Source of the DNA: Phytohabitans rumicis
Lineage (GTDB): Bacteria; Actinomycetota; Actinomycetes; Mycobacteriales; Micromonosporaceae
Assembly (NCBI RefSeq): GCF_011764445.1
Contig: NZ_BLPG01000001.1
Coordinates: forward strand, 2,728,001-2,792,000
Length of the DNA stretch: 64,000 nt
Reading direction: 5' to 3'
The position numbers and the translations under genes are program-made. Below, piece after piece: positions 1 through 64,000 of the stretch. Below the pieces are notes generated by a model. It made no database searches. It was not told where the DNA came from and worked only from the letters and a program-made list of their open reading frames with translations. How positions within the stretch are numbered: the first letter of the stretch is position 1; each line of letters begins with the position of its first letter.

Positions 1-68
1 ATGGCCCCAGGTCGGTGCCACCCTGCGGAAAAAGCTTCGCGCTCCAGCGGTCGTGGGGTGAGGATGGC

Positions 69-706
69 GTGGTGCTGGGGATCACCGACATCTGGACGTA
101 CGTACTGGGCACCATCGCGATCATCCTGCTGCCCGGGCCCAACTCGCTCTTCGTGCTCTCCACGGCGGCCCGGCGCGGCGTGCCGTCCGGCTACCGGGCC
201 GCGGCGGGCGTCTTCCTCGGCGACACGGTGCTCATGGTGCTCTCGGCGGGCGGGGTCGCCTCGCTCCTGAAGGCGTACCCGCCGCTCTTCCTCGTGATCA
301 AGTACGCGGGCGCGGCGTACCTGGGCTACGTGGGCCTGTCGATGCTGTGGCGCGCCTGGCGCCGCCCTCGCCAGCCGCAGCGGCACCCGCCCCGCCTCCC
401 GTCCCGCACGCGTTCCGGCGGGCCGCCGTGATCAGCCTGCTCAACCCGAAGGCGATCCTGTTCTTCATCTCCTTCTTCATCCAGTTCGTCGACCCGCAGT
501 ACGCGTACCCGGCCCTGTCGTTCCTGCTACTGGGCCTGATCGCGCAGGTGGTGAGCGTCCTCTACCTGACGCTGCTGATCTTCATGGGCACCTACCTGGC
601 CACCCAGTTCCGCCGTCGCCGCCGGCTGGCCGCGGGTGCCACCAGCGCGGTGGGCGCCTTGTTCGTCGGCTTCGGCATCAAGCTAGCCACCGCCACCTCC
701 GCCTAA
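69..706 (+). CDS. leuE: LeuE/LysE-family amino acid exporter (frameshifted)
   Basis: Inner-membrane exporter of the LysE/RhtB superfamily, closest by eye to the leucine exporter LeuE. The N-terminal half has the family signature LLPGPNSLFVL and a GVFLGD segment. The C-terminal half has the NPKAILFFISFFIQFVD block typical of LeuE. The two halves lie in different frames and need one extra base, most simply at the CCC run at 365-367. The repaired protein is 212 aa, the usual LeuE length. I chose the GTG start at 69 because GGGGTGAGG lies just upstream and the first hydrophobic helix begins about 10 residues later; GTG at 72 is an alternative. The gene sits alone, upstream of a repeat-rich gap. 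The substrate is inferred from family resemblance only. Confidence 0.78.
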
Positions 707-724
707 CGCCTTCCTTCCCCCGCC

Positions 725-788
725 GCGGTGATCATGAAGTTAGCGTTGGAGAGAGCGCTCTCCGCGACGCTAGCTTCATGATCACCGC
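725..788. repeat. 64-nt palindromic intergenic element, copy 1
   Basis: Inverted repeat with 22-nt arms (725-746 and 767-788, one mismatch that would be a G-U pair). The arms begin GCGGTGATCATGAAG. The 20-nt centre contains the perfect palindrome GAGAGCGCTCTC. It lies 18 nt after the exporter stop codon, so it could act as its terminator. A second copy of identical length is at 44616-44679. Confidence 0.85.
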
Positions 789-830
789 GCGGGGTGGGCC
801 TCGCGGCTCGCGGCTCGCGCCCCGCGGCTC

Positions 831-974
831 GCGTCGATCAAGGATCTGCGCGTCGATCAAGGGCAAATGGTCGTGGAAAAGAGATCCAAGCGCGGCCATA
901 TGCCCTTGATCGACGGGAAAGTCCTTGATCGACGCGGGACGGGCCTTGATCGACGCGGGAAGAGCCTTTGATCG
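831..974. repeat. GATCAAGG repeat cluster with a 57-nt palindrome (copy 1)
   Basis: The core is an imperfect 57-nt palindrome at 855-911 running from GATCAAGGGC to GCCCTTGATC. It is flanked on the left by one, and on the right by three, extra units of the form CGTCGATCAAGG or its reverse complement, spaced about 19-21 nt apart. With the 64-nt element and operator-like sites it fills the 433-nt gap between the exporter and the LacI gene. No gene was seen in that gap. Confidence 0.85.
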
Positions 975-1084
975 GGCCCGAACACGGGCGCATGGCACCA
1001 GCGCTGCGCCGATCCACAGTGGACCAATCAGGGGTTTCGATCGGCTTACCGAAATGTTTCCGTAGCGGACTTGACACACCCGTG

Positions 1085-1116
1085 GGTAACCGTGAACATG
1101 CCTGTTAACGTGAACA
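1085..1116. promoter_or_regulatory. LacI-type operator pair upstream of the first regulator
   Basis: TGTTAACGTGAACA at 1103-1116 and the related GGTAACCGTGAACA at 1085-1098 resemble the TGTTAGCGCTAACA palindromes found elsewhere in this island. They lie 24-55 nt before the regulator start. This fits autoregulation of the regulator, which is an inference from position and similarity. Confidence 0.55.
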
Positions 1117-1139
1117 CCCACAGAACAGGCCCTAGACAT

Positions 1140-2186
1140 ATGCCCGAGCGACGCTCCGACAACGGCAAGCCGTCCACGTCTCGCGGCGTACGGCGAGCGG
1201 TCGGGATGGTCGATGTCGCCCGCCTCGCCGGAGTGTCTCACATGACGGTGTCCCGGGTCATCAACGATCAACCGACCGTCAGCCAGGTGACCCGCCAGCG
1301 GGTGCTCGCCGCGATGAACGAGCTGGGCTACCGGCCCAACATCGCGGCCCGCGCGCTGGTGACCGGCCGGACCCGCACGCTCGGCGTGATCTCCATTGAC
1401 ACCACGCTCTACGGGCCCGCGTCGATGCTGCTCGCCATCGAGCGCGCCGCCCGCGACATCGGGTACGCCATCAGCATCGCCAGCCTGCCCAGCGTCGACC
1501 GGCGGTCGTTCGGCGACGCGTTCGAGGCGCTGATGGCGCAGGCGGTCGAGGGGATCATCGCGATCACCCCGCATGTGGCGACCACGGCGGCCCTGCGGCA
1601 CGTGCCCAAGGACGTGCCCGTCGTGGCGGTCGAGGGTGGCAAAGGCCCGCTGCCGACGGTGGCCGTCGACCAGCAGCACGGCGCCCGCCTGGCCACCGCT
1701 CATCTGCTGTCGCTCGGCCACCGCACCGTGGCGCACATCGCCGGACCCATCGACTGGCACGAGGCCCAGGAGCGCGAGCGCGGCTGGCGCGACGTGCTCC
1801 TCGCCGAGGAACGGGAGGTGCCTGACGTCGTACGAGGAGACTGGAGCCCGCGTTCCGGGTACGTGGCCGCGCGCAGCCTGCTCGACCGGCCGGACCTGAC
1901 CGCCGTCTTTGTCGCCAACGACCAGATGGCGATCGGCGCGCTCCGGGCGTTCGGCGAGGCCGGCGTCGACGTGCCCCGCCAGGTCAGCGTGGTGGGCTTC
2001 GACGACATCCCGGAGGCGGAGTTCTTCTCGCCCCCGCTGACCACGCTCCGGCAGGAGTTCGGCGAGGTGGGCAGGCAGAGCCTCGACCTTCTCATGGAGC
2101 AGGTCGACGGGGCACCCCGCACCCGCCGCCGCGTCGTGATCCCGCCCGAGTTCGTGATCCGCGATAGCACCCAAGCGCCCGAGTGA
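1140..2186 (+). CDS. LacI-family transcriptional regulator of arabinose utilisation
   Basis: A 348-aa LacI/GalR-type DNA-binding repressor. The N-terminal HTH reads MVDVARLAGVSHMTVSRVIN at about residues 23-42. It is followed by the hinge (ARALVTGRTRTLGVIS) and a periplasmic-binding-like effector domain with the conserved VFVANDQMAIGAL and VSVVGFDDIPEAEFFSPPLTT blocks. I chose the ATG at 1140 because an in-frame start further upstream (1071) would run through operator-like palindromes. No strong Shine-Dalgarno is visible, so the start is moderately certain. The gene lies immediately upstream of araB and the encoded repressor probably binds TGTTAGCGCTAACA-type sites in this locus, sensing L-arabinose or a related sugar. 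Effector identity is inferred from context. Confidence 0.88.
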   Translation: MPERRSDNGKPSTSRGVRRAVGMVDVARLAGVSHMTVSRVINDQPTVSQVTRQRVLAAMNELGYRPNIAARALVTGRTRTLGVISIDTTLYGPASMLLAIERAARDIGYAISIASLPSVDRRSFGDAFEALMAQAVEGIIAITPHVATTAALRHVPKDVPVVAVEGGKGPLPTVAVDQQHGARLATAHLLSLGHRTVAHIAGPIDWHEAQERERGWRDVLLAEEREVPDVVRGDWSPRSGYVAARSLLDRPDLTAVFVANDQMAIGALRAFGEAGVDVPRQVSVVGFDDIPEAEFFSPPLTTLRQEFGEVGRQSLDLLMEQVDGAPRTRRRVVIPPEFVIRDSTQAPE

Positions 2187-2209
2187 CGATCCCCCGCGAA
2201 GGACATTTG

Positions 2210-3886
2210 ATGAGCTCAGCTGTTAGCGCTAACAACACCGATCGGTACGTCATCGGCGTGGACTACGGGACCCTGTCCGGGCGGGCCCTCGTCGTCCGCG
2301 TCGATGACGGTGCCGAGGTGGGTACGGCCGTGCACGAGTACCGGCACGGCGTCATCGACCGCACCTTGCCCGCGACCGGCGAGGCGCTCCCGCCGGACTG
2401 GGCCCTGCAGGATCCCGAGGACTACCTCGAGGTGCTGCGTACCGCGGTGCCCGCCGCGATCGCCGCCGCCGGCATCCACCCGGCCAGCGTGATCGGCATC
2501 GCCACCGACTTCACCGCCTGTACGGTGCTGCCCGCGCTCGCCGACGGCACCCCGCTGTGCACGCTGCCCGACCTGGTGGGGCGCCCGCACGCGTACCCGA
2601 AGCTCTGGAAGCATCACGCGGCCCAGGGCCAGGCGGACCGGATCAACGCGCTGGCGCACGAGCGCGGCGAGCCCTGGATCAACCGGTACGGCGGCAAGAT
2701 CTCCTCGGAGTGGCAGTTCGCCAAGGGCCTGCAGCTGCTGGAGGAGGACCCGGAGGTCTACGCCCGCGCCGAGCGGTGGATCGAGGCGGCCGACTGGATC
2801 ATCTGGCAGCTGTGCGGCGCCGAGACCCGCAACGTCTGCACCGCCGGTTACAAGGGCATCTTCCAGGACGGGCAGTACCCGAGCGCCGAGTACCTGGCCG
2901 CGCTCAACCCGGACTTCGCCGGCTTCGTGGCGAAGATCGAGCACCCGCTGCTGCCGCTCGGCGCCCGCGCCGGCGGGCTCACCGCGGAGGCCGCCGCCTG
3001 GACCGGCCTGACCGAGGGCATCGCGGTGGCCGTCGGCAACGTCGACGCGCACGTCACCGCGCCCGCGGCGCAGGCCATCGACCCGGGCCAGATGGTCATG
3101 ATCATGGGTACGTCGACGTGCCACGTGATGAACGGCGAGACGCTGGCCGAGGTCCCCGGCATGTGCGGCGTGGTCGAGGGCGGCATCGTCGCCGGCGGGT
3201 ACGGCTACGAGGCGGGCCAGAGCGGCGTCGGTGACATCTTCGCCTGGTTCGTCGACTCGTCGCTGCCGGCCGAGTACGGTGCCGAGGCCGAGCGGCTCGG
3301 CGTCTCCCCGCACGAGTACCTGAGCGGGCTGGCCGCGGCGCAGCGGGTCGGGCAGCACGGGCTCGTCGCGCTCGACTGGCACAACGGCAACCGGTCGGTG
3401 CTGGTCGACCACGAGCTGTCCGGCGTCATCGTGGGCCAGACGCTGGCCACCAAGCCGGAGGACACGTACCGGGCACTGGTCGAGGCCACCGCGTTCGGCA
3501 CGCGGACGATCGTCGACGCGTTCGAGGGCTCGGGCCTGCCGGTCCGCGAGCTGGTCGCGGCCGGCGGCCTGCTGAAGAACGCCTTCCTCATGCAGTTGTA
3601 CGCGGACGTCACCGGCCGGCCGCTGTCGATCCTCGGCTCGGAGCAGGGGCCCGCGCTCGGCTCGGCGATCCACGCGGCGGTGGCCGCCGGGGCGTACCCG
3701 GACGTGCCGGCCGCGGCGGCGGCGATGGGCCGCGTGCAGCGCCGCGTCTACGAGCCCGATCCCGAACGGGCCAAGGCGTACGACGCGCTGTACGAGGAAT
3801 ACCGCCTCCTGCACGACTACTTCGGGCGCGGGACGAACGACGTCCTGCACCGCCTGCGCAAGATCCGGAACGAGGCAACCAAGTGA
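2210..3886 (+). CDS. araB: L-ribulokinase
   Basis: Cytoplasmic FGGY-family kinase that phosphorylates L-ribulose to L-ribulose-5-phosphate, step two of bacterial arabinose catabolism. The N-terminal phosphate-binding motif IGVDYGTLSGRA lies near residue 15. The family-specific GGKISSEWQFAK, MIMGTSTCHVM and VAAGGLLKNAFLMQLYAD segments are present, and the 558-aa length is typical of AraB. The ATG at 2210 has GAAGGA upstream; a GTG at 2183 overlaps the regulator stop but has no ribosome binding site. It starts 23 nt after the LacI gene and overlaps araD by 4 nt (GTGA), so the two are translationally coupled. Confidence 0.96.
   Translation: MSSAVSANNTDRYVIGVDYGTLSGRALVVRVDDGAEVGTAVHEYRHGVIDRTLPATGEALPPDWALQDPEDYLEVLRTAVPAAIAAAGIHPASVIGIATDFTACTVLPALADGTPLCTLPDLVGRPHAYPKLWKHHAAQGQADRINALAHERGEPWINRYGGKISSEWQFAKGLQLLEEDPEVYARAERWIEAADWIIWQLCGAETRNVCTAGYKGIFQDGQYPSAEYLAALNPDFAGFVAKIEHPLLPLGARAGGLTAEAAAWTGLTEGIAVAVGNVDAHVTAPAAQAIDPGQMVMIMGTSTCHVMNGETLAEVPGMCGVVEGGIVAGGYGYEAGQSGVGDIFAWFVDSSLPAEYGAEAERLGVSPHEYLSGLAAAQRVGQHGLVALDWHNGNRSVLVDHELSGVIVGQTLATKPEDTYRALVEATAFGTRTIVDAFEGSGLPVRELVAAGGLLKNAFLMQLYADVTGRPLSILGSEQGPALGSAIHAAVAAGAYPDVPAAAAAMGRVQRRVYEPDPERAKAYDALYEEYRLLHDYFGRGTNDVLHRLRKIRNEATK
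2221..2234. promoter_or_regulatory. Operator TGTTAGCGCTAACA inside the 5' end of araB
   Basis: Perfect 14-nt palindrome beginning 11 nt after the first base of the araB start codon. Identical copies occur at 4687, 16333 and 21279. A site at this position would act as a roadblock or overlap an internal promoter in the 3' end of the regulator gene. Confidence 0.7.
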
Positions 3887-4542
3887 GCATCAGCGTGAAG
3901 CAACTGCGGGAAGACCTGGTCGGGCTGCACGACCAGCTGATCAGGTGGGGCCTGGTCGTCTGGACGGCCGGAAATGTCTCGGCCCGCGTCCCGGGCGAAG
4001 ACCTCTTCGTGATCAAGCCCAGCGGGGTCTCGTACGACGATCTGACGCCCGAGTCGATGGTCGTGTGTGACCTGGACGGCAATCTCGTCGAGGGCGACCT
4101 GTCCCCGTCGAGCGACACGGCGGCGCACGCGTACGTCTACCGGGCCATGCCGGAGGTGGGTGGCGTCGTGCACACCCACTCGACGTACGCGACGGCGTGG
4201 TCGGCGCGGGGCGAGGCGATCCCGTGCGTGCTCACCGCGATGGCCGACGAGTTCGGCGGGGAGATCCCGGTCGGCCCGTTCGCGTTGATCGGCAACGACG
4301 ACATCGGCCAGGGCATCGTGGCGACCCTTTCCGGGCACCGCTCTCCGGCCGTGCTGATGCGCAATCACGGGGTCTTCACCATCGGCAAGAGCGCCCGCGC
4401 CGCGGTCAAGGCCGCGGTCATGTGTGAGGACGTGGCGCGCACCGTACACATTGCGCGGTCGCTGGGCCCGCTCATCCCGATCGAACAGTCCGATGTGGAC
4501 AAGCTGTACGACCGGTACCAGAACGTATACGGACAGCGTTAA
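3883..4542 (+). CDS. araD: L-ribulose-5-phosphate 4-epimerase
   Basis: Class II aldolase/adducin-family epimerase that converts L-ribulose-5-P to D-xylulose-5-P, feeding the pentose phosphate pathway. It is 219 aa with the family motifs TAGNVSAR (about 25-32), the zinc-binding VVHTHSTYA block (about 91-99) and MRNHGVFTIGKS (about 160-171). The GTG start overlaps the araB stop codon by 4 nt and has CGAGG just upstream. It is followed by a 220-nt gap that contains operator-like sites, so the transporter genes probably also have their own promoter. Confidence 0.95.
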   Translation: MSISVKQLREDLVGLHDQLIRWGLVVWTAGNVSARVPGEDLFVIKPSGVSYDDLTPESMVVCDLDGNLVEGDLSPSSDTAAHAYVYRAMPEVGGVVHTHSTYATAWSARGEAIPCVLTAMADEFGGEIPVGPFALIGNDDIGQGIVATLSGHRSPAVLMRNHGVFTIGKSARAAVKAAVMCEDVARTVHIARSLGPLIPIEQSDVDKLYDRYQNVYGQR

Positions 4543-4543
4543 A

Positions 4544-4557
4544 TGTGAGCGATCACA
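4544..4557. promoter_or_regulatory. Operator-like palindrome TGTGAGCGATCACA
   Basis: Two nucleotides after the araD stop. It resembles the TGTGAGCG half-site of the LacI operators near 16081-16197, and also a CRP-type TGTGA/TCACA pair with a short 4-nt spacer. Which protein binds it, if any, cannot be told from sequence. Confidence 0.35.
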
Positions 4558-4686
4558 TCGCGCTGAACACCGTCGTTGCGCGTCTGTTACCAAAGTTATT
4601 GCCGGGATTCCGGGCCAGAGATCGGAGCGCCGCTCGTTACAAGACCGTGACACCGCGATGTCCAGTGAGGGTCTTGACGGGAGATT

Positions 4687-4700
4687 TGTTAGCGCTAACA
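4687..4700. promoter_or_regulatory. Operator TGTTAGCGCTAACA upstream of chvE
   Basis: Perfect copy of the island's palindrome, 63 nt before the GTG start of the sugar-binding protein gene. This is the expected position for repression of the transporter promoter. Confidence 0.75.
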
Positions 4701-4762
4701 CTGTGCCTCGGTGTTACCTGCGGCGTCAGGCAATGGCACCGGTTCCTGGAAGGGGAGAGCCT

Positions 4763-5902
4763 GTGAGCAAGAGGTTTTTGGTCGCTCTTGGCGGCGTCGC
4801 GCTGGCGCTGAGCCTGGCAGCGTGCGGCGGCGAGGGCGCCGGCAGCGGCGACAGTGGCAGCAGCGGGGAAAAGCCCGCTGACCTGACCATTGGCGTGTCG
4901 ATGCCGACGCAGACGTCGGAGCGGTGGATCGCCGACGGCAAGTCGGTGAAGGAGAAGCTGGAGGCGAAGGGCTACAAGGTCGACCTGCAGTACGCGGGTG
5001 ACGACATCCCGACCCAGTCGCAGCAGGTGGACCAGATGATCACCCAGGGCGCGGACGTCCTGATCATCGCCGCCATCGACGGTACGGCGCTGAGCAGCCA
5101 GCTGCAGGCAGCGGCCGACAAGAAGATCCCGGTCATCGCCTACGACCGGCTGATCCGCGACAGCAAGAACGTCGACTTCTACGTCAGCTTCGACAACTAC
5201 AAGGTCGGCGTCGCCCAGGCCAACGCGCTGCTGGTCGGCCTCGGCCTGCTGAAGGAGGACGGCTCGAAGGGCACGGCCACCGGGCCGTTCAACGTCGAGC
5301 TGTTCGCCGGGTCGCTGGACGACAACAACGCGCACTTCTTCTTCAGCGGCGCGATGGACACCCTCAAGCCGTACCTGGACAGCAAGACGCTCGTGGTCAA
5401 GTCGGGCCAGACGAAGATCGAGCAGGTCGCGACGCTGCGCTGGCAGCAGGAGACCGCGCAGAAGCGCATGGAAGACCTGCTGACCAAGAGCTACAACGAC
5501 GGCACCAAGGTCCAGGGCGTGCTCTCGCCGTACGACGGTCTGTCCCGCGGCATCATCACCGCGCTGCAGAACGCCGGGTACGGCAAGGGCTCCGCGATGC
5601 CGCCGGTGACCGGCCAGGACGCCGAGATCGCGTCCGTCAAGCTCATCAACGACGGTGTCCAGAGCTCGACGATCTTCAAGGACACCCGTCTGCTGGCCGA
5701 GCAGGCCGTGATCGCGTCCGAGGCGTTCCTGCAGGACAAGACGCCGACCGCCAACGACAGCAAGACGTACGACAACGGCGTCAAGGTCGTCCCGTCGTAC
5801 CTGCTGCCCGTCGTGACGGTCTACAAGGCCAACATCCAGAAGGAGCTCATCGACTCCGGCTACTGGACGGCCGAGGAAGTCGCGGCCGGTCAGGCCAAGT
5901 AA
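4763..5902 (+). CDS. chvE: ChvE-type multiple-monosaccharide ABC transporter binding lipoprotein
   Basis: Secreted lipoprotein that captures monosaccharides and delivers them to the MmsA-MmsB importer. A signal peptide ends in the lipobox LSLAACGG, with the lipid-anchored Cys near residue 22. The mature part matches ChvE closely by eye: GVSMPTQTSERWI, YAGDDIPTQ, IAAIDGTALS, YDRLIRDSKNVDFYVSFDN, LSPYDGLSRGII and GVKVVPSYLLPV. The GTG at 4763 is preceded by GGAAGGGGAG; an in-frame reading starting much further upstream would overlap araD and the operator. It is the first gene of the chvE-mmsA-mmsB importer. ChvE proteins bind arabinose, galactose and glucose among others; arabinose is inferred here from the neighbours. 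Confidence 0.94.
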   Translation: MSKRFLVALGGVALALSLAACGGEGAGSGDSGSSGEKPADLTIGVSMPTQTSERWIADGKSVKEKLEAKGYKVDLQYAGDDIPTQSQQVDQMITQGADVLIIAAIDGTALSSQLQAAADKKIPVIAYDRLIRDSKNVDFYVSFDNYKVGVAQANALLVGLGLLKEDGSKGTATGPFNVELFAGSLDDNNAHFFFSGAMDTLKPYLDSKTLVVKSGQTKIEQVATLRWQQETAQKRMEDLLTKSYNDGTKVQGVLSPYDGLSRGIITALQNAGYGKGSAMPPVTGQDAEIASVKLINDGVQSSTIFKDTRLLAEQAVIASEAFLQDKTPTANDSKTYDNGVKVVPSYLLPVVTVYKANIQKELIDSGYWTAEEVAAGQAK

Positions 5903-5974
5903 GGCGCGGGATCGGGCTCGGTGGTGATGTCCGCCGCCGGGCCCGATCCCCTTCCATGCAAGAGGAGAACCGCC

Positions 5975-7513
5975 ATGGATGACGCCATTCTCGAGATGCG
6001 CGGCATCACCAAGAAGTTTCCCGGCGTGATGGCACTGCAAGACGTCTCCATCACCGTCCGGCGGGGTGAGATCCACGCCATCTGTGGCGAGAACGGCGCC
6101 GGCAAGTCCACGCTCATGAAGGTGCTGTCCGGGGTCTATCCGACCGGCAGCTACGACGGCGAGATCATCTTCGACGGCCAGCCTGTCCACTTCAACGGGA
6201 TCAGGGACAGCGAGCACGTCGGCATCGTGATCATCCACCAGGAACTGGCCCTGGTGCCGTACCTGTCGATCGCGGAAAACATCTATCTCGGCAACGAGCA
6301 GCGCGGCGCCAGCCGGCTCATCGACTGGAACCGCACCAACGCCGAGGCCGCCAAGCTGCTCGCCTCGGTCGGGCTGGCCGAAAACCCGGTCACGCCGGTG
6401 ATCCAGCTCGGTGTCGGCAAGCAGCAGTTGGTCGAGATCGCCAAGGCGCTGTCCAAGGACGTGCGCCTGCTGATCCTCGACGAGCCCACCGCCGCTCTCA
6501 ACGACATCGACTCGGCGCACCTGCTCGACCTGCTGCGCAAGCTGAAGGAGCGCGGCATCACCTGCATCATGATCTCGCACAAGCTCAACGAGATCACCGC
6601 GATCGCCGACTCCACCACGGTCATCCGCGATGGACGCACGGTCGAGACGCTGGACATGCGCGCCGGTGAGGTGACCCAGGAGCGGATCATCCGCGGCATG
6701 GTGGGCCGCGACATCGAAAGCTTCTACCCCGACCGGGTCTCGTCGCCGGGCGCGGAGGTGCTCCGGATCGAGAACTGGACCGTCCGGCACGCCGTGCAGG
6801 ACCGCAAGGTGGTCGACGGCGCCAACCTCAACGTGCGGGCCGGCGAGGTGGTCGGCATCGCCGGGCTCATGGGTGCCGGCCGCACCGAGCTGGCGATGAG
6901 CGTGTTCGGCCGCTCGTACGGCCGGGACATCAGCGGCCGCCTCTACATGCACGGCAAGGAGATCAAGGCGCGCACCGTCGCGGAGGCGATCGGCAACGGC
7001 ATCGCGTACGCCACGGAGGACCGCAAGCGGTACGGCCTGAACCTCATCGCGGACGTGGCCCGCAACATCTCCGCTGCCGCGCTCGACAAGCTATCCCGTG
7101 CCGGGTGGGTGAACGGCAACGAGGAGATCAAGGTCGCCGAGGAGAAACGCCGCGACCTGAACATCAAGACGCCGACCGTCATGTCGGTCGTGGGCCAGCT
7201 CTCCGGTGGCAACCAGCAAAAGGTCGTCCTGTCGAAGTGGCTGCTCACCGAGCCCGACGTGCTGATCCTGGACGAGCCCACCCGGGGCATCGACGTCGGC
7301 GCGAAGTACGAGATCTACACGATCATCAACAAGCTGGTGGCGGACGGCAAGGCCGTGATCGTCATCTCGTCCGAGCTGCCCGAGCTGCTCGGCATCTGCG
7401 ACCGCATCTACACCCTCTCGGCCGGTCGCATCACCGGCGAGCTGCCGGTCGCCGAAGCCACCCAAGAAAGCCTCATGGCGCTCATGACGAAGGAAAAGGA
7501 GCACGCCGGATGA
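5975..7513 (+). CDS. mmsA: Multiple-monosaccharide ABC transporter ATP-binding protein MmsA/GguA
   Basis: A 512-aa double-ATPase energising sugar import. Each half carries its own nucleotide-binding domain. The first has Walker [13 protein letters not shown] (about 37-48) and Walker [12 protein letters not shown]. The second has the degenerate [11 protein letters not shown] in place of Walker A, the signature [15 protein letters not shown] and [15 protein letters not shown], as usual for carbohydrate uptake family 2. I chose the ATG at 5975 because AGAGGAG lies 8 nt upstream. It overlaps mmsB by 4 nt (ATGA). Together with ChvE and MmsB it forms a complete importer. Confidence 0.94.
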
Positions 7514-8760
7514 CCACCACCGAGCCCGCCGCGGCGCAGGACCGCGCGTCGTCTGAGAGCGCACAGGCAGCGGCATTGCACACCGGCATCAGCGACCCAC
7601 GCACGCTGATCACGCGCAACCTGCGGCAGAGCGGCATCTACGTCGCCTTCGTCCTCATCATCGGCCTGTTCGCGATCCTGACGGACGGCGTACTGCTGAG
7701 CCCCGACAACCTCACCAACATCGTCCTGCAGTACTCGTACATCCTGGTGCTCGCGATCGGCATGGTGATCGTGATCATCGCGGGCCACATCGACCTGTCC
7801 GTCGGGTCGGTGGTCGCGCTCACCGGCGCGGTCTCCGCGGTGCTCGTCATCCAGCAGGACTACCCGTGGTGGGTCGGCATCCTGGCCGCGGTGGTGGTCG
7901 GCATGGCGGTCGGCGCCTGGCAAGGCTTCTGGGTGGCCTACGTCGGTATCCCGGCGTTCATCGTGACCCTGGCCGGCATGCTCCTGTTCCGCGGGCTCAC
8001 GCTCCAGGTGCTGAACAACATCTCGCTCTCGCCGTTCCCGGAGGAGTACACGCGGGTGGCGACCGGGTTCCTCAACGGACTGCTCGGCGGGCAGGGCTAC
8101 GACGCGTTCACGCTGGTCATCGCTGCCATCGCCGTAGGGGGGTACGCGGTGAGCGGCTTCCGTACCCGGTTGGCGCGCATCCGCTACCAGCAGCCGGTCG
8201 AGTCGTTCCCGCTGTTCGTCGCCAAGGTCCTGGTGGTCGGCGCCGTCGTCATGTACTTCGCGTGGCAGCTGGCCCACGCCCGCGGCCTACCGATCGTGCT
8301 GATCATCCTGGCGGCGCTCGTGCTCGTGTACGGCGTCATCACCCGGCGCACGGTGTTCGGCCGCCAGGTGTACGCGATCGGCGGCAACCTGTCCGCGGCG
8401 ACGCTGTCCGGCGTGAAGGTCAAGAAGGTGAACTTCTGGATCTTCGTCAACATGGGCTTCCTGGCGGGCGTGGCCGGCGTCATCTACTCCTCGCGGACGA
8501 GCGGCGCGCAGCCCGGCGCCGGCAACATGTTCGAGCTGGACGCGATCGCCGCGGCGTTCATCGGCGGCGCGGCCGTGGCCGGCGGCGTCGGCACCGTGAT
8601 GGGTGCCGTGGTCGGCGGTCTGATCATGGCGGTGATGAGCAACGGCATGCAGCTCATGGGCGTCGACCAGTCGACCCAGTCCGTCGTGAAGGGCCTCGTG
8701 CTGCTCGCCGCCGTCGCGTTCGACATCTACAACAAGCGGCGCGCCGGCGCCACCCGCTGA
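7510..8760 (+). CDS. mmsB: Multiple-monosaccharide ABC transporter permease MmsB/GguB
   Basis: A 416-aa integral membrane permease with about ten hydrophobic segments after a 45-residue polar N terminus. It has the BPD_transp_2 hallmarks [20 protein letters not shown] and [19 protein letters not shown]. The extra loop between transmembrane segments ([18 protein letters not shown]) is the insertion that makes GguB longer than RbsC. The ATG at 7510 overlaps the mmsA stop. The gene is followed 40 nt later by araA, which completes the operon. Confidence 0.94.
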
Positions 8761-8800
8761 CGGCCGTCTACGGGGCAACGTTCTTTCAGAAGGGACCGCA

Positions 8801-10311
8801 GTGGCAGAGAACCCATACACCGGCAGGGAAATATGGTTCCTGACCGGCAGCCAGGGCTTGTACGGCGAGGCGACGCTGCGGCAGGTGGCGGAGCAGTCCC
8901 AACGGGTGGCAGCGGCACTGGACAACTCCGGCGAGATCCCCATGCCGGTCGTGTGGAAGCCGGTCCTGACCAGCTCGGAGGCCATCCGGCAGGTGATGGG
9001 CCAGGCGAACGAGGACCCGGCCTGCGTCGGCGTCATCACCTGGATGCACACGTTCTCGCCCGCGAAGATGTGGATCTCGGGCCTCGACGCCCTGCGCCTG
9101 CCGCTGCTGCACCTGCACACCCAGGCCGACGCCGCCCTGCCGTGGGCGACGATCGACATGGACTTCATGAACCTCAACCAGGCCGCGCACGGCGACCGGG
9201 AGTTCGCCTTCGCCCTGACCCGGCTGCGGGTGCCCCGCACCACCGTCGCCGGCCACGCGACTGACCCGGCGGTGGCGGCCCGCATCGGCTCCTGGGCCCG
9301 CGCGGCGACCGGGGTGGCGGAGGCGCGCACGCTCCGGCTGGCCCGGTTCGGCGACAACATGCGGGACGTCGCGGTCACCGAGGGCGACAAGGTCGAGGCG
9401 GAGCTCCGGGTCGGGGTCTCGGTCAACACCTGGGGCATCAACGACCTCGTCCAGGTCGTCGACAACGTCAAGGAGTCCACTGTCGACGAGCTCATCGACG
9501 AGTACGTCGGCGCGTACGACATGGACGACGACCTGCGGCCCGGCGGCGCCCGGCACGAGTCCGTCCGCTACCAGGCCCGCATCGAGGCCGCGCTGCGGCA
9601 GTTCCTGGACGAGGGCTCGTTCAAGGCGTTCACCACGAACTTCCAGGACCTCGGCGGCCTCCGCCAACTGCCCGGCCTCGCCGTGCAACGGCTCATGGCC
9701 GACGGGTACGGCTTCGGCGGCGAGGGCGACTGGAAGACGTCCGCGCTGCTGCGGATCCTCAAGGTGGTGGGCGCCGGCCGTCCGGGCGGCACGTCGTTCA
9801 TGGAGGACTACACGTACCACCTGGGGCCGGGCACGCCGAAGGTGCTCGGTGCGCACATGCTCGAGGTCTGCCCGACGATCGCGGCGGAGCGCCCCGGGTG
9901 GAGGTGCACCCGCTGGGCATCGGCGACCGGGAAGACCCGGCCCGCCTCGTCTTCACCGCTGCCACCGGACCGGGCATCGTGGTGGGCTGGGCGGACCTCG
10001 GCGACCGGTTCCGCTGGGTGGCGAACGAGATCGACCTGGTGGAGCCGGACGAGCCGCTGCCGAACCTGCCCGTGGCCCGGGCGATCTGGCAGCCGCGGCC
10101 GGACTTCTCGACGGCGACCGAGGGCTGGCTGACCGCCGGCGGCCCGCACCACACAGTCCTCTCGACTGCGCTGGGCGCGGACGAGCTCACCGTCATCGCC
10201 GACCACCTCGGCATCGACCTGGTCGTCATCGACGCCGCCACGACGCGGCGCGGGCTGGCGAAGGAACTGCGCTGGACCGCCGCGTACCAGAAGCTGGCCC
10301 AGGGCCTGTAG
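8801..10311 (+). CDS. araA: L-arabinose isomerase (frameshifted)
   Basis: Converts L-arabinose to L-ribulose, the first catabolic step. The N-terminal part reads from GTG 8801 (GAAGGGA upstream) with the family blocks [28 protein letters not shown] and LHLHTQA. It runs through the metal and active-site region with [13 protein letters not shown] and [13 protein letters not shown], up to [12 protein letters not shown]. The rest ([19 protein letters not shown] to [14 protein letters not shown]) is in the next frame. One extra C in the CCCC run at 9892-9895 restores a 503-aa protein, matching the usual AraA length. The stop codon overlaps a 54-nt hairpin. A real frameshift would abolish the pathway, so an assembly error is the more likely explanation. 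Confidence 0.92.
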
Positions 10312-10364
10312 TGATCAAGGCGTCCTTCAAGTCGTTATAGCGACTTGAAGGACGCCTTGATCAC
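10311..10364. terminator. 54-nt palindrome, probable bidirectional terminator (copy 1)
   Basis: Perfect 24-nt arms (10311-10334 and 10341-10364) with a 6-nt loop. The arms begin GTGATCAAGGCGTCCTTC. The element contains the last base of the araA stop codon and the whole stop codon of the convergent GH43 gene, so it sits exactly between two transcription units. There is no U-tract. A second copy with identical arms is at 24680-24733. Confidence 0.85.
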
Positions 10365-11941
10365 GAAGTGGATGGTGCGAGAGAGAAGTAGTCGAAGTCG
10401 GCCGCCACGCGGGTGCCGGTCAGGTCGTGGGCGCAGAGGCCGACGAGCGTGCCGGTGAAGCGCAGCCCGGAGCCGTAGTCGTCGGACAGCTTGACCGTCT
10501 CCAGCGGCGGGCCCACCTCGTGCCAGGTGACGCCGTCCGGGGACGCGGCGAACCGCACCTCCGTGGGCTCGATCCGGGCGCGCAGGTGGATGACGTCCCA
10601 ATCGGCCACGCCGAGCTGGGCGCCGACCGGCTCGGCGTACCGCCCGTCGTCGGTCAGCGCGACGCCGACCACCGGGCCGAGCCGCTCGTCCCGGGTCACC
10701 CGCAGGTAGAAGTGCGTGCTCGCGTCGTACCAGAGGATGAGCCCGGCCGCCTGCGTGCCGTCGGTGGGCGCGAACCGCAGGCAGGTCGTGGCCTGCATGG
10801 GCAGCGCCCGCAGGCGCCGGGCCACCAGGCTGTGCGCGAAGAGCGAGTGCGGGCTCTGCCGCCCGCGCAGCCGCAGCCAGCCGGGGTGTTCGGTGAGGCT
10901 GGCCCAGGACTCGTCGATCGGCCCGCGCGGCGCGACCCACGCCGGATCGAGTGCCGGGCCGTCGAAGTCGTCCCGCTCCGGCTCCGCCGCGCCCGCCATG
11001 GCCCCAGCCCCGACCGGGCCGGGCACCGCCAGCGCGGGACGGTTTCCGCCGCCGGCCAGCCGCAGCCAGCCGTCGGACGCCCACTCCACGCGCTGGATGC
11101 AGGTTTCCCGACCGAGTACGCAGTACCGGCCGGCCGGCGTGACGACCGGGCGGCTCGCCAGGTGGGCGAGGAACCACTCCCCCTCCGGCGACTCCACCAG
11201 CTCGCCGTGGCCGGCCTTCTGCAGCGGTACGGACTCGTCGTCCCGGGTGGTGAGCAGCGAGCCCCGCGGGTCCACTTCGTACGGTCCTTCGATGGACCGG
11301 GACCGGGTCATGAGGACGCCGTGGTTCCAGCCGGTGCCACCCTCGGCGAGCATCAGGTAGTACCAGCCGTCGCGGCGGTAGAGGTTCGGGCCCTCGATCA
11401 GCGTCTCCTGGCGCAGGATCGTGCGGACCGGACCCACGAGCGCGCGCTTGTCGTGGTCGTACTCCTGCAGGATGATCCCGGCGAACGACGGGTGCGCGGG
11501 GCGGTGGTCCCAGCGCATCTGCACCAGCCAGCGGCGGCCGTCCTCGTCGTGGAAGAGCGACGGGTCGAAGCCGGTCGCGTTGAGAAAGACCGGCTTCGAC
11601 CACGGCCCGGTGATGTCCGGCGCGGTGATGAGGTAGTTGTCGACGTCCTTGAACGCCGGCGTACGGGTGTGCACCACGCTGTAGATCAGCCAGAAGAGCC
11701 CGTCGTGGTGGCTCAGCGAAGGCGCCCACACGCCGGCCGAGTCGGGCACGCCGCGCAGGTCCACTTCGGACGGATCGGTGAGCGCGTGCCCGATCAGCCG
11801 CCAGTTCGCCAGGTCGGTGGAGTGGTGGATCGGCACGCCCGGAAACCACTCGAAGGTGCTCGACGCGAGGTAGTAGTCCACCCCGACCCGCAGGATCGAC
11901 GGGTCGGGGTAGAAGCCGGGCAGTACTGGATTGCTGATCAC
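10361..11941 (-). CDS. Glycoside hydrolase family 43 beta-xylosidase/arabinofuranosidase
   Basis: A 526-aa hydrolase of xylo- or arabino-oligosaccharides, probably cytoplasmic because no signal peptide is present. It begins ISNPVLPGFYPDPSILRVG, where the Asp of YPDPS is the family's catalytic base. It then has STFEWFPGVPIHHSTDL, VWAPSLSHHDGLFWL and LIEGPNLYRRDGWYYL (Glu, catalytic acid). The C-terminal 200 residues form the concanavalin-like domain typical of GH43 beta-xylosidases. I chose the GTG at 11941 because it reproduces the usual N terminus; reading further upstream would overlap the preceding gene. It is the last gene of a three-gene GH43 operon. Arabinosidase versus xylosidase activity cannot be settled by eye. 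Confidence 0.9.
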   Translation of the reverse strand: MISNPVLPGFYPDPSILRVGVDYYLASSTFEWFPGVPIHHSTDLANWRLIGHALTDPSEVDLRGVPDSAGVWAPSLSHHDGLFWLIYSVVHTRTPAFKDVDNYLITAPDITGPWSKPVFLNATGFDPSLFHDEDGRRWLVQMRWDHRPAHPSFAGIILQEYDHDKRALVGPVRTILRQETLIEGPNLYRRDGWYYLMLAEGGTGWNHGVLMTRSRSIEGPYEVDPRGSLLTTRDDESVPLQKAGHGELVESPEGEWFLAHLASRPVVTPAGRYCVLGRETCIQRVEWASDGWLRLAGGGNRPALAVPGPVGAGAMAGAAEPERDDFDGPALDPAWVAPRGPIDESWASLTEHPGWLRLRGRQSPHSLFAHSLVARRLRALPMQATTCLRFAPTDGTQAAGLILWYDASTHFYLRVTRDERLGPVVGVALTDDGRYAEPVGAQLGVADWDVIHLRARIEPTEVRFAASPDGVTWHEVGPPLETVKLSDDYGSGLRFTGTLVGLCAHDLTGTRVAADFDYFSLAPSTS

Positions 11942-11952
11942 GATCTTGTACG

Positions 11953-13440
11953 TTACTCCAGGTAGTACGTGGCGTCCGCGCGCTCCGTCGCGGTGCTCAC
12001 CGGCTGGATGTAGAGCAGGTTGTTGGCGTGCCGCAGGTAGCGGCCGGCGAAGTTGTACGACTCGAACGACGCCGCGGCCGAGTCGGCGAGCCCGGCCCGC
12101 CGGTAGAAGCTGGCGTCGTTGCGGAAGAGCGTGGAGCCGTCGCTGCGCTCCACCCACATCTCGTAGTTCTTGTGGCGCAGGTAGTAGCCGGGGTAGTTGG
12201 TCGACTCCAGCGACACGGTCCCACTGCCGGCGAGCCCGGTGACGATCCGGAACTGCGAGTCGGCGAGGTTGGTGACGTTGGCTTCGAGCCGGGCCCGGAA
12301 CTCCCAGTGCCGGACGAACCGGTCCGGGTAGTTGTACGACTTGAGCCGGTACGGCGTGGCGCCGTCCGGCACCGGGATGCCGAAGTTCGGCGTGCCGTCC
12401 GCGTTCCAGTAGAGCTTCTGGATCCGGGTACGCCGGTTCGGGTCGTTCAGCGGGTCACCGGAGATGTCCCGGTAACTGCGGTCGTGGTAGACGAGGATGT
12501 CGCTCTGGCCATCCTCGGAGACCGTGAACGAGTTGTGTCCCGGGCCGTACTGGCTGGTGTTCGCGTTGCTGGTGAACACCGGGGTCGAGGTCTTGGACCA
12601 GGAGGCCGGGTTCATCAGGTTGCTCGACGCCGAGGCGGTGAGCAGCCCGACGCAGTAGTTGGCGTCGGTCGCGCTGGCCGAAAACGCCATGAAGACCCGC
12701 CCGTTGCGCTGGATCACCGCCGGGCCCTCGTTCACCCGGTGCCCGATGGTCTCCCAGGAGTACGTGGGGACGCTGATCCGGGCCGGGGTGCCGGAGATGG
12801 TCCACGGGTTGGACATCGGCGCCAGGTAGAGGTTCGTGCCGCTGCCCACGGCAGGATCGTTCTGTGCCCAGGCGAGATAGCGGGTGCCATTGTGGACGAA
12901 CGTGGTGGCGTCCAGGGAGAAGGTGTTCAGCGGCAGCGCGATGCGGCCCCGCTCCGTCCACGTGCCGGTGAGGGGGTTGGCGCTCGTGGTTTCCAGGACG
13001 TACGGCCGGATGGCCCAGACGTCGTCGGTACGCCCGGCGGCGAAGTAGATGTACCACCTGCCGTCGATGTAGTGGATCTCCGGCGCCCAGATGTGCGCGC
13101 CCATCTCGCCGCTGGAGTGCTTGCGCCAGATGACGGTTTCGGCCGCGGTCGCCAGGCCCTGCAGGCTCGTGGCCCGGCGCATGACGATGCGGTCGTACTC
13201 CGGCGCGGTCGCGGTGAAGTAGTAGTAGCCGTCGGTGTGCTTGACGATGTGCGGATCGGCCCGCTGAGCGATCAGCGAGTTCGTGTAGAGGACGCCGGGC
13301 GAGGCCGGCGCGGGATTTGCGATGAGCATGCTTGCCAGTACCACCAAAACGACGATCGCGGTCCTTCTCATGGTCCGCCCTCGGGATGTGGCAGGAGCCG
13401 GGGCCGGCCACGACGGCGCTCGACCTGAATTCCGATTCAT
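11953..13440 (-). CDS. Secreted GH43 arabinofuranosidase with C-terminal AbfB (CBM42) domain
   Basis: A 495-aa exported enzyme acting on arabinan or arabinoxylan side chains. A basic N region with RR leads into the hydrophobic stretch TAIVVLVVLASMLIANPAPAS. The GH43 catalytic domain includes RADPHIVKHTDGYYYFTAT, MGAHIWAPEIHYIDGRWY and NEGPAVIQRNGRVFM. From about residue 355 the AbfB-type arabinose-binding domain follows, with the repeated SYNYPDRFVRH, STNYPGYYLRH and SYNFAGRYLRH motifs. I chose the ATG at 13440 because AAGAGGAGAGC precedes it; ATG 13371, just before the hydrophobic core, is a plausible shorter start. It lies 14 nt after the upstream GH43 gene and 11 nt before the next. Confidence 0.9.
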   Translation of the reverse strand: MNRNSGRAPSWPAPAPATSRGRTMRRTAIVVLVVLASMLIANPAPASPGVLYTNSLIAQRADPHIVKHTDGYYYFTATAPEYDRIVMRRATSLQGLATAAETVIWRKHSSGEMGAHIWAPEIHYIDGRWYIYFAAGRTDDVWAIRPYVLETTSANPLTGTWTERGRIALPLNTFSLDATTFVHNGTRYLAWAQNDPAVGSGTNLYLAPMSNPWTISGTPARISVPTYSWETIGHRVNEGPAVIQRNGRVFMAFSASATDANYCVGLLTASASSNLMNPASWSKTSTPVFTSNANTSQYGPGHNSFTVSEDGQSDILVYHDRSYRDISGDPLNDPNRRTRIQKLYWNADGTPNFGIPVPDGATPYRLKSYNYPDRFVRHWEFRARLEANVTNLADSQFRIVTGLAGSGTVSLESTNYPGYYLRHKNYEMWVERSDGSTLFRNDASFYRRAGLADSAAASFESYNFAGRYLRHANNLLYIQPVSTATERADATYYLE

Positions 13441-13454
13441 GCTCTCCTCTTCTC

Positions 13455-14933
13455 TCAGACGGGTTGTAGCTGCCACTGCTGGCAGTTGTTGTTGAGCCAG
13501 GTCCACTGGCGTACGTCGGCGCCGTCGGCGGTGCCGCAGTTGGCGACGTCGGCTACCTTGCCGGTGCTCGCGTTGACCAGCCGCACCCAGCCACCGGCCG
13601 CCGACAGCACGAGGCGGAACCGCTGGCACGTGTTGTTGAGCCAGGACCACTGGCGGATGTCGACGCCGTCCGCGGTGCCGCAGTTGGCCACGTCCGCCAC
13701 CTTGCCGCTGCCCACGTTGACCAGCCGGCTGGTGTCGTCGGCCATGTCCTCGATCCGCCACCGTTGGTTGTTGCCGCTGTTACACGTCCACTGCTGGATG
13801 TTGGCGCCGTCCGCCGTGGACTGACCCGCCACCTCCAGGCACTTGCCGCTGTTGCGGTTGACGATCCGGTACGCCGTCGGCGTGGTCGCCGTCTCCCCCG
13901 CCGGGCCGTCGGCCGTGGTGCCGAGCCGCATCGGGGTGCCGAAGTTCGGCGTGCCGTCGGCGTTCCAGGTGAACCTCTGCGCCCGGGTCGTCCGGTTGTT
14001 GTCGCACCCGCCGCTGGTGGAACTGTTGGCGTGGTAGACGATCCAGTTCTCGGTGCCGTCGGGCGAGGTGAAGAAGCCGTTGTGGCCGGGGCCGTACACG
14101 CTGTTGGCGTCGCTGCGCGCGAAGACCGGGTTGGCGGCCTTGGTCCAGGACCCGGCGCTGAGCGGGTTCGAGCCGGTCAGGGTGAGCCGGCCCAGCTTGT
14201 AGTCGGGGCCCCAGCAGGCGCTCGCCGAGTACACGATGAACGTCTGGCCGTTGCGCTGCAAGGCGACCGGGCCCTCGTTGACCGTGCCGCCCTGGGTCTC
14301 CCAGGAGAGCGCCGGCGAGGAGATGACACTGAACGAGCCGCTGACCGTGTACGGGTTGCTCATCGGCGCGATGACGAGGCTCTGCGCGCTGCCGTTGATG
14401 AACCCGCTACCCAGCAGGTAGAGCGCGCCGTTGACCGGTAGCACGCTGGCGTCGATGAGCCAGCCGCCCGGCGTGAGGTTGGATCCGGTGAGGATGTTCC
14501 GGTACGTGTACGGCCCGAGCGGGTCGGTGCCCGCGCTCTCCAGCACGTGCGTGCGCTGGGTGTCGCAGCACGCGGCGCCGACCTGCGCACCGGAGTAGTA
14601 GATGTACCACCGTCCATTGAGGAAGTGCAGCTCCGGGGCCCAGAAGTTGGCCCCGCGCGACGGCGTGGTGTCCTGCCAGACCTGGACGCTGGGCGCGGTG
14701 GCCAGGCCGGCGAGCGTCGCCGACTTGCGCATGGTGAGCGTGTTCGTGAACGACGTGGTGATCAGGTAGTAGTTGCCGCTGTAGTACTGGAGCCAGGGAT
14801 CGGCGCCCTTCTGCGACTTGACCGGGTTGGTGTACGGCCGGCCGGGAGCCGCGGAGGCCGGTTGCGCGATGCCGGTGACGAACACCGTGAGCAGCGCCGT
14901 CACGGCGATGAGCCAAGCACGAGGACGGGGCAT
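13455..14933 (-). CDS. Secreted GH43 hydrolase with C-terminal ricin-type (CBM13) lectin domain
   Basis: A 492-aa exported hydrolase. The signal peptide is MPRPRAWLIAV... ending near ASAAPG. The GH43 fold has QKGADPWLQYYSGNYYL, NFWAPELHFLNGRWYIYY and TVNEGPVALQRNGQ. It is followed from about residue 360 by a beta-trefoil with three QxW-type repeats (NIQQWTC, IRQWSWLNN, VRQWTWLNN) that would bind plant polysaccharide. I chose the ATG at 14933 (AAAGGA upstream). This is the first gene of the GH43 operon, downstream of the second LacI gene, and an operator-like palindrome (14969) lies in the 63-nt gap. The exact substrate is inferred from the arabinan context. Confidence 0.9.
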   Translation of the reverse strand: MPRPRAWLIAVTALLTVFVTGIAQPASAAPGRPYTNPVKSQKGADPWLQYYSGNYYLITTSFTNTLTMRKSATLAGLATAPSVQVWQDTTPSRGANFWAPELHFLNGRWYIYYSGAQVGAACCDTQRTHVLESAGTDPLGPYTYRNILTGSNLTPGGWLIDASVLPVNGALYLLGSGFINGSAQSLVIAPMSNPYTVSGSFSVISSPALSWETQGGTVNEGPVALQRNGQTFIVYSASACWGPDYKLGRLTLTGSNPLSAGSWTKAANPVFARSDANSVYGPGHNGFFTSPDGTENWIVYHANSSTSGGCDNNRTTRAQRFTWNADGTPNFGTPMRLGTTADGPAGETATTPTAYRIVNRNSGKCLEVAGQSTADGANIQQWTCNSGNNQRWRIEDMADDTSRLVNVGSGKVADVANCGTADGVDIRQWSWLNNTCQRFRLVLSAAGGWVRLVNASTGKVADVANCGTADGADVRQWTWLNNNCQQWQLQPV

Positions 14934-14968
14934 GGGCGAGGTCCTTTCGTGGGATCGGCCCCCGTATC

Positions 14969-14982
14969 TGTTAGCGTTCACA
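14969..14982. promoter_or_regulatory. LacI-type operator TGTTAGCGTTCACA before the GH43 operon
   Basis: Imperfect version of the island's palindrome, 36 nt upstream of the first GH43 gene and between it and the second LacI gene. It gives the hydrolase genes a candidate regulated promoter of their own. Confidence 0.65.
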
Positions 14983-14996
14983 TAGATAGCCGTATT

Positions 14997-16034
14997 TTAG
15001 ACCCGATGCGGACCTGACGAGCTTTCCCGCACCACGAGTTCCGGTGGGAACCGCATGTGCTGTTGGGTCCGCACGCCAGCGGCTATCTGCCCGACCAGCA
15101 TTTCCAGGCTGGCCCGGCCGAGTGCGGCGAAGTCCTGCTGCACCGTGGTCAACGGCGGCAGCAGGTAGGCGGCCTCCTCGATGTCGTCGAACCCGACAAT
15201 GCTCACTTCGTCCGGCACCGACCGGCCGGCCTGGTGCAACGCGCGCAGCGCGCCCAGCGCCATCTGGTCGTTGCCGCAGAAAATCGCCGTCACACCGGGA
15301 TCCACGGCGAGCAGCCGGCCCGCCTCGTAGCCGGACCGGACGCTCCAGTCTCCGGAAAGCACCGGCGCCTCGGGCGCGCCAACCTGCCGCAGGGTGGTGC
15401 GCCAGCCGGTGACGCGCTCGCGGGTCTCCGGCCACTCGGCCGGGCCGGAGATGTGGTGGACGGTGGCGTGGCCGAGGTCGACCAGGTGCTGGGTGGCCAG
15501 CGCCGCGCCCGCGATGTTGTCGACGCTCACCATGGGCACGCCGACCGCGTCGCCCACGCCGATGCCGACGAGCGGGATGTCCGACGGCACCCGGGCGAGC
15601 GCCGCGAGCGCCGAGTCCATGGGCGCGACGGTCACGATGCCCTCGACCGCCTGCTCCCGCAGCCGGTTGATGGCGTTGGACACCGAGCCCTCGTCGAGCG
15701 AGCGCGCGCTCGCCACGCTGACGAAGTATCCGGCGTCGCGGGCGGCCCGCTCGATGGCGTACACCGTCGAGGATGGACCCACCAGCGTGGTGTCGAACGT
15801 GACCAGACCCAGCGTGTGGGAGCGATTGGTGACGAGCGCCCGGGCGGCCGAGTTGCGCCGGTAGTCGAGCTCCTGCATGGCGCGCAGGACCCGCTCGCGG
15901 GTCTCACTCCGCACGCTCGGGTGTTCGTTGAGGACGCGGGAGACGGTCTGGTGCGAGACGCCGGCGAGCCGCGCGACGTCCATCATCACCGGCTTGCCGC
16001 GCAGCTTGCGCGCCCCGCTCGGGGTCTCGGACAT
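14997..16034 (-). CDS. LacI-family transcriptional regulator of arabinan utilisation
   Basis: A 345-aa repressor. The HTH is MMDVARLAGVSHQTVSRVLN at about residues 17-36. Next come the hinge AARALVTNRSHTLGLVTFD and an effector-binding domain with AIFCGNDQMALGALRAL and VSIVGFDDIEEAAYLLPPLTT. It is clearly paralogous to the regulator at 1140-2186: same length and nearly the same closing motif. ATG 16034 follows AAAGGGGG. It is transcribed toward the GH43 genes and away from ytfQ, with operators in both flanking gaps. It probably governs arabinan hydrolases and the YtfQ importer. The ligand is not visible from sequence. Confidence 0.92.
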   Translation of the reverse strand: MSETPSGARKLRGKPVMMDVARLAGVSHQTVSRVLNEHPSVRSETRERVLRAMQELDYRRNSAARALVTNRSHTLGLVTFDTTLVGPSSTVYAIERAARDAGYFVSVASARSLDEGSVSNAINRLREQAVEGIVTVAPMDSALAALARVPSDIPLVGIGVGDAVGVPMVSVDNIAGAALATQHLVDLGHATVHHISGPAEWPETRERVTGWRTTLRQVGAPEAPVLSGDWSVRSGYEAGRLLAVDPGVTAIFCGNDQMALGALRALHQAGRSVPDEVSIVGFDDIEEAAYLLPPLTTVQQDFAALGRASLEMLVGQIAAGVRTQQHMRFPPELVVRESSSGPHRV

Positions 16035-16080
16035 GCGCGGAGCCCCCTTTCACGGGCAGGTTACGGACATGTGGTGGCAG

Positions 16081-16094
16081 TGTTAACGCTCACA
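16081..16094. promoter_or_regulatory. LacI-type operator TGTTAACGCTCACA
   Basis: 47 nt upstream of the second LacI gene's start codon. It forms a pair with the inverted copy at 16184-16197, about 103 bp away centre to centre. That is close to ten helical turns, which would suit looping by a tetrameric repressor. Confidence 0.65.
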
Positions 16095-16183
16095 CCCACG
16101 CTGTCAAGAGCCCTCTCGAAATCGATCCGCATCGAAAGGTCACCCAGACATCACAATTGGATGAAGTCCTTGACGACGGGCTA

Positions 16184-16197
16184 CGTGAGCGTTAACA
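16184..16197. promoter_or_regulatory. LacI-type operator CGTGAGCGTTAACA
   Basis: Inverted near-copy of the site at 16081, differing at one terminal base. It lies in the divergent gap between the second LacI gene and ytfQ. Confidence 0.6.
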
Positions 16198-16332
16198 CTC
16201 TCGCAAACAGGGCGTCACGGAGACGAAGCCAGGGCCACAAAACCCCCGCAGCTTCGGCCCATGGCTCGACGAAATCCGCGTGCGTGTAGGTGCCCAAACC
16301 ATCCAGGCGAGGAGGACATATCTTCGAGTGGA

Positions 16333-16346
16333 TGTTAGCGCTAACA
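16333..16346. promoter_or_regulatory. Operator TGTTAGCGCTAACA upstream of ytfQ
   Basis: Perfect palindrome, 49 nt before the ytfQ start codon. It is identical to the sites at 2221, 4687 and 21279. Confidence 0.75.
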
Positions 16347-16394
16347 GTGACGACCAGTAACCCCCCTCTCACCCCGATTCGAGGAGAGTGCACT

Positions 16395-17384
16395 GTGCTC
16401 AGGAAGATATCGATGATCCTCATCGCTGGCGTGCTGGCCGCCCCACTGGCGGCGTGCGGCGGCGACGGCGACTCCGCCAGTTCAGGTTCAGGCAACAGCG
16501 GCGACGACAAGATCGTTCTTGGCTTCTCTCAGGTCGGCGCGGAGAGCGGCTGGCGTACGGCCAACACCAAGTCCATTCAGGACTCGGCGAAGGAGGCCGG
16601 CATCGAGCTGAAGTTCTCCGACGCGCAGCAGAAGCAGGAGAACCAGATCAAGGCGATCCGGTCGTTCATCCAGCAGAAGGTCGACGTCATCGCGTTCTCG
16701 CCGGTCGTCGAGTCGGGCTGGGACACCGTCCTCAAGGAGGCCAAGGACGCGGGCATCCCGGTCATCCTGACCGACCGCGCGGTCGACTCGCCGGACACGT
16801 CGCTCTACAAGTCGTTCATCGGTTCGGACTTCGTGGTCGAGGGCGAGCGGGCCGGCGACTGGCTGGTCAAGGAGTACGCCGGCAAGACCGAGCCGGTGAA
16901 CATCGTCGAGCTGCAGGGCACCACCGGTTCGGCCCCGGCGAACGACCGCAAGAAGGGCTTCGCCGACAAGATCGCCGCCGCGCCGAACCTCAAGATCATT
17001 GCCTCGCAGACCGGTGACTTCACCCGGGCCAAGGGCAAGGAGGTCATGGAGGCGTTCCTGAAGGCGCACAGCGACATCGACGTGCTCTACGCCCACAACG
17101 ACGACATGGGCCTGGGCGCGATCGAGGCCATCGAGGGCGCCGGCAAGAAGCCGGGCGTCGACATCAAGATCATCACTGTCGACGCGGTCAAGGACGGCAT
17201 GCAGGCGCTCGCCGACGGCAAGATCAACTTCATCGTCGAGTGCAGCCCGCTGCTTGGCCCACAGCTCATGGAGCTGGTCAAGAAGGTGAAGGCCGGCGAG
17301 GCCGTGGAGGCTCGGATCCTGACCAACGAGACCACCTTCACCCAGGAGCAGGCCAAGGCCGCCCTCCCGACCCGCCAGTACTAG
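16395..17384 (+). CDS. ytfQ: YtfQ-type furanose-sugar ABC transporter binding lipoprotein
   Basis: A 329-aa secreted lipoprotein whose lipobox is APLAACGG (Cys near residue 20). The mature domain strongly resembles E. coli galactofuranose-binding YtfQ: VGAESGWRTANTKS, LKFSDAQQKQENQIKAIRSF, VVESGWDTVLKEAKDAGIPV, GDWLVKEY, VELQGTTGS and SGDFTRAKGKEVME-like text near residue 210. GTG 16395 has GAGGAGAG 6 nt upstream. It is the first gene of a ytfQ-ytfR-ytfT-yjfF set but is separated from ytfR by 285 nt carrying a palindromic repeat. In this locus L-arabinofuranose is the likely cargo, which is an inference. Confidence 0.92.
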   Translation: MLRKISMILIAGVLAAPLAACGGDGDSASSGSGNSGDDKIVLGFSQVGAESGWRTANTKSIQDSAKEAGIELKFSDAQQKQENQIKAIRSFIQQKVDVIAFSPVVESGWDTVLKEAKDAGIPVILTDRAVDSPDTSLYKSFIGSDFVVEGERAGDWLVKEYAGKTEPVNIVELQGTTGSAPANDRKKGFADKIAAAPNLKIIASQTGDFTRAKGKEVMEAFLKAHSDIDVLYAHNDDMGLGAIEAIEGAGKKPGVDIKIITVDAVKDGMQALADGKINFIVECSPLLGPQLMELVKKVKAGEAVEARILTNETTFTQEQAKAALPTRQY

Positions 17385-17417
17385 CTCTCCCGGTACGAAC
17401 CCGCACCCCCCTCACCC

Positions 17418-17500
17418 GTCGATCAAGGGCAAACGGTCGTGGTTGGATCTCCGATCCGCAACCATTTGCCCTTGATCGGCGGGCAATCCCTTGATCGGCG
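17418..17500. repeat. 57-nt palindromic element (copy 2) inside the ytfQ-ytfR gap
   Basis: Core at 17421-17477 (GATCAAGGGC to GCCCTTGATC), followed by one more CCTTGATCGGCG unit. It occupies part of the 285-nt gap between the binding-protein gene and the ATPase gene, where it could reduce read-through so that YtfQ is made in excess over the membrane components. Nothing else gene-like was seen in the gap. Confidence 0.85.
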
Positions 17501-17669
17501 AGGGCCGGCGGAGAAAGATCCGGCGCACGGCGTAGCAGGTGGACGGCGTACCCGATAAACGGACGGCGCCGCCCCACGGCGGAGGGCGAGCGGCGGACGG
17601 CGCGAAACATGGGCATTGGCCGATCGGCACGCGGCCAGCATGATGAAAGACGAGCAAGGAGTCACGCGG

Positions 17670-19192
<1,523 letters not shown>

Positions 19193-19196
<4 letters not shown>

Positions 19197-20254
19197 CTAA
19201 CGTGATCAAACACCGGCTCTTCTGGCCGGTCGCCATGCTGGTCGTACTCCTGCTCAGCAACCTGATCTTCACGCCGAACTTCTTCTCCATCACGGTCCGG
19301 GACGGCCACCTGTACGGCAGCCTGATCGACATCCTGCGGTTCGGCGCCCCGCTGGTGCTGGTGGCGGTCGGCCTGACCCTGGTCATCGCGACCGGGGGAA
19401 TCGACCTGTCGGTGGGCTCGGTCATGGCCATCAGCGGCGCCCTCGCCTGCTGGTGGATCAGCGAGGCGAGTCAGCAGAACGCCCTCGCCACCGTGCTGAG
19501 CGCCGTCGGGCTCGCGCTCGGGCTGGCACTGATCTGCGGGTTGTGGAACGGCTTCCTGGTCGGCGTCGTCGGCATCCAACCGATCATCGCCACGCTGATC
19601 CTCATGGTGGCCGGGCGGGGCATCGCCCAGCTCATCACCGAGGGCCAGATCATCAACGTCAACAGCAGCACCAAGTTCAAGGTGATCGGCGCCGGCTACG
19701 CGCTGACGATCCCGGTCCCGGTCATTATCGCGGCGGCCGTGACCGTCCTGGCCGTGGTGCTGACCCGGCGGACCGCGCTCGGCCTGCTCGTCGAGTCGGT
19801 CGGCGGCAACGCCGAGGCGAGCCGGCTGGCCGGCATCCGGTCCCGCCGGATCATCCTGATGGTCTACATCTTCGCCGGCCTCTGCGCCGGCATCGCGGGC
19901 CTGATAGTCAGCTCCAACATCACCAGCGCCGACGCCAACTACGCCGGCCTCTGGTACGAGCTGGACGCGATTCTCGCCGTGGTCATCGGCGGCACGCTGC
20001 TGACCGGTGGCCGGTTCTCCATCGCCGGTACGGTCATCGGCGCGCTGCTCATCCAGACGCTCACCACTTCCATCTACACGATCGGCATCCCGCCGGAGAC
20101 GACCCTGCTGTTCAAGGCGGTCGTCGTCACGATCGTCTGCCTGGTCCAGTCGCCCGCGTTCCGGGACAAGGTGTTCCACGCCCGGCGGCCCCGACCACCC
20201 GCGCCCGCCAGCCCGTCCAGCGAGCCGCAGCAGAAGATCGAGGTGCCGGCATGA
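19193..20254 (+). CDS. ytfT: Sugar ABC transporter permease, YtfT-like
   Basis: A 353-aa integral membrane protein of the ribose/galactose permease family with about nine hydrophobic segments. It has [20 protein letters not shown] and IGGTLLTGGRFSIAGTVIGA. A proline-rich cytoplasmic tail follows residue 320. It starts at ATG 19193 inside the ytfR stop and overlaps yjfF by 4 nt. With YjfF it would form a heterodimeric channel, as in the E. coli YtfQRT-YjfF galactofuranose system. Confidence 0.92.
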
Positions 20255-21240
20255 CCACCTTCAGCGACGTACGGGCCCGGCTCTACCGGGGACCCCAGCG
20301 CAAGTATGTGCCGGTCCTCGCGACCCTCGCCCTCTTCGCCCTGATGTACGGCCTCGGCGCCGCCCAGTACGAGGCGTTCGGCGACGCCCAGGTCGTCCTC
20401 AACGTGTTCATCGACAACGGGTTCCTGCTCGTCGTCGCGGTCGGCATGACGTTCGTGATTCTGACCGGCGGCATCGACCTCTCGGTGGGCGCGGTCGTCG
20501 CGCTCACCACGATGGTGTCCGCCTCGCTGCTTCAGAATCAGAACTGGCCGGCGTTCCTGGTGCTGCCGCTGGTGCTCTTCATGGGCTCGTTGCTCGGCTT
20601 CGGGATGGGCTGCATCATCCACTACTTCGACATCCAGCCGTTCATCGTGACGCTCGCCGGGATGTTCCTCGCCCGGGGCCTGTGCTACACGATCGGCACC
20701 TCCTCGATCCCGATCACCGACCCGTTCTGGGTCAAGATGGCCGAGTCGAAGATTCGCTTCGGCGAGTACCGCATCTCGCCGAGCGTCGTCGTCGCGCTTG
20801 TCGTGGTGCTCATCGCCGCGTTCGTGCTGGCGTACACCCGGCTCGGCCGCAACACGTACGCGATCGGCGGCAACCCCCGCTCGGCGCTGCTGATGGGCCT
20901 CCCGGTGGCCCGCACCAAGATCGCGGTTTACACCATCAGCGGGTTCTGCTCCGCCCTCGGCGGCGTGCTGCTCAGCTTCTACATGCTTTCCGGGTACGGC
21001 CAGCACGCGGTGGGCATGGAGCTCGACGCGATCGCCGCGGTCGTGATCGGCGGCACGCTACTGACCGGCGGCTCAGGCTACGTGCTGGGCACCGTGCTCG
21101 GCGTGCTGGTGCTCGGTCTGATCCAGACGCTGATCTCCTTCGACGGCCGGCTGAGCTCCTGGTGGACCAAGATCTTCATCGGCGCCCTGCTCTTCGTCTT
21201 CATCCTGCTGCAACGCCTCATCTCTCCGCGTAAGGGCTGA
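20251..21240 (+). CDS. yjfF: Sugar ABC transporter permease, YjfF-like
   Basis: A 329-aa second permease subunit. Characteristic segments are [57 protein letters not shown] and AVVIGGTLLTGGSGYVLGTVLG. It starts at ATG 20251, overlapping the ytfT stop codon. It ends 16 nt before the GH51 arabinofuranosidase gene, so import and hydrolysis genes are probably cotranscribed, with an extra operator inside the next gene. Confidence 0.92.
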   Translation: MTTFSDVRARLYRGPQRKYVPVLATLALFALMYGLGAAQYEAFGDAQVVLNVFIDNGFLLVVAVGMTFVILTGGIDLSVGAVVALTTMVSASLLQNQNWPAFLVLPLVLFMGSLLGFGMGCIIHYFDIQPFIVTLAGMFLARGLCYTIGTSSIPITDPFWVKMAESKIRFGEYRISPSVVVALVVVLIAAFVLAYTRLGRNTYAIGGNPRSALLMGLPVARTKIAVYTISGFCSALGGVLLSFYMLSGYGQHAVGMELDAIAAVVIGGTLLTGGSGYVLGTVLGVLVLGLIQTLISFDGRLSSWWTKIFIGALLFVFILLQRLISPRKG

Positions 21241-21256
21241 TCTCTTAGGAGTCGTC

Positions 21257-24200
21257 GTGAAGCGAGTCCTCGTCGGCGTGTTAGCGCTAACACTCATCGT
21301 TGTCCCTGCGGTGCCAGCCTCGGCCGCGGAGGCGCCCATCCCCAGCGGGGCGGTCGTCGACTCGTTTGACGGGGCGACGCTGGGGGTGGACTGGGAGGTG
21401 CTCAACTCCGAACCCGCGCAGTGGTCGCTGACCGAGCGGCCCGGGTATCTGCGGGTGCACTCGCTGACCGGCGACACCCACCAGGCCACGAACAACGCGC
21501 GGAACCTCTTCTTCCAGGACATCCCCGCCGGTGACTTCGAGATCGTGGCGAAGTTCGAGGCGCCCGTCACGCTCAACTACCAGGGCGCCGGCATCCTGGC
21601 ATGGCAGGACGCCGACAACTACGTACGCGCGGCGCTGGCCCACGTCGGCTTCGCTGGCGGCGTGATCATCGAGAACGCGCTCGAGGTCAACGCCGGATTC
21701 GCGTCCACGTTCACGCCGCGCCCGGGGTCCACATCGGAGACCCTGAAGGTCGCCCGGGTCGGCAACGTCTTCACGACGTCCTACTGGGACGGTGCGGCCT
21801 GGGTGCAGGCCGCTCAGGTTACCGCCGCGCTGAACGTCCAGAAGGTCGGCGTGTACGCGCTGTCCGCCCAGAACGGCACGCCGATCACCGCGGACTTCGA
21901 CTACGTCGCCATCGTCGCCCCGGACGGCCAGCCGGTCGTGCCCGAGGGACCGTTCGCGCTGGAGGGCGCCGACAACGGGCCGTACCTGACCGCGGGGCGC
22001 GGCGGCGCCGTCGTCACGTCGTCCCGGCGCTCGGCCACGCAGCTCGCGTTGCGGGCGGGCGATGGCGGGACGCTCACCGACGTGGTGAGCGGCCGCACGC
22101 TGGGCCTGCGCGACGGGCGGGTGGTGCTGGGCGGTACGCCCGCGGCGTTCACGCTCGTGGACGCCGGGGGCGGGAAGGTCCGCGTCGCGGTGGCCGGTGG
22201 CTACCTGGACGACCACCTCCGCGTCGCGGCGGCCGGCGCCAAGTTCGTCGTCCGGCCGTACTCGCTCGGCGGCAAGCTGTCCGTCGACGGCGACGGCCCG
22301 ACAACGCCGGTGAGCGACCGCCTCTACGGCATCTTCTACGAAGACATCAACCAGGCGGCCGACGGCGGCCTGTACGCCGAGCTGGTCCGCAACCGCTCGT
22401 TCGAGTTCAACACGGTCGACAACCCCAGCTACACCGCCCTCACCGGATGGTCCACGGTGGAGCGTGACGGGGCGAGCGCCGCGGTCGCGGTCACCGGGGC
22501 CGAGCCGCTCAACGACAACAACCTCAACCACCTGTCGCTCCAGGCGAGCGGCCCCGGCGCCGGCGTGCGCAACGCCGGCTACAACAGCGGCATCGCGGTC
22601 CGCGCGGGAGCGTCGTACGACTTCTCGGTGTGGGCCCGTACGGGCACGGCCGGCGGGATGCCGCTCGCGGTGACCGTGGAGAGCGCGGACGGCGCCACCG
22701 TGTACGGCCGCGCCGCCGTCACCGTCGCGTCGGACACGTGGACCAGGTACACCGCCCGGCTCACCGCCACCGGCACCACCGCTGACGGGCGGCTCGCCGT
22801 CGTCGCGGGCGGCGCCGGCACCGTCAAGCTGGACATGGTCTCGCTCTTCCCCGGGACACGTTCAAGGGGCGCGCGAACGGCATGCGCAAGGACCTCGCAC
22901 AGAGCATCGCCGCATTGCACCCCAAGTTCCTCCGCTTCCCCGGCGGGTGCGTCACGAACGTCGGCAACTACGCGCCGTTCCCCGACCGCCGGCGCATCTA
23001 CCGGTGGAAGGAGACGGTCGGCCCGGTCGAGCAGCGGCCCACCAACTTCAACTTCTGGGGCTACAACCAGTCGTACGGCATCGGGTACTTCGAGTACTTC
23101 CAGTTCGCGGAGGACGTCGGCGCCGAGGCGCTGCCGGTGGTCTCGGTCGGCGTCAACGGCTGCAACGAGAACCGTCCGCTGGCCGAGGACCAGCTCGCCC
23201 CGTGGGTACAGGACACATTGGACCTCATCGAGTTCGCCAACGGCTCGGTGAAGACCCAGTGGGGCGCGGTACGGGCCGCGATGGGGCACCCGAAGCCGTT
23301 CGGACTGGAGTACATCGGGCTCGGCAACGAGGAGATCTACCCGGAGTTCTACCGCAACTACCCGCACTTCGCGCGGGCGATCGAGGCAGCGTACCCGAAC
23401 ATCAAGATCGTGACGAACAGCGGGCAGACGTCGGCCGGCGCCATCTTCGACCGCGGCTGGGAGTTCGCCCGCGAGCAGGGCGCCGACCTGGTCGACGAGC
23501 ACTACTACAACAGCCCGGAGTGGTTCCTCACCAACAACCACCGGTACGACGGGTACGACCGCACCGGGCCGAAGGTGTTCCTTGGCGAGTACGCCTCGCG
23601 CGGCAACACCTTCTACAACGCGCTCGCCGAGGCGTCGTTCCTCACCGGCATCGAGCGCAACTCCGACGTGGTGGACCTGGCGTCGTACGCGCCCCTGCTG
23701 GCCAATGTGGACTACGTGGACTGGACGCCGGACCTGATCTGGTTCGACAACGACCAGGTGTACGGCTCGACGAGCTACTACGTGCAGAAGCTCTTCGCCG
23801 ACAACGTGGGTGACGCGGTGCTGCCGAGCGGCTACTCCGGCGGCTCGGTGCCGGGGCCGCCCGACATCGCCGGCGGCGTGGGCCTCGCCACCTGGAACAC
23901 GCAGGCCGCGTACGACGACGTGAAGGTGACCGCCGCGGACGGCAGCGTGCTCCTCGCGGACGACTTCTCCGCCGGGGCGTCCGCGTGGACGCCGCAGACC
24001 GGCGCCTGGTCCGTCCAGGATGGAGCGTACGTGCAGACGTCCGGCGCCACCGACGCGCGCACGACGGCGGGCAGCGCGGACTGGTCCAACTACACGCTGG
24101 AGGCGACCGCCCGCAAGACGGGTGGGGCCGAGGGCTTCCTGGTGATGTTCGGCGTCCAGGACACCGGTAACCACTACTGGTGGAACCTCGGCGGGTGGGG

Positions 24201-24663
24201 CAACACCACGTCCGCCATCGAGAAGGCGGCGGGCGGCGGCAAGGCGACGATCGCGACGAGCTCGCACACGATCGAGACCGGGCGCACGTACCACCTCAAG
24301 ATCACGGTAAGCGGCCGGAAGATCACGACGTACCTCGACGGCGTCAAGGTCAACGACTTCGTCGACGGCGCCGTCGAGCCGCTCTACCAGGTGGTGACCC
24401 GCGACAAGCGCACCGGCGACGTGGTGCTCAAGGTGGTCAACGCCCGCGCCACGGCCGCCCGCGCCACGGTGGCCCTCGACGGGGTGCGGGTGCACCGCAC
24501 CGGCACCGTCACGTCGTACACGGCCAAGTCGCTGACCGACACGAACTCGCTGACCGAACCGAGGAAGGCCGTCCCCGTCACCTATCCGCAGCCCGGGTTG
24601 GGCACCCGCTTCGAGTACGACTTCCCGGCGTACTCGGTGACGTTCATCCGCTTGCCCGGCTGA
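21257..24663 (+). CDS. Large secreted GH51 alpha-L-arabinofuranosidase, multidomain (frameshifted)
   Basis: Extracellular enzyme releasing arabinose from arabinan or arabinoxylan. GTG 21257 (TAGGAG upstream) opens a signal peptide ending near ASAAEAP. Domains in order are a concanavalin-like module (about 30-220), a linker module, a CBM4/9-like module (about 370-530) and the GH51 barrel. The barrel has FLRFPGGCVTN, acid/base Glu in GNEEIYPEF (about 690) and nucleophile Glu in LGEYASRGN (about 776). A second concanavalin/LamG-like module (about 890-1050) is followed by the arabinofuranosidase C-terminal strands. One base is missing at CCCC 22849-22852; adding it gives about 1135 aa in one frame. 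Codons 8-12 of the signal peptide are also a perfect LacI operator. Confidence 0.9.
21279..21292. promoter_or_regulatory. Operator TGTTAGCGCTAACA inside the GH51 signal-peptide codons
   Basis: Perfect palindrome within the reading frame, where it encodes part of Val-Leu-Ala-Leu-Thr of the signal peptide. It begins 22 nt after the first base of the start codon, much as the araB site begins 11 nt after its start. Confidence 0.7.
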
Positions 24664-24679
24664 CGCGGCCGGCCTGACC

Positions 24680-24733
24680 GTGATCAAGGCGTCCTTCAAG
24701 TCGTTGGAGCGACTTGAAGGACGCCTTGATCAC
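24680..24733. terminator. 54-nt palindrome, probable bidirectional terminator (copy 2)
   Basis: 24-nt arms identical to the element at 10311-10364 (24680-24703 and 24710-24733), with a different 6-nt loop (TTGGAG). It lies between the convergent stops of the GH51 gene (24663) and the Spo0M-like gene (24741). Confidence 0.85.
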
Positions 24734-24740
24734 GACGTGG

Positions 24741-25685
24741 CTACTCCCCGAAGTCGCCGAAGTCGCCCTCGAAGACGTCTTCCATGGCCTCGCCGAGCAC
24801 CATCCCGCCGAGCAGCCCGGCGCCCGCGCCCGCGATCACGGCCCCGGCGCCCATGCCCCGCCCGTGGCCGTGGTGGCCGCCGTGCGTGCCGTGCGACGAG
24901 CGGAACGCGGAGTAGCGGTCGCTCGCCTGGCGTACCCAGCCGTCGACGACGGACGCCCAGTCGGTCTGGTCGACCGTGGCGTGCTCGACCCGGAAGCGCC
25001 CGAACGCGTCGTGCCCGCCGGCGAACAGGCCACCCCGCTTGTCGAACTCCAGGATCACCTCGACGCCCCGCTGGTCGGCCACGAACGTCAGCTCGACCTC
25101 GTTGATGGCGCCCGCGTACTGCGGGGCCGGCCAGAACTCGATCTCCTGGTAGAACGGCAGCGTCTGGTTGACCCCGTGGATCCGGCCGCGCTCCAGGTCG
25201 GCGCTCTTGAAGCGGAAGCCGAGCCCGTTGAACGCGTCCAGGATCCGCTCCTGGGCCGGCAGCGGGTGCACGTGCACCGCGTCCAGGTCGCCCTTGTCGA
25301 CCGCGCGGGCCACCGCCAGCTCGGTGCGCAGGCCCATCGTCATCCCGCGCAGGCGCTGGCCGTACACGTCGGTGACCGGCGCCTCCCACGGCACCGGGAA
25401 GCTGAACGGGATGTCCTTGCGCTCCCCCGCGCCCAGCGGGAACGCGCCCGCCACGGCGATCCGGTGAAACTCCACCGTGGAGTCGTACGACGCGTCGCCG
25501 CCCTCCACCTCGACCCGGGTGACCAGCCCGAGCGCGACCTGGTCGATGTTGACCGCGTGGTCGCCGCCCAGGATGTGGATCTGCCCGTCCAGGGTCAGGC
25601 CCGGTCGCGTGTTGGGGTTGGCCAGCACGGTGTCGACGGACGGCCCGCCGACGCCGAAGGCACCCAACAACTTCTTGAAAACCAT
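24741..25685 (-). CDS. Spo0M-like sporulation-control protein
   Basis: A 314-aa cytoplasmic protein of the SpoOM family (arrestin-like fold). It starts MVFKKLLGAFGVGGPSVDTV, typical of the family. It has two beta-sandwich halves with VEFHRIAVAGAFPLGAGERK and IPFSFPVPWEAPVT, and a polar Gly/His-rich tail (GTHGGHHGHGRGMGAG) ending in a Gly-Ala-rich hydrophobic segment and acidic end. ATG 25685 follows the upstream CNNM gene by 8 nt. B. subtilis Spo0M influences sporulation and cell division; the role here is unknown. It is the last gene of a three-gene operon and ends at the 54-nt palindrome. Confidence 0.88.
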   Translation of the reverse strand: MVFKKLLGAFGVGGPSVDTVLANPNTRPGLTLDGQIHILGGDHAVNIDQVALGLVTRVEVEGGDASYDSTVEFHRIAVAGAFPLGAGERKDIPFSFPVPWEAPVTDVYGQRLRGMTMGLRTELAVARAVDKGDLDAVHVHPLPAQERILDAFNGLGFRFKSADLERGRIHGVNQTLPFYQEIEFWPAPQYAGAINEVELTFVADQRGVEVILEFDKRGGLFAGGHDAFGRFRVEHATVDQTDWASVVDGWVRQASDRYSAFRSSHGTHGGHHGHGRGMGAGAVIAGAGAGLLGGMVLGEAMEDVFEGDFGDFGE

Positions 25686-25693
25686 TGGTGCTC

Positions 25694-26743
25694 CTATCGC
25701 ATCCGCCGGCCTCGCGGCACGGCATCCGTCTCGTCGTCGAACTCGCCGATGACCTCTTCGAGCAGGTCCTCCAGGGCTACGAACCCGACCGTGGCCGCGC
25801 CGTCGCGGACCAGGGCGAACTGCGCCCGGTCGGCCCGCATCGCCGCGACCGCCTCGGTGACCGTCGCCGTGCCCGGCAGGGTGAACGGCGGCGCCATCAA
25901 CTCGGCCGCGGTCGCCGGTCGCCCGAACGTGGTCGCCCGTACAGCGTCCCGCACATGGACCAGGCCCACCAGGCCGGAATCCGCCACGGCCAGCCGGGAC
26001 CGCCCGCAGGAGCGCGACACCGCCTCGATCCGCTCCGCGCTGTCGCCGGGCGCGACCGTGACGAGCCGGTCGGCCGGCGTCATCACGTCGGCCACCGTGG
26101 TGCGCTGCAACTGGAGCATGCTGGACAGCAACTGCTCCTGGTCGGCGGCCAGCGTGCCGTGCTCGCGCGACTGCTCCAGCAGGATGCGCAACTCCTCCGG
26201 CCCGTGCACGTGCGCGAGGTGGTCCTGCGGCTCCACTTTGGCCAGTCGCAGCACGGCGTTGGCGAGGCCGTTGAAGAGGACGAGCGCCGGCCGGGTCAGC
26301 CGCGCGAACGCGCGGAACGGCAACGCCAGCAGCAGCGCCGAACGCTCCGGATCGGTGATGGCCCACGACTTGGGCGCCATCTCGCCGACGACGAGGTGCA
26401 TGAACCCGACAACGAAGAGCGCCACCAGGAACGCGATGACGTGGCTCGCCGTGTCCGGCAGGCCGACCGCGTGCAGCGCCGGCCCCAGCACGTGCTCGAT
26501 GGCGGGTTCGGCGAGCGCGCCGAGACCCAGCGTGCACAGCGTGATGCCGAGCTGCGCGCCGGCCAGCATCACGGACAGCTCGCGGGTGCCGTCGAGGGCC
26601 GCCCGCGCCGCCCGGTTTCCGGACGCCGCCGCCTGCTCCAACCGGTAGCGCTTGCTGCCCACGAGCGCGAACTCGGCCGCCACGAAGAAGCCGTTCAGCG
26701 CCAGCAGCAGGAGCGACAACAGCAGGGCCCAGGTGGTGCTCAC
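25694..26743 (-). CDS. CNNM/CBS-domain membrane protein (hemolysin C family), second paralogue
   Basis: A 349-aa member of the CNNM (DUF21) family related to CorC/HlyC and magnesium or cobalt transporters. Residues 1-190 hold the DUF21 membrane domain: LNGFFVAAEFALVGSKRYRLE, MLAGAQLGITLCTLGLGALAEP and LVVGEMAPKSWAI. A CBS pair follows (TVADVMTPADRLVTV; AAELMAPPFTLP; DLLEEVIGEFDDE). It stops right after the CBS pair, lacking the CorC_HlyC C-terminal domain. GTG 26743 overlaps the upstream stop by 4 nt. It is paired with a longer paralogue, as is common in actinobacteria. The ion handled is not determinable from sequence. Confidence 0.9.
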   Translation of the reverse strand: MSTTWALLLSLLLLALNGFFVAAEFALVGSKRYRLEQAAASGNRAARAALDGTRELSVMLAGAQLGITLCTLGLGALAEPAIEHVLGPALHAVGLPDTASHVIAFLVALFVVGFMHLVVGEMAPKSWAITDPERSALLLALPFRAFARLTRPALVLFNGLANAVLRLAKVEPQDHLAHVHGPEELRILLEQSREHGTLAADQEQLLSSMLQLQRTTVADVMTPADRLVTVAPGDSAERIEAVSRSCGRSRLAVADSGLVGLVHVRDAVRATTFGRPATAAELMAPPFTLPGTATVTEAVAAMRADRAQFALVRDGAATVGFVALEDLLEEVIGEFDDETDAVPRGRRMR

Positions 26744-28034
26744 GACACCACCTCCAGCCGTACCTGCTCGGCCACGTGACGCTCGACCGACTGGACACTG
26801 AGGACGACGGCGCCGAGCTCCATCCGATCGCCCACAGTGGGCACTCGCCCAACTCGCGCATCACCAGGCCGGAAAGCGTGTCGTACTCCGGTGCCGCGGG
26901 CAGCTCGATGCCCGTCGCGTCGGCCACCTCGTCGATCCGCCAGCGCGCCGGCACCAGCCACGACCCGTCCGACTGGCGTGCCGGCGCCGGCTCCGGGTGG
27001 TCGTCCTCGTCGCGGATCGGGCCGACAAGCTCCTCGGCGATGTCTTCCAGCGTGATGACGCCGGCAAAGCCGCCATACTCATCCACCACACACGCCATCT
27101 GGCGATGCCCGGCCCGCAGCCGGTCCAGCACCGCCGGCAGCGGCAGCGTCGTCGGCACCAGCAGCGGGGGTACGCCCACGTCCCGCACCGGCGTGGTCGC
27201 GCGCTCGCCCGGCGGCACTTCCATCACGTCGGCGATGCCTACCACGCCCACCACGTCGTCGACGCCGTCGGCGCCCCGCACGGGGAACCGCGAGTGGCCG
27301 GTCTCCAGCAGGTCGACGACGCGACGTACCGGCTCGTCGGCACGGATGGTGTGCACGTCGACGCGCGGCACCATCACCTCGCCCGCGGTGAGCCGCCGGA
27401 AGTCCAGCCCGCGGTCGAGCAGCGTGGAGATCTGCACGTCGAGGTGCCCCTCGGCGCGGGACTCCGCGATGATCTGCTCCAGGTCTTCGGCGGTGGCGCC
27501 GGACGGCAACTCCTCGATCGGCTCGACGCCGACCCGCCGCAGCAACCGGGCCGCGGCCAGGTCGAAGATCCGGATCACCGGGCCGAACATGGCCAGGTAG
27601 AGCAGCGTGGACCGGCTCAGCCGCCGGGCGAGCGCCTCCGGGCGGGCGATGGCCAGGTTTTTCGGAGCCAGCTCGCCGAGCACCATCTGCACGACGGTGG
27701 AGATGAGCAGGACCAGCACGACCGAGACCGGCAGGCTGACCGACTGCGGCACGCCCGCCGTACCCAACAGGTCGGCGAGCCCCTCGCCGACGAAGGGCTC
27801 CGCGACGTACCCGACCAGCAGCACCGTCACGGTGATGCCGAGCTGCGCCCCGGACAGCATGAACGACAGCCGCCCGGTCACCTTGAGCGCCCGCGCGGCG
27901 GCGGCGTCGCCCTCGCCGGCGAGGCGGCGCAGCTTGCCGCGATCCACCGCGACGTAGCCGAACTCCTGCGCGACGAAGTAGCCGGTGAGGGCGGTGAGCA
28001 GCAGGATGAGCAGGAAACCGACCGCGATCAGCAC
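26740..28034 (-). CDS. CNNM/CBS/CorC-type membrane protein, first paralogue (frameshifted)
   Basis: A membrane protein of about 431 aa: DUF21 domain (LTGYFVAQEFGYVAVDRGKL; MLSGAQLGITVTVLLVGYVAEP; VLGELAPKNLAIARP), CBS pair (TAGEVMVPRVDVHTI; VVDEYGGFAGVITLEDIAEELVG) and transporter-associated domain (WRIDEVADATGIELP). The last ~33 codons (VGDRMELGAVVLSV...) are in another frame. One base missing in the GGG at 26839-26841 (plus strand) accounts for it. Without repair the reading frame would run on into the downstream genes. It begins the operon CNNM-CNNM-Spo0M. Confidence 0.88.
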
Positions 28035-28114
28035 GACCGGCTCACGAATCGCCGGGGGTCACCCGGCTCGGTACTACTGCCCTCCTGGGCAGTGGTCGCG
28101 ATCATGGGCGCATC

Positions 28115-29308
28115 CTATCGAGATAAGCTGGACGTTTCCTGTGAGACAGGCTTGGGGAACAGCGCGGCGAGCCGCTCCGACCGCAGCACGGCCAACGGCC
28201 CGATCACAGCGAGGATCAACACGTAGCCGGCCACGAACGGGGCGATCCGCGAATCCAGCCCCGCGGCGACCGCCAGCGAACCGAGGATCAGCGAGAACTC
28301 GCCCCGGGTCAGCACGGTCAGGCCGATGTTGGCCGCCTCCTGCCGGCCGTACCCGTGCAAACGCGCGGCAAGCGCGCCGGCGGCGATGTTGAGCAGCACG
28401 GTGGCGGCCACCGCCACCGCGATCGGCACCAGCACCGGGCCGATGTCGCCGGGGTCGATGGTCAGCCCGAAGGTGAAGAAGAAGATCGCGGCGAACCCGT
28501 CCCGCAGCGGCCGCACGAGCGTGCGGACCCGCTCGGCGGCCGTCGAGCCGCCCAGGACCAACCCGATCATGAACGCCCCGATCGCATCCGACACGCCCAG
28601 CTCCTCGGCGACGCCCGCGGACAGCACCGCGAGCCCGACGAAGAAGACCACCAGCAGTTCGTCGTTGAAGACCCGCAGCAGGCGGCCGGCGGCGCGGGCA
28701 CCCCAGCGGGCCAGCGCGGCGAGCACGATCAGGAACGCGAACGCCTTGGCGAGGTCGAGCGCCACCTCAGCCGCACCGCTGGCGTTGCCCAGCACCGGCT
28801 GCAGGATGGCCAGATAGAGCGCCAGGAAGATGTCCTCGATCACGATGACGCCGAGGATGAGCCGGGACTCCCGATTGCGCATGCGTCCGGTCTCGAGCAG
28901 CAGCTTCGTGACGATCGCCGACGAGGAGATGCCGACCACGCCGGCGATCACGAGCGCCTCGCGGGCGCCCCAGCCCAGCGCGAACCCCAGCGCCAGCCCG
29001 CCGCCGATGTTGAGCGCGAGGTAGCCGAGGCCGGCGGCAAGCATCCGCCGCCCGCCCGCGACCAGGTCGTCGGTGTGAAACTCCAGACCGAGGTAGAAGA
29101 GCAGGAAGACCAGGCCCAGCGCGGCGACCAGGGCCAGGTCGTCGGGGTTCTCGACGAGCGCGATGCCGGGCGTGTGCGGCCCGAACACCACCCCGGCGAG
29201 CATGAAGAGAGGAATGGTGGGCAGGCCGATCCGCGCGCCGAGGCGAGCGAGTACGGCTGCCGCCAGGAACGCCCCACCCAGGGCGACAAGTGCGTCTCCG
29301 ATATGCAT
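28115..29308 (-). CDS. Monovalent cation:proton antiporter (CPA2 family)
   Basis: A 397-aa integral membrane antiporter with about twelve hydrophobic helices. Motifs include LPTIPLFMLAGVVFGPHTPG, FLLFYLGLEFHTDDLV, the GVVGISSSAIVTKLLLETGR segment seen in KefB/C-like proteins, VIEDIFLALYLAIL and ANIGLTVLTRGEFSLILGSL. It lacks a TrkA-N nucleotide-binding domain, so it resembles minimal Na+/H+ or K+/H+ exchangers. It is co-directional with the CNNM operon but separated by about 80 nt. Ion specificity is unknown. Confidence 0.92.
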   Translation of the reverse strand: MHIGDALVALGGAFLAAAVLARLGARIGLPTIPLFMLAGVVFGPHTPGIALVENPDDLALVAALGLVFLLFYLGLEFHTDDLVAGGRRMLAAGLGYLALNIGGGLALGFALGWGAREALVIAGVVGISSSAIVTKLLLETGRMRNRESRLILGVIVIEDIFLALYLAILQPVLGNASGAAEVALDLAKAFAFLIVLAALARWGARAAGRLLRVFNDELLVVFFVGLAVLSAGVAEELGVSDAIGAFMIGLVLGGSTAAERVRTLVRPLRDGFAAIFFFTFGLTIDPGDIGPVLVPIAVAVAATVLLNIAAGALAARLHGYGRQEAANIGLTVLTRGEFSLILGSLAVAAGLDSRIAPFVAGYVLILAVIGPLAVLRSERLAALFPKPVSQETSSLSR

Positions 29309-29368
29309 GCGTGTACGCCTCCACTCCGCGCCCTATCGCCGGCGCGGGGTTGATCTCTGTCGGGCAGC

Positions 29369-29698
29369 TCAGATCAACGTGGAGGGTGGTGCCCGGGAGG
29401 AGTGTGGGGCGGCGGCCAGCGTCGCGGGCCGTACGGTCGGGGAGGTGGCGTCGCCGGTGGCCGCCGGATCGGGCTCCGGCGCCCCGACCGGCTCCGGTAC
29501 GGGTACCTGAAGGTCATGGTCGGAACTCGCGGCGGTGGGCGCGTGCTGGACGACGGCGGCGCCGATCGAGGCGGGCCCGTTGGCGATCGCTCCCGCCGGG
29601 GCGGCCGTGGAGCCCGCACCGTGCACGGACGTGACGGCGAGCACGAGCAGGAGGGCAGCGGCGACCAGACGGCCGACGACCGTCCTGTCACCTCGCAC
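29369..29698 (-). CDS. Small secreted Pro/Ala-rich protein of unknown function
   Basis: A 109-aa protein. A basic N region and the hydrophobic stretch GRLVAAALLLVLAVTSVHGAGS look like a signal peptide or anchor. The remainder is low-complexity, rich in Ala, Pro and Ser, with no recognisable domain. GTG 29698 is supported by GGAG 6 nt upstream. It lies between the antiporter gene and a repeat-filled 510-nt gap. It could be a genuine orphan or a fortuitous frame in GC-rich DNA; the start context and the signal-like N terminus favour a gene. Confidence 0.5.
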   Translation of the reverse strand: MRGDRTVVGRLVAAALLLVLAVTSVHGAGSTAAPAGAIANGPASIGAAVVQHAPTAASSDHDLQVPVPEPVGAPEPDPAATGDATSPTVRPATLAAAPHSSRAPPSTLI

Positions 29699-29810
29699 AC
29701 CATCTCCTGCCCACTAGCCGAACGGTAAGCATACAGGCCGCACCTCACCCGTTACCGCTCTTACGCCCCGCGCTGCTCCGCTCCGCCGCAGCGCGATCCG
29801 CGCCACGCCA

Positions 29811-30137
29811 CGTCGATCAAGGTCTGGCTGCGTCGATCAAGGACTTCCGCGTCGATCAAGGGCTTGCTCGCCGATCAAGGACGAATGGTCGCGCTTTGAT
29901 CTCCAAACCACGGCCATATGCCCTTGATCGACGCAGAAGTCCTTGATCGACGCAGCCAGGCACGGACGGACGAGCAGGCCGGGACGGGCGGGGACAGGGC
30001 CGGACCGGGCGCGACAGACCCACGCGCGGCGGACGTCGATCAAGGGCTTGCTCGCCGATCAAGGGCATATGGCCGTGCTTTGATCTCCGATCCACGGCCA
30101 TATGCCCTTGATCGACGCAGAAGTCCTTGATCGACGC
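29811..30137. repeat. Large GATCAAGG repeat cluster with two 57-nt palindromes (copies 3 and 4)
   Basis: The cores are at 29873-29929 and 30057-30113. The second has perfect 21-nt arms (GATCAAGGGCATATGGCCGTG and its complement) around a conserved asymmetric centre CTTTGATCTCCGATC. At least seven further GATCAAGG half-units surround them. It fills most of the 510-nt space between two minus-strand genes, and several spurious reading frames cross it. I see no gene in it. Confidence 0.88.
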
Positions 30138-30208
30138 GTGTAGCAGGGCGCGGGCGGCAGGGCGCGGGCAGCAGGGCGCGCGCGGGGGCCCGGGGTGGGC
30201 GAGCGAGG

Positions 30209-30541
30209 TTAGGCGGCGAGGGATTGGACGACCAGGTCGTCGCGGCCCAGGGCGCGGGCGATCTCGTTGACCACCCGCTGGTCGGCGGTGAGGGAGCGAG
30301 CCGGCAGGCGGTCGCTGCGGCTCTCCCGGCGCAACACGAAGTAATGGACGGCCGCTCGTACGCGGGCCCGGTCGGCGGCACTGGCCCGGGTGGTGCTGAC
30401 GATCAGCTCACGGAGGCTGGTGGCGAGCCGCTCGGCCAACGTCAGGTCATGGCCGGTCCGGCCGGACAGCCGCAACAGCACCAGGTGGCGCTCCACCTGG
30501 TGTACGAGTACGTCCGTATCGTGCTGAAATCCACGCATCAC
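30209..30541 (-). CDS. Conserved-looking small hypothetical protein
   Basis: A 110-aa predicted soluble, helical protein (QHDTDVLVHQVERHLVLLRL; LAERLATSLRELIVSTTRAS; VRAAVHYFVLRRESR). I do not recognise a named family. AGGGGGA precedes the ATG pair (30541/30538), and codon use looks coding. It is divergent from the Lhr helicase gene, sharing a 155-nt upstream region with it. Confidence 0.65.
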   Translation of the reverse strand: MMRGFQHDTDVLVHQVERHLVLLRLSGRTGHDLTLAERLATSLRELIVSTTRASAADRARVRAAVHYFVLRRESRSDRLPARSLTADQRVVNEIARALGRDDLVVQSLAA

Positions 30542-30696
30542 ACCAGTTCCCCCTCAGCACTGTCCTGGCGTTGCCGGCGAAGCTACTAGATTTCGTGCAA
30601 TACCGGCAAGTGCGTATGTCGTACCAATTGCCTCATCAGTCGCAGTGGTGCGCGACGCCATCGGTTGTGTCGTACCCGGAAGGCAAGATTGGACGC

Positions 30697-35129
<4,433 letters not shown>

Positions 35130-35196
35130 CCTCGGCCGGCTTCCGTGCCACGCCGAAGGGCCTCCGCCTACGCGGCTAGGCATGACCCCGTCAGCG

Positions 35197-35616
35197 TTAG
35201 GTCGGCTCCGGGAGCAGTGTGAATGCCTCGACGTGGGCTGGCCGCACGACAGTGAAGTGCCGCCGGTCCAGGGTGGCGATCTCGGTAACGCGGAGTCGCT
35301 CCGCGACGGTGACGACTGAGGCGTCCACCGCCCCGAGAGGCAGGTCGGCATAGCGGCGCACGAGTTCGGCCATGCGATATGCGTCGAGCGCCGTTATGGC
35401 AACCACATCCAGTTCGCTGCGCGCGACGGCGTCCAGAAAGGCCGCCTCGGCTTGTGGTCCCTGCGTGCTCTCCAACAGCCAGAACACCTCGGTGATAACC
35501 GGTGCGGGCACCATCAGCGGGCCGGGATGCGAGCGCAGCAGCGCGGCGCATGACTCGTGATGCGCATCCTTCGCGTTGATGGCCGCGACCAGCGGGCCGG
35601 TGTCAACGACGATCAC
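35197..35616 (-). CDS. vapC: PIN-domain toxin (VapC-type ribonuclease)
   Basis: A 139-aa metal-dependent RNase toxin. PIN acidic residues are visible: Asp5 in VVDTGPLVAAIN, Glu in ITEVFWLLES (about 43), and the Asp pair region LPLGAVDASVVTVAERL with IATLDRRHF. It overlaps the upstream antitoxin by 4 nt (ATGA), the usual vapBC arrangement. The RNA target cannot be read from sequence. Confidence 0.9.
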   Translation of the reverse strand: MIVVDTGPLVAAINAKDAHHESCAALLRSHPGPLMVPAPVITEVFWLLESTQGPQAEAAFLDAVARSELDVVAITALDAYRMAELVRRYADLPLGAVDASVVTVAERLRVTEIATLDRRHFTVVRPAHVEAFTLLPEPT

Positions 35617-35846
35617 GCGGCGTCGTTGAACCTGGCTCGGATGATCTCCTCGGACCGCTCGGCGAGATCGCTCGGCCCGTCAGTAACCTGGCCGACGAAG
35701 GACAACCGCCGTGGCAGATCCTCGCCCCGCTCCTGGCCTGGGCGACCGGCCGCCGCGAACTGGCGCATGACGCCGCGGATGGCCTCCGCCTGCTCAGGAG
35801 TCAGGCGGTCCAACATCTCGTGAAGATCCGCGTACGGCACCTGCAT
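35613..35846 (-). CDS. vapB: VapB-like antitoxin
   Basis: A 77-aa protein directly upstream of and overlapping vapC. It opens MQVPYADLHEMLDRLTPEQ, a helical segment, and ends LAERSEEIIRARFNDAA, a toxin-wrapping type of tail. GGAGGA lies just before ATG 35846. The DNA-binding fold is not obvious by eye; assignment rests mainly on size, order and overlap. Confidence 0.82.
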   Translation of the reverse strand: MQVPYADLHEMLDRLTPEQAEAIRGVMRQFAAAGRPGQERGEDLPRRLSFVGQVTDGPSDLAERSEEIIRARFNDAA

Positions 35847-35899
35847 TCCTCCATCGTAGGCGAGCGCATTCCACTGGGGCCGCCCCGAGATTGGACAGT

Positions 35900-36397
35900 T
35901 TACTCCAAACGGACGAGGAGTTGGTCGCCGAGTGGCCAGGGGCCGTGGCCGCTGGCGGTGTTCAGGTGGCCGACGTCGCCGGCGTCGACGAACTCGGCGC
36001 CCCAACCGGCCGCGTACGCCTGGGCGCGCTCGAAGGACATGTGCTCGTCGTTGCGGCTGCCGACCACGATGCTCCGGAACGGCAGCGGCTGGAAGGGTTC
36101 CGCCCACTCGGGCACGTCGGGCGGGACGGTCAGGAGGGCCGCCCGCACCGGGCGGGTCTCGTGCGACGCGGCCCAGCGTGCCACCGTGAGGCAGCCCAGC
36201 GACGTCGCGACCAGGATCGCCGGCTCGGCGGCCGCGTTGACGGCGGCGTCGAGCGCGGCGACCCGGTCGTCCAGGTCGGTGTCCGGCGTCGTGCGGCGGC
36301 GCACCCACACGTACTCGGGATGGTCCTGCGCCCACAGCGTCATCCAGTGGTCGGGCCCGGCCGGACTCCGGCCGGGCACCAGCAGCACACGGGTCAT
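35900..36397 (-). CDS. RBBP9/YdeN-family alpha/beta hydrolase
   Basis: A 165-aa small serine hydrolase. VLLVPGRSPAGPDHWMTLW at the N terminus is the family signature. The nucleophile elbow is ATSLGCLTV (Ser about 66). The DEHMSFERAQAYA segment contains the acid and GDVGHLNTASGHGPWPLG the catalytic His. The natural substrate of this family in bacteria is unknown. It is co-directional with, and 9 nt downstream of, the CU044_5270 gene. Confidence 0.9.
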   Translation of the reverse strand: MTRVLLVPGRSPAGPDHWMTLWAQDHPEYVWVRRRTTPDTDLDDRVAALDAAVNAAAEPAILVATSLGCLTVARWAASHETRPVRAALLTVPPDVPEWAEPFQPLPFRSIVVGSRNDEHMSFERAQAYAAGWGAEFVDAGDVGHLNTASGHGPWPLGDQLLVRLE

Positions 36398-36406
36398 CGA
36401 TGGACC

Positions 36407-37420
36407 CTACGGGAACGTCGGCGCGGTGGGTGTCTCGTCGGTCCATTCGCGGATGGTGGTGAGCATCTCCCCGTCCGCCTGGATGGGGCGGGCGCGCGCA
36501 CCCGGCTGGGGGTTCGTGAGGATGGTCAAGATCTGGTACGACTTCGGGTCGACGATCAGCTGGGTCACCTCCTTGCTGCCCTCGCGGACGATGCAGACCC
36601 CGGTCCGGCCCTGGCTGTCGGTGGCGATCCGCGCGATCCGCACGTTCTTCAGGGTCGCCAGCAGCCGGTACGCGGCGGCGCGCTGGGGCGGCGACGCGGG
36701 CGATCGGGCGAGCAGGCCGGCGCTCGCCTCGAACACGTACCCTTCGGTCCCGTCCGGGGTCAGGTGGCCGACGTCGCTGCCCAGTTTCCGCGCCTTCGCC
36801 TCCAGGACGGTCCGCAGCGCCTGCGGCTCCGTGGGCAGCTGGCGTACCTCGGCGAGGCTGAACTCGGCCTCGGCACCGAAGCCGCCGAAGTCCGTCTTGT
36901 CGAAATCGGTGGCGCGGACCTGCTTGCCGTCCTTGTACTCCAGGGTTCCCCACCAGTTGCCGTCCCGTGGATCGGCCGCCTCCCACTGGTCGACGATCCG
37001 CCAGCGAAAGTCGGTGGGCGTTCCGGAGGGCCCGCTCCGCCTCTCCGGGGTCTTCATCAGCCAGCGCACGTGCCAGTACCGGCCGGACGTGGCCGGCTCC
37101 TTCTCGGCCTGGGTCGCGGCGGCTAGGAGGAACTCCTGGGCGTTGGCCGGTGCCGCGGTCGTCACCTGCGCACCGGGCGGGCCCTGGTCCGTCGACGGCG
37201 CCGGTCCGCCCAGGCCGACGACCATCGCGACGGCCGCGGCGGTGGCGACCAGCCCGGTGCCGGCCAGGGGCCAGCGGAGGATCGCCCAGGCCGATCGGGG
37301 GGCGCGCGTGGCCGTACGCGAAGCCTGGATCTCTTGCCGCAGGCGCGCGCGGGCGGCGGCCTGGCTGTCGGTTTCGGGGTCCACCGAGAGGACCGCGCGG
37401 ATCATGTTGAGGTCATCCAT
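36407..37420 (-). CDS. CU044_5270-family membrane protein, ECF sigma partner
   Basis: A 337-aa protein. The N-terminal cytoplasmic segment MDDLNMIRAVLSVDPETDSQAAARAR precedes a single transmembrane helix (WPLAGTGLVATAAAVAMVVGLGG, about 50-72). An extracytoplasmic domain of about 265 residues follows, with WHVRWLMKTPE and GRTGVCIVREGSKEV. Genes of this type regularly follow ECF sigma factors in actinomycetes and are thought to act as anti-sigma or sensor partners. The gene starts 20 nt after the sigma gene. No zinc-finger motif is seen, so the mode of sigma control is unclear. Confidence 0.85.
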   Translation of the reverse strand: MDDLNMIRAVLSVDPETDSQAAARARLRQEIQASRTATRAPRSAWAILRWPLAGTGLVATAAAVAMVVGLGGPAPSTDQGPPGAQVTTAAPANAQEFLLAAATQAEKEPATSGRYWHVRWLMKTPERRSGPSGTPTDFRWRIVDQWEAADPRDGNWWGTLEYKDGKQVRATDFDKTDFGGFGAEAEFSLAEVRQLPTEPQALRTVLEAKARKLGSDVGHLTPDGTEGYVFEASAGLLARSPASPPQRAAAYRLLATLKNVRIARIATDSQGRTGVCIVREGSKEVTQLIVDPKSYQILTILTNPQPGARARPIQADGEMLTTIREWTDETPTAPTFP

Positions 37421-37440
37421 GACGCATGTGTCCCTTGTGC

Positions 37441-38037
37441 TCAGTCGGGGAGGGTGGGGTCGACGCCCAGCGCGGCACGGACCTTGCGGCGTACGCGGTT
37501 GAGGCGGGAGCAGACGGTGCCGTAGGGGATGTCGAGCGCGGCGGCGATCTCGTGGTGGTCGAGCCCGCCGAGCGCCATGAGCAGCAGGACGTCCCGGTCG
37601 CGTGCGGGCAGCTCGGCGAGGGCGGCGGCCAGCTCGCCGCGGATGCGCTCCGCGCTGAGGCGGACGACCACGCGCTCGTCGTGCCCGGCGTCGACCGGGT
37701 CGGCGGGGACGCGGACCATCGCGTTGAAGCGGCGTTCCTCGTCGCGGTGGTGCCGGCGGATGAGGTTCGTGGCGATGCCGTACAGCCAGGCGCGGACGTG
37801 CCCGCCCGACGGCCCGCCGTCGAAGTCTCGCCGCCCGCGAAAGCCGATGAGGAACGTCTCCGACGCCACGTCGTCGGCCGCGGCGGCACCGAGGCGGCCG
37901 CGGGCGTACCGGTGGATCTCCGGGTAGTAGCGGTCGAAGAGCGCCTCGAAGCGTTCCGGGTCCGCGCGCGACTCGACCAGGACGGCGAGGTCGTCGGCGC
38001 GCCGGACGTCCCGGTCAGCCTCCGGCGGCGCGTTCAC
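37441..38037 (-). CDS. ECF-family RNA polymerase sigma factor
   Basis: A 198-aa sigma-70-like factor. Region 2 is FEALFDRYYPEIHRYARGRLG...ADDVASETFLIGFRGRRDFD (about 30-70), with WLYGIATNLIRRHHR. Region 4 is LPARDRDVLLLMALGGLDHHEIAAALDIPYGTVCSRLNR (about 143-181). The annotated GTG 38037 has no ribosome binding site. A strong AGGAGG stands 7 nt before an ATG at 38054 that, as written, ends after six codons in a TGA overlapping the GTG. One missing base there would give a longer N terminus starting MNGHTQV. It precedes the CU044_5270 partner. The signal sensed is unknown. Confidence 0.9.
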   Translation of the reverse strand: MNAPPEADRDVRRADDLAVLVESRADPERFEALFDRYYPEIHRYARGRLGAAAADDVASETFLIGFRGRRDFDGGPSGGHVRAWLYGIATNLIRRHHRDEERRFNAMVRVPADPVDAGHDERVVVRLSAERIRGELAAALAELPARDRDVLLLMALGGLDHHEIAAALDIPYGTVCSRLNRVRRKVRAALGVDPTLPD

Positions 38038-38067
38038 CTGGTATGGCCGTTCATACGGTTACCTCCT
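38034..38067 (-). promoter_or_regulatory. Strong ribosome binding site and six-codon leader before the ECF sigma gene
   Basis: AGGAGG 7 nt upstream of ATG 38054. The short frame M-N-G-H-T-R stops at 38034 and overlaps the sigma GTG as GTGA. It is either a coupled leader peptide or the true start separated by a one-base assembly deletion. Confidence 0.5.
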
Positions 38068-38111
38068 CGCGGGGACTGTCAAGGAGGTATGCCCCAACCC
38101 GGGGATCCGCT

Positions 38112-39020
38112 TCACGGCAGCTGCGGTGCGACCTCCCCGGCGAGCAGGTCCAGGTGGTCCAGGTCGGACAGGTCGAGGATCTGCAGGAAGAACCGGGTCG
38201 CGCCGGCCTCGGCGTACCGGCCGATCTGGTCGACCACCTCGGCAGGCGTGCCGTAGATGCCGGGCGTCAGGCTGAGCCGCTCGGCGCGGGACTTTGCCTC
38301 GGCCGTCGTACGTCCACATGCGACGGTCTGGGCGGCGGAGAACACGATGGGCGCCTCCCGGCCGGCGGCCTCGCAGGCGGCGGTGACCCGCTCGTACGCC
38401 TGGCGCGTCTCGTCCAGCGCGCGGAACGGCACGTTGTACTCGTCGGCGTACCGGGCGGCCAGGGCGGGCGTCCGCTTGGGGCCGGCGCCCCCGACGATGA
38501 TCGGCGGGCCGGGCGTCTGCACCGGCTTGGGCAGCGCCGGCGAGTCGATCAGGTCGTAGTGGCGGCCGTGGAAGGTGAACCGCTCCCCCACCGGTGTGCC
38601 CCAGAGGCCGGTCACGATGGCCAGCTGCTCGGTCAGCCGGTCGAAGCGCTCCCCGACCGGCGGAAACGGGATGCCGTACGCGGTGTGCTCGGCCTCGAAC
38701 CAGCCGGCGCCAAGGCCAAGCTCGACCCGGCCGCCGCTCATCTGGTCGGCCTGCGCCACGGCGATCGCCAGCGGCCCGGGCAGCCGGAACGTCGCCGACG
38801 TGACCAGCGTGCCCAGCCGGATCCGGCTGGTCTGCACCGCGAGCGCGGCGATCGTCAGCCAGGCGTCGGTGGGGCCGGGCAACCCGTCACCGGACATCGC
38901 CAGAAAGTGGTCCGAACGGAAGAACCCGTCGAACCCGCACTCTTCGGCGCGCTGGGCGACCCGCCGCAGATCGTCGTGCGAGGCGCCTTCCTGGGGTTCC
39001 GTGAAGATACACAGCCGCAT
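38112..39020 (-). CDS. LLM-class F420-dependent oxidoreductase
   Basis: A 302-aa flavin/F420-dependent (luciferase-like) enzyme of the actinobacterial type. It starts MRLCIFTEPQEGASHDDLRRVAQRAE. Family blocks are DGFFRSDHFLAM, AWLTIAALAVQTSRIRLGTLVTS, QADQMSGGRVELGLGAGWFEAEHTAYGI and PPIIVGGAGPKRTPALAARYADEYN. I chose the ATG at 39020; upstream in-frame codons would overlap the divergent DUF62 gene. Substrate unknown. Confidence 0.9.
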   Translation of the reverse strand: MRLCIFTEPQEGASHDDLRRVAQRAEECGFDGFFRSDHFLAMSGDGLPGPTDAWLTIAALAVQTSRIRLGTLVTSATFRLPGPLAIAVAQADQMSGGRVELGLGAGWFEAEHTAYGIPFPPVGERFDRLTEQLAIVTGLWGTPVGERFTFHGRHYDLIDSPALPKPVQTPGPPIIVGGAGPKRTPALAARYADEYNVPFRALDETRQAYERVTAACEAAGREAPIVFSAAQTVACGRTTAEAKSRAERLSLTPGIYGTPAEVVDQIGRYAEAGATRFFLQILDLSDLDHLDLLAGEVAPQLP

Positions 39021-39080
39021 GCGCACAACCCTATCGGGCCCGCACCGACACGAATCGCGATCGACCGCTAACGTTCTGGC

Positions 39081-39866
39081 ATGGCCGCCTACGACTGGAT
39101 CTCGTTCACCACGGACTACGGGCTCTCCGACGGGTTCGTCGCCTCCTGCCACGGCGTGATCGCCAGACTGGCACCGGCGGTGCGGGTCATCGACGTCTCA
39201 CACGGAGTCGCCCCCGGCGACGTGGCGCGGGGCGCCGCCGTACTCGCGCAGACCGTCCCCCACCTGCCGCCCGCCGTACACGTGGCGGTGGTGGATCCGG
39301 GGGTCGGCACGGCCCGGCGGGGCGTGGCGGCACGGACGCCCGGCGGCCTCCTGGTCGGTCCGGACAATGGCCTGCTGCCGTGGGCGGCGGACGCGCTCGG
39401 CGGCGTCGAGGCGCTGGTCGAGCTGGCCAACCCGGACTGGTTCCTGACCGACGTGTCGCGCACGTTCCACGGCCGGGACATCTTCGCGCCGGTGGCGGCG
39501 CGGCTCGCGCGAGGCGCCGACCTCGCCGACGCCGGCCCCGGCGCGGACCCCGCCTCCCTGGTACGCCTGCCGGAGCCGGTCGTCGCGGTCGGCGACGGCT
39601 GGCTGGAGGCGGAGGTGCTGACCATCGACCGGTTCGGCAACGTGCAGCTCGCCGCGACCGGGCAGGCCCTCGACGGGCTCGGGGCCAACATGCGGGTCGG
39701 CGGCGTACGGGCGATCCGCGGCACCACGTTCGCGGAGGCGAAGCCCGGCGGGCTCGTCGTGTACGTCGACTCGGCCGGCCGCGCGGCGGTCGCGGTCAAC
39801 GGCGGCCGGGCCGCGGTCGTGCTGTCCGTGGTGCCCGGCGACGTGGTCCGGATCGCGGCTAGCTGA
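39081..39866 (+). CDS. SAM hydroxide adenosyltransferase (DUF62 family)
   Basis: A 261-aa member of the chlorinase/fluorinase fold that in most bacteria hydrolyses S-adenosylmethionine to adenosine and methionine. Motifs: ISFTTDYGLSDGFVASCHGVI, VIDVSHGVAPGDVARGAAVL, VVDPGVGTARRGVAARTPGG, LVGPDNGLL and FHGRDIFAPVAA. Nothing suggests the extra loop of true fluorinases. Its end overlaps the convergent GNAT-like gene by 8 nt. Confidence 0.92.
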   Translation: MAAYDWISFTTDYGLSDGFVASCHGVIARLAPAVRVIDVSHGVAPGDVARGAAVLAQTVPHLPPAVHVAVVDPGVGTARRGVAARTPGGLLVGPDNGLLPWAADALGGVEALVELANPDWFLTDVSRTFHGRDIFAPVAARLARGADLADAGPGADPASLVRLPEPVVAVGDGWLEAEVLTIDRFGNVQLAATGQALDGLGANMRVGGVRAIRGTTFAEAKPGGLVVYVDSAGRAAVAVNGGRAAVVLSVVPGDVVRIAAS

Positions 39867-40608
39867 GCGGGTGGTGCACCCAGACGTTCGGCTCGACGTA
39901 GACCGCGTGGTCCTGCGCCATGTCGCAGTGCACCGGGTTGAGCGCCTGCGGCACGCGCACCGGGCCGCTCGTGTCGAACGGCAGCCCGGTCCACTCCCGC
40001 CACCGGGCCAGCCGGGCGGGAAACACCATGCTGGTGTGCGCCACGTTGACGATCCGCCCGCCGGCCCGTACGTGCACGCGCAGCCACGGGTCGACGGGTA
40101 GGCCGTCGTCGCGGGTCCACGTGACGTACTCCTCGATCGGCACGTCCGGGTGCTCGTGCTTGCCGCTGGGGCGGACCGGGGCGACGAGGTCCGCGAACTT
40201 GTGGCGGGCGGCGTTGGTGCGCATCGCGGCGAGCATCTGGGCGGACAGGCCGGAGCCGCGGATGTCCGGCCGGATGAGGATCTCGATCGCGGACACGATG
40301 GTCGGCGTCGCGCCGCCCAGCCGGTCGTACGCGGACGCCCGAACCGCCCAGTCCCAGCCGCCGTCGGGCATGCCGTCCGCCGGGTCGCCCTCCCAGAAGA
40401 TCGGGACGGAATGGCCCTTCGCGACAGGTTGCCCGGCCTCGTGGTCGAAGGCGATGAGCGTAAATTCCGGGTACGCCGACAGGAAGTAGCCGTAGTAGAG
40501 CCGCGCCGTCGGGTCGTTGGACATGAAGGTCGGCCAGAACCCGTCGAGCTGGCCGACCATGGTGCCCCAGTCCGGCCGGTCCGCCACCGTGCAGATCTCG
40601 ATGTCCAC
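39859..40608 (-). CDS. GNAT-like acetyltransferase family protein
   Basis: A 249-aa protein with a GNAT-like core: EFTLIAFDHEAGQPVAKGHSVPIFW, then ILIRPDIRGSGLSAQMLAAMRTNA (acetyl-CoA-type RGxGL loop, about 112-135). The substrate is unknown. The C-terminal third (WTRDDGLPVDPWLRVHVRAGGRI...) is conserved-looking but unassigned. It is divergent from nei with only 34 nt between the start codons. Confidence 0.78.
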   Translation of the reverse strand: MDIEICTVADRPDWGTMVGQLDGFWPTFMSNDPTARLYYGYFLSAYPEFTLIAFDHEAGQPVAKGHSVPIFWEGDPADGMPDGGWDWAVRASAYDRLGGATPTIVSAIEILIRPDIRGSGLSAQMLAAMRTNAARHKFADLVAPVRPSGKHEHPDVPIEEYVTWTRDDGLPVDPWLRVHVRAGGRIVNVAHTSMVFPARLARWREWTGLPFDTSGPVRVPQALNPVHCDMAQDHAVYVEPNVWVHHPLS

Positions 40609-40642
40609 GTGCTCATGTTAGGAACTGCGGGAGGATTACCGG

Positions 40643-41437
40643 GTGCCCGAGGGTGACACCGTCTGGAATACCGCCCGTGCGCTGCACCGCGCGCTGGCCG
40701 GTGGGCACCTGACCGCCACCGATTTCCGGGTGCCGCAGCTGGCCACCACCGACCTGTCCGGCTGGACCGTGCTCGAATCCGCCTGCCGCGGCAAGCACCT
40801 CCTGCTGCGCGTGCGCCACCCGGACGGGGCGCGGCGGCTGACGCTCCACTCGCACCTGCGGATGGACGGCGCGTGGCGGGCGTACGCGCCGGGCGAGCGC
40901 TGGGCCGCCCGCCCCGCCCACCTGATCCGCGCCGTGCTGCGCACCGCCGACGCGGTGGCGGTCGGCTACCACCTGCACGAGTTGGCGCTGCTCCCGACCG
41001 AAGACGAGGAGACGCTGGTGGGGCACCTGGGGCCGGACCTGCTCGGCCCGGACTGGGATCCGGCCGAGGCGGTCAGCCGGCTCGCCGCACGCCCGGACAC
41101 CGCGATCGCCGAGGCGCTGCTCGACCAGACCAACCTCGCCGGCATCGGCAACCTCTACAAGTGCGAGGTGCTCTTCCTCCGCGGCGTCAGCCCGTGGGCC
41201 CCGATGCGCGACGTCCCGGACCTGCCCGCGCTGGTCGCGCTCGCGCACAAGCTCCTGGCCGCCAACCGCGGCCGCTGGACGCAGACCACGACGGGCTCAC
41301 TTCGCAAGACCGAGACCACCTACGTGTACGGCCGCCGCGCGCAGCCCTGTCGCCGCTGCGGCACGGCGATCCGCAAAGTGGAACAGGCGGACCGGGTCAC
41401 CTACTGGTGCCCGGTCTGCCAGCCTTCTACCAGTTGA
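40643..41437 (+). CDS. nei: Fpg/Nei-family DNA glycosylase
   Basis: A 264-aa base-excision repair bifunctional glycosylase/AP lyase acting on oxidised pyrimidines. Catalytic Pro2 and Glu3 are in MPEGDTVWNTARAL. The helix-two-turn-helix region is EALLDQTNLAGIGNLYKCE. The C-terminal zinc finger is CRRCGTAIRKVEQADRVTYW followed by CPVC. The GTG start gives the required N-terminal Pro after processing. It overlaps the convergent downstream gene by 37 nt. Confidence 0.94.
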   Translation: MPEGDTVWNTARALHRALAGGHLTATDFRVPQLATTDLSGWTVLESACRGKHLLLRVRHPDGARRLTLHSHLRMDGAWRAYAPGERWAARPAHLIRAVLRTADAVAVGYHLHELALLPTEDEETLVGHLGPDLLGPDWDPAEAVSRLAARPDTAIAEALLDQTNLAGIGNLYKCEVLFLRGVSPWAPMRDVPDLPALVALAHKLLAANRGRWTQTTTGSLRKTETTYVYGRRAQPCRRCGTAIRKVEQADRVTYWCPVCQPSTS

Positions 41438-42144
41438 GTCGCGCCGGGCAGGTCCGCCGGGAGGGCGACGATCCGCGCCTGGTCCGCCAGCGCCGCGCGG
41501 AGCGGGGCGGCGCCGTCCTGCCGTACCAGGGCGACCAGCCGGCCGGGCGCGAGCCGCGCCACCTGCGTGTCCAGGGGAAAGGCCGCGGGCGTGCGGGCGC
41601 CGGCCTCCAGCAGCGCGGCCACCGCCTCCCACCCGTGGTGGTGCACCACCAGCAGGGCCAGCCCGTCGTGCGGGTGGCTGTACAGCTCGGCGACCCGGGC
41701 GCGCAGGTGCGCGGGCGTGGGCGGGTCGGGGCAGAAGCGGACCCGGGCCGGGGCGAGCGCCACGCCGGCCCACGCCTCGACCACCGCCCGTACGGCCGGG
41801 GACGGCGGGTCCCCGTCGTGCAGCGCCGCCAGGTCGTCCAGCGCCGCCCGGATGCCGTGCCCGGACTCCGCCCGCTCCCGCCCGAGCTGCGCGTACGCCG
41901 GTCCGGCCGCCCGACCCTCCGTCAGTGATCGGGTGACCGCGTCCACCGCCGGCGTCCACCACTCGTCCGGCGCCCAGCCGCGTTCGCCGGTCGCGGCCCG
42001 CCAGGCGTCCCGGAGCGCGGCGGCGTCCGTCCGGTAGCGGTAGGTCGTCCGGGCCCGCCGTTCCGCCGCCTTGGCCGTCAACCATCGCTCGTCGTCCATC
42101 ATGACCTCACCTCCACCACGACGACTGGTCAGCCGCTCGGTCAT
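41401..42144 (-). CDS. Hypothetical protein, unrecognised family
   Basis: A 247-aa soluble protein with no signal or membrane segment. It is rich in Ala and Arg, mostly helical N-terminally (AAERRARTTYRYRTDAAALR), with Trp-containing ERGWAPDEWWTPAVDAV in the middle and HDGLALLVVHHHGWEAVAALLE toward the end. The start could be at the internal MMDDERW (42102/42099), which has GGAGGTGA nearby and is arguably better than 42144. It is convergent with nei and divergent from the fused sigma factor. Confidence 0.7.
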   Translation of the reverse strand: MTERLTSRRGGGEVMMDDERWLTAKAAERRARTTYRYRTDAAALRDAWRAATGERGWAPDEWWTPAVDAVTRSLTEGRAAGPAYAQLGRERAESGHGIRAALDDLAALHDGDPPSPAVRAVVEAWAGVALAPARVRFCPDPPTPAHLRARVAELYSHPHDGLALLVVHHHGWEAVAALLEAGARTPAAFPLDTQVARLAPGRLVALVRQDGAAPLRAALADQARIVALPADLPGATQLVEGWQTGHQ

Positions 42145-42251
42145 GACGCGGATTTCCGGGACGGATTTATCAGGACAACTCGGACGTGGGCGTCACAGCT
42201 CCACCGCTCGGCCGTTGGCTTCAGTGGTTTCCCCCGACCGGTGGCAGGACG

Positions 42252-44528
42252 ATGACAGACGAATACCCGAGCGACCCAGAACTGATCGCCGCGGTCCGCG
42301 CCGGCGACACCGCCGCGTATGAGTTGCTGTACCGCCGGCACGTCGAGGCGGCCCGCCGGGTGGCGCGCACGCTCGTCCGCGACCGGGCCGACGTCGACGA
42401 TCTCGTGGCCGAGGCGTTCGCCAAGCTGCTCGCCACGCTGAGCGCGGGCGGCGGGCCGGACACGGCCTTCCGGCCGTACCTGCTGACCACGATCCGCCGG
42501 CTCTTCTACGACCGCACCCGGCGGGACCGCCGCGAGTCGGTGACCGACGACCCCGCGGCCCACGACCCCGGCGTGCCCTTTGTGGACACGGCGGTGCAGA
42601 GCATCGAGTACGCCTTCGTCGCGCGCGCCTTCGCCCGGCTGCCCGAACGGTGGCAGACCGTGCTGTGGCACACCGAGGTCGAGGGCGAGCCTCCGGCCGC
42701 GGTGGCGCCGCTGCTCGGCCTCACCCCGAACGGCGTCGCCGCCATGGCGTACCGGGCGCGCGAACGGCTGCGCCAGCACTACCTGCAGGAGCACATCGCC
42801 GCCGGGCCCGCCGACGAGTGCCGGTGGGCCATCGAACGCCTCGGCGCCCACGTCCGGGGCGGGCTGTCCCGCCGCGACAACCGCCGCGTCGACGACCACC
42901 TGTCCGAGTGCCGCCGCTGCCACCTGCTCTTCGTCGAACTCGCCGAGGTCAACGCCGGCATGCGCGAGGTCCTGGGCGGCGCGCTGCTGGCCGGCTCCGC
43001 CAGCGCGTACGTCGCCGCGCCCACCGTCGCCGGCCTCTTCGGGCGGCTCGTGCGCCGGCGCTCGACCCAGGCGGCGACCGCCGGTGCGGCCGTGGTCGCC
43101 GGGCTGCTGGTGCTCGCGATGGTCCTGACTGGACAGTCCACTCCGGTGGTTTTGCCCCCGCCATCTCCGTCTGTGTCTCCGTCTGTGTCTGTGTCTGTGT
43201 CACCTTCGTTGGTGGCGCCGACCCCCGTCGCGTCCTATGTGGAGCCGCCGCCCCCTTCCCCGTCCCCTTCGCCCGGCATCGCCGCGCTCGACGCCCGCTT
43301 GCAGCCGGTCGGCACGCTCGTGCGCGGCCGGCCCGGCGTGCTCGCGCTGACCGTCGTCCACTCCGGACGGTCGGGCGGGTCGGGCGGCTGGGCCGCTCCG
43401 GTTCCCGTACCCGACACCGGACCGCTCACCGCGCACATCTGGCTGCCGCGCGGCGTCACGCTGCGCGGCGGCTCAGCGGGCGACGGTTGGCGCTGCGCCG
43501 GCACCCGGTGCCGCCGGTCCTCCCTACCGCCGGGCGCGACCACCCGCGCGTACCTGCCGGTCAGCGTCTCCGCCACGGCGGCCGAGGGCGCGCCGCGGGT
43601 CCGGCTCACCGCGCCCCGCGCGGTCGCGACCCGGGTGGTCTCCCCAGCCGGGGTACGCGCCGGCGGGCTCGCCGCCGTACTCGCCGGCACCATGCCGGCC
43701 ACCGTCGCGGTCGGCGGCAACTCGCTGCTGTCCTGCGGTGGCATGTCGCCGACCTGCGACTCAGTCCGGGAGGGCCGGCGCGAGGCGGACAACGGCGACT
43801 TCCGCATGACCCGGTACGCCGACCCGGCCGCCCCACCCGGCTACCCGTACGGCTCGATGGTGAGCGGCGCGCGGATCCCCGTGCGGGGCAAGGTGATGTG
43901 GGCCGGGCTCTACTGGGCGGGCACCGGATCGCCACCCGACTCCGCGACCGCCCGACTCCACATACCCGGCGGCACCCGCTACACCACCGTCCCCGCGACC
44001 CGCGTGGACCACGCCTCGCACGACGACTTCGACGGCTCGACGTACCAGGCGTCGGCCGACGTCACCCACCTCGTACGCGGCACCCGCGGCGACACGTGGT
44101 GGGTCGCGGTGGACGGCGAGGCGTTCGAGCGCGGGGTGAACGCGTTCGGCGGCTGGGCGCTGCTGCTGATCGTCGACGCGGGCGGGCCGGAACGCACGGT
44201 CGCGGTGTTCGACGGGTTCACGCCGCTGCCGCGCGAGGCGTCGTTCTCGTCGCCGGTGTGGGGCGCGGCCGGCGCGGCGACGGTCGGTCTGGTCGCCTGG
44301 GAAGGCGACCGCACGCTGACCGGCGAGCGGGTCACGCTGGGCGGCCGGCCACTCGGCGACGCCAACCTCGCCAGCAGCCGCGCCGACGGCACACCGGACG
44401 GCTGGCACACCTTCGGCGCGGACGCCCGCCGCCTGACCGGCCGGCTACCCACCTCGACGCCGACGCTGACCGCCTCGACAACCCGCGACGCCTGGCTCCT
44501 CGGCCCAGTAGCCCTGATAACCAGCTAA
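42252..44528 (+). CDS. Membrane-tethered ECF sigma factor fused to zinc-finger, transmembrane and extracellular domains
   Basis: A 758-aa single polypeptide combining regulator and sensor. Sigma region 2 is at about 11-95 (YELLYRRHVEAARRVARTL; VDDLVAEAFAKLLATL) and region 4 at about 120-175 (FARLPERWQTVLWHTEVEGE; GLTPNGVAAMAYRARERLR). An anti-sigma-type zinc finger follows (His216, Cys220, Cys223: VDDHLSECRRC). A transmembrane helix spans about 273-293, then a Pro/Ser/Val linker (297-341), then an extracellular region of about 415 residues. That region has a CGGMSPTC pair and MWAGLYWAGTGSP, a motif seen in actinobacterial surface proteins. ATG 42252 follows AGGA at short spacing. It fits the ECF families with large membrane-anchored C-terminal extensions; the signal and the release mechanism are unknown. 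Confidence 0.85.
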   Translation: MTDEYPSDPELIAAVRAGDTAAYELLYRRHVEAARRVARTLVRDRADVDDLVAEAFAKLLATLSAGGGPDTAFRPYLLTTIRRLFYDRTRRDRRESVTDDPAAHDPGVPFVDTAVQSIEYAFVARAFARLPERWQTVLWHTEVEGEPPAAVAPLLGLTPNGVAAMAYRARERLRQHYLQEHIAAGPADECRWAIERLGAHVRGGLSRRDNRRVDDHLSECRRCHLLFVELAEVNAGMREVLGGALLAGSASAYVAAPTVAGLFGRLVRRRSTQAATAGAAVVAGLLVLAMVLTGQSTPVVLPPPSPSVSPSVSVSVSPSLVAPTPVASYVEPPPPSPSPSPGIAALDARLQPVGTLVRGRPGVLALTVVHSGRSGGSGGWAAPVPVPDTGPLTAHIWLPRGVTLRGGSAGDGWRCAGTRCRRSSLPPGATTRAYLPVSVSATAAEGAPRVRLTAPRAVATRVVSPAGVRAGGLAAVLAGTMPATVAVGGNSLLSCGGMSPTCDSVREGRREADNGDFRMTRYADPAAPPGYPYGSMVSGARIPVRGKVMWAGLYWAGTGSPPDSATARLHIPGGTRYTTVPATRVDHASHDDFDGSTYQASADVTHLVRGTRGDTWWVAVDGEAFERGVNAFGGWALLLIVDAGGPERTVAVFDGFTPLPREASFSSPVWGAAGAATVGLVAWEGDRTLTGERVTLGGRPLGDANLASSRADGTPDGWHTFGADARRLTGRLPTSTPTLTASTTRDAWLLGPVALITS

Positions 44529-44615
44529 TGCTTCGCCCACAGCCCCCGCCGCCCGCCAAGCCGCCCTGAGTAGGCCGCCCCCAAGGCTGGATGCGTCGCC
44601 GGTGGTCCGATTTCT

Positions 44616-44679
44616 GCGGTGATCATGAAGTTAGCGTCAGGGCAAGCGCTCTCCCCAACGCTAACTTCATGATCACCGC
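44616..44679. repeat. 64-nt palindromic intergenic element, copy 2
   Basis: Perfect 22-nt arms (44616-44637 and 44658-44679), the same arm sequence and total length as the element at 725-788, extendable by one more T-A pair outside. It lies in the 323-nt gap between the convergent sigma-fusion and pspM genes. Confidence 0.88.
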
Positions 44680-44688
44680 AGGCTGGCG

Positions 44689-44750
44689 TCGATCTAGGAC
44701 TTATCGTGGGTATCGAGTCCGATTTATACCCACGATTCTTCCTAGATCGA
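44689..44750. repeat. 62-nt palindrome next to the 64-nt element
   Basis: 25-nt arms with three mismatches (44689-44713 and 44726-44750) starting TCGATCTAGGAC. The ends resemble the TCGATCAAGGAC units of the 57-nt family with one change. It may serve as terminator for pspM on the minus strand. The rest of the 323-nt gap shows nothing gene-like. Confidence 0.75.
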
Positions 44751-44851
44751 TTCGGTCACTCGACTTGGTGGGGTACGCCGGGACCTTGGGCCCGGTTGTG
44801 GCGGACACATCGGACGCAAGATCCCGCCCTGCCCCACCAAGCTCCGGGGGC

Positions 44852-45644
44852 TCAGGCGGTTTGGGAGCCTCGGGTGCGCATGGGGTCGGAGAGGTCGCGG
44901 AGCTCGGCTAGGCCGGCCGCTACGCCCCTCAGCAGGTCACTCGCCTCGGTGAGGCGGGAGACAGCGGGGTGCTCGGTGACCATGCGGCCGTCTTCGGCGA
45001 CGTAGCTGGCGGCGGCCGCGACCAGCCGCTCGTACGCCGCGACGCCGCCCTCCAACTGCTCGACCAGGTTGGCGCGGGCATCCTCCAGCGCCGGCCGGGT
45101 GTCGGACGGCGCGAACCGAAGCGCCTTTTCCACGCTGGCCACCCGGTGCGCGAGGTCACGCAGGGACTGCTCGGCCACCGCCGCCTCCAGCAGCGCCGGC
45201 TCACCCGGCCCGGTCAGCCGGCCGGCGAGGCCCGACAGGGTCGCCGCGGCCCGGTCGAGCCGGGTCCACGGGCCGGCCGCCACCGAGCCGCGCAGGGCGA
45301 ATCGGGCCTGCTGACGACGTACCTCATCGAGGGCCGAACGCCCGACGGGCAGCCGCTGCACGGCGGCGACCAGCCGGGCGCGGGCCTGCTCCCCGGCCAT
45401 GGCCGGGTCGAGCGGCGGCGGCGCCGGCTGTGCGGCGAGCGCGCGCAGGTCGACCCAGCGCCACGCGGCCATGACGACCGATCCGCCCGCCGCAGCGGCC
45501 CAGAAGGCGTCGGCGAGGCCCAGCCCGGCGTACGGGGTGAGCACGGCAGCGGCGCCCCGAGGCCCCCGCGAGCACACTCCAGCGGCGCGCGGACCGGCGC
45601 AGCCGGCGCAGACGTCGGAAGTAGCGGGCTCGCGGGTCAGCCAC
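44852..45644 (-). CDS. pspM: PspM-like phage-shock envelope protein (frameshifted)
   Basis: About 263 aa after repair. The N terminus is basic (ARYFRRLRRLRRSARRWSV), followed by two hydrophobic segments (LAGASGAAAVLTPYAGLGLA and FWAAAAGGSVVMAAW). A helical cytoplasmic part follows (VEKALRFAPSDTRPALEDARANLVEQLEGG). In mycobacteria the protein after PspA is a membrane partner of PspA. GTG 45644 with GGGGAG upstream begins 15 nt after pspA. The N-terminal 30 codons and the rest are in different frames. Removing one C from the runs at 45555-45558 or 45563-45567 joins them; unlike the other breaks here, this is an extra base. Confidence 0.82.
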
Positions 45645-45659
45645 GGGTCACTCCCCTGC

Positions 45660-46526
45660 TCAGCCGGCAGCGCTGGCGTCGCCGGAGGTTTTATCCTTGT
45701 TGGCCAGGCTGGCCCGGAGCTGGTCGAGCCGGGCGACGCCGGCCGTGTCGGCGGCACTGGCGGCCGGCTCGACGGCGGGAGCGGCGGGCTTCGAAGCGAG
45801 CTTTTCCCCGGCCATGCTGGCCCGGATCTGCTCCAGCCGCGACGATCCGGCCAGGTCCAACGTGGACTTCTGGATTTCCAGCATCCGCCCCTCGACGGAG
45901 TTGCCGGCGAGCTCCGCGCGGCCCATCGCGTTGGCGTACCGCCGCTCGATCTTTTCCCGCACCTCGTCGAGCGACGGGGTGTTGCCGGGCGCGGCCAGCG
46001 CCGACATCGACTCCAGCGAGCGGGCCACGCTCTCCTGCATCTTGGCCTGCTCCAGCTGGCTGAGCAGCTTGGTGCGCTCGGCGAGCTTCTGCTGGAGGAT
46101 CATGGCGTTGTTTTCCACCGCCTGGCGCGCCTGGCCGGCAGCCCCCAACGCCTGGTCGTGCAGCGTCTTGAGGTCTTCCATCGACTGCTCGGCGGCGACA
46201 AGCTGGGTGGCGAGAGTCGTTGCCGTCTGCTCGTACTTGCCGGCCTCGGCCTCGTCACCGCCCGCCCGCGACTTGTCGGCCAGGACCAGCGCCTGGCGGG
46301 CCATCGACTGCAGCTTCTCCACCTCGGACATCTGGCGGGACAGCTTCATCTCCAGCTGCCGCTGGTTGCCGATGACCGCGGCCGCCTGCTGCACTAGCGC
46401 CTGATGCTGGCGCTGGGCGTCCTCGATGGCCTGCTGGATCTGCACCTTCGGATCGGCGTACTCGTCGATCCTGGCGCCGAACAACGCCATCAGGTAGCGC
46501 CAGCCCTTGACGAACGGGTTCGCCAT
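45660..46526 (-). CDS. pspA: PspA/IM30-family envelope stress protein
   Basis: A 288-aa peripheral membrane protein that binds stressed membranes. The amphipathic N-terminal helix is [16 protein letters not shown]. Long coiled-coil helices (about 25-215) include [38 protein letters not shown] and [20 protein letters not shown]. The Ala/Pro-rich tail repeats a short motif, [14 protein letters not shown] and [14 protein letters not shown]. It lies downstream of the regulator clgR with a 180-nt gap and is followed by pspM, as in the mycobacterial clgR-pspA-pspM module. Confidence 0.95.
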
Positions 46527-46706
46527 CTCCGCGGTATCCCCTCAGTGTCTGCACTCCGGTCGGAGCCGGCGCCGCACGAGCGACGCGCCCCCGCGGTCCG
46601 GCAGAGTTCCATACTCCCAGCCCGACGCCAGTGCGTCATGCGTCCTCAGGGGGATATCCGGGTAAGCACCCGTCCCTGCCGCCCCGCGCGTTAACCCTAC
46701 GCCCGC

Positions 46707-47189
46707 TCAGGCGGCGCAGACTACATCGCGGTCGCGGGGCGCGGTGCGCACGTTGCGCGTGGACCGCAGGACGGCCTTGAGCGGCGTCTCCTGCCGGATC
46801 GAGACCGACACCGAGCCTTCGCTGATCCGGTGCACACCGGCCTCCGCCTTGGCCGAGGAGGCCGCGGGTGCCGGAGAGGTCGGCGCGCCAGCGGGTGCGG
46901 CGGCCGACGACGCGTGGTCGCCACCTTGCGCCGGCACCAGCACGCCCGCCATCTCCTCGGAGAGCGCCAACGTGTCACTCACCTCGCGCAACACCTCGGA
47001 GAGCTGGGCACCGAGGGCGTCACAAATCGAGGCGAGCAGCTCGCTGGAGGCTTCCTTCTGGCCCCTCTCGATCTCGGAGAGGTAGCCGAGGCTCACGTTG
47101 GCCGCGGTGGACACTTCGCGCAGGGTGCGGTGCTGCCCCTGCCGGCGCGCGCGCAGTGCGTCACCGATCACCCGGCGTAGCAGGACCAT
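46707..47189 (-). CDS. clgR: ClgR-type HTH transcriptional activator
   Basis: A 160-aa XRE/Cro-type regulator. The HTH is [33 protein letters not shown] (about 23-55). ClgR in actinobacteria activates clp protease genes and the psp module. The protein ends DRDVVCAA; a C-terminal Ala-Ala marks ClgR for ClpP-dependent degradation in related species. I chose the ATG at 47189 (GGGGAGGTG upstream). The sequence AACGCTTCTCGCAA at 47205-47218, just upstream, is a possible autoregulatory box but matches known sites only loosely. Confidence 0.93.
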
Positions 47190-47342
47190 CGCACCTCCCC
47201 TGGGAACGCTTCTCGCAACCGTACCCGCTCCAGAGCGCGACGACAGCTTCCCACTCCATCGATCTTGCCCGCACAGAGTCACAAAACAGACACCCCGGCA
47301 CGCGCCTAGCCTCCACCGCCTCGCTCGCGGCGCCACCGCCGC

Positions 47343-47457
47343 CAATCAAGGACGCGTCGATCAAGGGCTTGTGCGTCGATCAAGGGCAAATGGCCGTGGA
47401 TCGGAGATCAAAGCACGACCGTTCGCCCTTGATCGGCGGGAAAAGCCTTGATCGAAC
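47343..47457. repeat. 57-nt palindromic element (copy 5) with flanking GATCAAGG units
   Basis: Core at 47378-47434. Its centre (GATCGGAGATCAAAG) is the reverse complement of the centre of copy 4, so this copy is inserted in the opposite orientation. It lies in the 303-nt gap between clgR and cinA, where nothing else gene-like is seen apart from the clgR promoter region. Confidence 0.85.
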
Positions 47458-47492
47458 GGCAGGGGACGCTGTGGCCCGGGGGGCGGAGGGGG

Positions 47493-47978
47493 TTAGAGGT
47501 GGGCGGCTAGGAGGCGGAGGGCCGCGGTGACGGTGCCGTCCCGTACGGCCTGGCGACCCCCGTCGAGGTGGAGTTCGCGCACGTCGGACCCGGATGGGCC
47601 GGCTACCGCCACGTACGCCAGGCCGACCGGCCGGCCGTCCTGCGGTTCGGGCCCGGCCACACCGGTAGTGGAGAGCCCCCAATCGGCGCCGCACCGGGCC
47701 CGGCCACCCTCGGCCATGGCGATCGCCACGTCGGGGTCGATCGGTCCGCGGGCGTGGAGCAGGTCGGCCGGTACGCCGGCCAGGGTGGCCTTGAGGTCGG
47801 TGGCGTAGACCACCAGGCCGCCCCGGAAGACCGCGCTCGCCCCGGCGACCTCCACGATCGCGGCCGCCACCAGGCCGCCGGTCAGGGACTCGACGACGGC
47901 CAGCGTCTGCTTGCGTTCGACCAGCGCGTGGATCACGCCGGCAGCGGCCGATGGCTCCATGATCAGGGCGCCCGCCAA
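47493..47978 (-). CDS. cinA: CinA-family nicotinamide-nucleotide amidohydrolase
   Basis: A 161-aa stand-alone CinA C-terminal domain (PncC-like) that deamidates NMN. Motifs: LAVVESLTGGLVAAAIVEVAGAS with catalytic Ser, FRGGLVVYATDLKATLAGV, and ADWGLSTTGVAGPEPQDGRPVGLAYVAV. The N-terminal molybdopterin-like domain is absent, as usual in actinobacteria. The start at 47978 or at internal ATG 47960 is equally possible. It follows pgsA by 19 nt. Confidence 0.93.
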   Translation of the reverse strand: MAGALIMEPSAAAGVIHALVERKQTLAVVESLTGGLVAAAIVEVAGASAVFRGGLVVYATDLKATLAGVPADLLHARGPIDPDVAIAMAEGGRARCGADWGLSTTGVAGPEPQDGRPVGLAYVAVAGPSGSDVRELHLDGGRQAVRDGTVTAALRLLAAHL

Positions 47979-47997
47979 GCCGTGGGAACGAAGCGCA

Positions 47998-48579
47998 TCA
48001 GGGGGCGCTCCGGAGCCGGAGGGCGCGGACGGTGTAGTCGAGGCCGGTCACCACCGTCGCGATCACCGCCGCCGCCATGATCCACGGTCCGACGTCGGCG
48101 AGCCCGGAGGTGAAGGGCCACAGGTACCAGGTGATCGCGAGGATCTGGAGCGTCGTCTTGATCTTGCCGCCACGGCTGGCGGCGATGACGCCGTACCGGA
48201 TGACCCAGAAGCGCAGCAGCGTCACGCCGATCTCGCGGACCAGGATCGCGGCGGTCACCCACCACGGCAGCAGGTCGTACCAGGACAGCAGCACCAGCGC
48301 GGAGCCGGTCAGCGCCTTGTCCGCGATCGGGTCGGCCACCTTGCCGAACGCGGTCACGAGGCCGTACCGCCGGGCGATCCAGCCGTCGATGAAGTCGGTG
48401 AGCGACGCCACCCCGAACGTGACGCAGGCCGCGATCCGCCAGTCCCGGTCGGTCATCTCCGAAGCCGTGACCATGAGGACGAAGACGGGCACCAGGAACA
48501 GCCGGAGCGTGGTGATCGCGTTCGCGGCGTTCACCACGGGCACCGGAGGAATCGACGCCCGCACGGCCGGATCCGTCAT
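47998..48579 (-). CDS. pgsA: CDP-diacylglycerol-glycerol-3-phosphate 3-phosphatidyltransferase
   Basis: A 193-aa membrane enzyme of phosphatidylglycerol synthesis. The CDP-alcohol phosphotransferase motif is seen as [20 protein letters not shown] followed by ADPIADK (about 62-88). Four to six hydrophobic segments are present. ATG 48579 overlaps the rimO stop by 4 nt, and cinA follows. Confidence 0.94.
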
Positions 48580-50117
48580 ATAGGTGCTCCGCCGGCTGGC
48601 TCGCTGCGCTCGCTTCGGCCCCGGCTGCCGGCAGACTCCGAGCTTGCCGCTCCGCGCCAAGCTCCGGACTCCGCCGACCCCGGGGCCGCCGAGACCATCT
48701 CGGTCGGTACGGCCACGAGGTCGACGCCCTCGGTGGCGGTGACGGTGGCGCGGACCAGGTCACCGGGGCGCAGCGCGGCGAGGTCGACGCCCGTGTCGCC
48801 GGCCACCAGTGTGGTGGAGCCGTCGACCTCGGGGGCCTGGTGCGCGGCCCGCCCCTCGATCTCGCCGGACGAAGCGGAGCCCGAGACCGAGTCGACCAGC
48901 ACGTCCACCGTCGAGCCGAGCCGCTCCTCCGCCCGCTGGGTGCACAGCTCGTCGGCGAGCGCGAGCAGCTTGTCGTACCGCCGCTTGATCGTCGCCCGGC
49001 TCACCTTGCCGGACATGGTGGCGGCCTCGGTGCCGTCCTCGTCGCTGTAGTCGAACACCCCGATGGCGTCCAGCCGCGCGTCGGTGAGGAAGCGCACTAA
49101 TTCGTCCACATCGGACCGGGTCTCGCCGGGGAAGCCGACGATGAAGTTGCTCCGGGCCCCCGCCGACGGCGCGAACGAACGCACGGACGACAGCAGGTCG
49201 AGGAAGCGGCCGGTGGAGCCGAACCGGCGCATCCGGCGCAGCACCGGCTCGCTGGAGTGCTGGAAGGACAGGTCGAAGTACGGCGCGACGCCGGGCGTGG
49301 TGGCGATCACCTCGACCAGCCCGGGGCGGGTCTCGGCCGGCTGGAGGTAGCTGGCGCGTACCCGCACGATGCCGTCGACGGCGGCCAACTGCGGCAGGAG
49401 CCGCTCCAGCAGCCGCGGGTCGCCCAGGTCCTTGCCGTACGACGTGGAGTTCTCGCTCACCAGCACCAGCTCGCGCACGCCCGTCTTGGCCAGCCACTCG
49501 GCCTCGGCGAGCAGCTCGTCCGGCGTACGCGAGACGAAGGCCCCGCGGAATGCGGGGATCGCGCAGAACGCGCACCGGCGGTCGCAGCCGCTGGCGAGCT
49601 TGAGCGAGGCGACCGGGCCGTCGGCGAGGCGGCGCCGGCGCAGATGCTTGGGCAGGTGTCCGGGGAGCACCACGTCGGTGTCCCGGCGGGCCACCGGGGT
49701 GAGCGGCAGCAGCTCGCGGCGGTCGCGCGGGGTGTGCGCGTCGTGCCGCTCACCGGCCAGCACCGCGCCGAGCCGGGCCGAGATGTCCGGGTAGTCGTCG
49801 AAGCCGAGCACCGCGTGCGCCTCGGGCAGGCTGTCGGCCAGCTCCCGGCCGTACCGCTCGGCCATGCAGCCGGCCGCGACCACCTTGGCGCCGGTGTCCG
49901 CGGCCGCCATGAGGGTCTGGATCGAGTCCTGCTTGGCCTTTTCCACGAAGCCGCACGTGTTGACCAGCACCACGTCGGCGCGCTCGCCGTCGGTGGTGAC
50001 CTCCCACCCCTCGGCGTGCAGCCGTCCCGCCAGCTCCTCCGAGTCGACCTCGTTGCGAGCACAGCCCAACGTCAACAGGGCAACACGGCGACCAACCGGG
50101 GAAGATGCGGACACCAC
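48576..50117 (-). CDS. rimO: Ribosomal protein S12 methylthiotransferase
   Basis: A 513-aa radical-SAM enzyme that methylthiolates an Asp of ribosomal protein S12. The N-terminal Fe-S domain has [18 protein letters not shown] with Cys residues at about 18, 54 and 83. The radical-SAM motif is [22 protein letters not shown]-terminal TRAM domain ([15 protein letters not shown]...) is followed by a low-complexity Ser/Gly tail of about 40 residues that is longer than usual. It starts at tandem GTG codons 50117/50114. Confidence 0.94.
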
Positions 50118-50149
50118 CCGAGGGTACCGGGTGAGGGACGATCTGCTGC

Positions 50150-51403
50150 ATGAGCGACCGCATCGTCAACTGGGCCGGCAACGTCACGTTCGACGCAAAG
50201 CGCCTGCACCGCCCCTCCTCCGTCGCGGAGATCCGCGACCTCGTCGCGGGCGCGCCGAAGGTCCACGCCCTCGGCACCGCGCACTCGTTCAACCGGATCG
50301 CCGACTCGCCCGGCGATCTGGTCTCCGTCGCCGGGCTGCCCCGGCTGATGGACATCGACTCCGCCGGCCGCACCGTGACCGCGAGCGCCGGGCTGCGGTA
50401 CGGGGAGCTGGCGCCGTACCTGCACGAGAACGGGTTCGCGCTGCACAACCTCGGGTCGCTGCCGCACCTGTCGATCGCCGGCGCCTGCGCGACGGGTACG
50501 CACGGGTCCGGCGAGCGCAACGGCGGCCTGGCCACCGCGGTATCGGGCCTGGAGCTGGTCGCCGCGGGCGGTGAACAGGTCAAGCTGGACCGGACCAGCG
50601 AGCTCTTCCCCGCGGCGGTGGTCGGGCTCGGCGCGTTCGGCGTCGCCACGAGCGTCACGCTGGACCTCCAGCCGACCTTCGAGGTCGAGCAGCACGTGTA
50701 CGACGGCCTGCCGTTCGACGCGTTCCGGGAGCACTTCGCCGAGGTGATGGGCGCCGGCTACAGCGTGAGCGCGTTCACCGCCTGGGCGGGGACGCTCACC
50801 ATCTGGCTCAAGCGCCGCGTCGACGGCCCGCCCGCGCCGGCCGGCCGCTGGCTGGGCGCCACCCCGGCGGACGGGCCCCGGCACCCCGTGCCCGGCATGC
50901 CGGCCAGCAACTGCACCGAACAGCTCGGCGTGCCCGGTCCCTGGCACGAGCGGCTGCCGCACTTCCAGCTGGAGTTCACCCCGAGCAGCGGCGAGGAGTT
51001 GCAGTCCGAGTACTTCGTGGCGCGCCGGGACGCGGTCGACGCGCTGGTCGCCCTGGATGGCATCCGCGACCGGATCGCGCCGGTCCTGCAGATCTCCGAG
51101 ATCCGCACGATCGCCGCGGACGACCTGTGGCTGAGCCCGGCGTACGGGCGGGACAGCGTCGCGTTTCACTTCACCTGGGTCAAGGACACCGCGGCGGTCA
51201 CTCCGGTGCTCGCCGCGATCGAGGAGCGGCTCGCGCCGTTCGCCGCCCGGCCGCACTGGGGCAAGGTCTTCGTGATGGCCCCGGACCTGCTGGCCGAGCG
51301 GTACGAGCGGCTGCGGGACTTCGCCACCCTGGCCCGCCGCCACGACCCCGCCGGCGTCTTCCGCAACGACATGCTCGACGGACTAGCCTCGATGGACTGG
51401 TGA
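50150..51403 (+). CDS. FAD-linked alditol oxidase
   Basis: A 417-aa VAO/PCMH-family oxidase resembling Streptomyces AldO, which oxidises xylitol and sorbitol with O2 to give H2O2. The PCMH FAD domain has [18 protein letters not shown] (candidate covalent-FAD His45) and [21 protein letters not shown] (about 103-123). The C terminus is THWGKVF-like ([11 protein letters not shown]) plus [12 protein letters not shown]. It is plus-strand and divergent from rimO, with only 32 nt between starts. Xylitol or another alditol as substrate is inferred from the family. Confidence 0.9.
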
Positions 51404-51531
51404 ACTATCCCACCAAAACGGGCGGATCCGCGGGCGGCTGGGTAGCCTGGACGGCAGGCGGCGCCACTCGCGACCGCCCCGGACGAGAGCGCTGCCGTAC
51501 CCGGTCCAGCAAAGACGGCGCGCAGACGGCC

Positions 51532-51780
51532 ATGACCCTCACTTTTATCGAGGTCGGCGGCTCGCTGCTGATCCTCGCCGCGTTCGCCGCCACCCAGTTG
51601 GGGCGGCTGGATGCCCACTCCCCGACGTACCTGGTGCTCAACGCCGCCGGCTCCACGGTGCTGGCGGTGATCGCCATCGCACACTCCGCCTGGGGCTTCC
51701 TCCTCCTGGAGGCCACCTGGGCGGTGGTGTCCACGGTCGCCCTGGCCGCTGGACGTTTTCCCCGCGATCGTGGCGAGTAG
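51532..51780 (+). CDS. Small CBU_0592-like membrane protein
   Basis: An 82-aa protein with three predicted transmembrane segments (FIEVGGSLLILAAFAATQL; YLVLNAAGSTVLAVIAIA; WGFLLLEATWAVVSTVALAA). The pattern is typical of small CBU_0592-type proteins of unknown function. ATG 51532 has no strong ribosome binding site. It lies between the oxidase and helicase genes on the same strand. Confidence 0.8.
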   Translation: MTLTFIEVGGSLLILAAFAATQLGRLDAHSPTYLVLNAAGSTVLAVIAIAHSAWGFLLLEATWAVVSTVALAAGRFPRDRGE

Positions 51781-51877
51781 ATCTCAGGTAGGCTGGGTTA
51801 CTTCCACGTCGATCCCCGACCTGCCGCGGCCCCATGGCCTGGGCGTACAGGGCGGCCCTGCTACGTTCGGAGACTTC

Positions 51878-53308
51878 ATGGCGGCACGCCGCCCCCGCAC
51901 CACCCCTGTGCCCTCTACGTTCACCGACCTTGGCGTGCCAACCGTGCTCGTCAGGGCGCTCGCGGCCGCCGGCATCAGCGCGCCGTTCCCGATCCAGACG
52001 GCGACGCTGCCCGACACCCTGGCCGGGCGCGACGTCCTCGGCCGCGGGCGCACCGGATCGGGTAAGACGTACGCGTTCGCCCTGCCCGTGCTGGCCCGGT
52101 TGGCGGCCAGCGGCACGCCGCGGCTCCCCGGCCGTCCGCGCGCGCTGATCCTCGCGCCCACCCGCGAGCTGGCCACTCAGATCGAGGCCACGATCGCCCC
52201 GCTGGCACAGGCCCTGTCGCTGCGCACGCTCACCGTTTTCGGCGGGGTGGGTGCGAACCCGCAGATCCGCGGCCTGCGCGCGGGCGTCGACATCCTGGTG
52301 GCCTGCCCGGGCCGGCTGGACGACCACGTCAGCGCGGGCCATGCCCGGCTGGACGCGGTGGAGGTCACGGTGCTGGACGAGGCCGACCACATGGCCGACC
52401 TCGGCTTCCTGCCGGTCGTACGGCGGCTGCTGGACCAGACCCCGAAGAACGGGCAGCGGCTGCTCTTCTCCGCGACGCTGGACGCGGGCGTGGACGTGCT
52501 GGTGCGCCGGTTCCTGACCGACCCCGTCACGCACAGCGTGGACTCGGCGCGGTCGCCGGTGGCCGCCATGGCCCACCACGTGTTGCACGTCAGCCGGGAC
52601 GACCGGCTCCCGGTCCTCATCGACCTCGCGGCCGCGCCGGGTCGCACTCTGGTGTTCGCCCGCACGAAGCGCGGCGCCCGGACGCTGACGCGGCGGCTCG
52701 TCGACGCCGGCGTGCCGGCCGTCGAGCTGCACGGCAACCTCGCGCAGGCGGCCCGTAGCCGCAACCTGGACGCCTTCTCCAGCGGCAACGTGACGACCCT
52801 GGTGGCGACGGACATCGCGGCGCGCGGCATCCACGTCGACGACGTCGCGCTGGTCATTCACGCCGACCCGCCGCAGGAGCACAAGGCGTACCTGCACCGG
52901 TCCGGCCGCACCGCCCGCGCCGGCGCGGCCGGGACCGTCGTCACGCTGATGACCGACGAGCAGGTCCAGAACGTTCGCGAGCTGACCCGGCTGGCCGGCA
53001 TCAAGCCGTCGACCACGCGGCTGCGCCCCGGCCACCCGCTCCTCACCGAGCTCGCTCCCGGGCCCCGCGCGTTCATCGCCGCCGCCGACCGTCCCGCCAC
53101 CGAGCCGGCCCGACGCACGGGCGACAGGACCGCCACCGAGCAGCCGCGGCGCACCGGCGGCCGGCGACGGGGCGGCCAGAGCGCGTCTGCCAAGCCGGGC
53201 GCCCGCACGGCCGCGGCACCGTCGACGACCGGGACCAAGGGCGCGGCGGCCTTCTCCGCGGGCATCCGGGTCGGTGGGCGCCGGCGCGGCGCCGCCAAGC
53301 CCCGGTAG
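51878..53308 (+). CDS. DEAD-box RNA helicase
   Basis: A 476-aa ATP-dependent RNA helicase. Q motif region FTDLGVPTVLVRALAAAGISAPFPIQ, Walker A GRGRTGSGKT (about 56-65), DEAD box VTVLDEADHMADLGF, SAT motif LLFSATLD, and the C-terminal motifs LVATDIAARGIHVDDV and HRSGRTARAG. It ends in an Arg/Gly/Ala-rich basic tail of about 75 residues likely to bind RNA. I chose the ATG at 51878 (CGGAG upstream); a longer frame from 51770 would overlap the preceding gene. Confidence 0.93.
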   Translation: MAARRPRTTPVPSTFTDLGVPTVLVRALAAAGISAPFPIQTATLPDTLAGRDVLGRGRTGSGKTYAFALPVLARLAASGTPRLPGRPRALILAPTRELATQIEATIAPLAQALSLRTLTVFGGVGANPQIRGLRAGVDILVACPGRLDDHVSAGHARLDAVEVTVLDEADHMADLGFLPVVRRLLDQTPKNGQRLLFSATLDAGVDVLVRRFLTDPVTHSVDSARSPVAAMAHHVLHVSRDDRLPVLIDLAAAPGRTLVFARTKRGARTLTRRLVDAGVPAVELHGNLAQAARSRNLDAFSSGNVTTLVATDIAARGIHVDDVALVIHADPPQEHKAYLHRSGRTARAGAAGTVVTLMTDEQVQNVRELTRLAGIKPSTTRLRPGHPLLTELAPGPRAFIAAADRPATEPARRTGDRTATEQPRRTGGRRRGGQSASAKPGARTAAAPSTTGTKGAAAFSAGIRVGGRRRGAAKPR

Positions 53309-53317
53309 TCCCGCCGA

Positions 53318-53772
53318 TCAAGGGCTGTCGTACGGCGTACGCAGGGTAAAGGCGTCCGGGCCGGGGCCGTTGGCGTCCAGCAGGGCCAGCCGCTCCCGAG
53401 CCTCCTGCAGGGTCGGGATCGTGCCGGCCGGGATCCACCACAGCACGAGGTGCGAGCCGAGCCCCGTGTGCGAGAACCACTCCCGCCGGCGGCGCAGCTG
53501 CTCGAGGTGGTCGGCGTCGCGGTAGGTGAAGTCGCGCAGGGCCTCCACCGACTCCCACACGGACATGTTGACCATCAGGTCCGGGCCGAACGGCCGCAGC
53601 GCCGTCGCGTCGTCCGAGCCCTCGCCGACCAGGCGCCACACGAAGCCGGGTGCGGCGTCGGCGAGGGCGTTGATCACCTCGAGTTCCTTGACGAAGCCGG
53701 CCATGGACGGGTCGTCGATCGGGGCGCGGGGGAGGCGACGTTGAGCTGCGCCAGATGAAACGAAGTCACCAC
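53318..53772 (-). CDS. DUF3291 domain protein (frameshifted)
   Basis: About 151 aa after repair. The start region at GTG 53772 reads VTSFHLAQLNVASP, the usual DUF3291 opening. After one extra base in the GGGGG at 53728-53732 (plus strand) it continues RAPIDDPSMAGFVKELEVIN, then PGFVWRLVGEG, VNMSVWESVEALRDFTYR and LVLWWIPAGTIPTLQEARERL. Its fold is related to antibiotic-biosynthesis-monooxygenase-like dimers; function unknown. It starts 4 nt after the upstream HTH gene. The stop codon lies within a lone GATCAAGGG unit (53316-53324) resembling the repeat family. Confidence 0.82.
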
Positions 53773-53776
53773 CGCA

Positions 53777-54409
53777 CTATAAACCATCAGAGTTGTTTTT
53801 AGAGAGCACGACGCAACACTGCCCCGGCGCCGGCGCGAGCCTGGCCTGCCAGCCCGGCACTTCCTCCAGCAGGCCCGACAGCAGCGCCAGGTTCATCCCG
53901 CAGACCAGCGGCGGAAACCCCTCCGCGAGTACGTGGAACGGGCAGTTGCGCAGCCGGATCGTGTCGCCTTCGACCACCGGCTCATAGCCGCGCGCCACGA
54001 TCTCCCCGACGAGGTCCGCACCGGACGCGGAACGGCCGTGGGCGCGCGCCACCTCGTACAGCGTCTCGTCGGCGCCGGCGCGCTCCACCGCCTCGGCCAG
54101 CAGCTCGGCCGCCGACCGGTACGCCCGCGGCGGCACGCTGACCGCTCGCTCGACGCCGGACCGCCGGTACAGCTTGGCCGGGCGGCCGGCACCCGGGCCG
54201 GAGCGGCCGGAGCGGCGGGCGTACGACGCCTCGAGCAGGCCGGCGTCCACGAGCTTGTCGAGGTGGAAGGCCGCCAGGGTGCGCCCGACGCCGAGCGCCG
54301 CGGCCACCTCGTCCCGCCCCACCGGCTCGGCGCCGGCGGCGGCGACCGCCTGGTACGCCGACCGCCGCACGGGGTCGGTCAGCAGCGAAAGCGACTCTAA
54401 ATCATCCAC
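53777..54409 (-). CDS. Cys-containing HTH regulator (ArsR/SufR-like)
   Basis: A 210-aa regulator. The winged-HTH is PVRRSAYQAVAAAG...VGRDEVAAALGVGRTLAAFHLDKLVDAGLLE (about 13-60). The C-terminal ligand domain has cysteines in RLRNCPFH, LVCGMN and GQCCVV, a spacing that recalls SufR-type Fe-S-sensing regulators. Cluster binding is inference. GTG 54409 lies 17 nt after the ftsK stop, so the two may be cotranscribed, with DUF3291 following. Confidence 0.85.
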   Translation of the reverse strand: MDDLESLSLLTDPVRRSAYQAVAAAGAEPVGRDEVAAALGVGRTLAAFHLDKLVDAGLLEASYARRSGRSGPGAGRPAKLYRRSGVERAVSVPPRAYRSAAELLAEAVERAGADETLYEVARAHGRSASGADLVGEIVARGYEPVVEGDTIRLRNCPFHVLAEGFPPLVCGMNLALLSGLLEEVPGWQARLAPAPGQCCVVLSKNNSDGL

Positions 54410-54426
54410 TCATTGACAATAGAGCC

Positions 54427-56862
54427 TCACTCGGGCCGGAGCTGCGCCAGCGCCTCTTCCAGCTCGTCCGGCTTGACCAGCACGTCGCGCGCCTTGGAAC
54501 CCTCGGACGGGCCGACGATGCCGCGGGTCTCCATCAGGTCCATCAGCCGGCCCGCCTTGGCGAAGCCGACCCGCAGCTTGCGCTGGAGCATCGACGTCGA
54601 CCCGAACTGCGACGTCACCACCAGCTCGATCGCCTGGATCAGCAGGTCGAGGTCGTCGCCGACCTCCTCGTCGATCTTCTTCTTCGGGTCCTGCACCGGG
54701 GTCAGCACGTCCGGCCGGAACTCCGGCTCGCGCTGCCCCTTGCAGTGCTTGACGATGTCGTTGATCTCGGTCTCGGCGACCCAGGCGCCCTGGATGCGGA
54801 TCGGCTTGGACGCGCCCATCGGCAGGAAGAGCCCGTCGCCGCGGCCGATCAGCTTTTCCGCGCCGGGCTGGTCGAGGATGACCCGCGAGTCGGCGAGCGA
54901 GGACGTCGCGAACGCCAGCCGGGACGGCACGTTCGCCTTGATCAGGCCGGTGACCACGTCGACCGAGGGGCGCTGGGTGGCCAGCACCAGGTGGATGCCG
55001 GCGGCCCGGGCCAGCTGGGTGATGCGGACCACCGAGTCCTCGACGTCGCGCGGCGCCACCATCATCAGGTCGGCCAGCTCGTCGACGACGACCAGCAGAT
55101 ACGGGTACGGGCGGATCTCCCGCTCACTGCCCGGGGGCGGCTTGATCTGGCCGGCCCGCACCTTGCGGTTGTAGTCGTCGATGTGCCGTACGCCGGCGGC
55201 GGCCAGGTCGTCGTACCGCATGTCCATCTCGCGCACGACCCAGTCGAGCGACTCGGCCGCCTTCTTCGGGTTGGTGATGATGGGCGTGACCAGGTGCGGG
55301 ATGCCCTCGTACGAGGTCATCTCCACCCGCTTCGGGTCGATCAGGACCAGCCGCACCTCGTCCGGGGTGGCCCGGGACAGGATCGACACCAGCAGCGAGT
55401 TGAGGCACGACGACTTGCCGGCACCGGTCGCGCCGGCGATGAGGATATGCGGCATCTTGGCCAGGTTGGCCACCACGTACCCGCCCTCGATGTCCTTGCC
55501 AAGGGCGACCAGCATCGGGTGGTGGTCGCTGGTGGCGGTGCGCGAGCGCAGCACGTCGCCGAGCGCCACGTCTTCCCGGTCGGAGTTCGGGATCTCCACG
55601 CCGACCGCGCTCTTGCCCGGGATCGGGCTCAGGATGCGTACGTCGGGGGACTTCACCGCGTACGCGATGTTGCGCGACAGCTGGGTGATCCGCTCGACCT
55701 TGACGCCGTGGCCGAGCTCCACCTCGTACCGGGTGACCGTGGGCCCGCGGGTGAACCCGGTGACCGCGGCGTCCACGTCGAACTGCTCGAATACGCCCTG
55801 GAGGGCGGCGATGACCTCGTCGTTGGCCTTGCTGCGGGTCTTAGCGGCGACGCCCTGCTTGAGCAGGTTGGGCGGGGGCAACTTGTAGTCGCCGGCCATG
55901 CCGGTGATGGCCAGCTGCTCGGCCCGGGTGGGCGGCGGCGAGTGCTCCGGCGGCTCGACGACCTTGCGGGCGGCCGGCACCGCGGCGGGCGGCTTGCGCG
56001 GCAGCACGACGGTGTCGTGGACGACTTCGTCCTCGTCCGCTTCCTCCGCGGCGAGGCTGGCCTGACGCCGGCGCGAGGGCCGACGCCGGGCAGGAAGCGG
56101 CTCTTCTTCGTCGAGATCCTCTTCCGGTTCGGACGACGGCAGCGGCCGGCCCAGCACCGACGCCACCAGCAGCCCCAGCCGCTCGGGCACCTTGTTGATC
56201 GGTGTGGCGGTGATCACCAGCAGGCCGAAGAGCAGCAGCAGGATCAGCAGCGGGACCGCCACCCACTCGGTGACCGCCCGCGCCAGCAGCTCGCCGAGGC
56301 CGGCACCGATGAGGCCGCCCGCGTAGTCGCGCTGCGCGTTGGTGGTCGGGTCCTGGGCGAGGTGCAGCAGGCCGGCCGCGGAGACGATGAGCGCGAACCA
56401 GCCGACCACGCCCCGGCCCCGGGTCGCCGGGTCGCCGGGCTCGCGCATCAGGCGTATCGCGTACACGAGCAGCAGCAGCGGGAGCGCGGCGGAGATCGCG
56501 CCGAAGAACAGCCGTACCGTGTCGGCCACCCGCTCGCCGACCGGCCCGCCGGCGGAGAACCAGACCGCGACGCCGGTGAGGATCGCGATGCCCAGCATCA
56601 GCAGGCCGGCGCCGTCGCGCCGGTGTTCCGGGTCGAGGTCGCGGGCGGTGGCGGCCTGCCGGCCGACGCCCCGCACCACCCAGCCGATGCTGTGGGCGAC
56701 ACCCATCCAGACCGCGCCGACGGCGCGTCCGGCAAGGACGGCGAGGCCGGCTCCGTTGGAACGTCGAGCGCGGGAACGGGCCGTCTGGCGGGCACGGGCG
56801 CTCGCGGCCCGCGTCGTCGTCGCGCCGCGCCGCCGGCTCGCCTGAGTGGTACGGCCCGCCAT
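54427..56862 (-). CDS. ftsK: FtsK/SpoIIIE DNA translocase
   Basis: An 811-aa septum-located motor that pumps chromosomal DNA during division or sporulation. The basic N terminus is followed by four hydrophobic segments (about 62-225) and an acidic/Arg linker. The motor has GVEIPNSDREDVALGDVLR, Walker A ILIAGATGAGKSSCLNSLL (about 475-490), Walker B YLLVVVDELADLMM and RIQGAWVAETEINDIV. The gamma winged helix is VTSQFGSTSMLQRKLRVGFAKAGRLMD. It lies in the usual actinobacterial ftsK-pgsA-clgR neighbourhood, though not adjacent to rimO here. Confidence 0.95.
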   Translation of the reverse strand: MAGRTTQASRRRGATTTRAASARARQTARSRARRSNGAGLAVLAGRAVGAVWMGVAHSIGWVVRGVGRQAATARDLDPEHRRDGAGLLMLGIAILTGVAVWFSAGGPVGERVADTVRLFFGAISAALPLLLLVYAIRLMREPGDPATRGRGVVGWFALIVSAAGLLHLAQDPTTNAQRDYAGGLIGAGLGELLARAVTEWVAVPLLILLLLFGLLVITATPINKVPERLGLLVASVLGRPLPSSEPEEDLDEEEPLPARRRPSRRRQASLAAEEADEDEVVHDTVVLPRKPPAAVPAARKVVEPPEHSPPPTRAEQLAITGMAGDYKLPPPNLLKQGVAAKTRSKANDEVIAALQGVFEQFDVDAAVTGFTRGPTVTRYEVELGHGVKVERITQLSRNIAYAVKSPDVRILSPIPGKSAVGVEIPNSDREDVALGDVLRSRTATSDHHPMLVALGKDIEGGYVVANLAKMPHILIAGATGAGKSSCLNSLLVSILSRATPDEVRLVLIDPKRVEMTSYEGIPHLVTPIITNPKKAAESLDWVVREMDMRYDDLAAAGVRHIDDYNRKVRAGQIKPPPGSEREIRPYPYLLVVVDELADLMMVAPRDVEDSVVRITQLARAAGIHLVLATQRPSVDVVTGLIKANVPSRLAFATSSLADSRVILDQPGAEKLIGRGDGLFLPMGASKPIRIQGAWVAETEINDIVKHCKGQREPEFRPDVLTPVQDPKKKIDEEVGDDLDLLIQAIELVVTSQFGSTSMLQRKLRVGFAKAGRLMDLMETRGIVGPSEGSKARDVLVKPDELEEALAQLRPE

Positions 56863-57016
56863 AGGATCACACGGTAGCGTCGAGGATCGGCGAATCCTCG
56901 CTTTTGGCAGCGTGTCTGGGGTCTTAACCGACAGTTGGCGTGGCCGTCGTATCGTGCCCCGCGTACTTGACGTAACCCGGTCTCAAGGGCACCAAGAACC
57001 GAAGGGAATTTCTCGC

Positions 57017-57451
57017 ATGCCATCCGACGGCGAGGTGCAGACCCTCGCGCCGCTGACGAACGAGCTGATCGCGGCCGTGCTCAGCGCCCGTGGATACAAC
57101 TTCGGCACCGACGACGATGGCGACATCGGCGGGATGTGGGACGACAACCTCATCTACTTCTTCCGGCGCGGCTCGAAGGGCGAGATGCTCCAGGTCCGCA
57201 CGCTCGCCGCGACGGAGTTCACGGTCGACGACGTGCCGCGGCTGTACGCGTTCTGCAACGAGTGGAACCACGATCGGCTGTGGCCCAAGGCGTTCGTGCA
57301 CGTCAACGACGACGGCACGGTCCGGGTCTTCGGCGAGGTCACCACCGACCTGGAGCGCGGCGTGTCGCAGGGCCAGCTCGACCAGCTCCTCGGCTGTGGC
57401 ATCTCCACCGGCTGCCAGCTCGCCGAGGCCGCGGCGGGGCTCAAGGCGTGA
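57017..57451 (+). CDS. YbjN-domain protein (first)
   Basis: A 144-aa YbjN-like protein, a fold related to secretion chaperones. It has LIAAVLSARGYNFGTDDDGDIGG, FFRRGSKGEMLQVRTLA, YAFCNEWNHDRLWPKAFVHV and VTTDLERGVSQGQLDQLL. ATG 57017 follows GAAGGGA. The stop overlaps the HSP90 gene start (GTGA). It shares its core with the C-terminal domain of the gene at 59225, so two YbjN proteins bracket one HSP90. Function unknown; client delivery or adaptor is a plausible guess. Confidence 0.88.
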   Translation: MPSDGEVQTLAPLTNELIAAVLSARGYNFGTDDDGDIGGMWDDNLIYFFRRGSKGEMLQVRTLAATEFTVDDVPRLYAFCNEWNHDRLWPKAFVHVNDDGTVRVFGEVTTDLERGVSQGQLDQLLGCGISTGCQLAEAAAGLKA

Positions 57452-59214
57452 TCGAGCACCGGTTCCAGGTCGACCTGCGCGGCGTCGTCGACCTGCTCAG
57501 CCACCATCTGTACGCGAGCCCGCGGGTCTACGTACGCGAGCTGTTGCAGAACGCCACCGACGCGATCACCGCACGGCGCGCCGCGGAGGAAGACCCGCCC
57601 GCGGGCCGCGTGGTCATCGAACCGCTGCCCGACGGCGCGCTGCGGGTCACCGACAACGGGATCGGCCTGACCGAGGAGGAGGTGCACACGTTCCTCGCCA
57701 GCGTCGGGCGCACGTCCAAGCGCGACGACCTGGGCTTCGCCCGGCAGGACTACCTCGGCCAGTTCGGCATCGGGCTGCTGTCCTGCTTCATGGTCGCGGA
57801 CGCCATCGAGGTCGAGTCCCGTTCCGCCAAGGGTGGGTCCGGGGTGAGCTGGACCGGGTACGCGGACGGCCGTTATACGGTGGGCACGGCGGACGCCGCG
57901 GACGTCGGCACGACCGTTACCCTGCGCCCGCGCGCCGGCGTCGAGCACTGGCTCACTCCCGAGGCCGTGCGCGATCTCGCGTCGTCGTACGCGCATCTGC
58001 TGGACGTCGAGGTGACGGTGAGTGGCCAGCGGATCACGGAGCCGCAGGCTCCGTGGGAGGTCGCGCACGACGATCCGGAGGTACGGCGGGCCGCGCTCCT
58101 CGACTACGGCGCGCGCGTGCTCGGCAGCCGCCCGATGGAGGTCATCGACCTGAACGTGCCCGAGGCGGGGCTGCGTGGCCTCGGCTTCGTGCTGGCCTCG
58201 CCCGCGGCGGTGGGCCAGGGCGGGCACCGGGTCTACCTGAAGCGGATGCTGCTCAGCGAGGACGCCAGCAAGCTGGTGCCGGAGTGGGCGTTCTTCGTCC
58301 GGTGCGTGGTCGACACGAGCATGCTGCGGCCGACCGCGAGCCGCGAGGCGCTGTACGAGGACGACCTGCTCTCCACGGTGCGCGAGGGGCTCGGCGAGCA
58401 GATCCGCAACTGGCTGCTGGACCTGTCGGTCAACCACCCCGAGCGGCTGGCCGCGTTCCTGCGCGTGCACCACCTCGGCGTCAAGGCCCTGGCGGTCCGC
58501 GACGACGAGATGCTGCGCCTGGTCGACGCGTGGCTGCCGTTCGAGACGAGCCGGGGCACGATGGCGCTGCGGACGTTCCGCCGCGGCATGTCGATGATCC
58601 GGTACGTCGAGACGGTCGACGAGTTCCGCTCGCTGGCCGCGATCGCCAGCGCGGCCGGTACCCCGGTCGTCAACGCCGGGTACGCCTACGACACCGAGAT
58701 CCTCGAACGGCTGTCCAGGGTGGACCCCGACGCGCGGGTGCGCCGGCTCGACCCGGGTGAGCTGGCCGCGAAGCTCGACCCGCTCCCGCCCGGCCAGGAG
58801 GAGGCGGTCGCGCCGTTCCTGGAGACCGCCCGCGCCGTGCTGCGCGAGCTGGACTGCGTGCCGCTGATCCGCCAGTTCGACCCGGTGAGCATGCCGGCCC
58901 TGTACGTGATCAGCCAGAAGGCCCGCACCCAGGACACCGTGCGACGCAGCATCGAGGCGGTCGACGACCTGTGGTCCGACGTGCTGTCCGCGTTCGACGA
59001 CGTGACCGTGGAGCACCGGCCGGAGCTGGTCTTCAACTGGCGGCACCCGCTCATCCGCAAGCTCACGTCGTACCCGCCCGGGCCGGCGCTGCGGCACGCC
59101 GTGGAGGCGCTGTACGGCCAGGCCCTGCTCGCCGGGCACCATCCCTTGCGCGCGGTGGACACCGCCGCGCTGAACCGATCCTTCCTCGCACTGCTAGACC
59201 GAGCCTTCCCCTGA
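57448..59214 (+). CDS. HSP90-family chaperone
   Basis: A 588-aa HtpG-related protein. The GHKL ATPase N domain has ELLQNATDAI (Glu31, Asn35, Asp38), RVTDNGIGLTEEEV (about 67-80) and DYLGQFGIGLLSCFMV (about 101-116). The middle domain includes SMLRPTASREALYEDD with a candidate catalytic Arg. It is shorter than E. coli HtpG (624 aa) and its C-terminal dimerisation region is diverged. GTG 57448 overlaps the upstream YbjN stop. Middle member of a YbjN-HSP90-YbjN operon. Confidence 0.92.
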   Translation: MIEHRFQVDLRGVVDLLSHHLYASPRVYVRELLQNATDAITARRAAEEDPPAGRVVIEPLPDGALRVTDNGIGLTEEEVHTFLASVGRTSKRDDLGFARQDYLGQFGIGLLSCFMVADAIEVESRSAKGGSGVSWTGYADGRYTVGTADAADVGTTVTLRPRAGVEHWLTPEAVRDLASSYAHLLDVEVTVSGQRITEPQAPWEVAHDDPEVRRAALLDYGARVLGSRPMEVIDLNVPEAGLRGLGFVLASPAAVGQGGHRVYLKRMLLSEDASKLVPEWAFFVRCVVDTSMLRPTASREALYEDDLLSTVREGLGEQIRNWLLDLSVNHPERLAAFLRVHHLGVKALAVRDDEMLRLVDAWLPFETSRGTMALRTFRRGMSMIRYVETVDEFRSLAAIASAAGTPVVNAGYAYDTEILERLSRVDPDARVRRLDPGELAAKLDPLPPGQEEAVAPFLETARAVLRELDCVPLIRQFDPVSMPALYVISQKARTQDTVRRSIEAVDDLWSDVLSAFDDVTVEHRPELVFNWRHPLIRKLTSYPPGPALRHAVEALYGQALLAGHHPLRAVDTAALNRSFLALLDRAFP

Positions 59215-59224
59215 CGGAGAACTC

Positions 59225-60793
59225 ATGACCAGCCTGCCCGACCTGCGGGACGCCCTCGACGAGGCCGAAGACATGCCGGACGGCGACGGCAAGATCGCCG
59301 AGCTGGAGCGCATCACCGCGCACGCCGACGCCGCGGGCGACACCCGGCTCGCGTACGACGCCCGGATCCAGCTGATCGACGCGTACAACAACCACACCGA
59401 ACGGTGGCGGATGCTGCCCGCGTTCGGCTGGTGCCTGGCCACGTTCGACCGCGATCCGTCCATGTTCGACGACTGGGACGCCGAGCAGCTGCGCTGGTAC
59501 CACAAGTGGGCGGTCGCGACGCTGCGCAGCACGCCCCGGGTGGGCCTGGCGCAGACGGTGGCCGCGCTCGACGACATGGAGCGGCGCTTCCGGGCCGGCG
59601 GCCACAGCATGCAGACCATCTACAACCTCCGCTGCAAGATCGCCGACCACGTCGGCGACCAGGCGGAGGCCCGCCGGTGGTTCGACCAGTGGCGTACGGC
59701 CGAGCGCGACGAGAACAGCGACTGCGCCGGCTGCGACCCGTCCCGGCAGGCGGAGATGCTCGCCGGATGGGGCGAATGGGAAGAGTCGCTCAAGACCGTC
59801 GAGCCGGTGCTGAGCGGTGTGCTCGGGTGCGCCGAGCAGCCCGAGAAGGCGCTCGTCTCGGTGCTCATGCCGTACCTGCGGCTGGGCCGCTACGACGACG
59901 CCGCCCGCGCGCACGTGCGGGCGTACCGGCGGCACAAGCACGAGCGGGACGCGTTCCCCTACCTGGCCGAGCACATCCGGTTCTGCGCGCTGACCGGCCA
60001 CGTGGACCGCGGCCTCGACATCCTCGCCGAGCACCTGAGCTGGCTGGACCGGCCGTTCGACGAGTCGTCCGCGATGGAGTTCGCGGCGTCCGGCGTGCTG
60101 GTCTGCCGGCTGGCCGGCGACTCCGACCGGGTCATCCACCGGCCGTCGTTCGAGAGCCGCCCCGAGGCCGACCTGACCCTGGCGCAGCTCGGCAACGACC
60201 TCGCCGCCACGGCGCGCCAGATCGCGAGCCAGTTCGACGCCCGCAACGGCACCGACCACCAGTCCCGCCGGATCGCGCTCTGGATGTCGGCCGAGCCCAT
60301 CACCGACGGGATCGAGTTGCCGCCGGACCGGCCCACCTCGACGTGGGACCCGGAGGTCGGGCTGCCGCCGGAGGGCCGGGACGAGGTGGTCGAGCCGCTG
60401 AACGTGCAGGCCATCACCGCGATCCTGGACGACCGCGAGGACCGGTACTTCGTGGACGAGGACGGCTCGATCGGCGGTCAGTGGGGCAAGGGCTCGTTCA
60501 CGTTCGACCGGATGGGCGAGCGCGGCGAGATCCTGCACGTACGGGTGATCGCCCAGCGCCGGCTCCCCGCCGACCGGCTCATGGAGGCGTACGCGTTCTG
60601 CAACGCCTGGAACCACGACAAGCTGCTGCCGAAGGCGTACGTGCACGACACCGGGGAGGGTGAGCTGATCCTGGCCGGCGACATCACCACCGACCTGGAG
60701 TACGGCGTGGCCGCGCCCCAACTGGCGGTCCTCCTGCACGCCGCGATCGTGACCGGCGCCCAGTTCGCAGACGAGGTCATGCAGCTCCCTTAG
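59225..60793 (+). CDS. TPR-like/YbjN-domain protein (second)
   Basis: A 522-aa protein. Residues 1-350 are helical and TPR-like (RIQLIDAYNNHTERWRMLPAF; LAGWGEWEESLKTVEPVL; YLRLGRYDDAARAHVRAYRR; SCAGCDP-like NSDCAGCDPSRQ). Residues about 385-522 are a YbjN domain with ITAILDDREDRYFVDEDGSIGG, YAFCNAWNHDKLLPKAYVHD and ITTDLEYGVAAPQLAVLL, paralogous to the gene at 57017. It starts 10 nt after the HSP90 gene. TPR repeats commonly bind HSP90 tails, so an HSP90 co-chaperone role is plausible but unproven. Confidence 0.87.
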   Translation: MTSLPDLRDALDEAEDMPDGDGKIAELERITAHADAAGDTRLAYDARIQLIDAYNNHTERWRMLPAFGWCLATFDRDPSMFDDWDAEQLRWYHKWAVATLRSTPRVGLAQTVAALDDMERRFRAGGHSMQTIYNLRCKIADHVGDQAEARRWFDQWRTAERDENSDCAGCDPSRQAEMLAGWGEWEESLKTVEPVLSGVLGCAEQPEKALVSVLMPYLRLGRYDDAARAHVRAYRRHKHERDAFPYLAEHIRFCALTGHVDRGLDILAEHLSWLDRPFDESSAMEFAASGVLVCRLAGDSDRVIHRPSFESRPEADLTLAQLGNDLAATARQIASQFDARNGTDHQSRRIALWMSAEPITDGIELPPDRPTSTWDPEVGLPPEGRDEVVEPLNVQAITAILDDREDRYFVDEDGSIGGQWGKGSFTFDRMGERGEILHVRVIAQRRLPADRLMEAYAFCNAWNHDKLLPKAYVHDTGEGELILAGDITTDLEYGVAAPQLAVLLHAAIVTGAQFADEVMQLP

Positions 60794-60822
60794 CTTGCGC
60801 GGGCCGCAGGCCCTTCTTGCGG

Positions 60823-60903
60823 GTCGATCAAGGGCAAACGGTCGTGGTTTGATCTCTAATCCGCGACCGTTTGCCCTTGATCGGCGTGGAAATCCTTGAT
60901 CCG
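60823..60903. repeat. 57-nt palindromic element (copy 6) overlapping a gene 3' end
   Basis: Core at 60826-60882 with a 19-nt perfect stem (GATCAAGGGCAAACGGTCG and complement), then one CCTTGATCCGCG unit. It lies 33 nt after the YbjN stop. On the minus strand it supplies the last ~15 codons and the stop codon of the DUF2784 gene. Confidence 0.88.
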
Positions 60904-61263
60904 CGCGGCCGCCCGGCGCCGCAGCCTCACCACGAACCCCACCCACGAGGCCAGCACGGTGGCCGCCACGAGCGCCTGCACCAGATGGGTGTAGCGCTCC
61001 GGATAGATCACGCCCTCGATGTAGCGGTCGATGAACCCACGGGTCACCCCGGCCTCGCCGGCCCGCCGCCGCGACCAGTCCTCCGCGTACGTCAGCGGGC
61101 AGGTCAGGCTCGCCGCGATCACCACGAAGCCCCAGGCCCCCGCGGCCAGGTGCAGCCAGATCGTCCGCGGCCAGCGCCAGGTCAGGAACCCGCCCACCAC
61201 CACGTACGCCAGGAACGCGAAGTGCAGCCCGAGAATCAGCGTGGTGAGGATCCGGTACCCCAT
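60856..61263 (-). CDS. DUF2784 membrane protein with repeat-derived C terminus
   Basis: A 135-aa inner-membrane protein with three to four hydrophobic segments: TTLILGLHFAFLAYVVVGGFL, LHLAAGAWGFVVIAASLTCP and LVQALVAATVLASWVGFVV. The WRWPRTIWLHLAAGAWG and YAEDWSRRRAGE blocks fit DUF2784. The family normally ends shortly after the last helix and its basic RLRRR. Here the tail IKDFHADQGQTVAD is encoded by the palindromic repeat, whose centre supplies the TAG stop. It is convergent with the YbjN operon. Confidence 0.85.
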   Translation of the reverse strand: MGYRILTTLILGLHFAFLAYVVVGGFLTWRWPRTIWLHLAAGAWGFVVIAASLTCPLTYAEDWSRRRAGEAGVTRGFIDRYIEGVIYPERYTHLVQALVAATVLASWVGFVVRLRRRAAARIKDFHADQGQTVAD

Positions 61264-61324
61264 GACCCCCAGGGTATGACCGCCCGTGGGAGGTGGCCTG
61301 GGGTCGCGTACTCAAGAATGTGCG

Positions 61325-61359
61325 GGATGCCGGCGCCCCGTACCCGGGCGCCGGCATCC
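61325..61359. terminator. GC-rich hairpin downstream of the protease gene
   Basis: 14-bp perfect stem (GGATGCCGGCGCCC at 61325-61338 with its complement at 61346-61359) and a 7-nt loop. It lies about 145 nt past the protease stop codon and 60 nt before the DUF2784 start. The 239-nt gap holds no other clear feature. Confidence 0.6.
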
Positions 61360-61502
61360 GGCCCGGCCCGCCTCGCCGCCGGCCCGAGAGGCGGCATCTG
61401 CGAGCCCTTACCACCGCCGCGGGCGAGGAGGCGACGCCCGCCGCGGCGCGCGCCGTGGGGGATCCAGCTGGCAGGTACCGGATCATCCACGGCGCCATGC
61501 TG

Positions 61503-63032
61503 TCAGGGGGTGCTGAACCCCAGCGTGTACTCGCCGGCACCCCGGTCGGACTGCACCCGGTAGCGGTACACGCCCGCGTTTCCGGCGAAGGTCAGCTGCT
61601 CGTCCGCGCTCGGCCCGGAGGCCCGCGCCACGGTCTGCCAGTTGCGGCCGTTCCACCGCTGCAGGAGCAGGTCGAAGTCGGCGCCCGACGGCCCGTCCAG
61701 GCAGGCGGTCTGCGTCCCGGCGCCGGACCGGAAGAAGCGGCCGTTCGGCTGGGACTGGCGGGCGCCGGTCTGGCTCAGCGCGCCAGTCACCGTGTTCTCC
61801 TCGTCGGCGCACCCGCCGCTCGCGGGCGGCTGGCTGGTCGGCGGCGCCGTGGTGGGCGCGCTCGTCGCGGGCGGCTGCGTCGACCCGCCGCCCGAGGTCA
61901 CCAGGGTCAGCCCGTTGGCCTGGAGAATCTCGTTCAGCGGCTGGAAGAACGTCGTGCCGCCAACCGTGCAGTTGCCCGAGCCGCCCGACGTGACGCCCTG
62001 GGCCTGGTCGCCGGACATCCACGAGCCGCCCGAGTCGCCGGGCTCCGCGCACACGTTCGTCCGGGTCAGCCCGGTCACCGTGCCCTCGGCGTAGTTGACC
62101 GTCGCGTTCTTGGCCTGGATGACGCCGCACCGGGTGCCGGTCGTCGAGCCGGAACGGCACACCGACGCACCGACCGGCGCCTCGTCGGAGCCGGCGACGA
62201 CGACCTCGCCGCCGTTGAAGTCGTTGACCACCGGGCGCGGGGTCCAGTCCCCGTTGACCTCGACCACGCCGTAGTCGTCGCCGGGGAACGACGACGCCCG
62301 GAACGTGCCCTGCGCCTCCTGGTTGAAGCCCGTCGTGGAGTCGCCCTGCTGCCCGCAGTGGCCGGCCGTGACGAACCCGCCGACCACCGAGAAGCCGATC
62401 GAGCAGCGCGCGCTGCCGTTGATGAAGTAGGGATCCCCACCGCGTACGTCGAAGAGCGGCACCGGCGTCTCGTCCGTCGACACGACCCGCACGCTCTCCG
62501 CGGGCACGCCGCTCGCCTCGGCGAACGACCGCGCCGCGTCCTCCGCACCCTGCGCGGCGAGCACGACGACCGAGTTCGAGGCGACGTCGACGTACCAGCC
62601 GGGCAGGTCCGGCGTCGCCACGCCGGCCCGGTCGTCCAGGCTCCGCTTGACCGCGTCGAGCTCGCCGGCGCTGCGCGCGACGACCTTCGGCTCGGCGCCG
62701 GCCGCCCGGACCTCGTCAGCGAGCGCGGGATCGGTCACCGCGACGGTCAGCCGGCCGGCGTCCGCGCTGAGCCAGGCCCCACCCCAGGCTCCGGCCGCGT
62801 CGTCTCGAAGATCCGCGACGGTACGCGTGGCGGCCCGCTCGGCGCTCAACCGCCCGCGCGCCTGGTTGGCGGTCAGTCCGAGGTCGCGCTGCAGGGCAGC
62901 GAGGAGCTCAGGCTCGACGTCCGGGGCCACGGTCCGCGGCTTCGTCGTCGCCACAGCCGGGATCGTGACTCCGGCAGCGGCTCCGACCGCCGCCAGGACC
63001 AGACCTATCGCCAGCGCACGCCTGCGGTCCAT
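61503..63032 (-). CDS. Secreted streptogrisin-like serine protease with C-terminal beta-domain
   Basis: A 509-aa S1-family preproprotease. The signal peptide (RRRALAIGLVLAAVGAAAG) is followed by an alpha-lytic-type propeptide (about 35-195), which would fold and then be cleaved. The trypsin-like domain has the triad His225 (TAGHCG), Asp in GDDYGVV (about 252-253) and Ser334 (GDSGGS), with Cys pairs including ARCS-GHC. A Thr/Pro linker (about 385-405) leads to a PPC-like domain (VYRYRVQSDRGAGEYTLGFS). ATG 63032 follows GGAGGTGA. Substrate specificity is not determined. Confidence 0.93.
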   Translation of the reverse strand: MDRRRALAIGLVLAAVGAAAGVTIPAVATTKPRTVAPDVEPELLAALQRDLGLTANQARGRLSAERAATRTVADLRDDAAGAWGGAWLSADAGRLTVAVTDPALADEVRAAGAEPKVVARSAGELDAVKRSLDDRAGVATPDLPGWYVDVASNSVVVLAAQGAEDAARSFAEASGVPAESVRVVSTDETPVPLFDVRGGDPYFINGSARCSIGFSVVGGFVTAGHCGQQGDSTTGFNQEAQGTFRASSFPGDDYGVVEVNGDWTPRPVVNDFNGGEVVVAGSDEAPVGASVCRSGSTTGTRCGVIQAKNATVNYAEGTVTGLTRTNVCAEPGDSGGSWMSGDQAQGVTSGGSGNCTVGGTTFFQPLNEILQANGLTLVTSGGGSTQPPATSAPTTAPPTSQPPASGGCADEENTVTGALSQTGARQSQPNGRFFRSGAGTQTACLDGPSGADFDLLLQRWNGRNWQTVARASGPSADEQLTFAGNAGVYRYRVQSDRGAGEYTLGFSTP

Positions 63033-63123
63033 CCGCGTCACCTCCGCAAAGCCGTCCCCAGTAGGCAATTCGGGGTACGTGGGAAGAGCTAGACGCGGAT
63101 GAATGAGCGATCAGTGGCCCATC

Positions 63124-63327
63124 TCACAAAGAAAGATCACTCCGTAGTGAACCGATCACCGTACGGATAAACGCCGTCCAGTCGCCGGGCGAGAACGTCA
63201 GCGTCGGACCACTCGGATCCGCGCTGTCCCGCACAATGACCCGGTCCGCCACGCGGGCCACCTCCAGACAGGTGCTGGAATCGCAGCGGGAACTCTTTCG
63301 CCAACGGGGGTTTGCGGTGTCTGCCAT
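63124..63327 (-). CDS. DUF397 protein (first)
   Basis: A 67-aa protein with the DUF397 pattern: WRKSSRCDSSTCLEVARVADRV, VRDSADPSG and LTFSPGDWTAFI. ATG 63327 has GGAG 8 nt upstream. Such genes usually sit beside XRE regulators and are common in Streptomyces and Micromonosporaceae; they are thought to influence differentiation, like BldB-region genes. Confidence 0.88.
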   Translation of the reverse strand: MADTANPRWRKSSRCDSSTCLEVARVADRVIVRDSADPSGPTLTFSPGDWTAFIRTVIGSLRSDLSL

Positions 63328-63478
63328 CACCGACTCCACTGTGTCAAGGTATGACTACCTTACGAAGTCGGCGCGTCCCACAAAAGGGGCGTGCGAGAAA
63401 TCGGCACAAGACGGCCGGACGAACCCGGGCAAGATGGGCATACTAGTCGCGCTCATTGAGTGGCCGCCGAAATGACAA

Positions 63479-63510
63479 TGACGGGCCCGATCGAAAGATC
63501 AAACCCGTCA
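63479..63510 (-). terminator. Nested hairpin between the two DUF397 genes
   Basis: 7-bp outer stem (TGACGGG/CCCGTCA) enclosing GATC-GAAA-GATC. It lies 25 nt past the stop of the DUF397 gene at 63535. On the minus strand it is followed by TTGTCATTT, so it may be an intrinsic terminator. Confidence 0.55.
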
Positions 63511-63534
63511 ATGCGTTTATGTCAACAGGTGCAG

Positions 63535-63726
63535 CTAGCCAGCAACGCCGTCCTGCTTGAGATCAGTCAGGAAGGCTGCCCATTCGGCGCGCGAGAAGAG
63601 CAGGACCGCGCCGTCAGGATCCTTGGAGTCGCGCAGGGCGACACCGTCGTTGGTAGGCGCCCACTCGACGCAGGCGTTCGACTCGCAGCGCTGGCTCTTG
63701 CGCCACACCAGAGATGGTTGCGACAT
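63535..63726 (-). CDS. DUF397 protein (second)
   Basis: A 63-aa protein: VWRKSQRCESNACVEWAPTNDG, LRDSKDPDGAVLLFSRAEWAAFL. It shares the cysteine-spaced opening and the RDSxDPxG core with the gene at 63124 but is clearly diverged. ATG 63726. It probably forms one group with the partial gene just upstream. Confidence 0.88.
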   Translation of the reverse strand: MSQPSLVWRKSQRCESNACVEWAPTNDGVALRDSKDPDGAVLLFSRAEWAAFLTDLKQDGVAG

Positions 63727-63830
63727 GGTCAGATGGATTCCTTACTACTCGTTGTAGCGGACTGGATCTCCCCAGGCGTGCGCGCGACAACGGGCAGTAA
63801 TCACCCCTGAAACCCGTTGATTCGCGGGAC

Positions 63831-64000
63831 TCAGGTGGGCTGATATCGATCGAGTGCGGACAGCATGGCTGCCGCCTGCGCCTCGATCAGGCGAGCCGAG
63901 GCGTCCTCCGGAAAGGCTTGACTCCACATCTGTTCGAAGTAGCCGCGGTGGCGATCGATCGCCTCGCCGGCGAAAAGGATCTCGTCCTTCAACACGGTTT
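63831..64000 (-). CDS. Partial coding region at the window edge, unrecognised
   Basis: The open frame ends with TGA at 63831-63833 and continues to the window edge. Readable text includes LKDEILFAGEAIDRHRGYFEQ, MWSQAFPEDASARLIEAQ and MLSALDRYQPT. It is probably the C-terminal part of a regulator that accompanies the DUF397 genes; GTG at 63996 could instead make it a complete 55-aa gene. No family is assigned. Confidence 0.5.
   Translation of the reverse strand, partial: TVLKDEILFAGEAIDRHRGYFEQMWSQAFPEDASARLIEAQAAAMLSALDRYQPT

Follow-up and report, generated by a model that had tools for sequence, protein, structure and literature searches.

A fixed-length palindromic element family at gene ends in Phytohabitans rumicis and its relatives, possibly acting as a two-way transcription stop

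Phytohabitans rumicis and its relatives in the Micromonosporaceae carry an abundant family of intergenic palindromes with fixed spacing between two inverted arms, C-rich flanks, and a position close to gene ends; the arms are conserved at orthologous sites and, in most of the copy sets, vary nearly independently of each other. In the explanation that fits best, to which we give a little less than even weight, these are selected two-half-site elements that act as two-way transcription stops at gene ends and are copied by an unrecognized enzyme; we infer the trans-acting protein, the termination, and the involvement of Rho. REP-like repeats are often interpreted as RAYT-driven hitchhikers. An abundant REPIN-format family that is apparently selected, close to gene ends, and without Y1 in most tested carriers makes it testable whether such palindromes are parasites or part of how transcription ends in GC-rich actinobacteria.

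Six copies in the window

The window, the whole 64,000-nucleotide stretch of P. rumicis DNA that was analyzed, contains six 57-nt cores, all bounded by GATCAAGG...CCTTGATC. A scan with the end pattern (≤3 mismatches over 16 end bases) returned seven matches, the six exact cores and one 3-mismatch match at 11598, and shuffled windows gave a mean of 0.08 matches (maximum, 1), confirming both the coordinates and the claim of an earlier note that six copies of constant length do not arise by chance. The asymmetric center described there also holds and gives the copies an orientation, those starting at 17421, 29873, 30057, and 60826 pointing one way and those at 855 and 47378 the opposite way. All six copies have an outer half-unit at a distance of exactly 19 nt from the core, on the side following the GATCTC center; among genome copies this side is occupied in 62/64 and the opposite side in 29/64. 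Extra half-units had been reported near every copy, which is correct for the 19-nt unit and not for the exact 12-mer CGTCGATCAAGG, in place of which copies 2 and 6 carry CCTTGATCGGCG and CCTTGATCCGCG forms. The unit that repeats is closer to 84 nt long (CGYC, the 57-nt core, GRCG, 7 nt, and CCTTGATCGRCG; 64 copies); nearly all 64 genome copies have CGYC at the left end and the complementary sequence at the right.

Copy 1 (855 to 911, minus strand; PWM score 94 of 112) has an outer GATCAAGG half-unit 19 nt away on the near-obligatory side (836 to 843, plus strand) and two more CCTTGATC half-units on the other side (923 to 930 and 944 to 951, minus strand). Copy 2 (17421 to 17477, plus strand) lies 36 nt past the stop codon of a gene for a sugar-binding protein (called at 16413 to 17384) and precedes an ABC ATPase gene (called at 17670 to 19196); its outer CCTTGATC half-unit is at 17489 to 17496 (minus strand). 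Three outer GATCAAGG half-units starting at 29815, 29835, and 29854 (29815 to 29861, plus strand) precede copy 3 (29873 to 29929, plus strand), which has a further outer half-unit at 29941 to 29948 (minus strand). Copy 4 (30057 to 30113, plus strand), with outer half-units at 30038 to 30045 (plus strand) and 30125 to 30132 (minus strand), is on the 3' side of a gene called at 30209 to 30541 (minus strand), and in four Micromonospora species a 54-nt version lies 3' of a gene that appears to be the same one, an equivalence judged by reading the sequences. Copy 5 (47378 to 47434, minus strand) has outer half-units at 47359 to 47366 (plus strand) on the near-obligatory side and at 47446 to 47453 (minus strand) on the other. 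Copy 6 (60826 to 60882, plus strand; outer half-unit at 60894 to 60901, minus strand) is 32 nt past the stop of a YbjN-domain gene (59225 to 60793) and overlaps the end of a gene called at 60856 to 61263 (minus strand) by 27 nt.

Copy number, spread, and fixed length

The P. rumicis genome has 564 matches of 55 to 59 nt in intergenic DNA, and a congener has 413, in which, among the copies listed, the symmetric palindromic stem is spelled differently. Other relatives carry 54- to 58-nt versions, presence is patchy between species, and by the patterns used the counts in relatives drop to tens or zero. The earlier note had taken a scarcity of further copies as an argument against its reading; with hundreds here and kin in relatives, that argument falls away. 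More than 500 similar copies, together with re-spelled versions of near-equal length behind the genes of relatives, look like a maintained gene-end signal. One 57-nt query had no match in plasmids, and no description of the family was found in the open-access literature, with papers containing its 8-mer partly covered.

When lengths of 40 to 70 nt are allowed, 68 of 69 copies (counted from the listing) in three Micromonospora-like genomes are 54 or 55 nt and one is 47 nt, and 67/67 copies in M. chokoriensis and M. noduli are at the fixed length. By one search pattern, M. noduli has 39 copies and M. chokoriensis 28. The spacer is free in the Micromonospora-like genomes, and in P. rumicis the length is fixed and the center partly conserved. 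The P. rumicis statistics cover 864 kb of 10.7 Mb and use a home-made gene caller; in these 864 kb there are 66 copies, 64 scoring at least 90 of 112 bits and two at 62 and 69, with none scoring 10 to 60. The same 864 kb have no lone inner half-sites above 20 of 41 bits, and outside the elements there are six weak half-site matches of 16 to 20 bits (maximum, 41), compared with two in a reversed control. These copies do not have the appearance of mobile remnants in decay.

Mobilization

The suggestion of a REP-like mobile palindrome stands insofar as this is a genome-wide, REP-like intergenic family, and is unsupported as to a RAYT-type mobilizer. Nine of the 11 pattern-bearing genomes, P. rumicis among them, have no Pfam Y1_Tnp match; the search covered the Y1 family, and the control for the P. 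rumicis search gave matches in 5 of 14 genomes. The three matches in the other two carriers have no GATCAAGG within loci of 1.7 to 3.4 kb. RAYT mobilization as a simple answer was rejected on both counts.

A selfish REPIN-type element, copied in trans by a non-Y1/RAYT-like transposase and best tolerated after genes, would have its arms conserved for mobilization, and its spread would explain copy number and patchiness. We consider this somewhat unlikely. At some syntenic gaps between P. rumicis and its congener the element is present in one genome only (empty sites inspected by eye), facing neighbor copies are more alike than random pairs (3.45 versus 5.90 of 16 variable sites; P = 0.00025; 11 pairs), and neighbors within 1.2 kb include tandem pairs (3 FF and 2 RR), all as a selfish element would have it. 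Speaking against it are the missing Y1_Tnp, the sites shared by descent between two species, where the arms have been retained and the near flanks have not (see below), and the lack of both decayed copies and lone half-sites in 864 kb, unlike REP singlets, which the available text of PMC8049555 describes as usually decaying remnants. The F..R pairs (12 within 1.2 kb, compared with no R..F pairs) were also considered as composite-transposon ends and set aside, as the DNA between them shares only patches, except at one locus pair (∼480 nt); we read these patches as other palindrome families.

The format itself is shared with REPINs, which in the available text of Bertels and Rainey (2011; PMC3116915) consist of inverted conserved 16-mers with a diverse spacer and a perfectly conserved distance, and the likeness extends to extragenic location, hundreds of copies, and hairpin formation; the combination of fixed distance and diverse spacer is that of the Micromonospora-like genomes. 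Unlike REPINs, the element is without Y1/RAYT in 9/11 carriers and, in 864 kb, without decayed copies or lone half-sites, has C-rich flanks, and is hosted by Micromonosporaceae. CGTC-tagged REPs, for which no dedicated transposase is reported in the available part of Di Nocera et al. (2013; PMC3733652), are similar in that CGTC adjoins the palindrome and copies lie mainly after genes, in convergent gaps, and as pairs in one preferred relative orientation. They differ in that their stems are 8 to 9 bp and their loops 4 to 5 nt, with a CCA-like tail and a tag that is unpaired and confined to one end, whereas the element has a stem of ∼21 bp, a 15-nt center, and complementary CGYC at both ends; the five phyla named for them in that text do not include Actinobacteria.

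Gene-end position and C-rich flanks

In P. rumicis, 35/66 copies are in convergent gaps, compared with 23% of intergenic length, and in codirectional gaps the element orientation is random relative to the gene (12 versus 13). After retraining of the gene caller, 0/66 copies lie inside genes scoring >60; before retraining, 2/42, with scores of 111 and 38, fell within called genes. In two Micromonospora species, 55 sites were classed, of which 30 are convergent and 2 are divergent, and the median distance from the element to facing stop codons is 27 nt. The convergent bias is not specific, since 29 recurrent palindromes of other P. rumicis families are also mostly convergent (18/29). By the criteria used, a GATC-ended palindrome is within 1.5 kb upstream of Lhr at 8 of 75 loci and absent at 67.

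C exceeds G on both inward flanks at 66/67 elements of two Micromonospora species (C.54/G.19 and.53/.19). The corresponding P. rumicis values are.50/.26 and.43/.32, compared with.36/.33 and.35/.35 at 124 other intergenic palindromes and a milder skew (.39/.31 and.37/.32) at the 29 recurrent palindromes of other families; at 15 loci of the congener a single flank is C-rich (.47/.28) and the other is.37/.36. The flanks are C-rich whatever the gene orientation, including at six divergent P. rumicis sites, and thus belong with the element and not with the gene end.

Bidirectional terminators are comparable in placing a hairpin between convergent genes at a short distance from the facing stops. The element differs from them in being near-invariant, with a fixed spacer, arms that are nearly independent in most sets, and no A-tract or U-tract; in 64 copies the core is followed by GRCG, a purine-rich 7-nt stretch, and then CCTTGATC, with no T run.

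Arm variation and the RNA hairpin reading

Arm covariation was examined in six sets, namely, P. rumicis (48 cores among the matches listed), the congener (30/413), six pooled Micromonospora-like genomes (49 copies), a further genome designated G032 (33/35), M. chokoriensis, and M. noduli; copy sets were chosen by exact end patterns, so their end positions are fixed by construction. Covariation is absent within P. rumicis and in the 30 congener copies, the Micromonospora-like genomes have one weak covarying pair (P = 0.016), M. chokoriensis has matched arm types (P = 0.001) and M. noduli does not, and G032 has strong covariation. RNA covariation is not general, and the arms vary nearly independently in most genomes. 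The stems are largely paired in the copies that the earlier note quoted, as it said, but the pairing carries no covariation, with arms independent over 111 copies (100 distinct). Its alternative of a conserved structured RNA is unsupported in the covariation sense within P. rumicis and its congener, paired variable positions being at independence in both. Rfam at gathering thresholds matched none of the elements, the sole match in the window being a guanidine-III riboswitch at another location. A wobble asymmetry was rejected too: G-T and A-C mismatches are both at independence in P. rumicis (with fewer A-C only at pair 14/44; 10 versus 14.6, P = 0.036), and so no transcribed strand stands out. 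A coding origin, considered from the period-3 spacing of variable stem positions, was abandoned, since in the congener position 17 is invariant (30/30 copies) and position 18 is variable.

These patterns bear on whether the element is simply an RNA hairpin by which transcript 3' ends are generated or protected, in effect a long-stem, GC-rich actinobacterial terminator with little U-tract, which we regard as improbable. Predicted RNA folds of 80-nt stretches at four window copies are stable (−34 to −51 kcal/mol; z, −4.7 to −8.7), and the position after genes and the covariation in G032 are in keeping with a hairpin, as are Streptomyces terminators, described in the available text of PMC12207403 as long stable hairpins with few Us at a median of 66 to 76 nt from the CDS. 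However, a hairpin alone could do without ∼40 near-invariant letters and without a loop length constant to within one base, and it is at odds with the independence of paired positions and of A-C mismatches noted above. Terminator stems of Bacillus cereus undergo compensatory evolution, according to the available part of PMC5381666.

Both arms tolerate the same letters when read inward, each on its own strand, and near-independent arms with mirrored tolerated letters are what is expected of duplex half-sites. A putative protein-binding site is favored by this mirror-image tolerance and by the fixed spacing with free spacer in Micromonospora-like genomes.

A two-way stop and conservation between species

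The preferred explanation, a selected two-way stop, would make this a lineage-specific extragenic palindrome family in REPIN format, with two inverted half-sites of 18 to 21 bp at a fixed distance, each copy being selected, at gene 3' ends, as a recognition site with two arms. From whichever side it came, RNA polymerase would first transcribe a C-rich, G-poor leader able to load Rho (rut-like) and would then stop at the pair of half-sites, which would be either extruded as a hairpin or occupied by a dimeric DNA-binding protein; the element would in this way keep converging genes apart in both directions. A copying enzyme other than a recognizable Y1 (RAYT) transposase would supply new copies, and half-site spelling would change in step across a genome. 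Several observations weigh against this explanation: the random orientation of the element in codirectional gaps, flanks that are C-rich even at divergent sites, the single C-rich flank at the congener loci, the milder skew and the convergent bias of other palindrome families, the arm covariation in G032 and M. chokoriensis, the lack of a U-tract, and the patchy presence between species. Genome-specific spelling with constant format and placement would require a coevolving partner or a homogenizing process. A more particular proposal, which we think unlikely, is that a dedicated new Micromonosporaceae DNA-binding protein uses hundreds of these elements as sequence-specific two-way stops at gene ends, combining a roadblock with Rho-loading flanks, that between species its specificity changes in concert with its sites, and that spacers can flip in place.

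Gyrase binds at BIMEs in E. coli, and the element might by comparison be a site for a chromosome-organizing or supercoil-managing protein between convergent genes. Hundreds of copies, convergent gaps, symmetric half-sites, and extra half-units 19 bp out suit such a role, which we find highly doubtful; counter to it, the search patterns give counts of tens or zero in relatives.

Between two Micromonospora species, selection appears to maintain the sites. At 17 orthologous sites, free arm positions are identical at 260/272 (96%), counting only positions left free by the search pattern at sites matching in both species, and spacers are identical at 207/253 positions (82%) in the 14 noninverted sites. 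Flank identity is 67% at 0 to 40 nt, 66% at 40 to 100 nt, 81% at 100 to 300 nt, and 85% at 300 to 800 nt. The spacer is flipped between the species at some of these sites, with 3/17 called inverted, one of these calls being weak (L209/L261) and one "same" call nearly tied (L211/L255). Chloroplast genomes have hairpin-loop inversions between short inverted repeats, which are similar in the flipping of a spacer between arms from species to species; unlike these, the element is a dispersed bacterial repeat family with a fixed spacer length.

Abundance and anatomy of the 57-nt element

The earlier note had described six copies of an intergenic palindrome in the window, and all six are exact, are 57 nt each, and lie where it placed them (855-911, 17421-17477, 29873-29929, 30057-30113, 47378-47434, and 60826-60882); with up to three mismatches allowed, the end pattern has 7 matches in the window, compared with a mean of 0.08 in shuffled sequences. 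The window corresponds to C1:2728001-2792000 of a genome of 10.7 Mb in 3 contigs. Further copies are found genome-wide, with 564 matches to GATCAAGG-N(39-43)-CCTTGATC in the Phytohabitans rumicis genome (G000), 413 in a congener (G001), and 0 to 5 in each of four other congeners; 10 of the 61 genomes searched, P. rumicis counted, have any match. A scoring matrix applied to 864 kb of P. rumicis finds 66 copies, of which 64 score at least 90 of 112 bits and the other two 62 and 69 bits. None scores between 10 and 60 bits; the control, a reversed 400-kb sequence read on a single strand, peaks at -12.7. No lone inner half-site above 20 of 41 bits was found in the same 864 kb, and the copies seen are thus whole and intact, without a visible series of decay.

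Anatomy was derived from 111 P. rumicis copies (100 distinct), 63 from fetched stretches and 48 among the matches listed, in which the outer 8+8 positions of the core are invariant by design of the search. Most core positions are nearly invariant, and about 16 alternate among a few letters, chiefly by transitions. The recurring string exceeds 57 nt, with CGYC in front of the core and GRCG behind it in nearly all of 64 P. rumicis copies; CCTTGATCGRCG sits 7 nt past GRCG in 62 of the 64, and a matching left-side unit is present in 29. By eye, C-rich tandem repeats often stop exactly at the CGTC abutting the element (left flanks of loci L031-L050 and L166-L185 and in the window), as if the palindrome had provoked local slippage.

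Gene context and C-rich flanks

No copy among the 66 in the 864 kb is internal to a called gene with a score above 60, and three P. rumicis copies extend 27 nt into the end of a called gene. Convergent gaps, which make up 23% of the intergenic length, hold 35 copies, with 25 in codirectional gaps, where element orientation is random (12 versus 13), and 6 in divergent gaps. The convergent bias is partly general, since 18 of 29 other recurrent palindromes in P. rumicis are also convergent. The 67 sites of Micromonospora chokoriensis and M. noduli divide into 30 in convergent gaps, 23 in codirectional gaps, 2 in divergent gaps, and 3 within called genes, the other 9 being unclear; the median distance from the element to facing stop codons is 27 nt, and at 8 gene ends the element begins within the stop codon.

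The P. rumicis flanks, read inward, are C-rich and G-poor (C/G.50/.26 and.43/.32). The flanks of 124 other intergenic palindromes there have C/G of.36/.33 and.35/.35, with a weaker skew at the 29 recurrent ones (.39/.31 and.37/.32). On one side the skew fades by ∼160 to 200 nt, and on the other it is clear to ∼60 nt and weak thereafter to 160 nt. After stop codons in gaps of at least 160 nt, C/G is.445/.288 with the element (65 ends) versus.341/.341 without it (163 ends). In M. chokoriensis and M. noduli the two flanks have C/G of.54/.19 and.53/.19, C exceeding G on both sides at 66 of 67 sites, and four Micromonospora-like genomes have.53/.23 and.51/.24 at 16 loci; at 15 G001 loci a single side is skewed (.47/.28, the other being.37/.36). 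Flanks that differ in sequence and agree in composition are the pattern that selection for a putative rut-like RNA would give. The six divergent P. rumicis copies have the same skew of C over G, which speaks for a property of the element itself irrespective of gene order.

Independence and retention of the arms

Stem covariation, which the earlier note had proposed as a test, fails within P. rumicis: Watson-Crick counts at the five variable stem pairs are at the level for randomly dealt arms (P of 0.09 to 0.87), and the same holds in G001 (30 of 413 copies). In six pooled Micromonospora-like genomes (49 listed copies), one stem pair reaches a P of 0.016 and the remainder are at expectation. 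Pairing is strong at positions 14 to 18 in the relative G032 (33 of 35 copies; overall P of at most 0.0005). Part of this pairing reflects the several stem subfamilies that occur there, and some persists inside its 56-nt class and its 57- to 58-nt class. Arm types are matched in 25 of 28 M. chokoriensis copies (20.1 expected; P of 0.001) but not beyond expectation in M. noduli (26 of 39; 26.8 expected), although two positions there are slightly above expectation (P of 0.02 and 0.03). Our reading is that the arms are separate half-sites, each tolerating its own letters, and that symmetry is held mainly at the family level.

Flanking homology pairs 17 of the 28 M. chokoriensis sites with 17 of the 39 M. 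noduli sites. Only 12 of 272 free arm positions differ, whereas flank identity in aligned columns is 67% at 0 to 40 nt, 66% at 40 to 100, 81% at 100 to 300, and 85% at 300 to 800; the arms are therefore retained while their nearby surroundings are lost. Where the spacers share an orientation (14 sites) they are 82% identical, and at the other three sites the spacer fits better inverted (clearly at L217/L258 and L218/L238, weakly at the third, L209/L261). The spacer upstream of Lhr (L069/L065) is also inverted between the two species, with 17 of 18 letters identical after inversion, a value reached by 0 of 200,000 shuffles. These inversions suggest pairing or recombination between the arms in vivo.

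In four Micromonospora species, a 54-nt element lies at the 3' side of the small gene upstream of Lhr. In the window, the gene at 30209-30541 (-), which we read as the same small gene, has copies on its 3' side as well, at 29873 and 30057, with a different stem. The window Lhr-type helicase has 91% identity to that of P. suffuscus and 90% to that of P. maris (best segments), and 79 to 89% to other Micromonosporaceae among 80 loci kept, which places the host within Micromonosporaceae, close to Phytohabitans. Between P. rumicis and G001, examples rather than a full count include gaps with the element in both (G001 C1:98862, 137704, and 233897) and in one only (G001 C1:67985; G000 C1:4266044 and 4354248).

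Element length in relatives

In a family sample, 29 of 250 genomes match. The same format with other arms is seen in G014 (58 nt), G032 (56 to 58 nt, several stem types), and Micromonospora-like genomes (54 to 55 nt). Six named Micromonospora genomes have 17 to 46 copies each, and the pattern used for them finds 0 in P. suffuscus and P. maris. Among 69 copies in three fully listed Micromonospora-like genomes (permitted range, 40 to 70 nt; the partly listed G232 not counted), 51 are 55 nt, 17 are 54 nt, and one is 47 nt; the M. chokoriensis and M. noduli copies number 57 at 54 nt and 10 at 55 nt. Central letters are near random in the Micromonospora-like genomes, and a constant spacing with free letters speaks for a geometry between two half-sites. 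GAGATC, the conserved center of the 57-nt family, occurs within some of these otherwise random spacers (G146, G258, and G232), hinting at shared descent of the families.

Function and relation to known repeats

We favor a maintained two-armed recognition site at gene ends, a putative two-way transcription stop. The agent of such a stop could be a protein on the duplex, a hairpin in the RNA, or an extruded hairpin; given the fixed spacing and the independence of the arms, we lean toward a putative protein. Streptomyces terminators are reported to be long with few Us (PMC12207403). Facing neighbor copies in P. rumicis resemble each other, a likeness that suggests copying or conversion on a local scale.

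The format is shared with REPINs (PMC3116915 and PMC8049555), but the Y1 (RAYT) transposase was not found in 9 of 11 element-carrying genomes, P. rumicis among them. CGTC-tagged REPs, for which no dedicated transposase is reported, also prefer gene ends, but have stems of 8 to 9 bp and loops of 4 to 5 nt (PMC3733652). We therefore file the element as a variant of the REP/REPIN kind, a member of neither group.

Other palindromes and features

Pairs of GATCAAGG and CCTTGATC spanning 50 nt lie at 10313-10362 and 24682-24731 in the window, consistent with a second palindrome, of 50 nt, that shares the tip; three such pairs occur in the 864 kb. P. maris has palindromes of 54 to 58 nt (L052, 13328 and 20424) with a similar inner part and a different tip. 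By eye, about ten further intergenic palindrome families occur in the 864 kb (e.g., L034 and L178), many of which carry GATC close to the tip (GATCATGAAGTT, GATCTAGACGAG, and GATCAGGGAG) while others do not (AGGAAGGGCCCC), and some are situated between facing 57-nt copies. The window also carries a guanidine-III riboswitch at 51455-51524 (+; Rfam, 39.6 bits, above the gathering score), directly followed by a small called gene at 51532.
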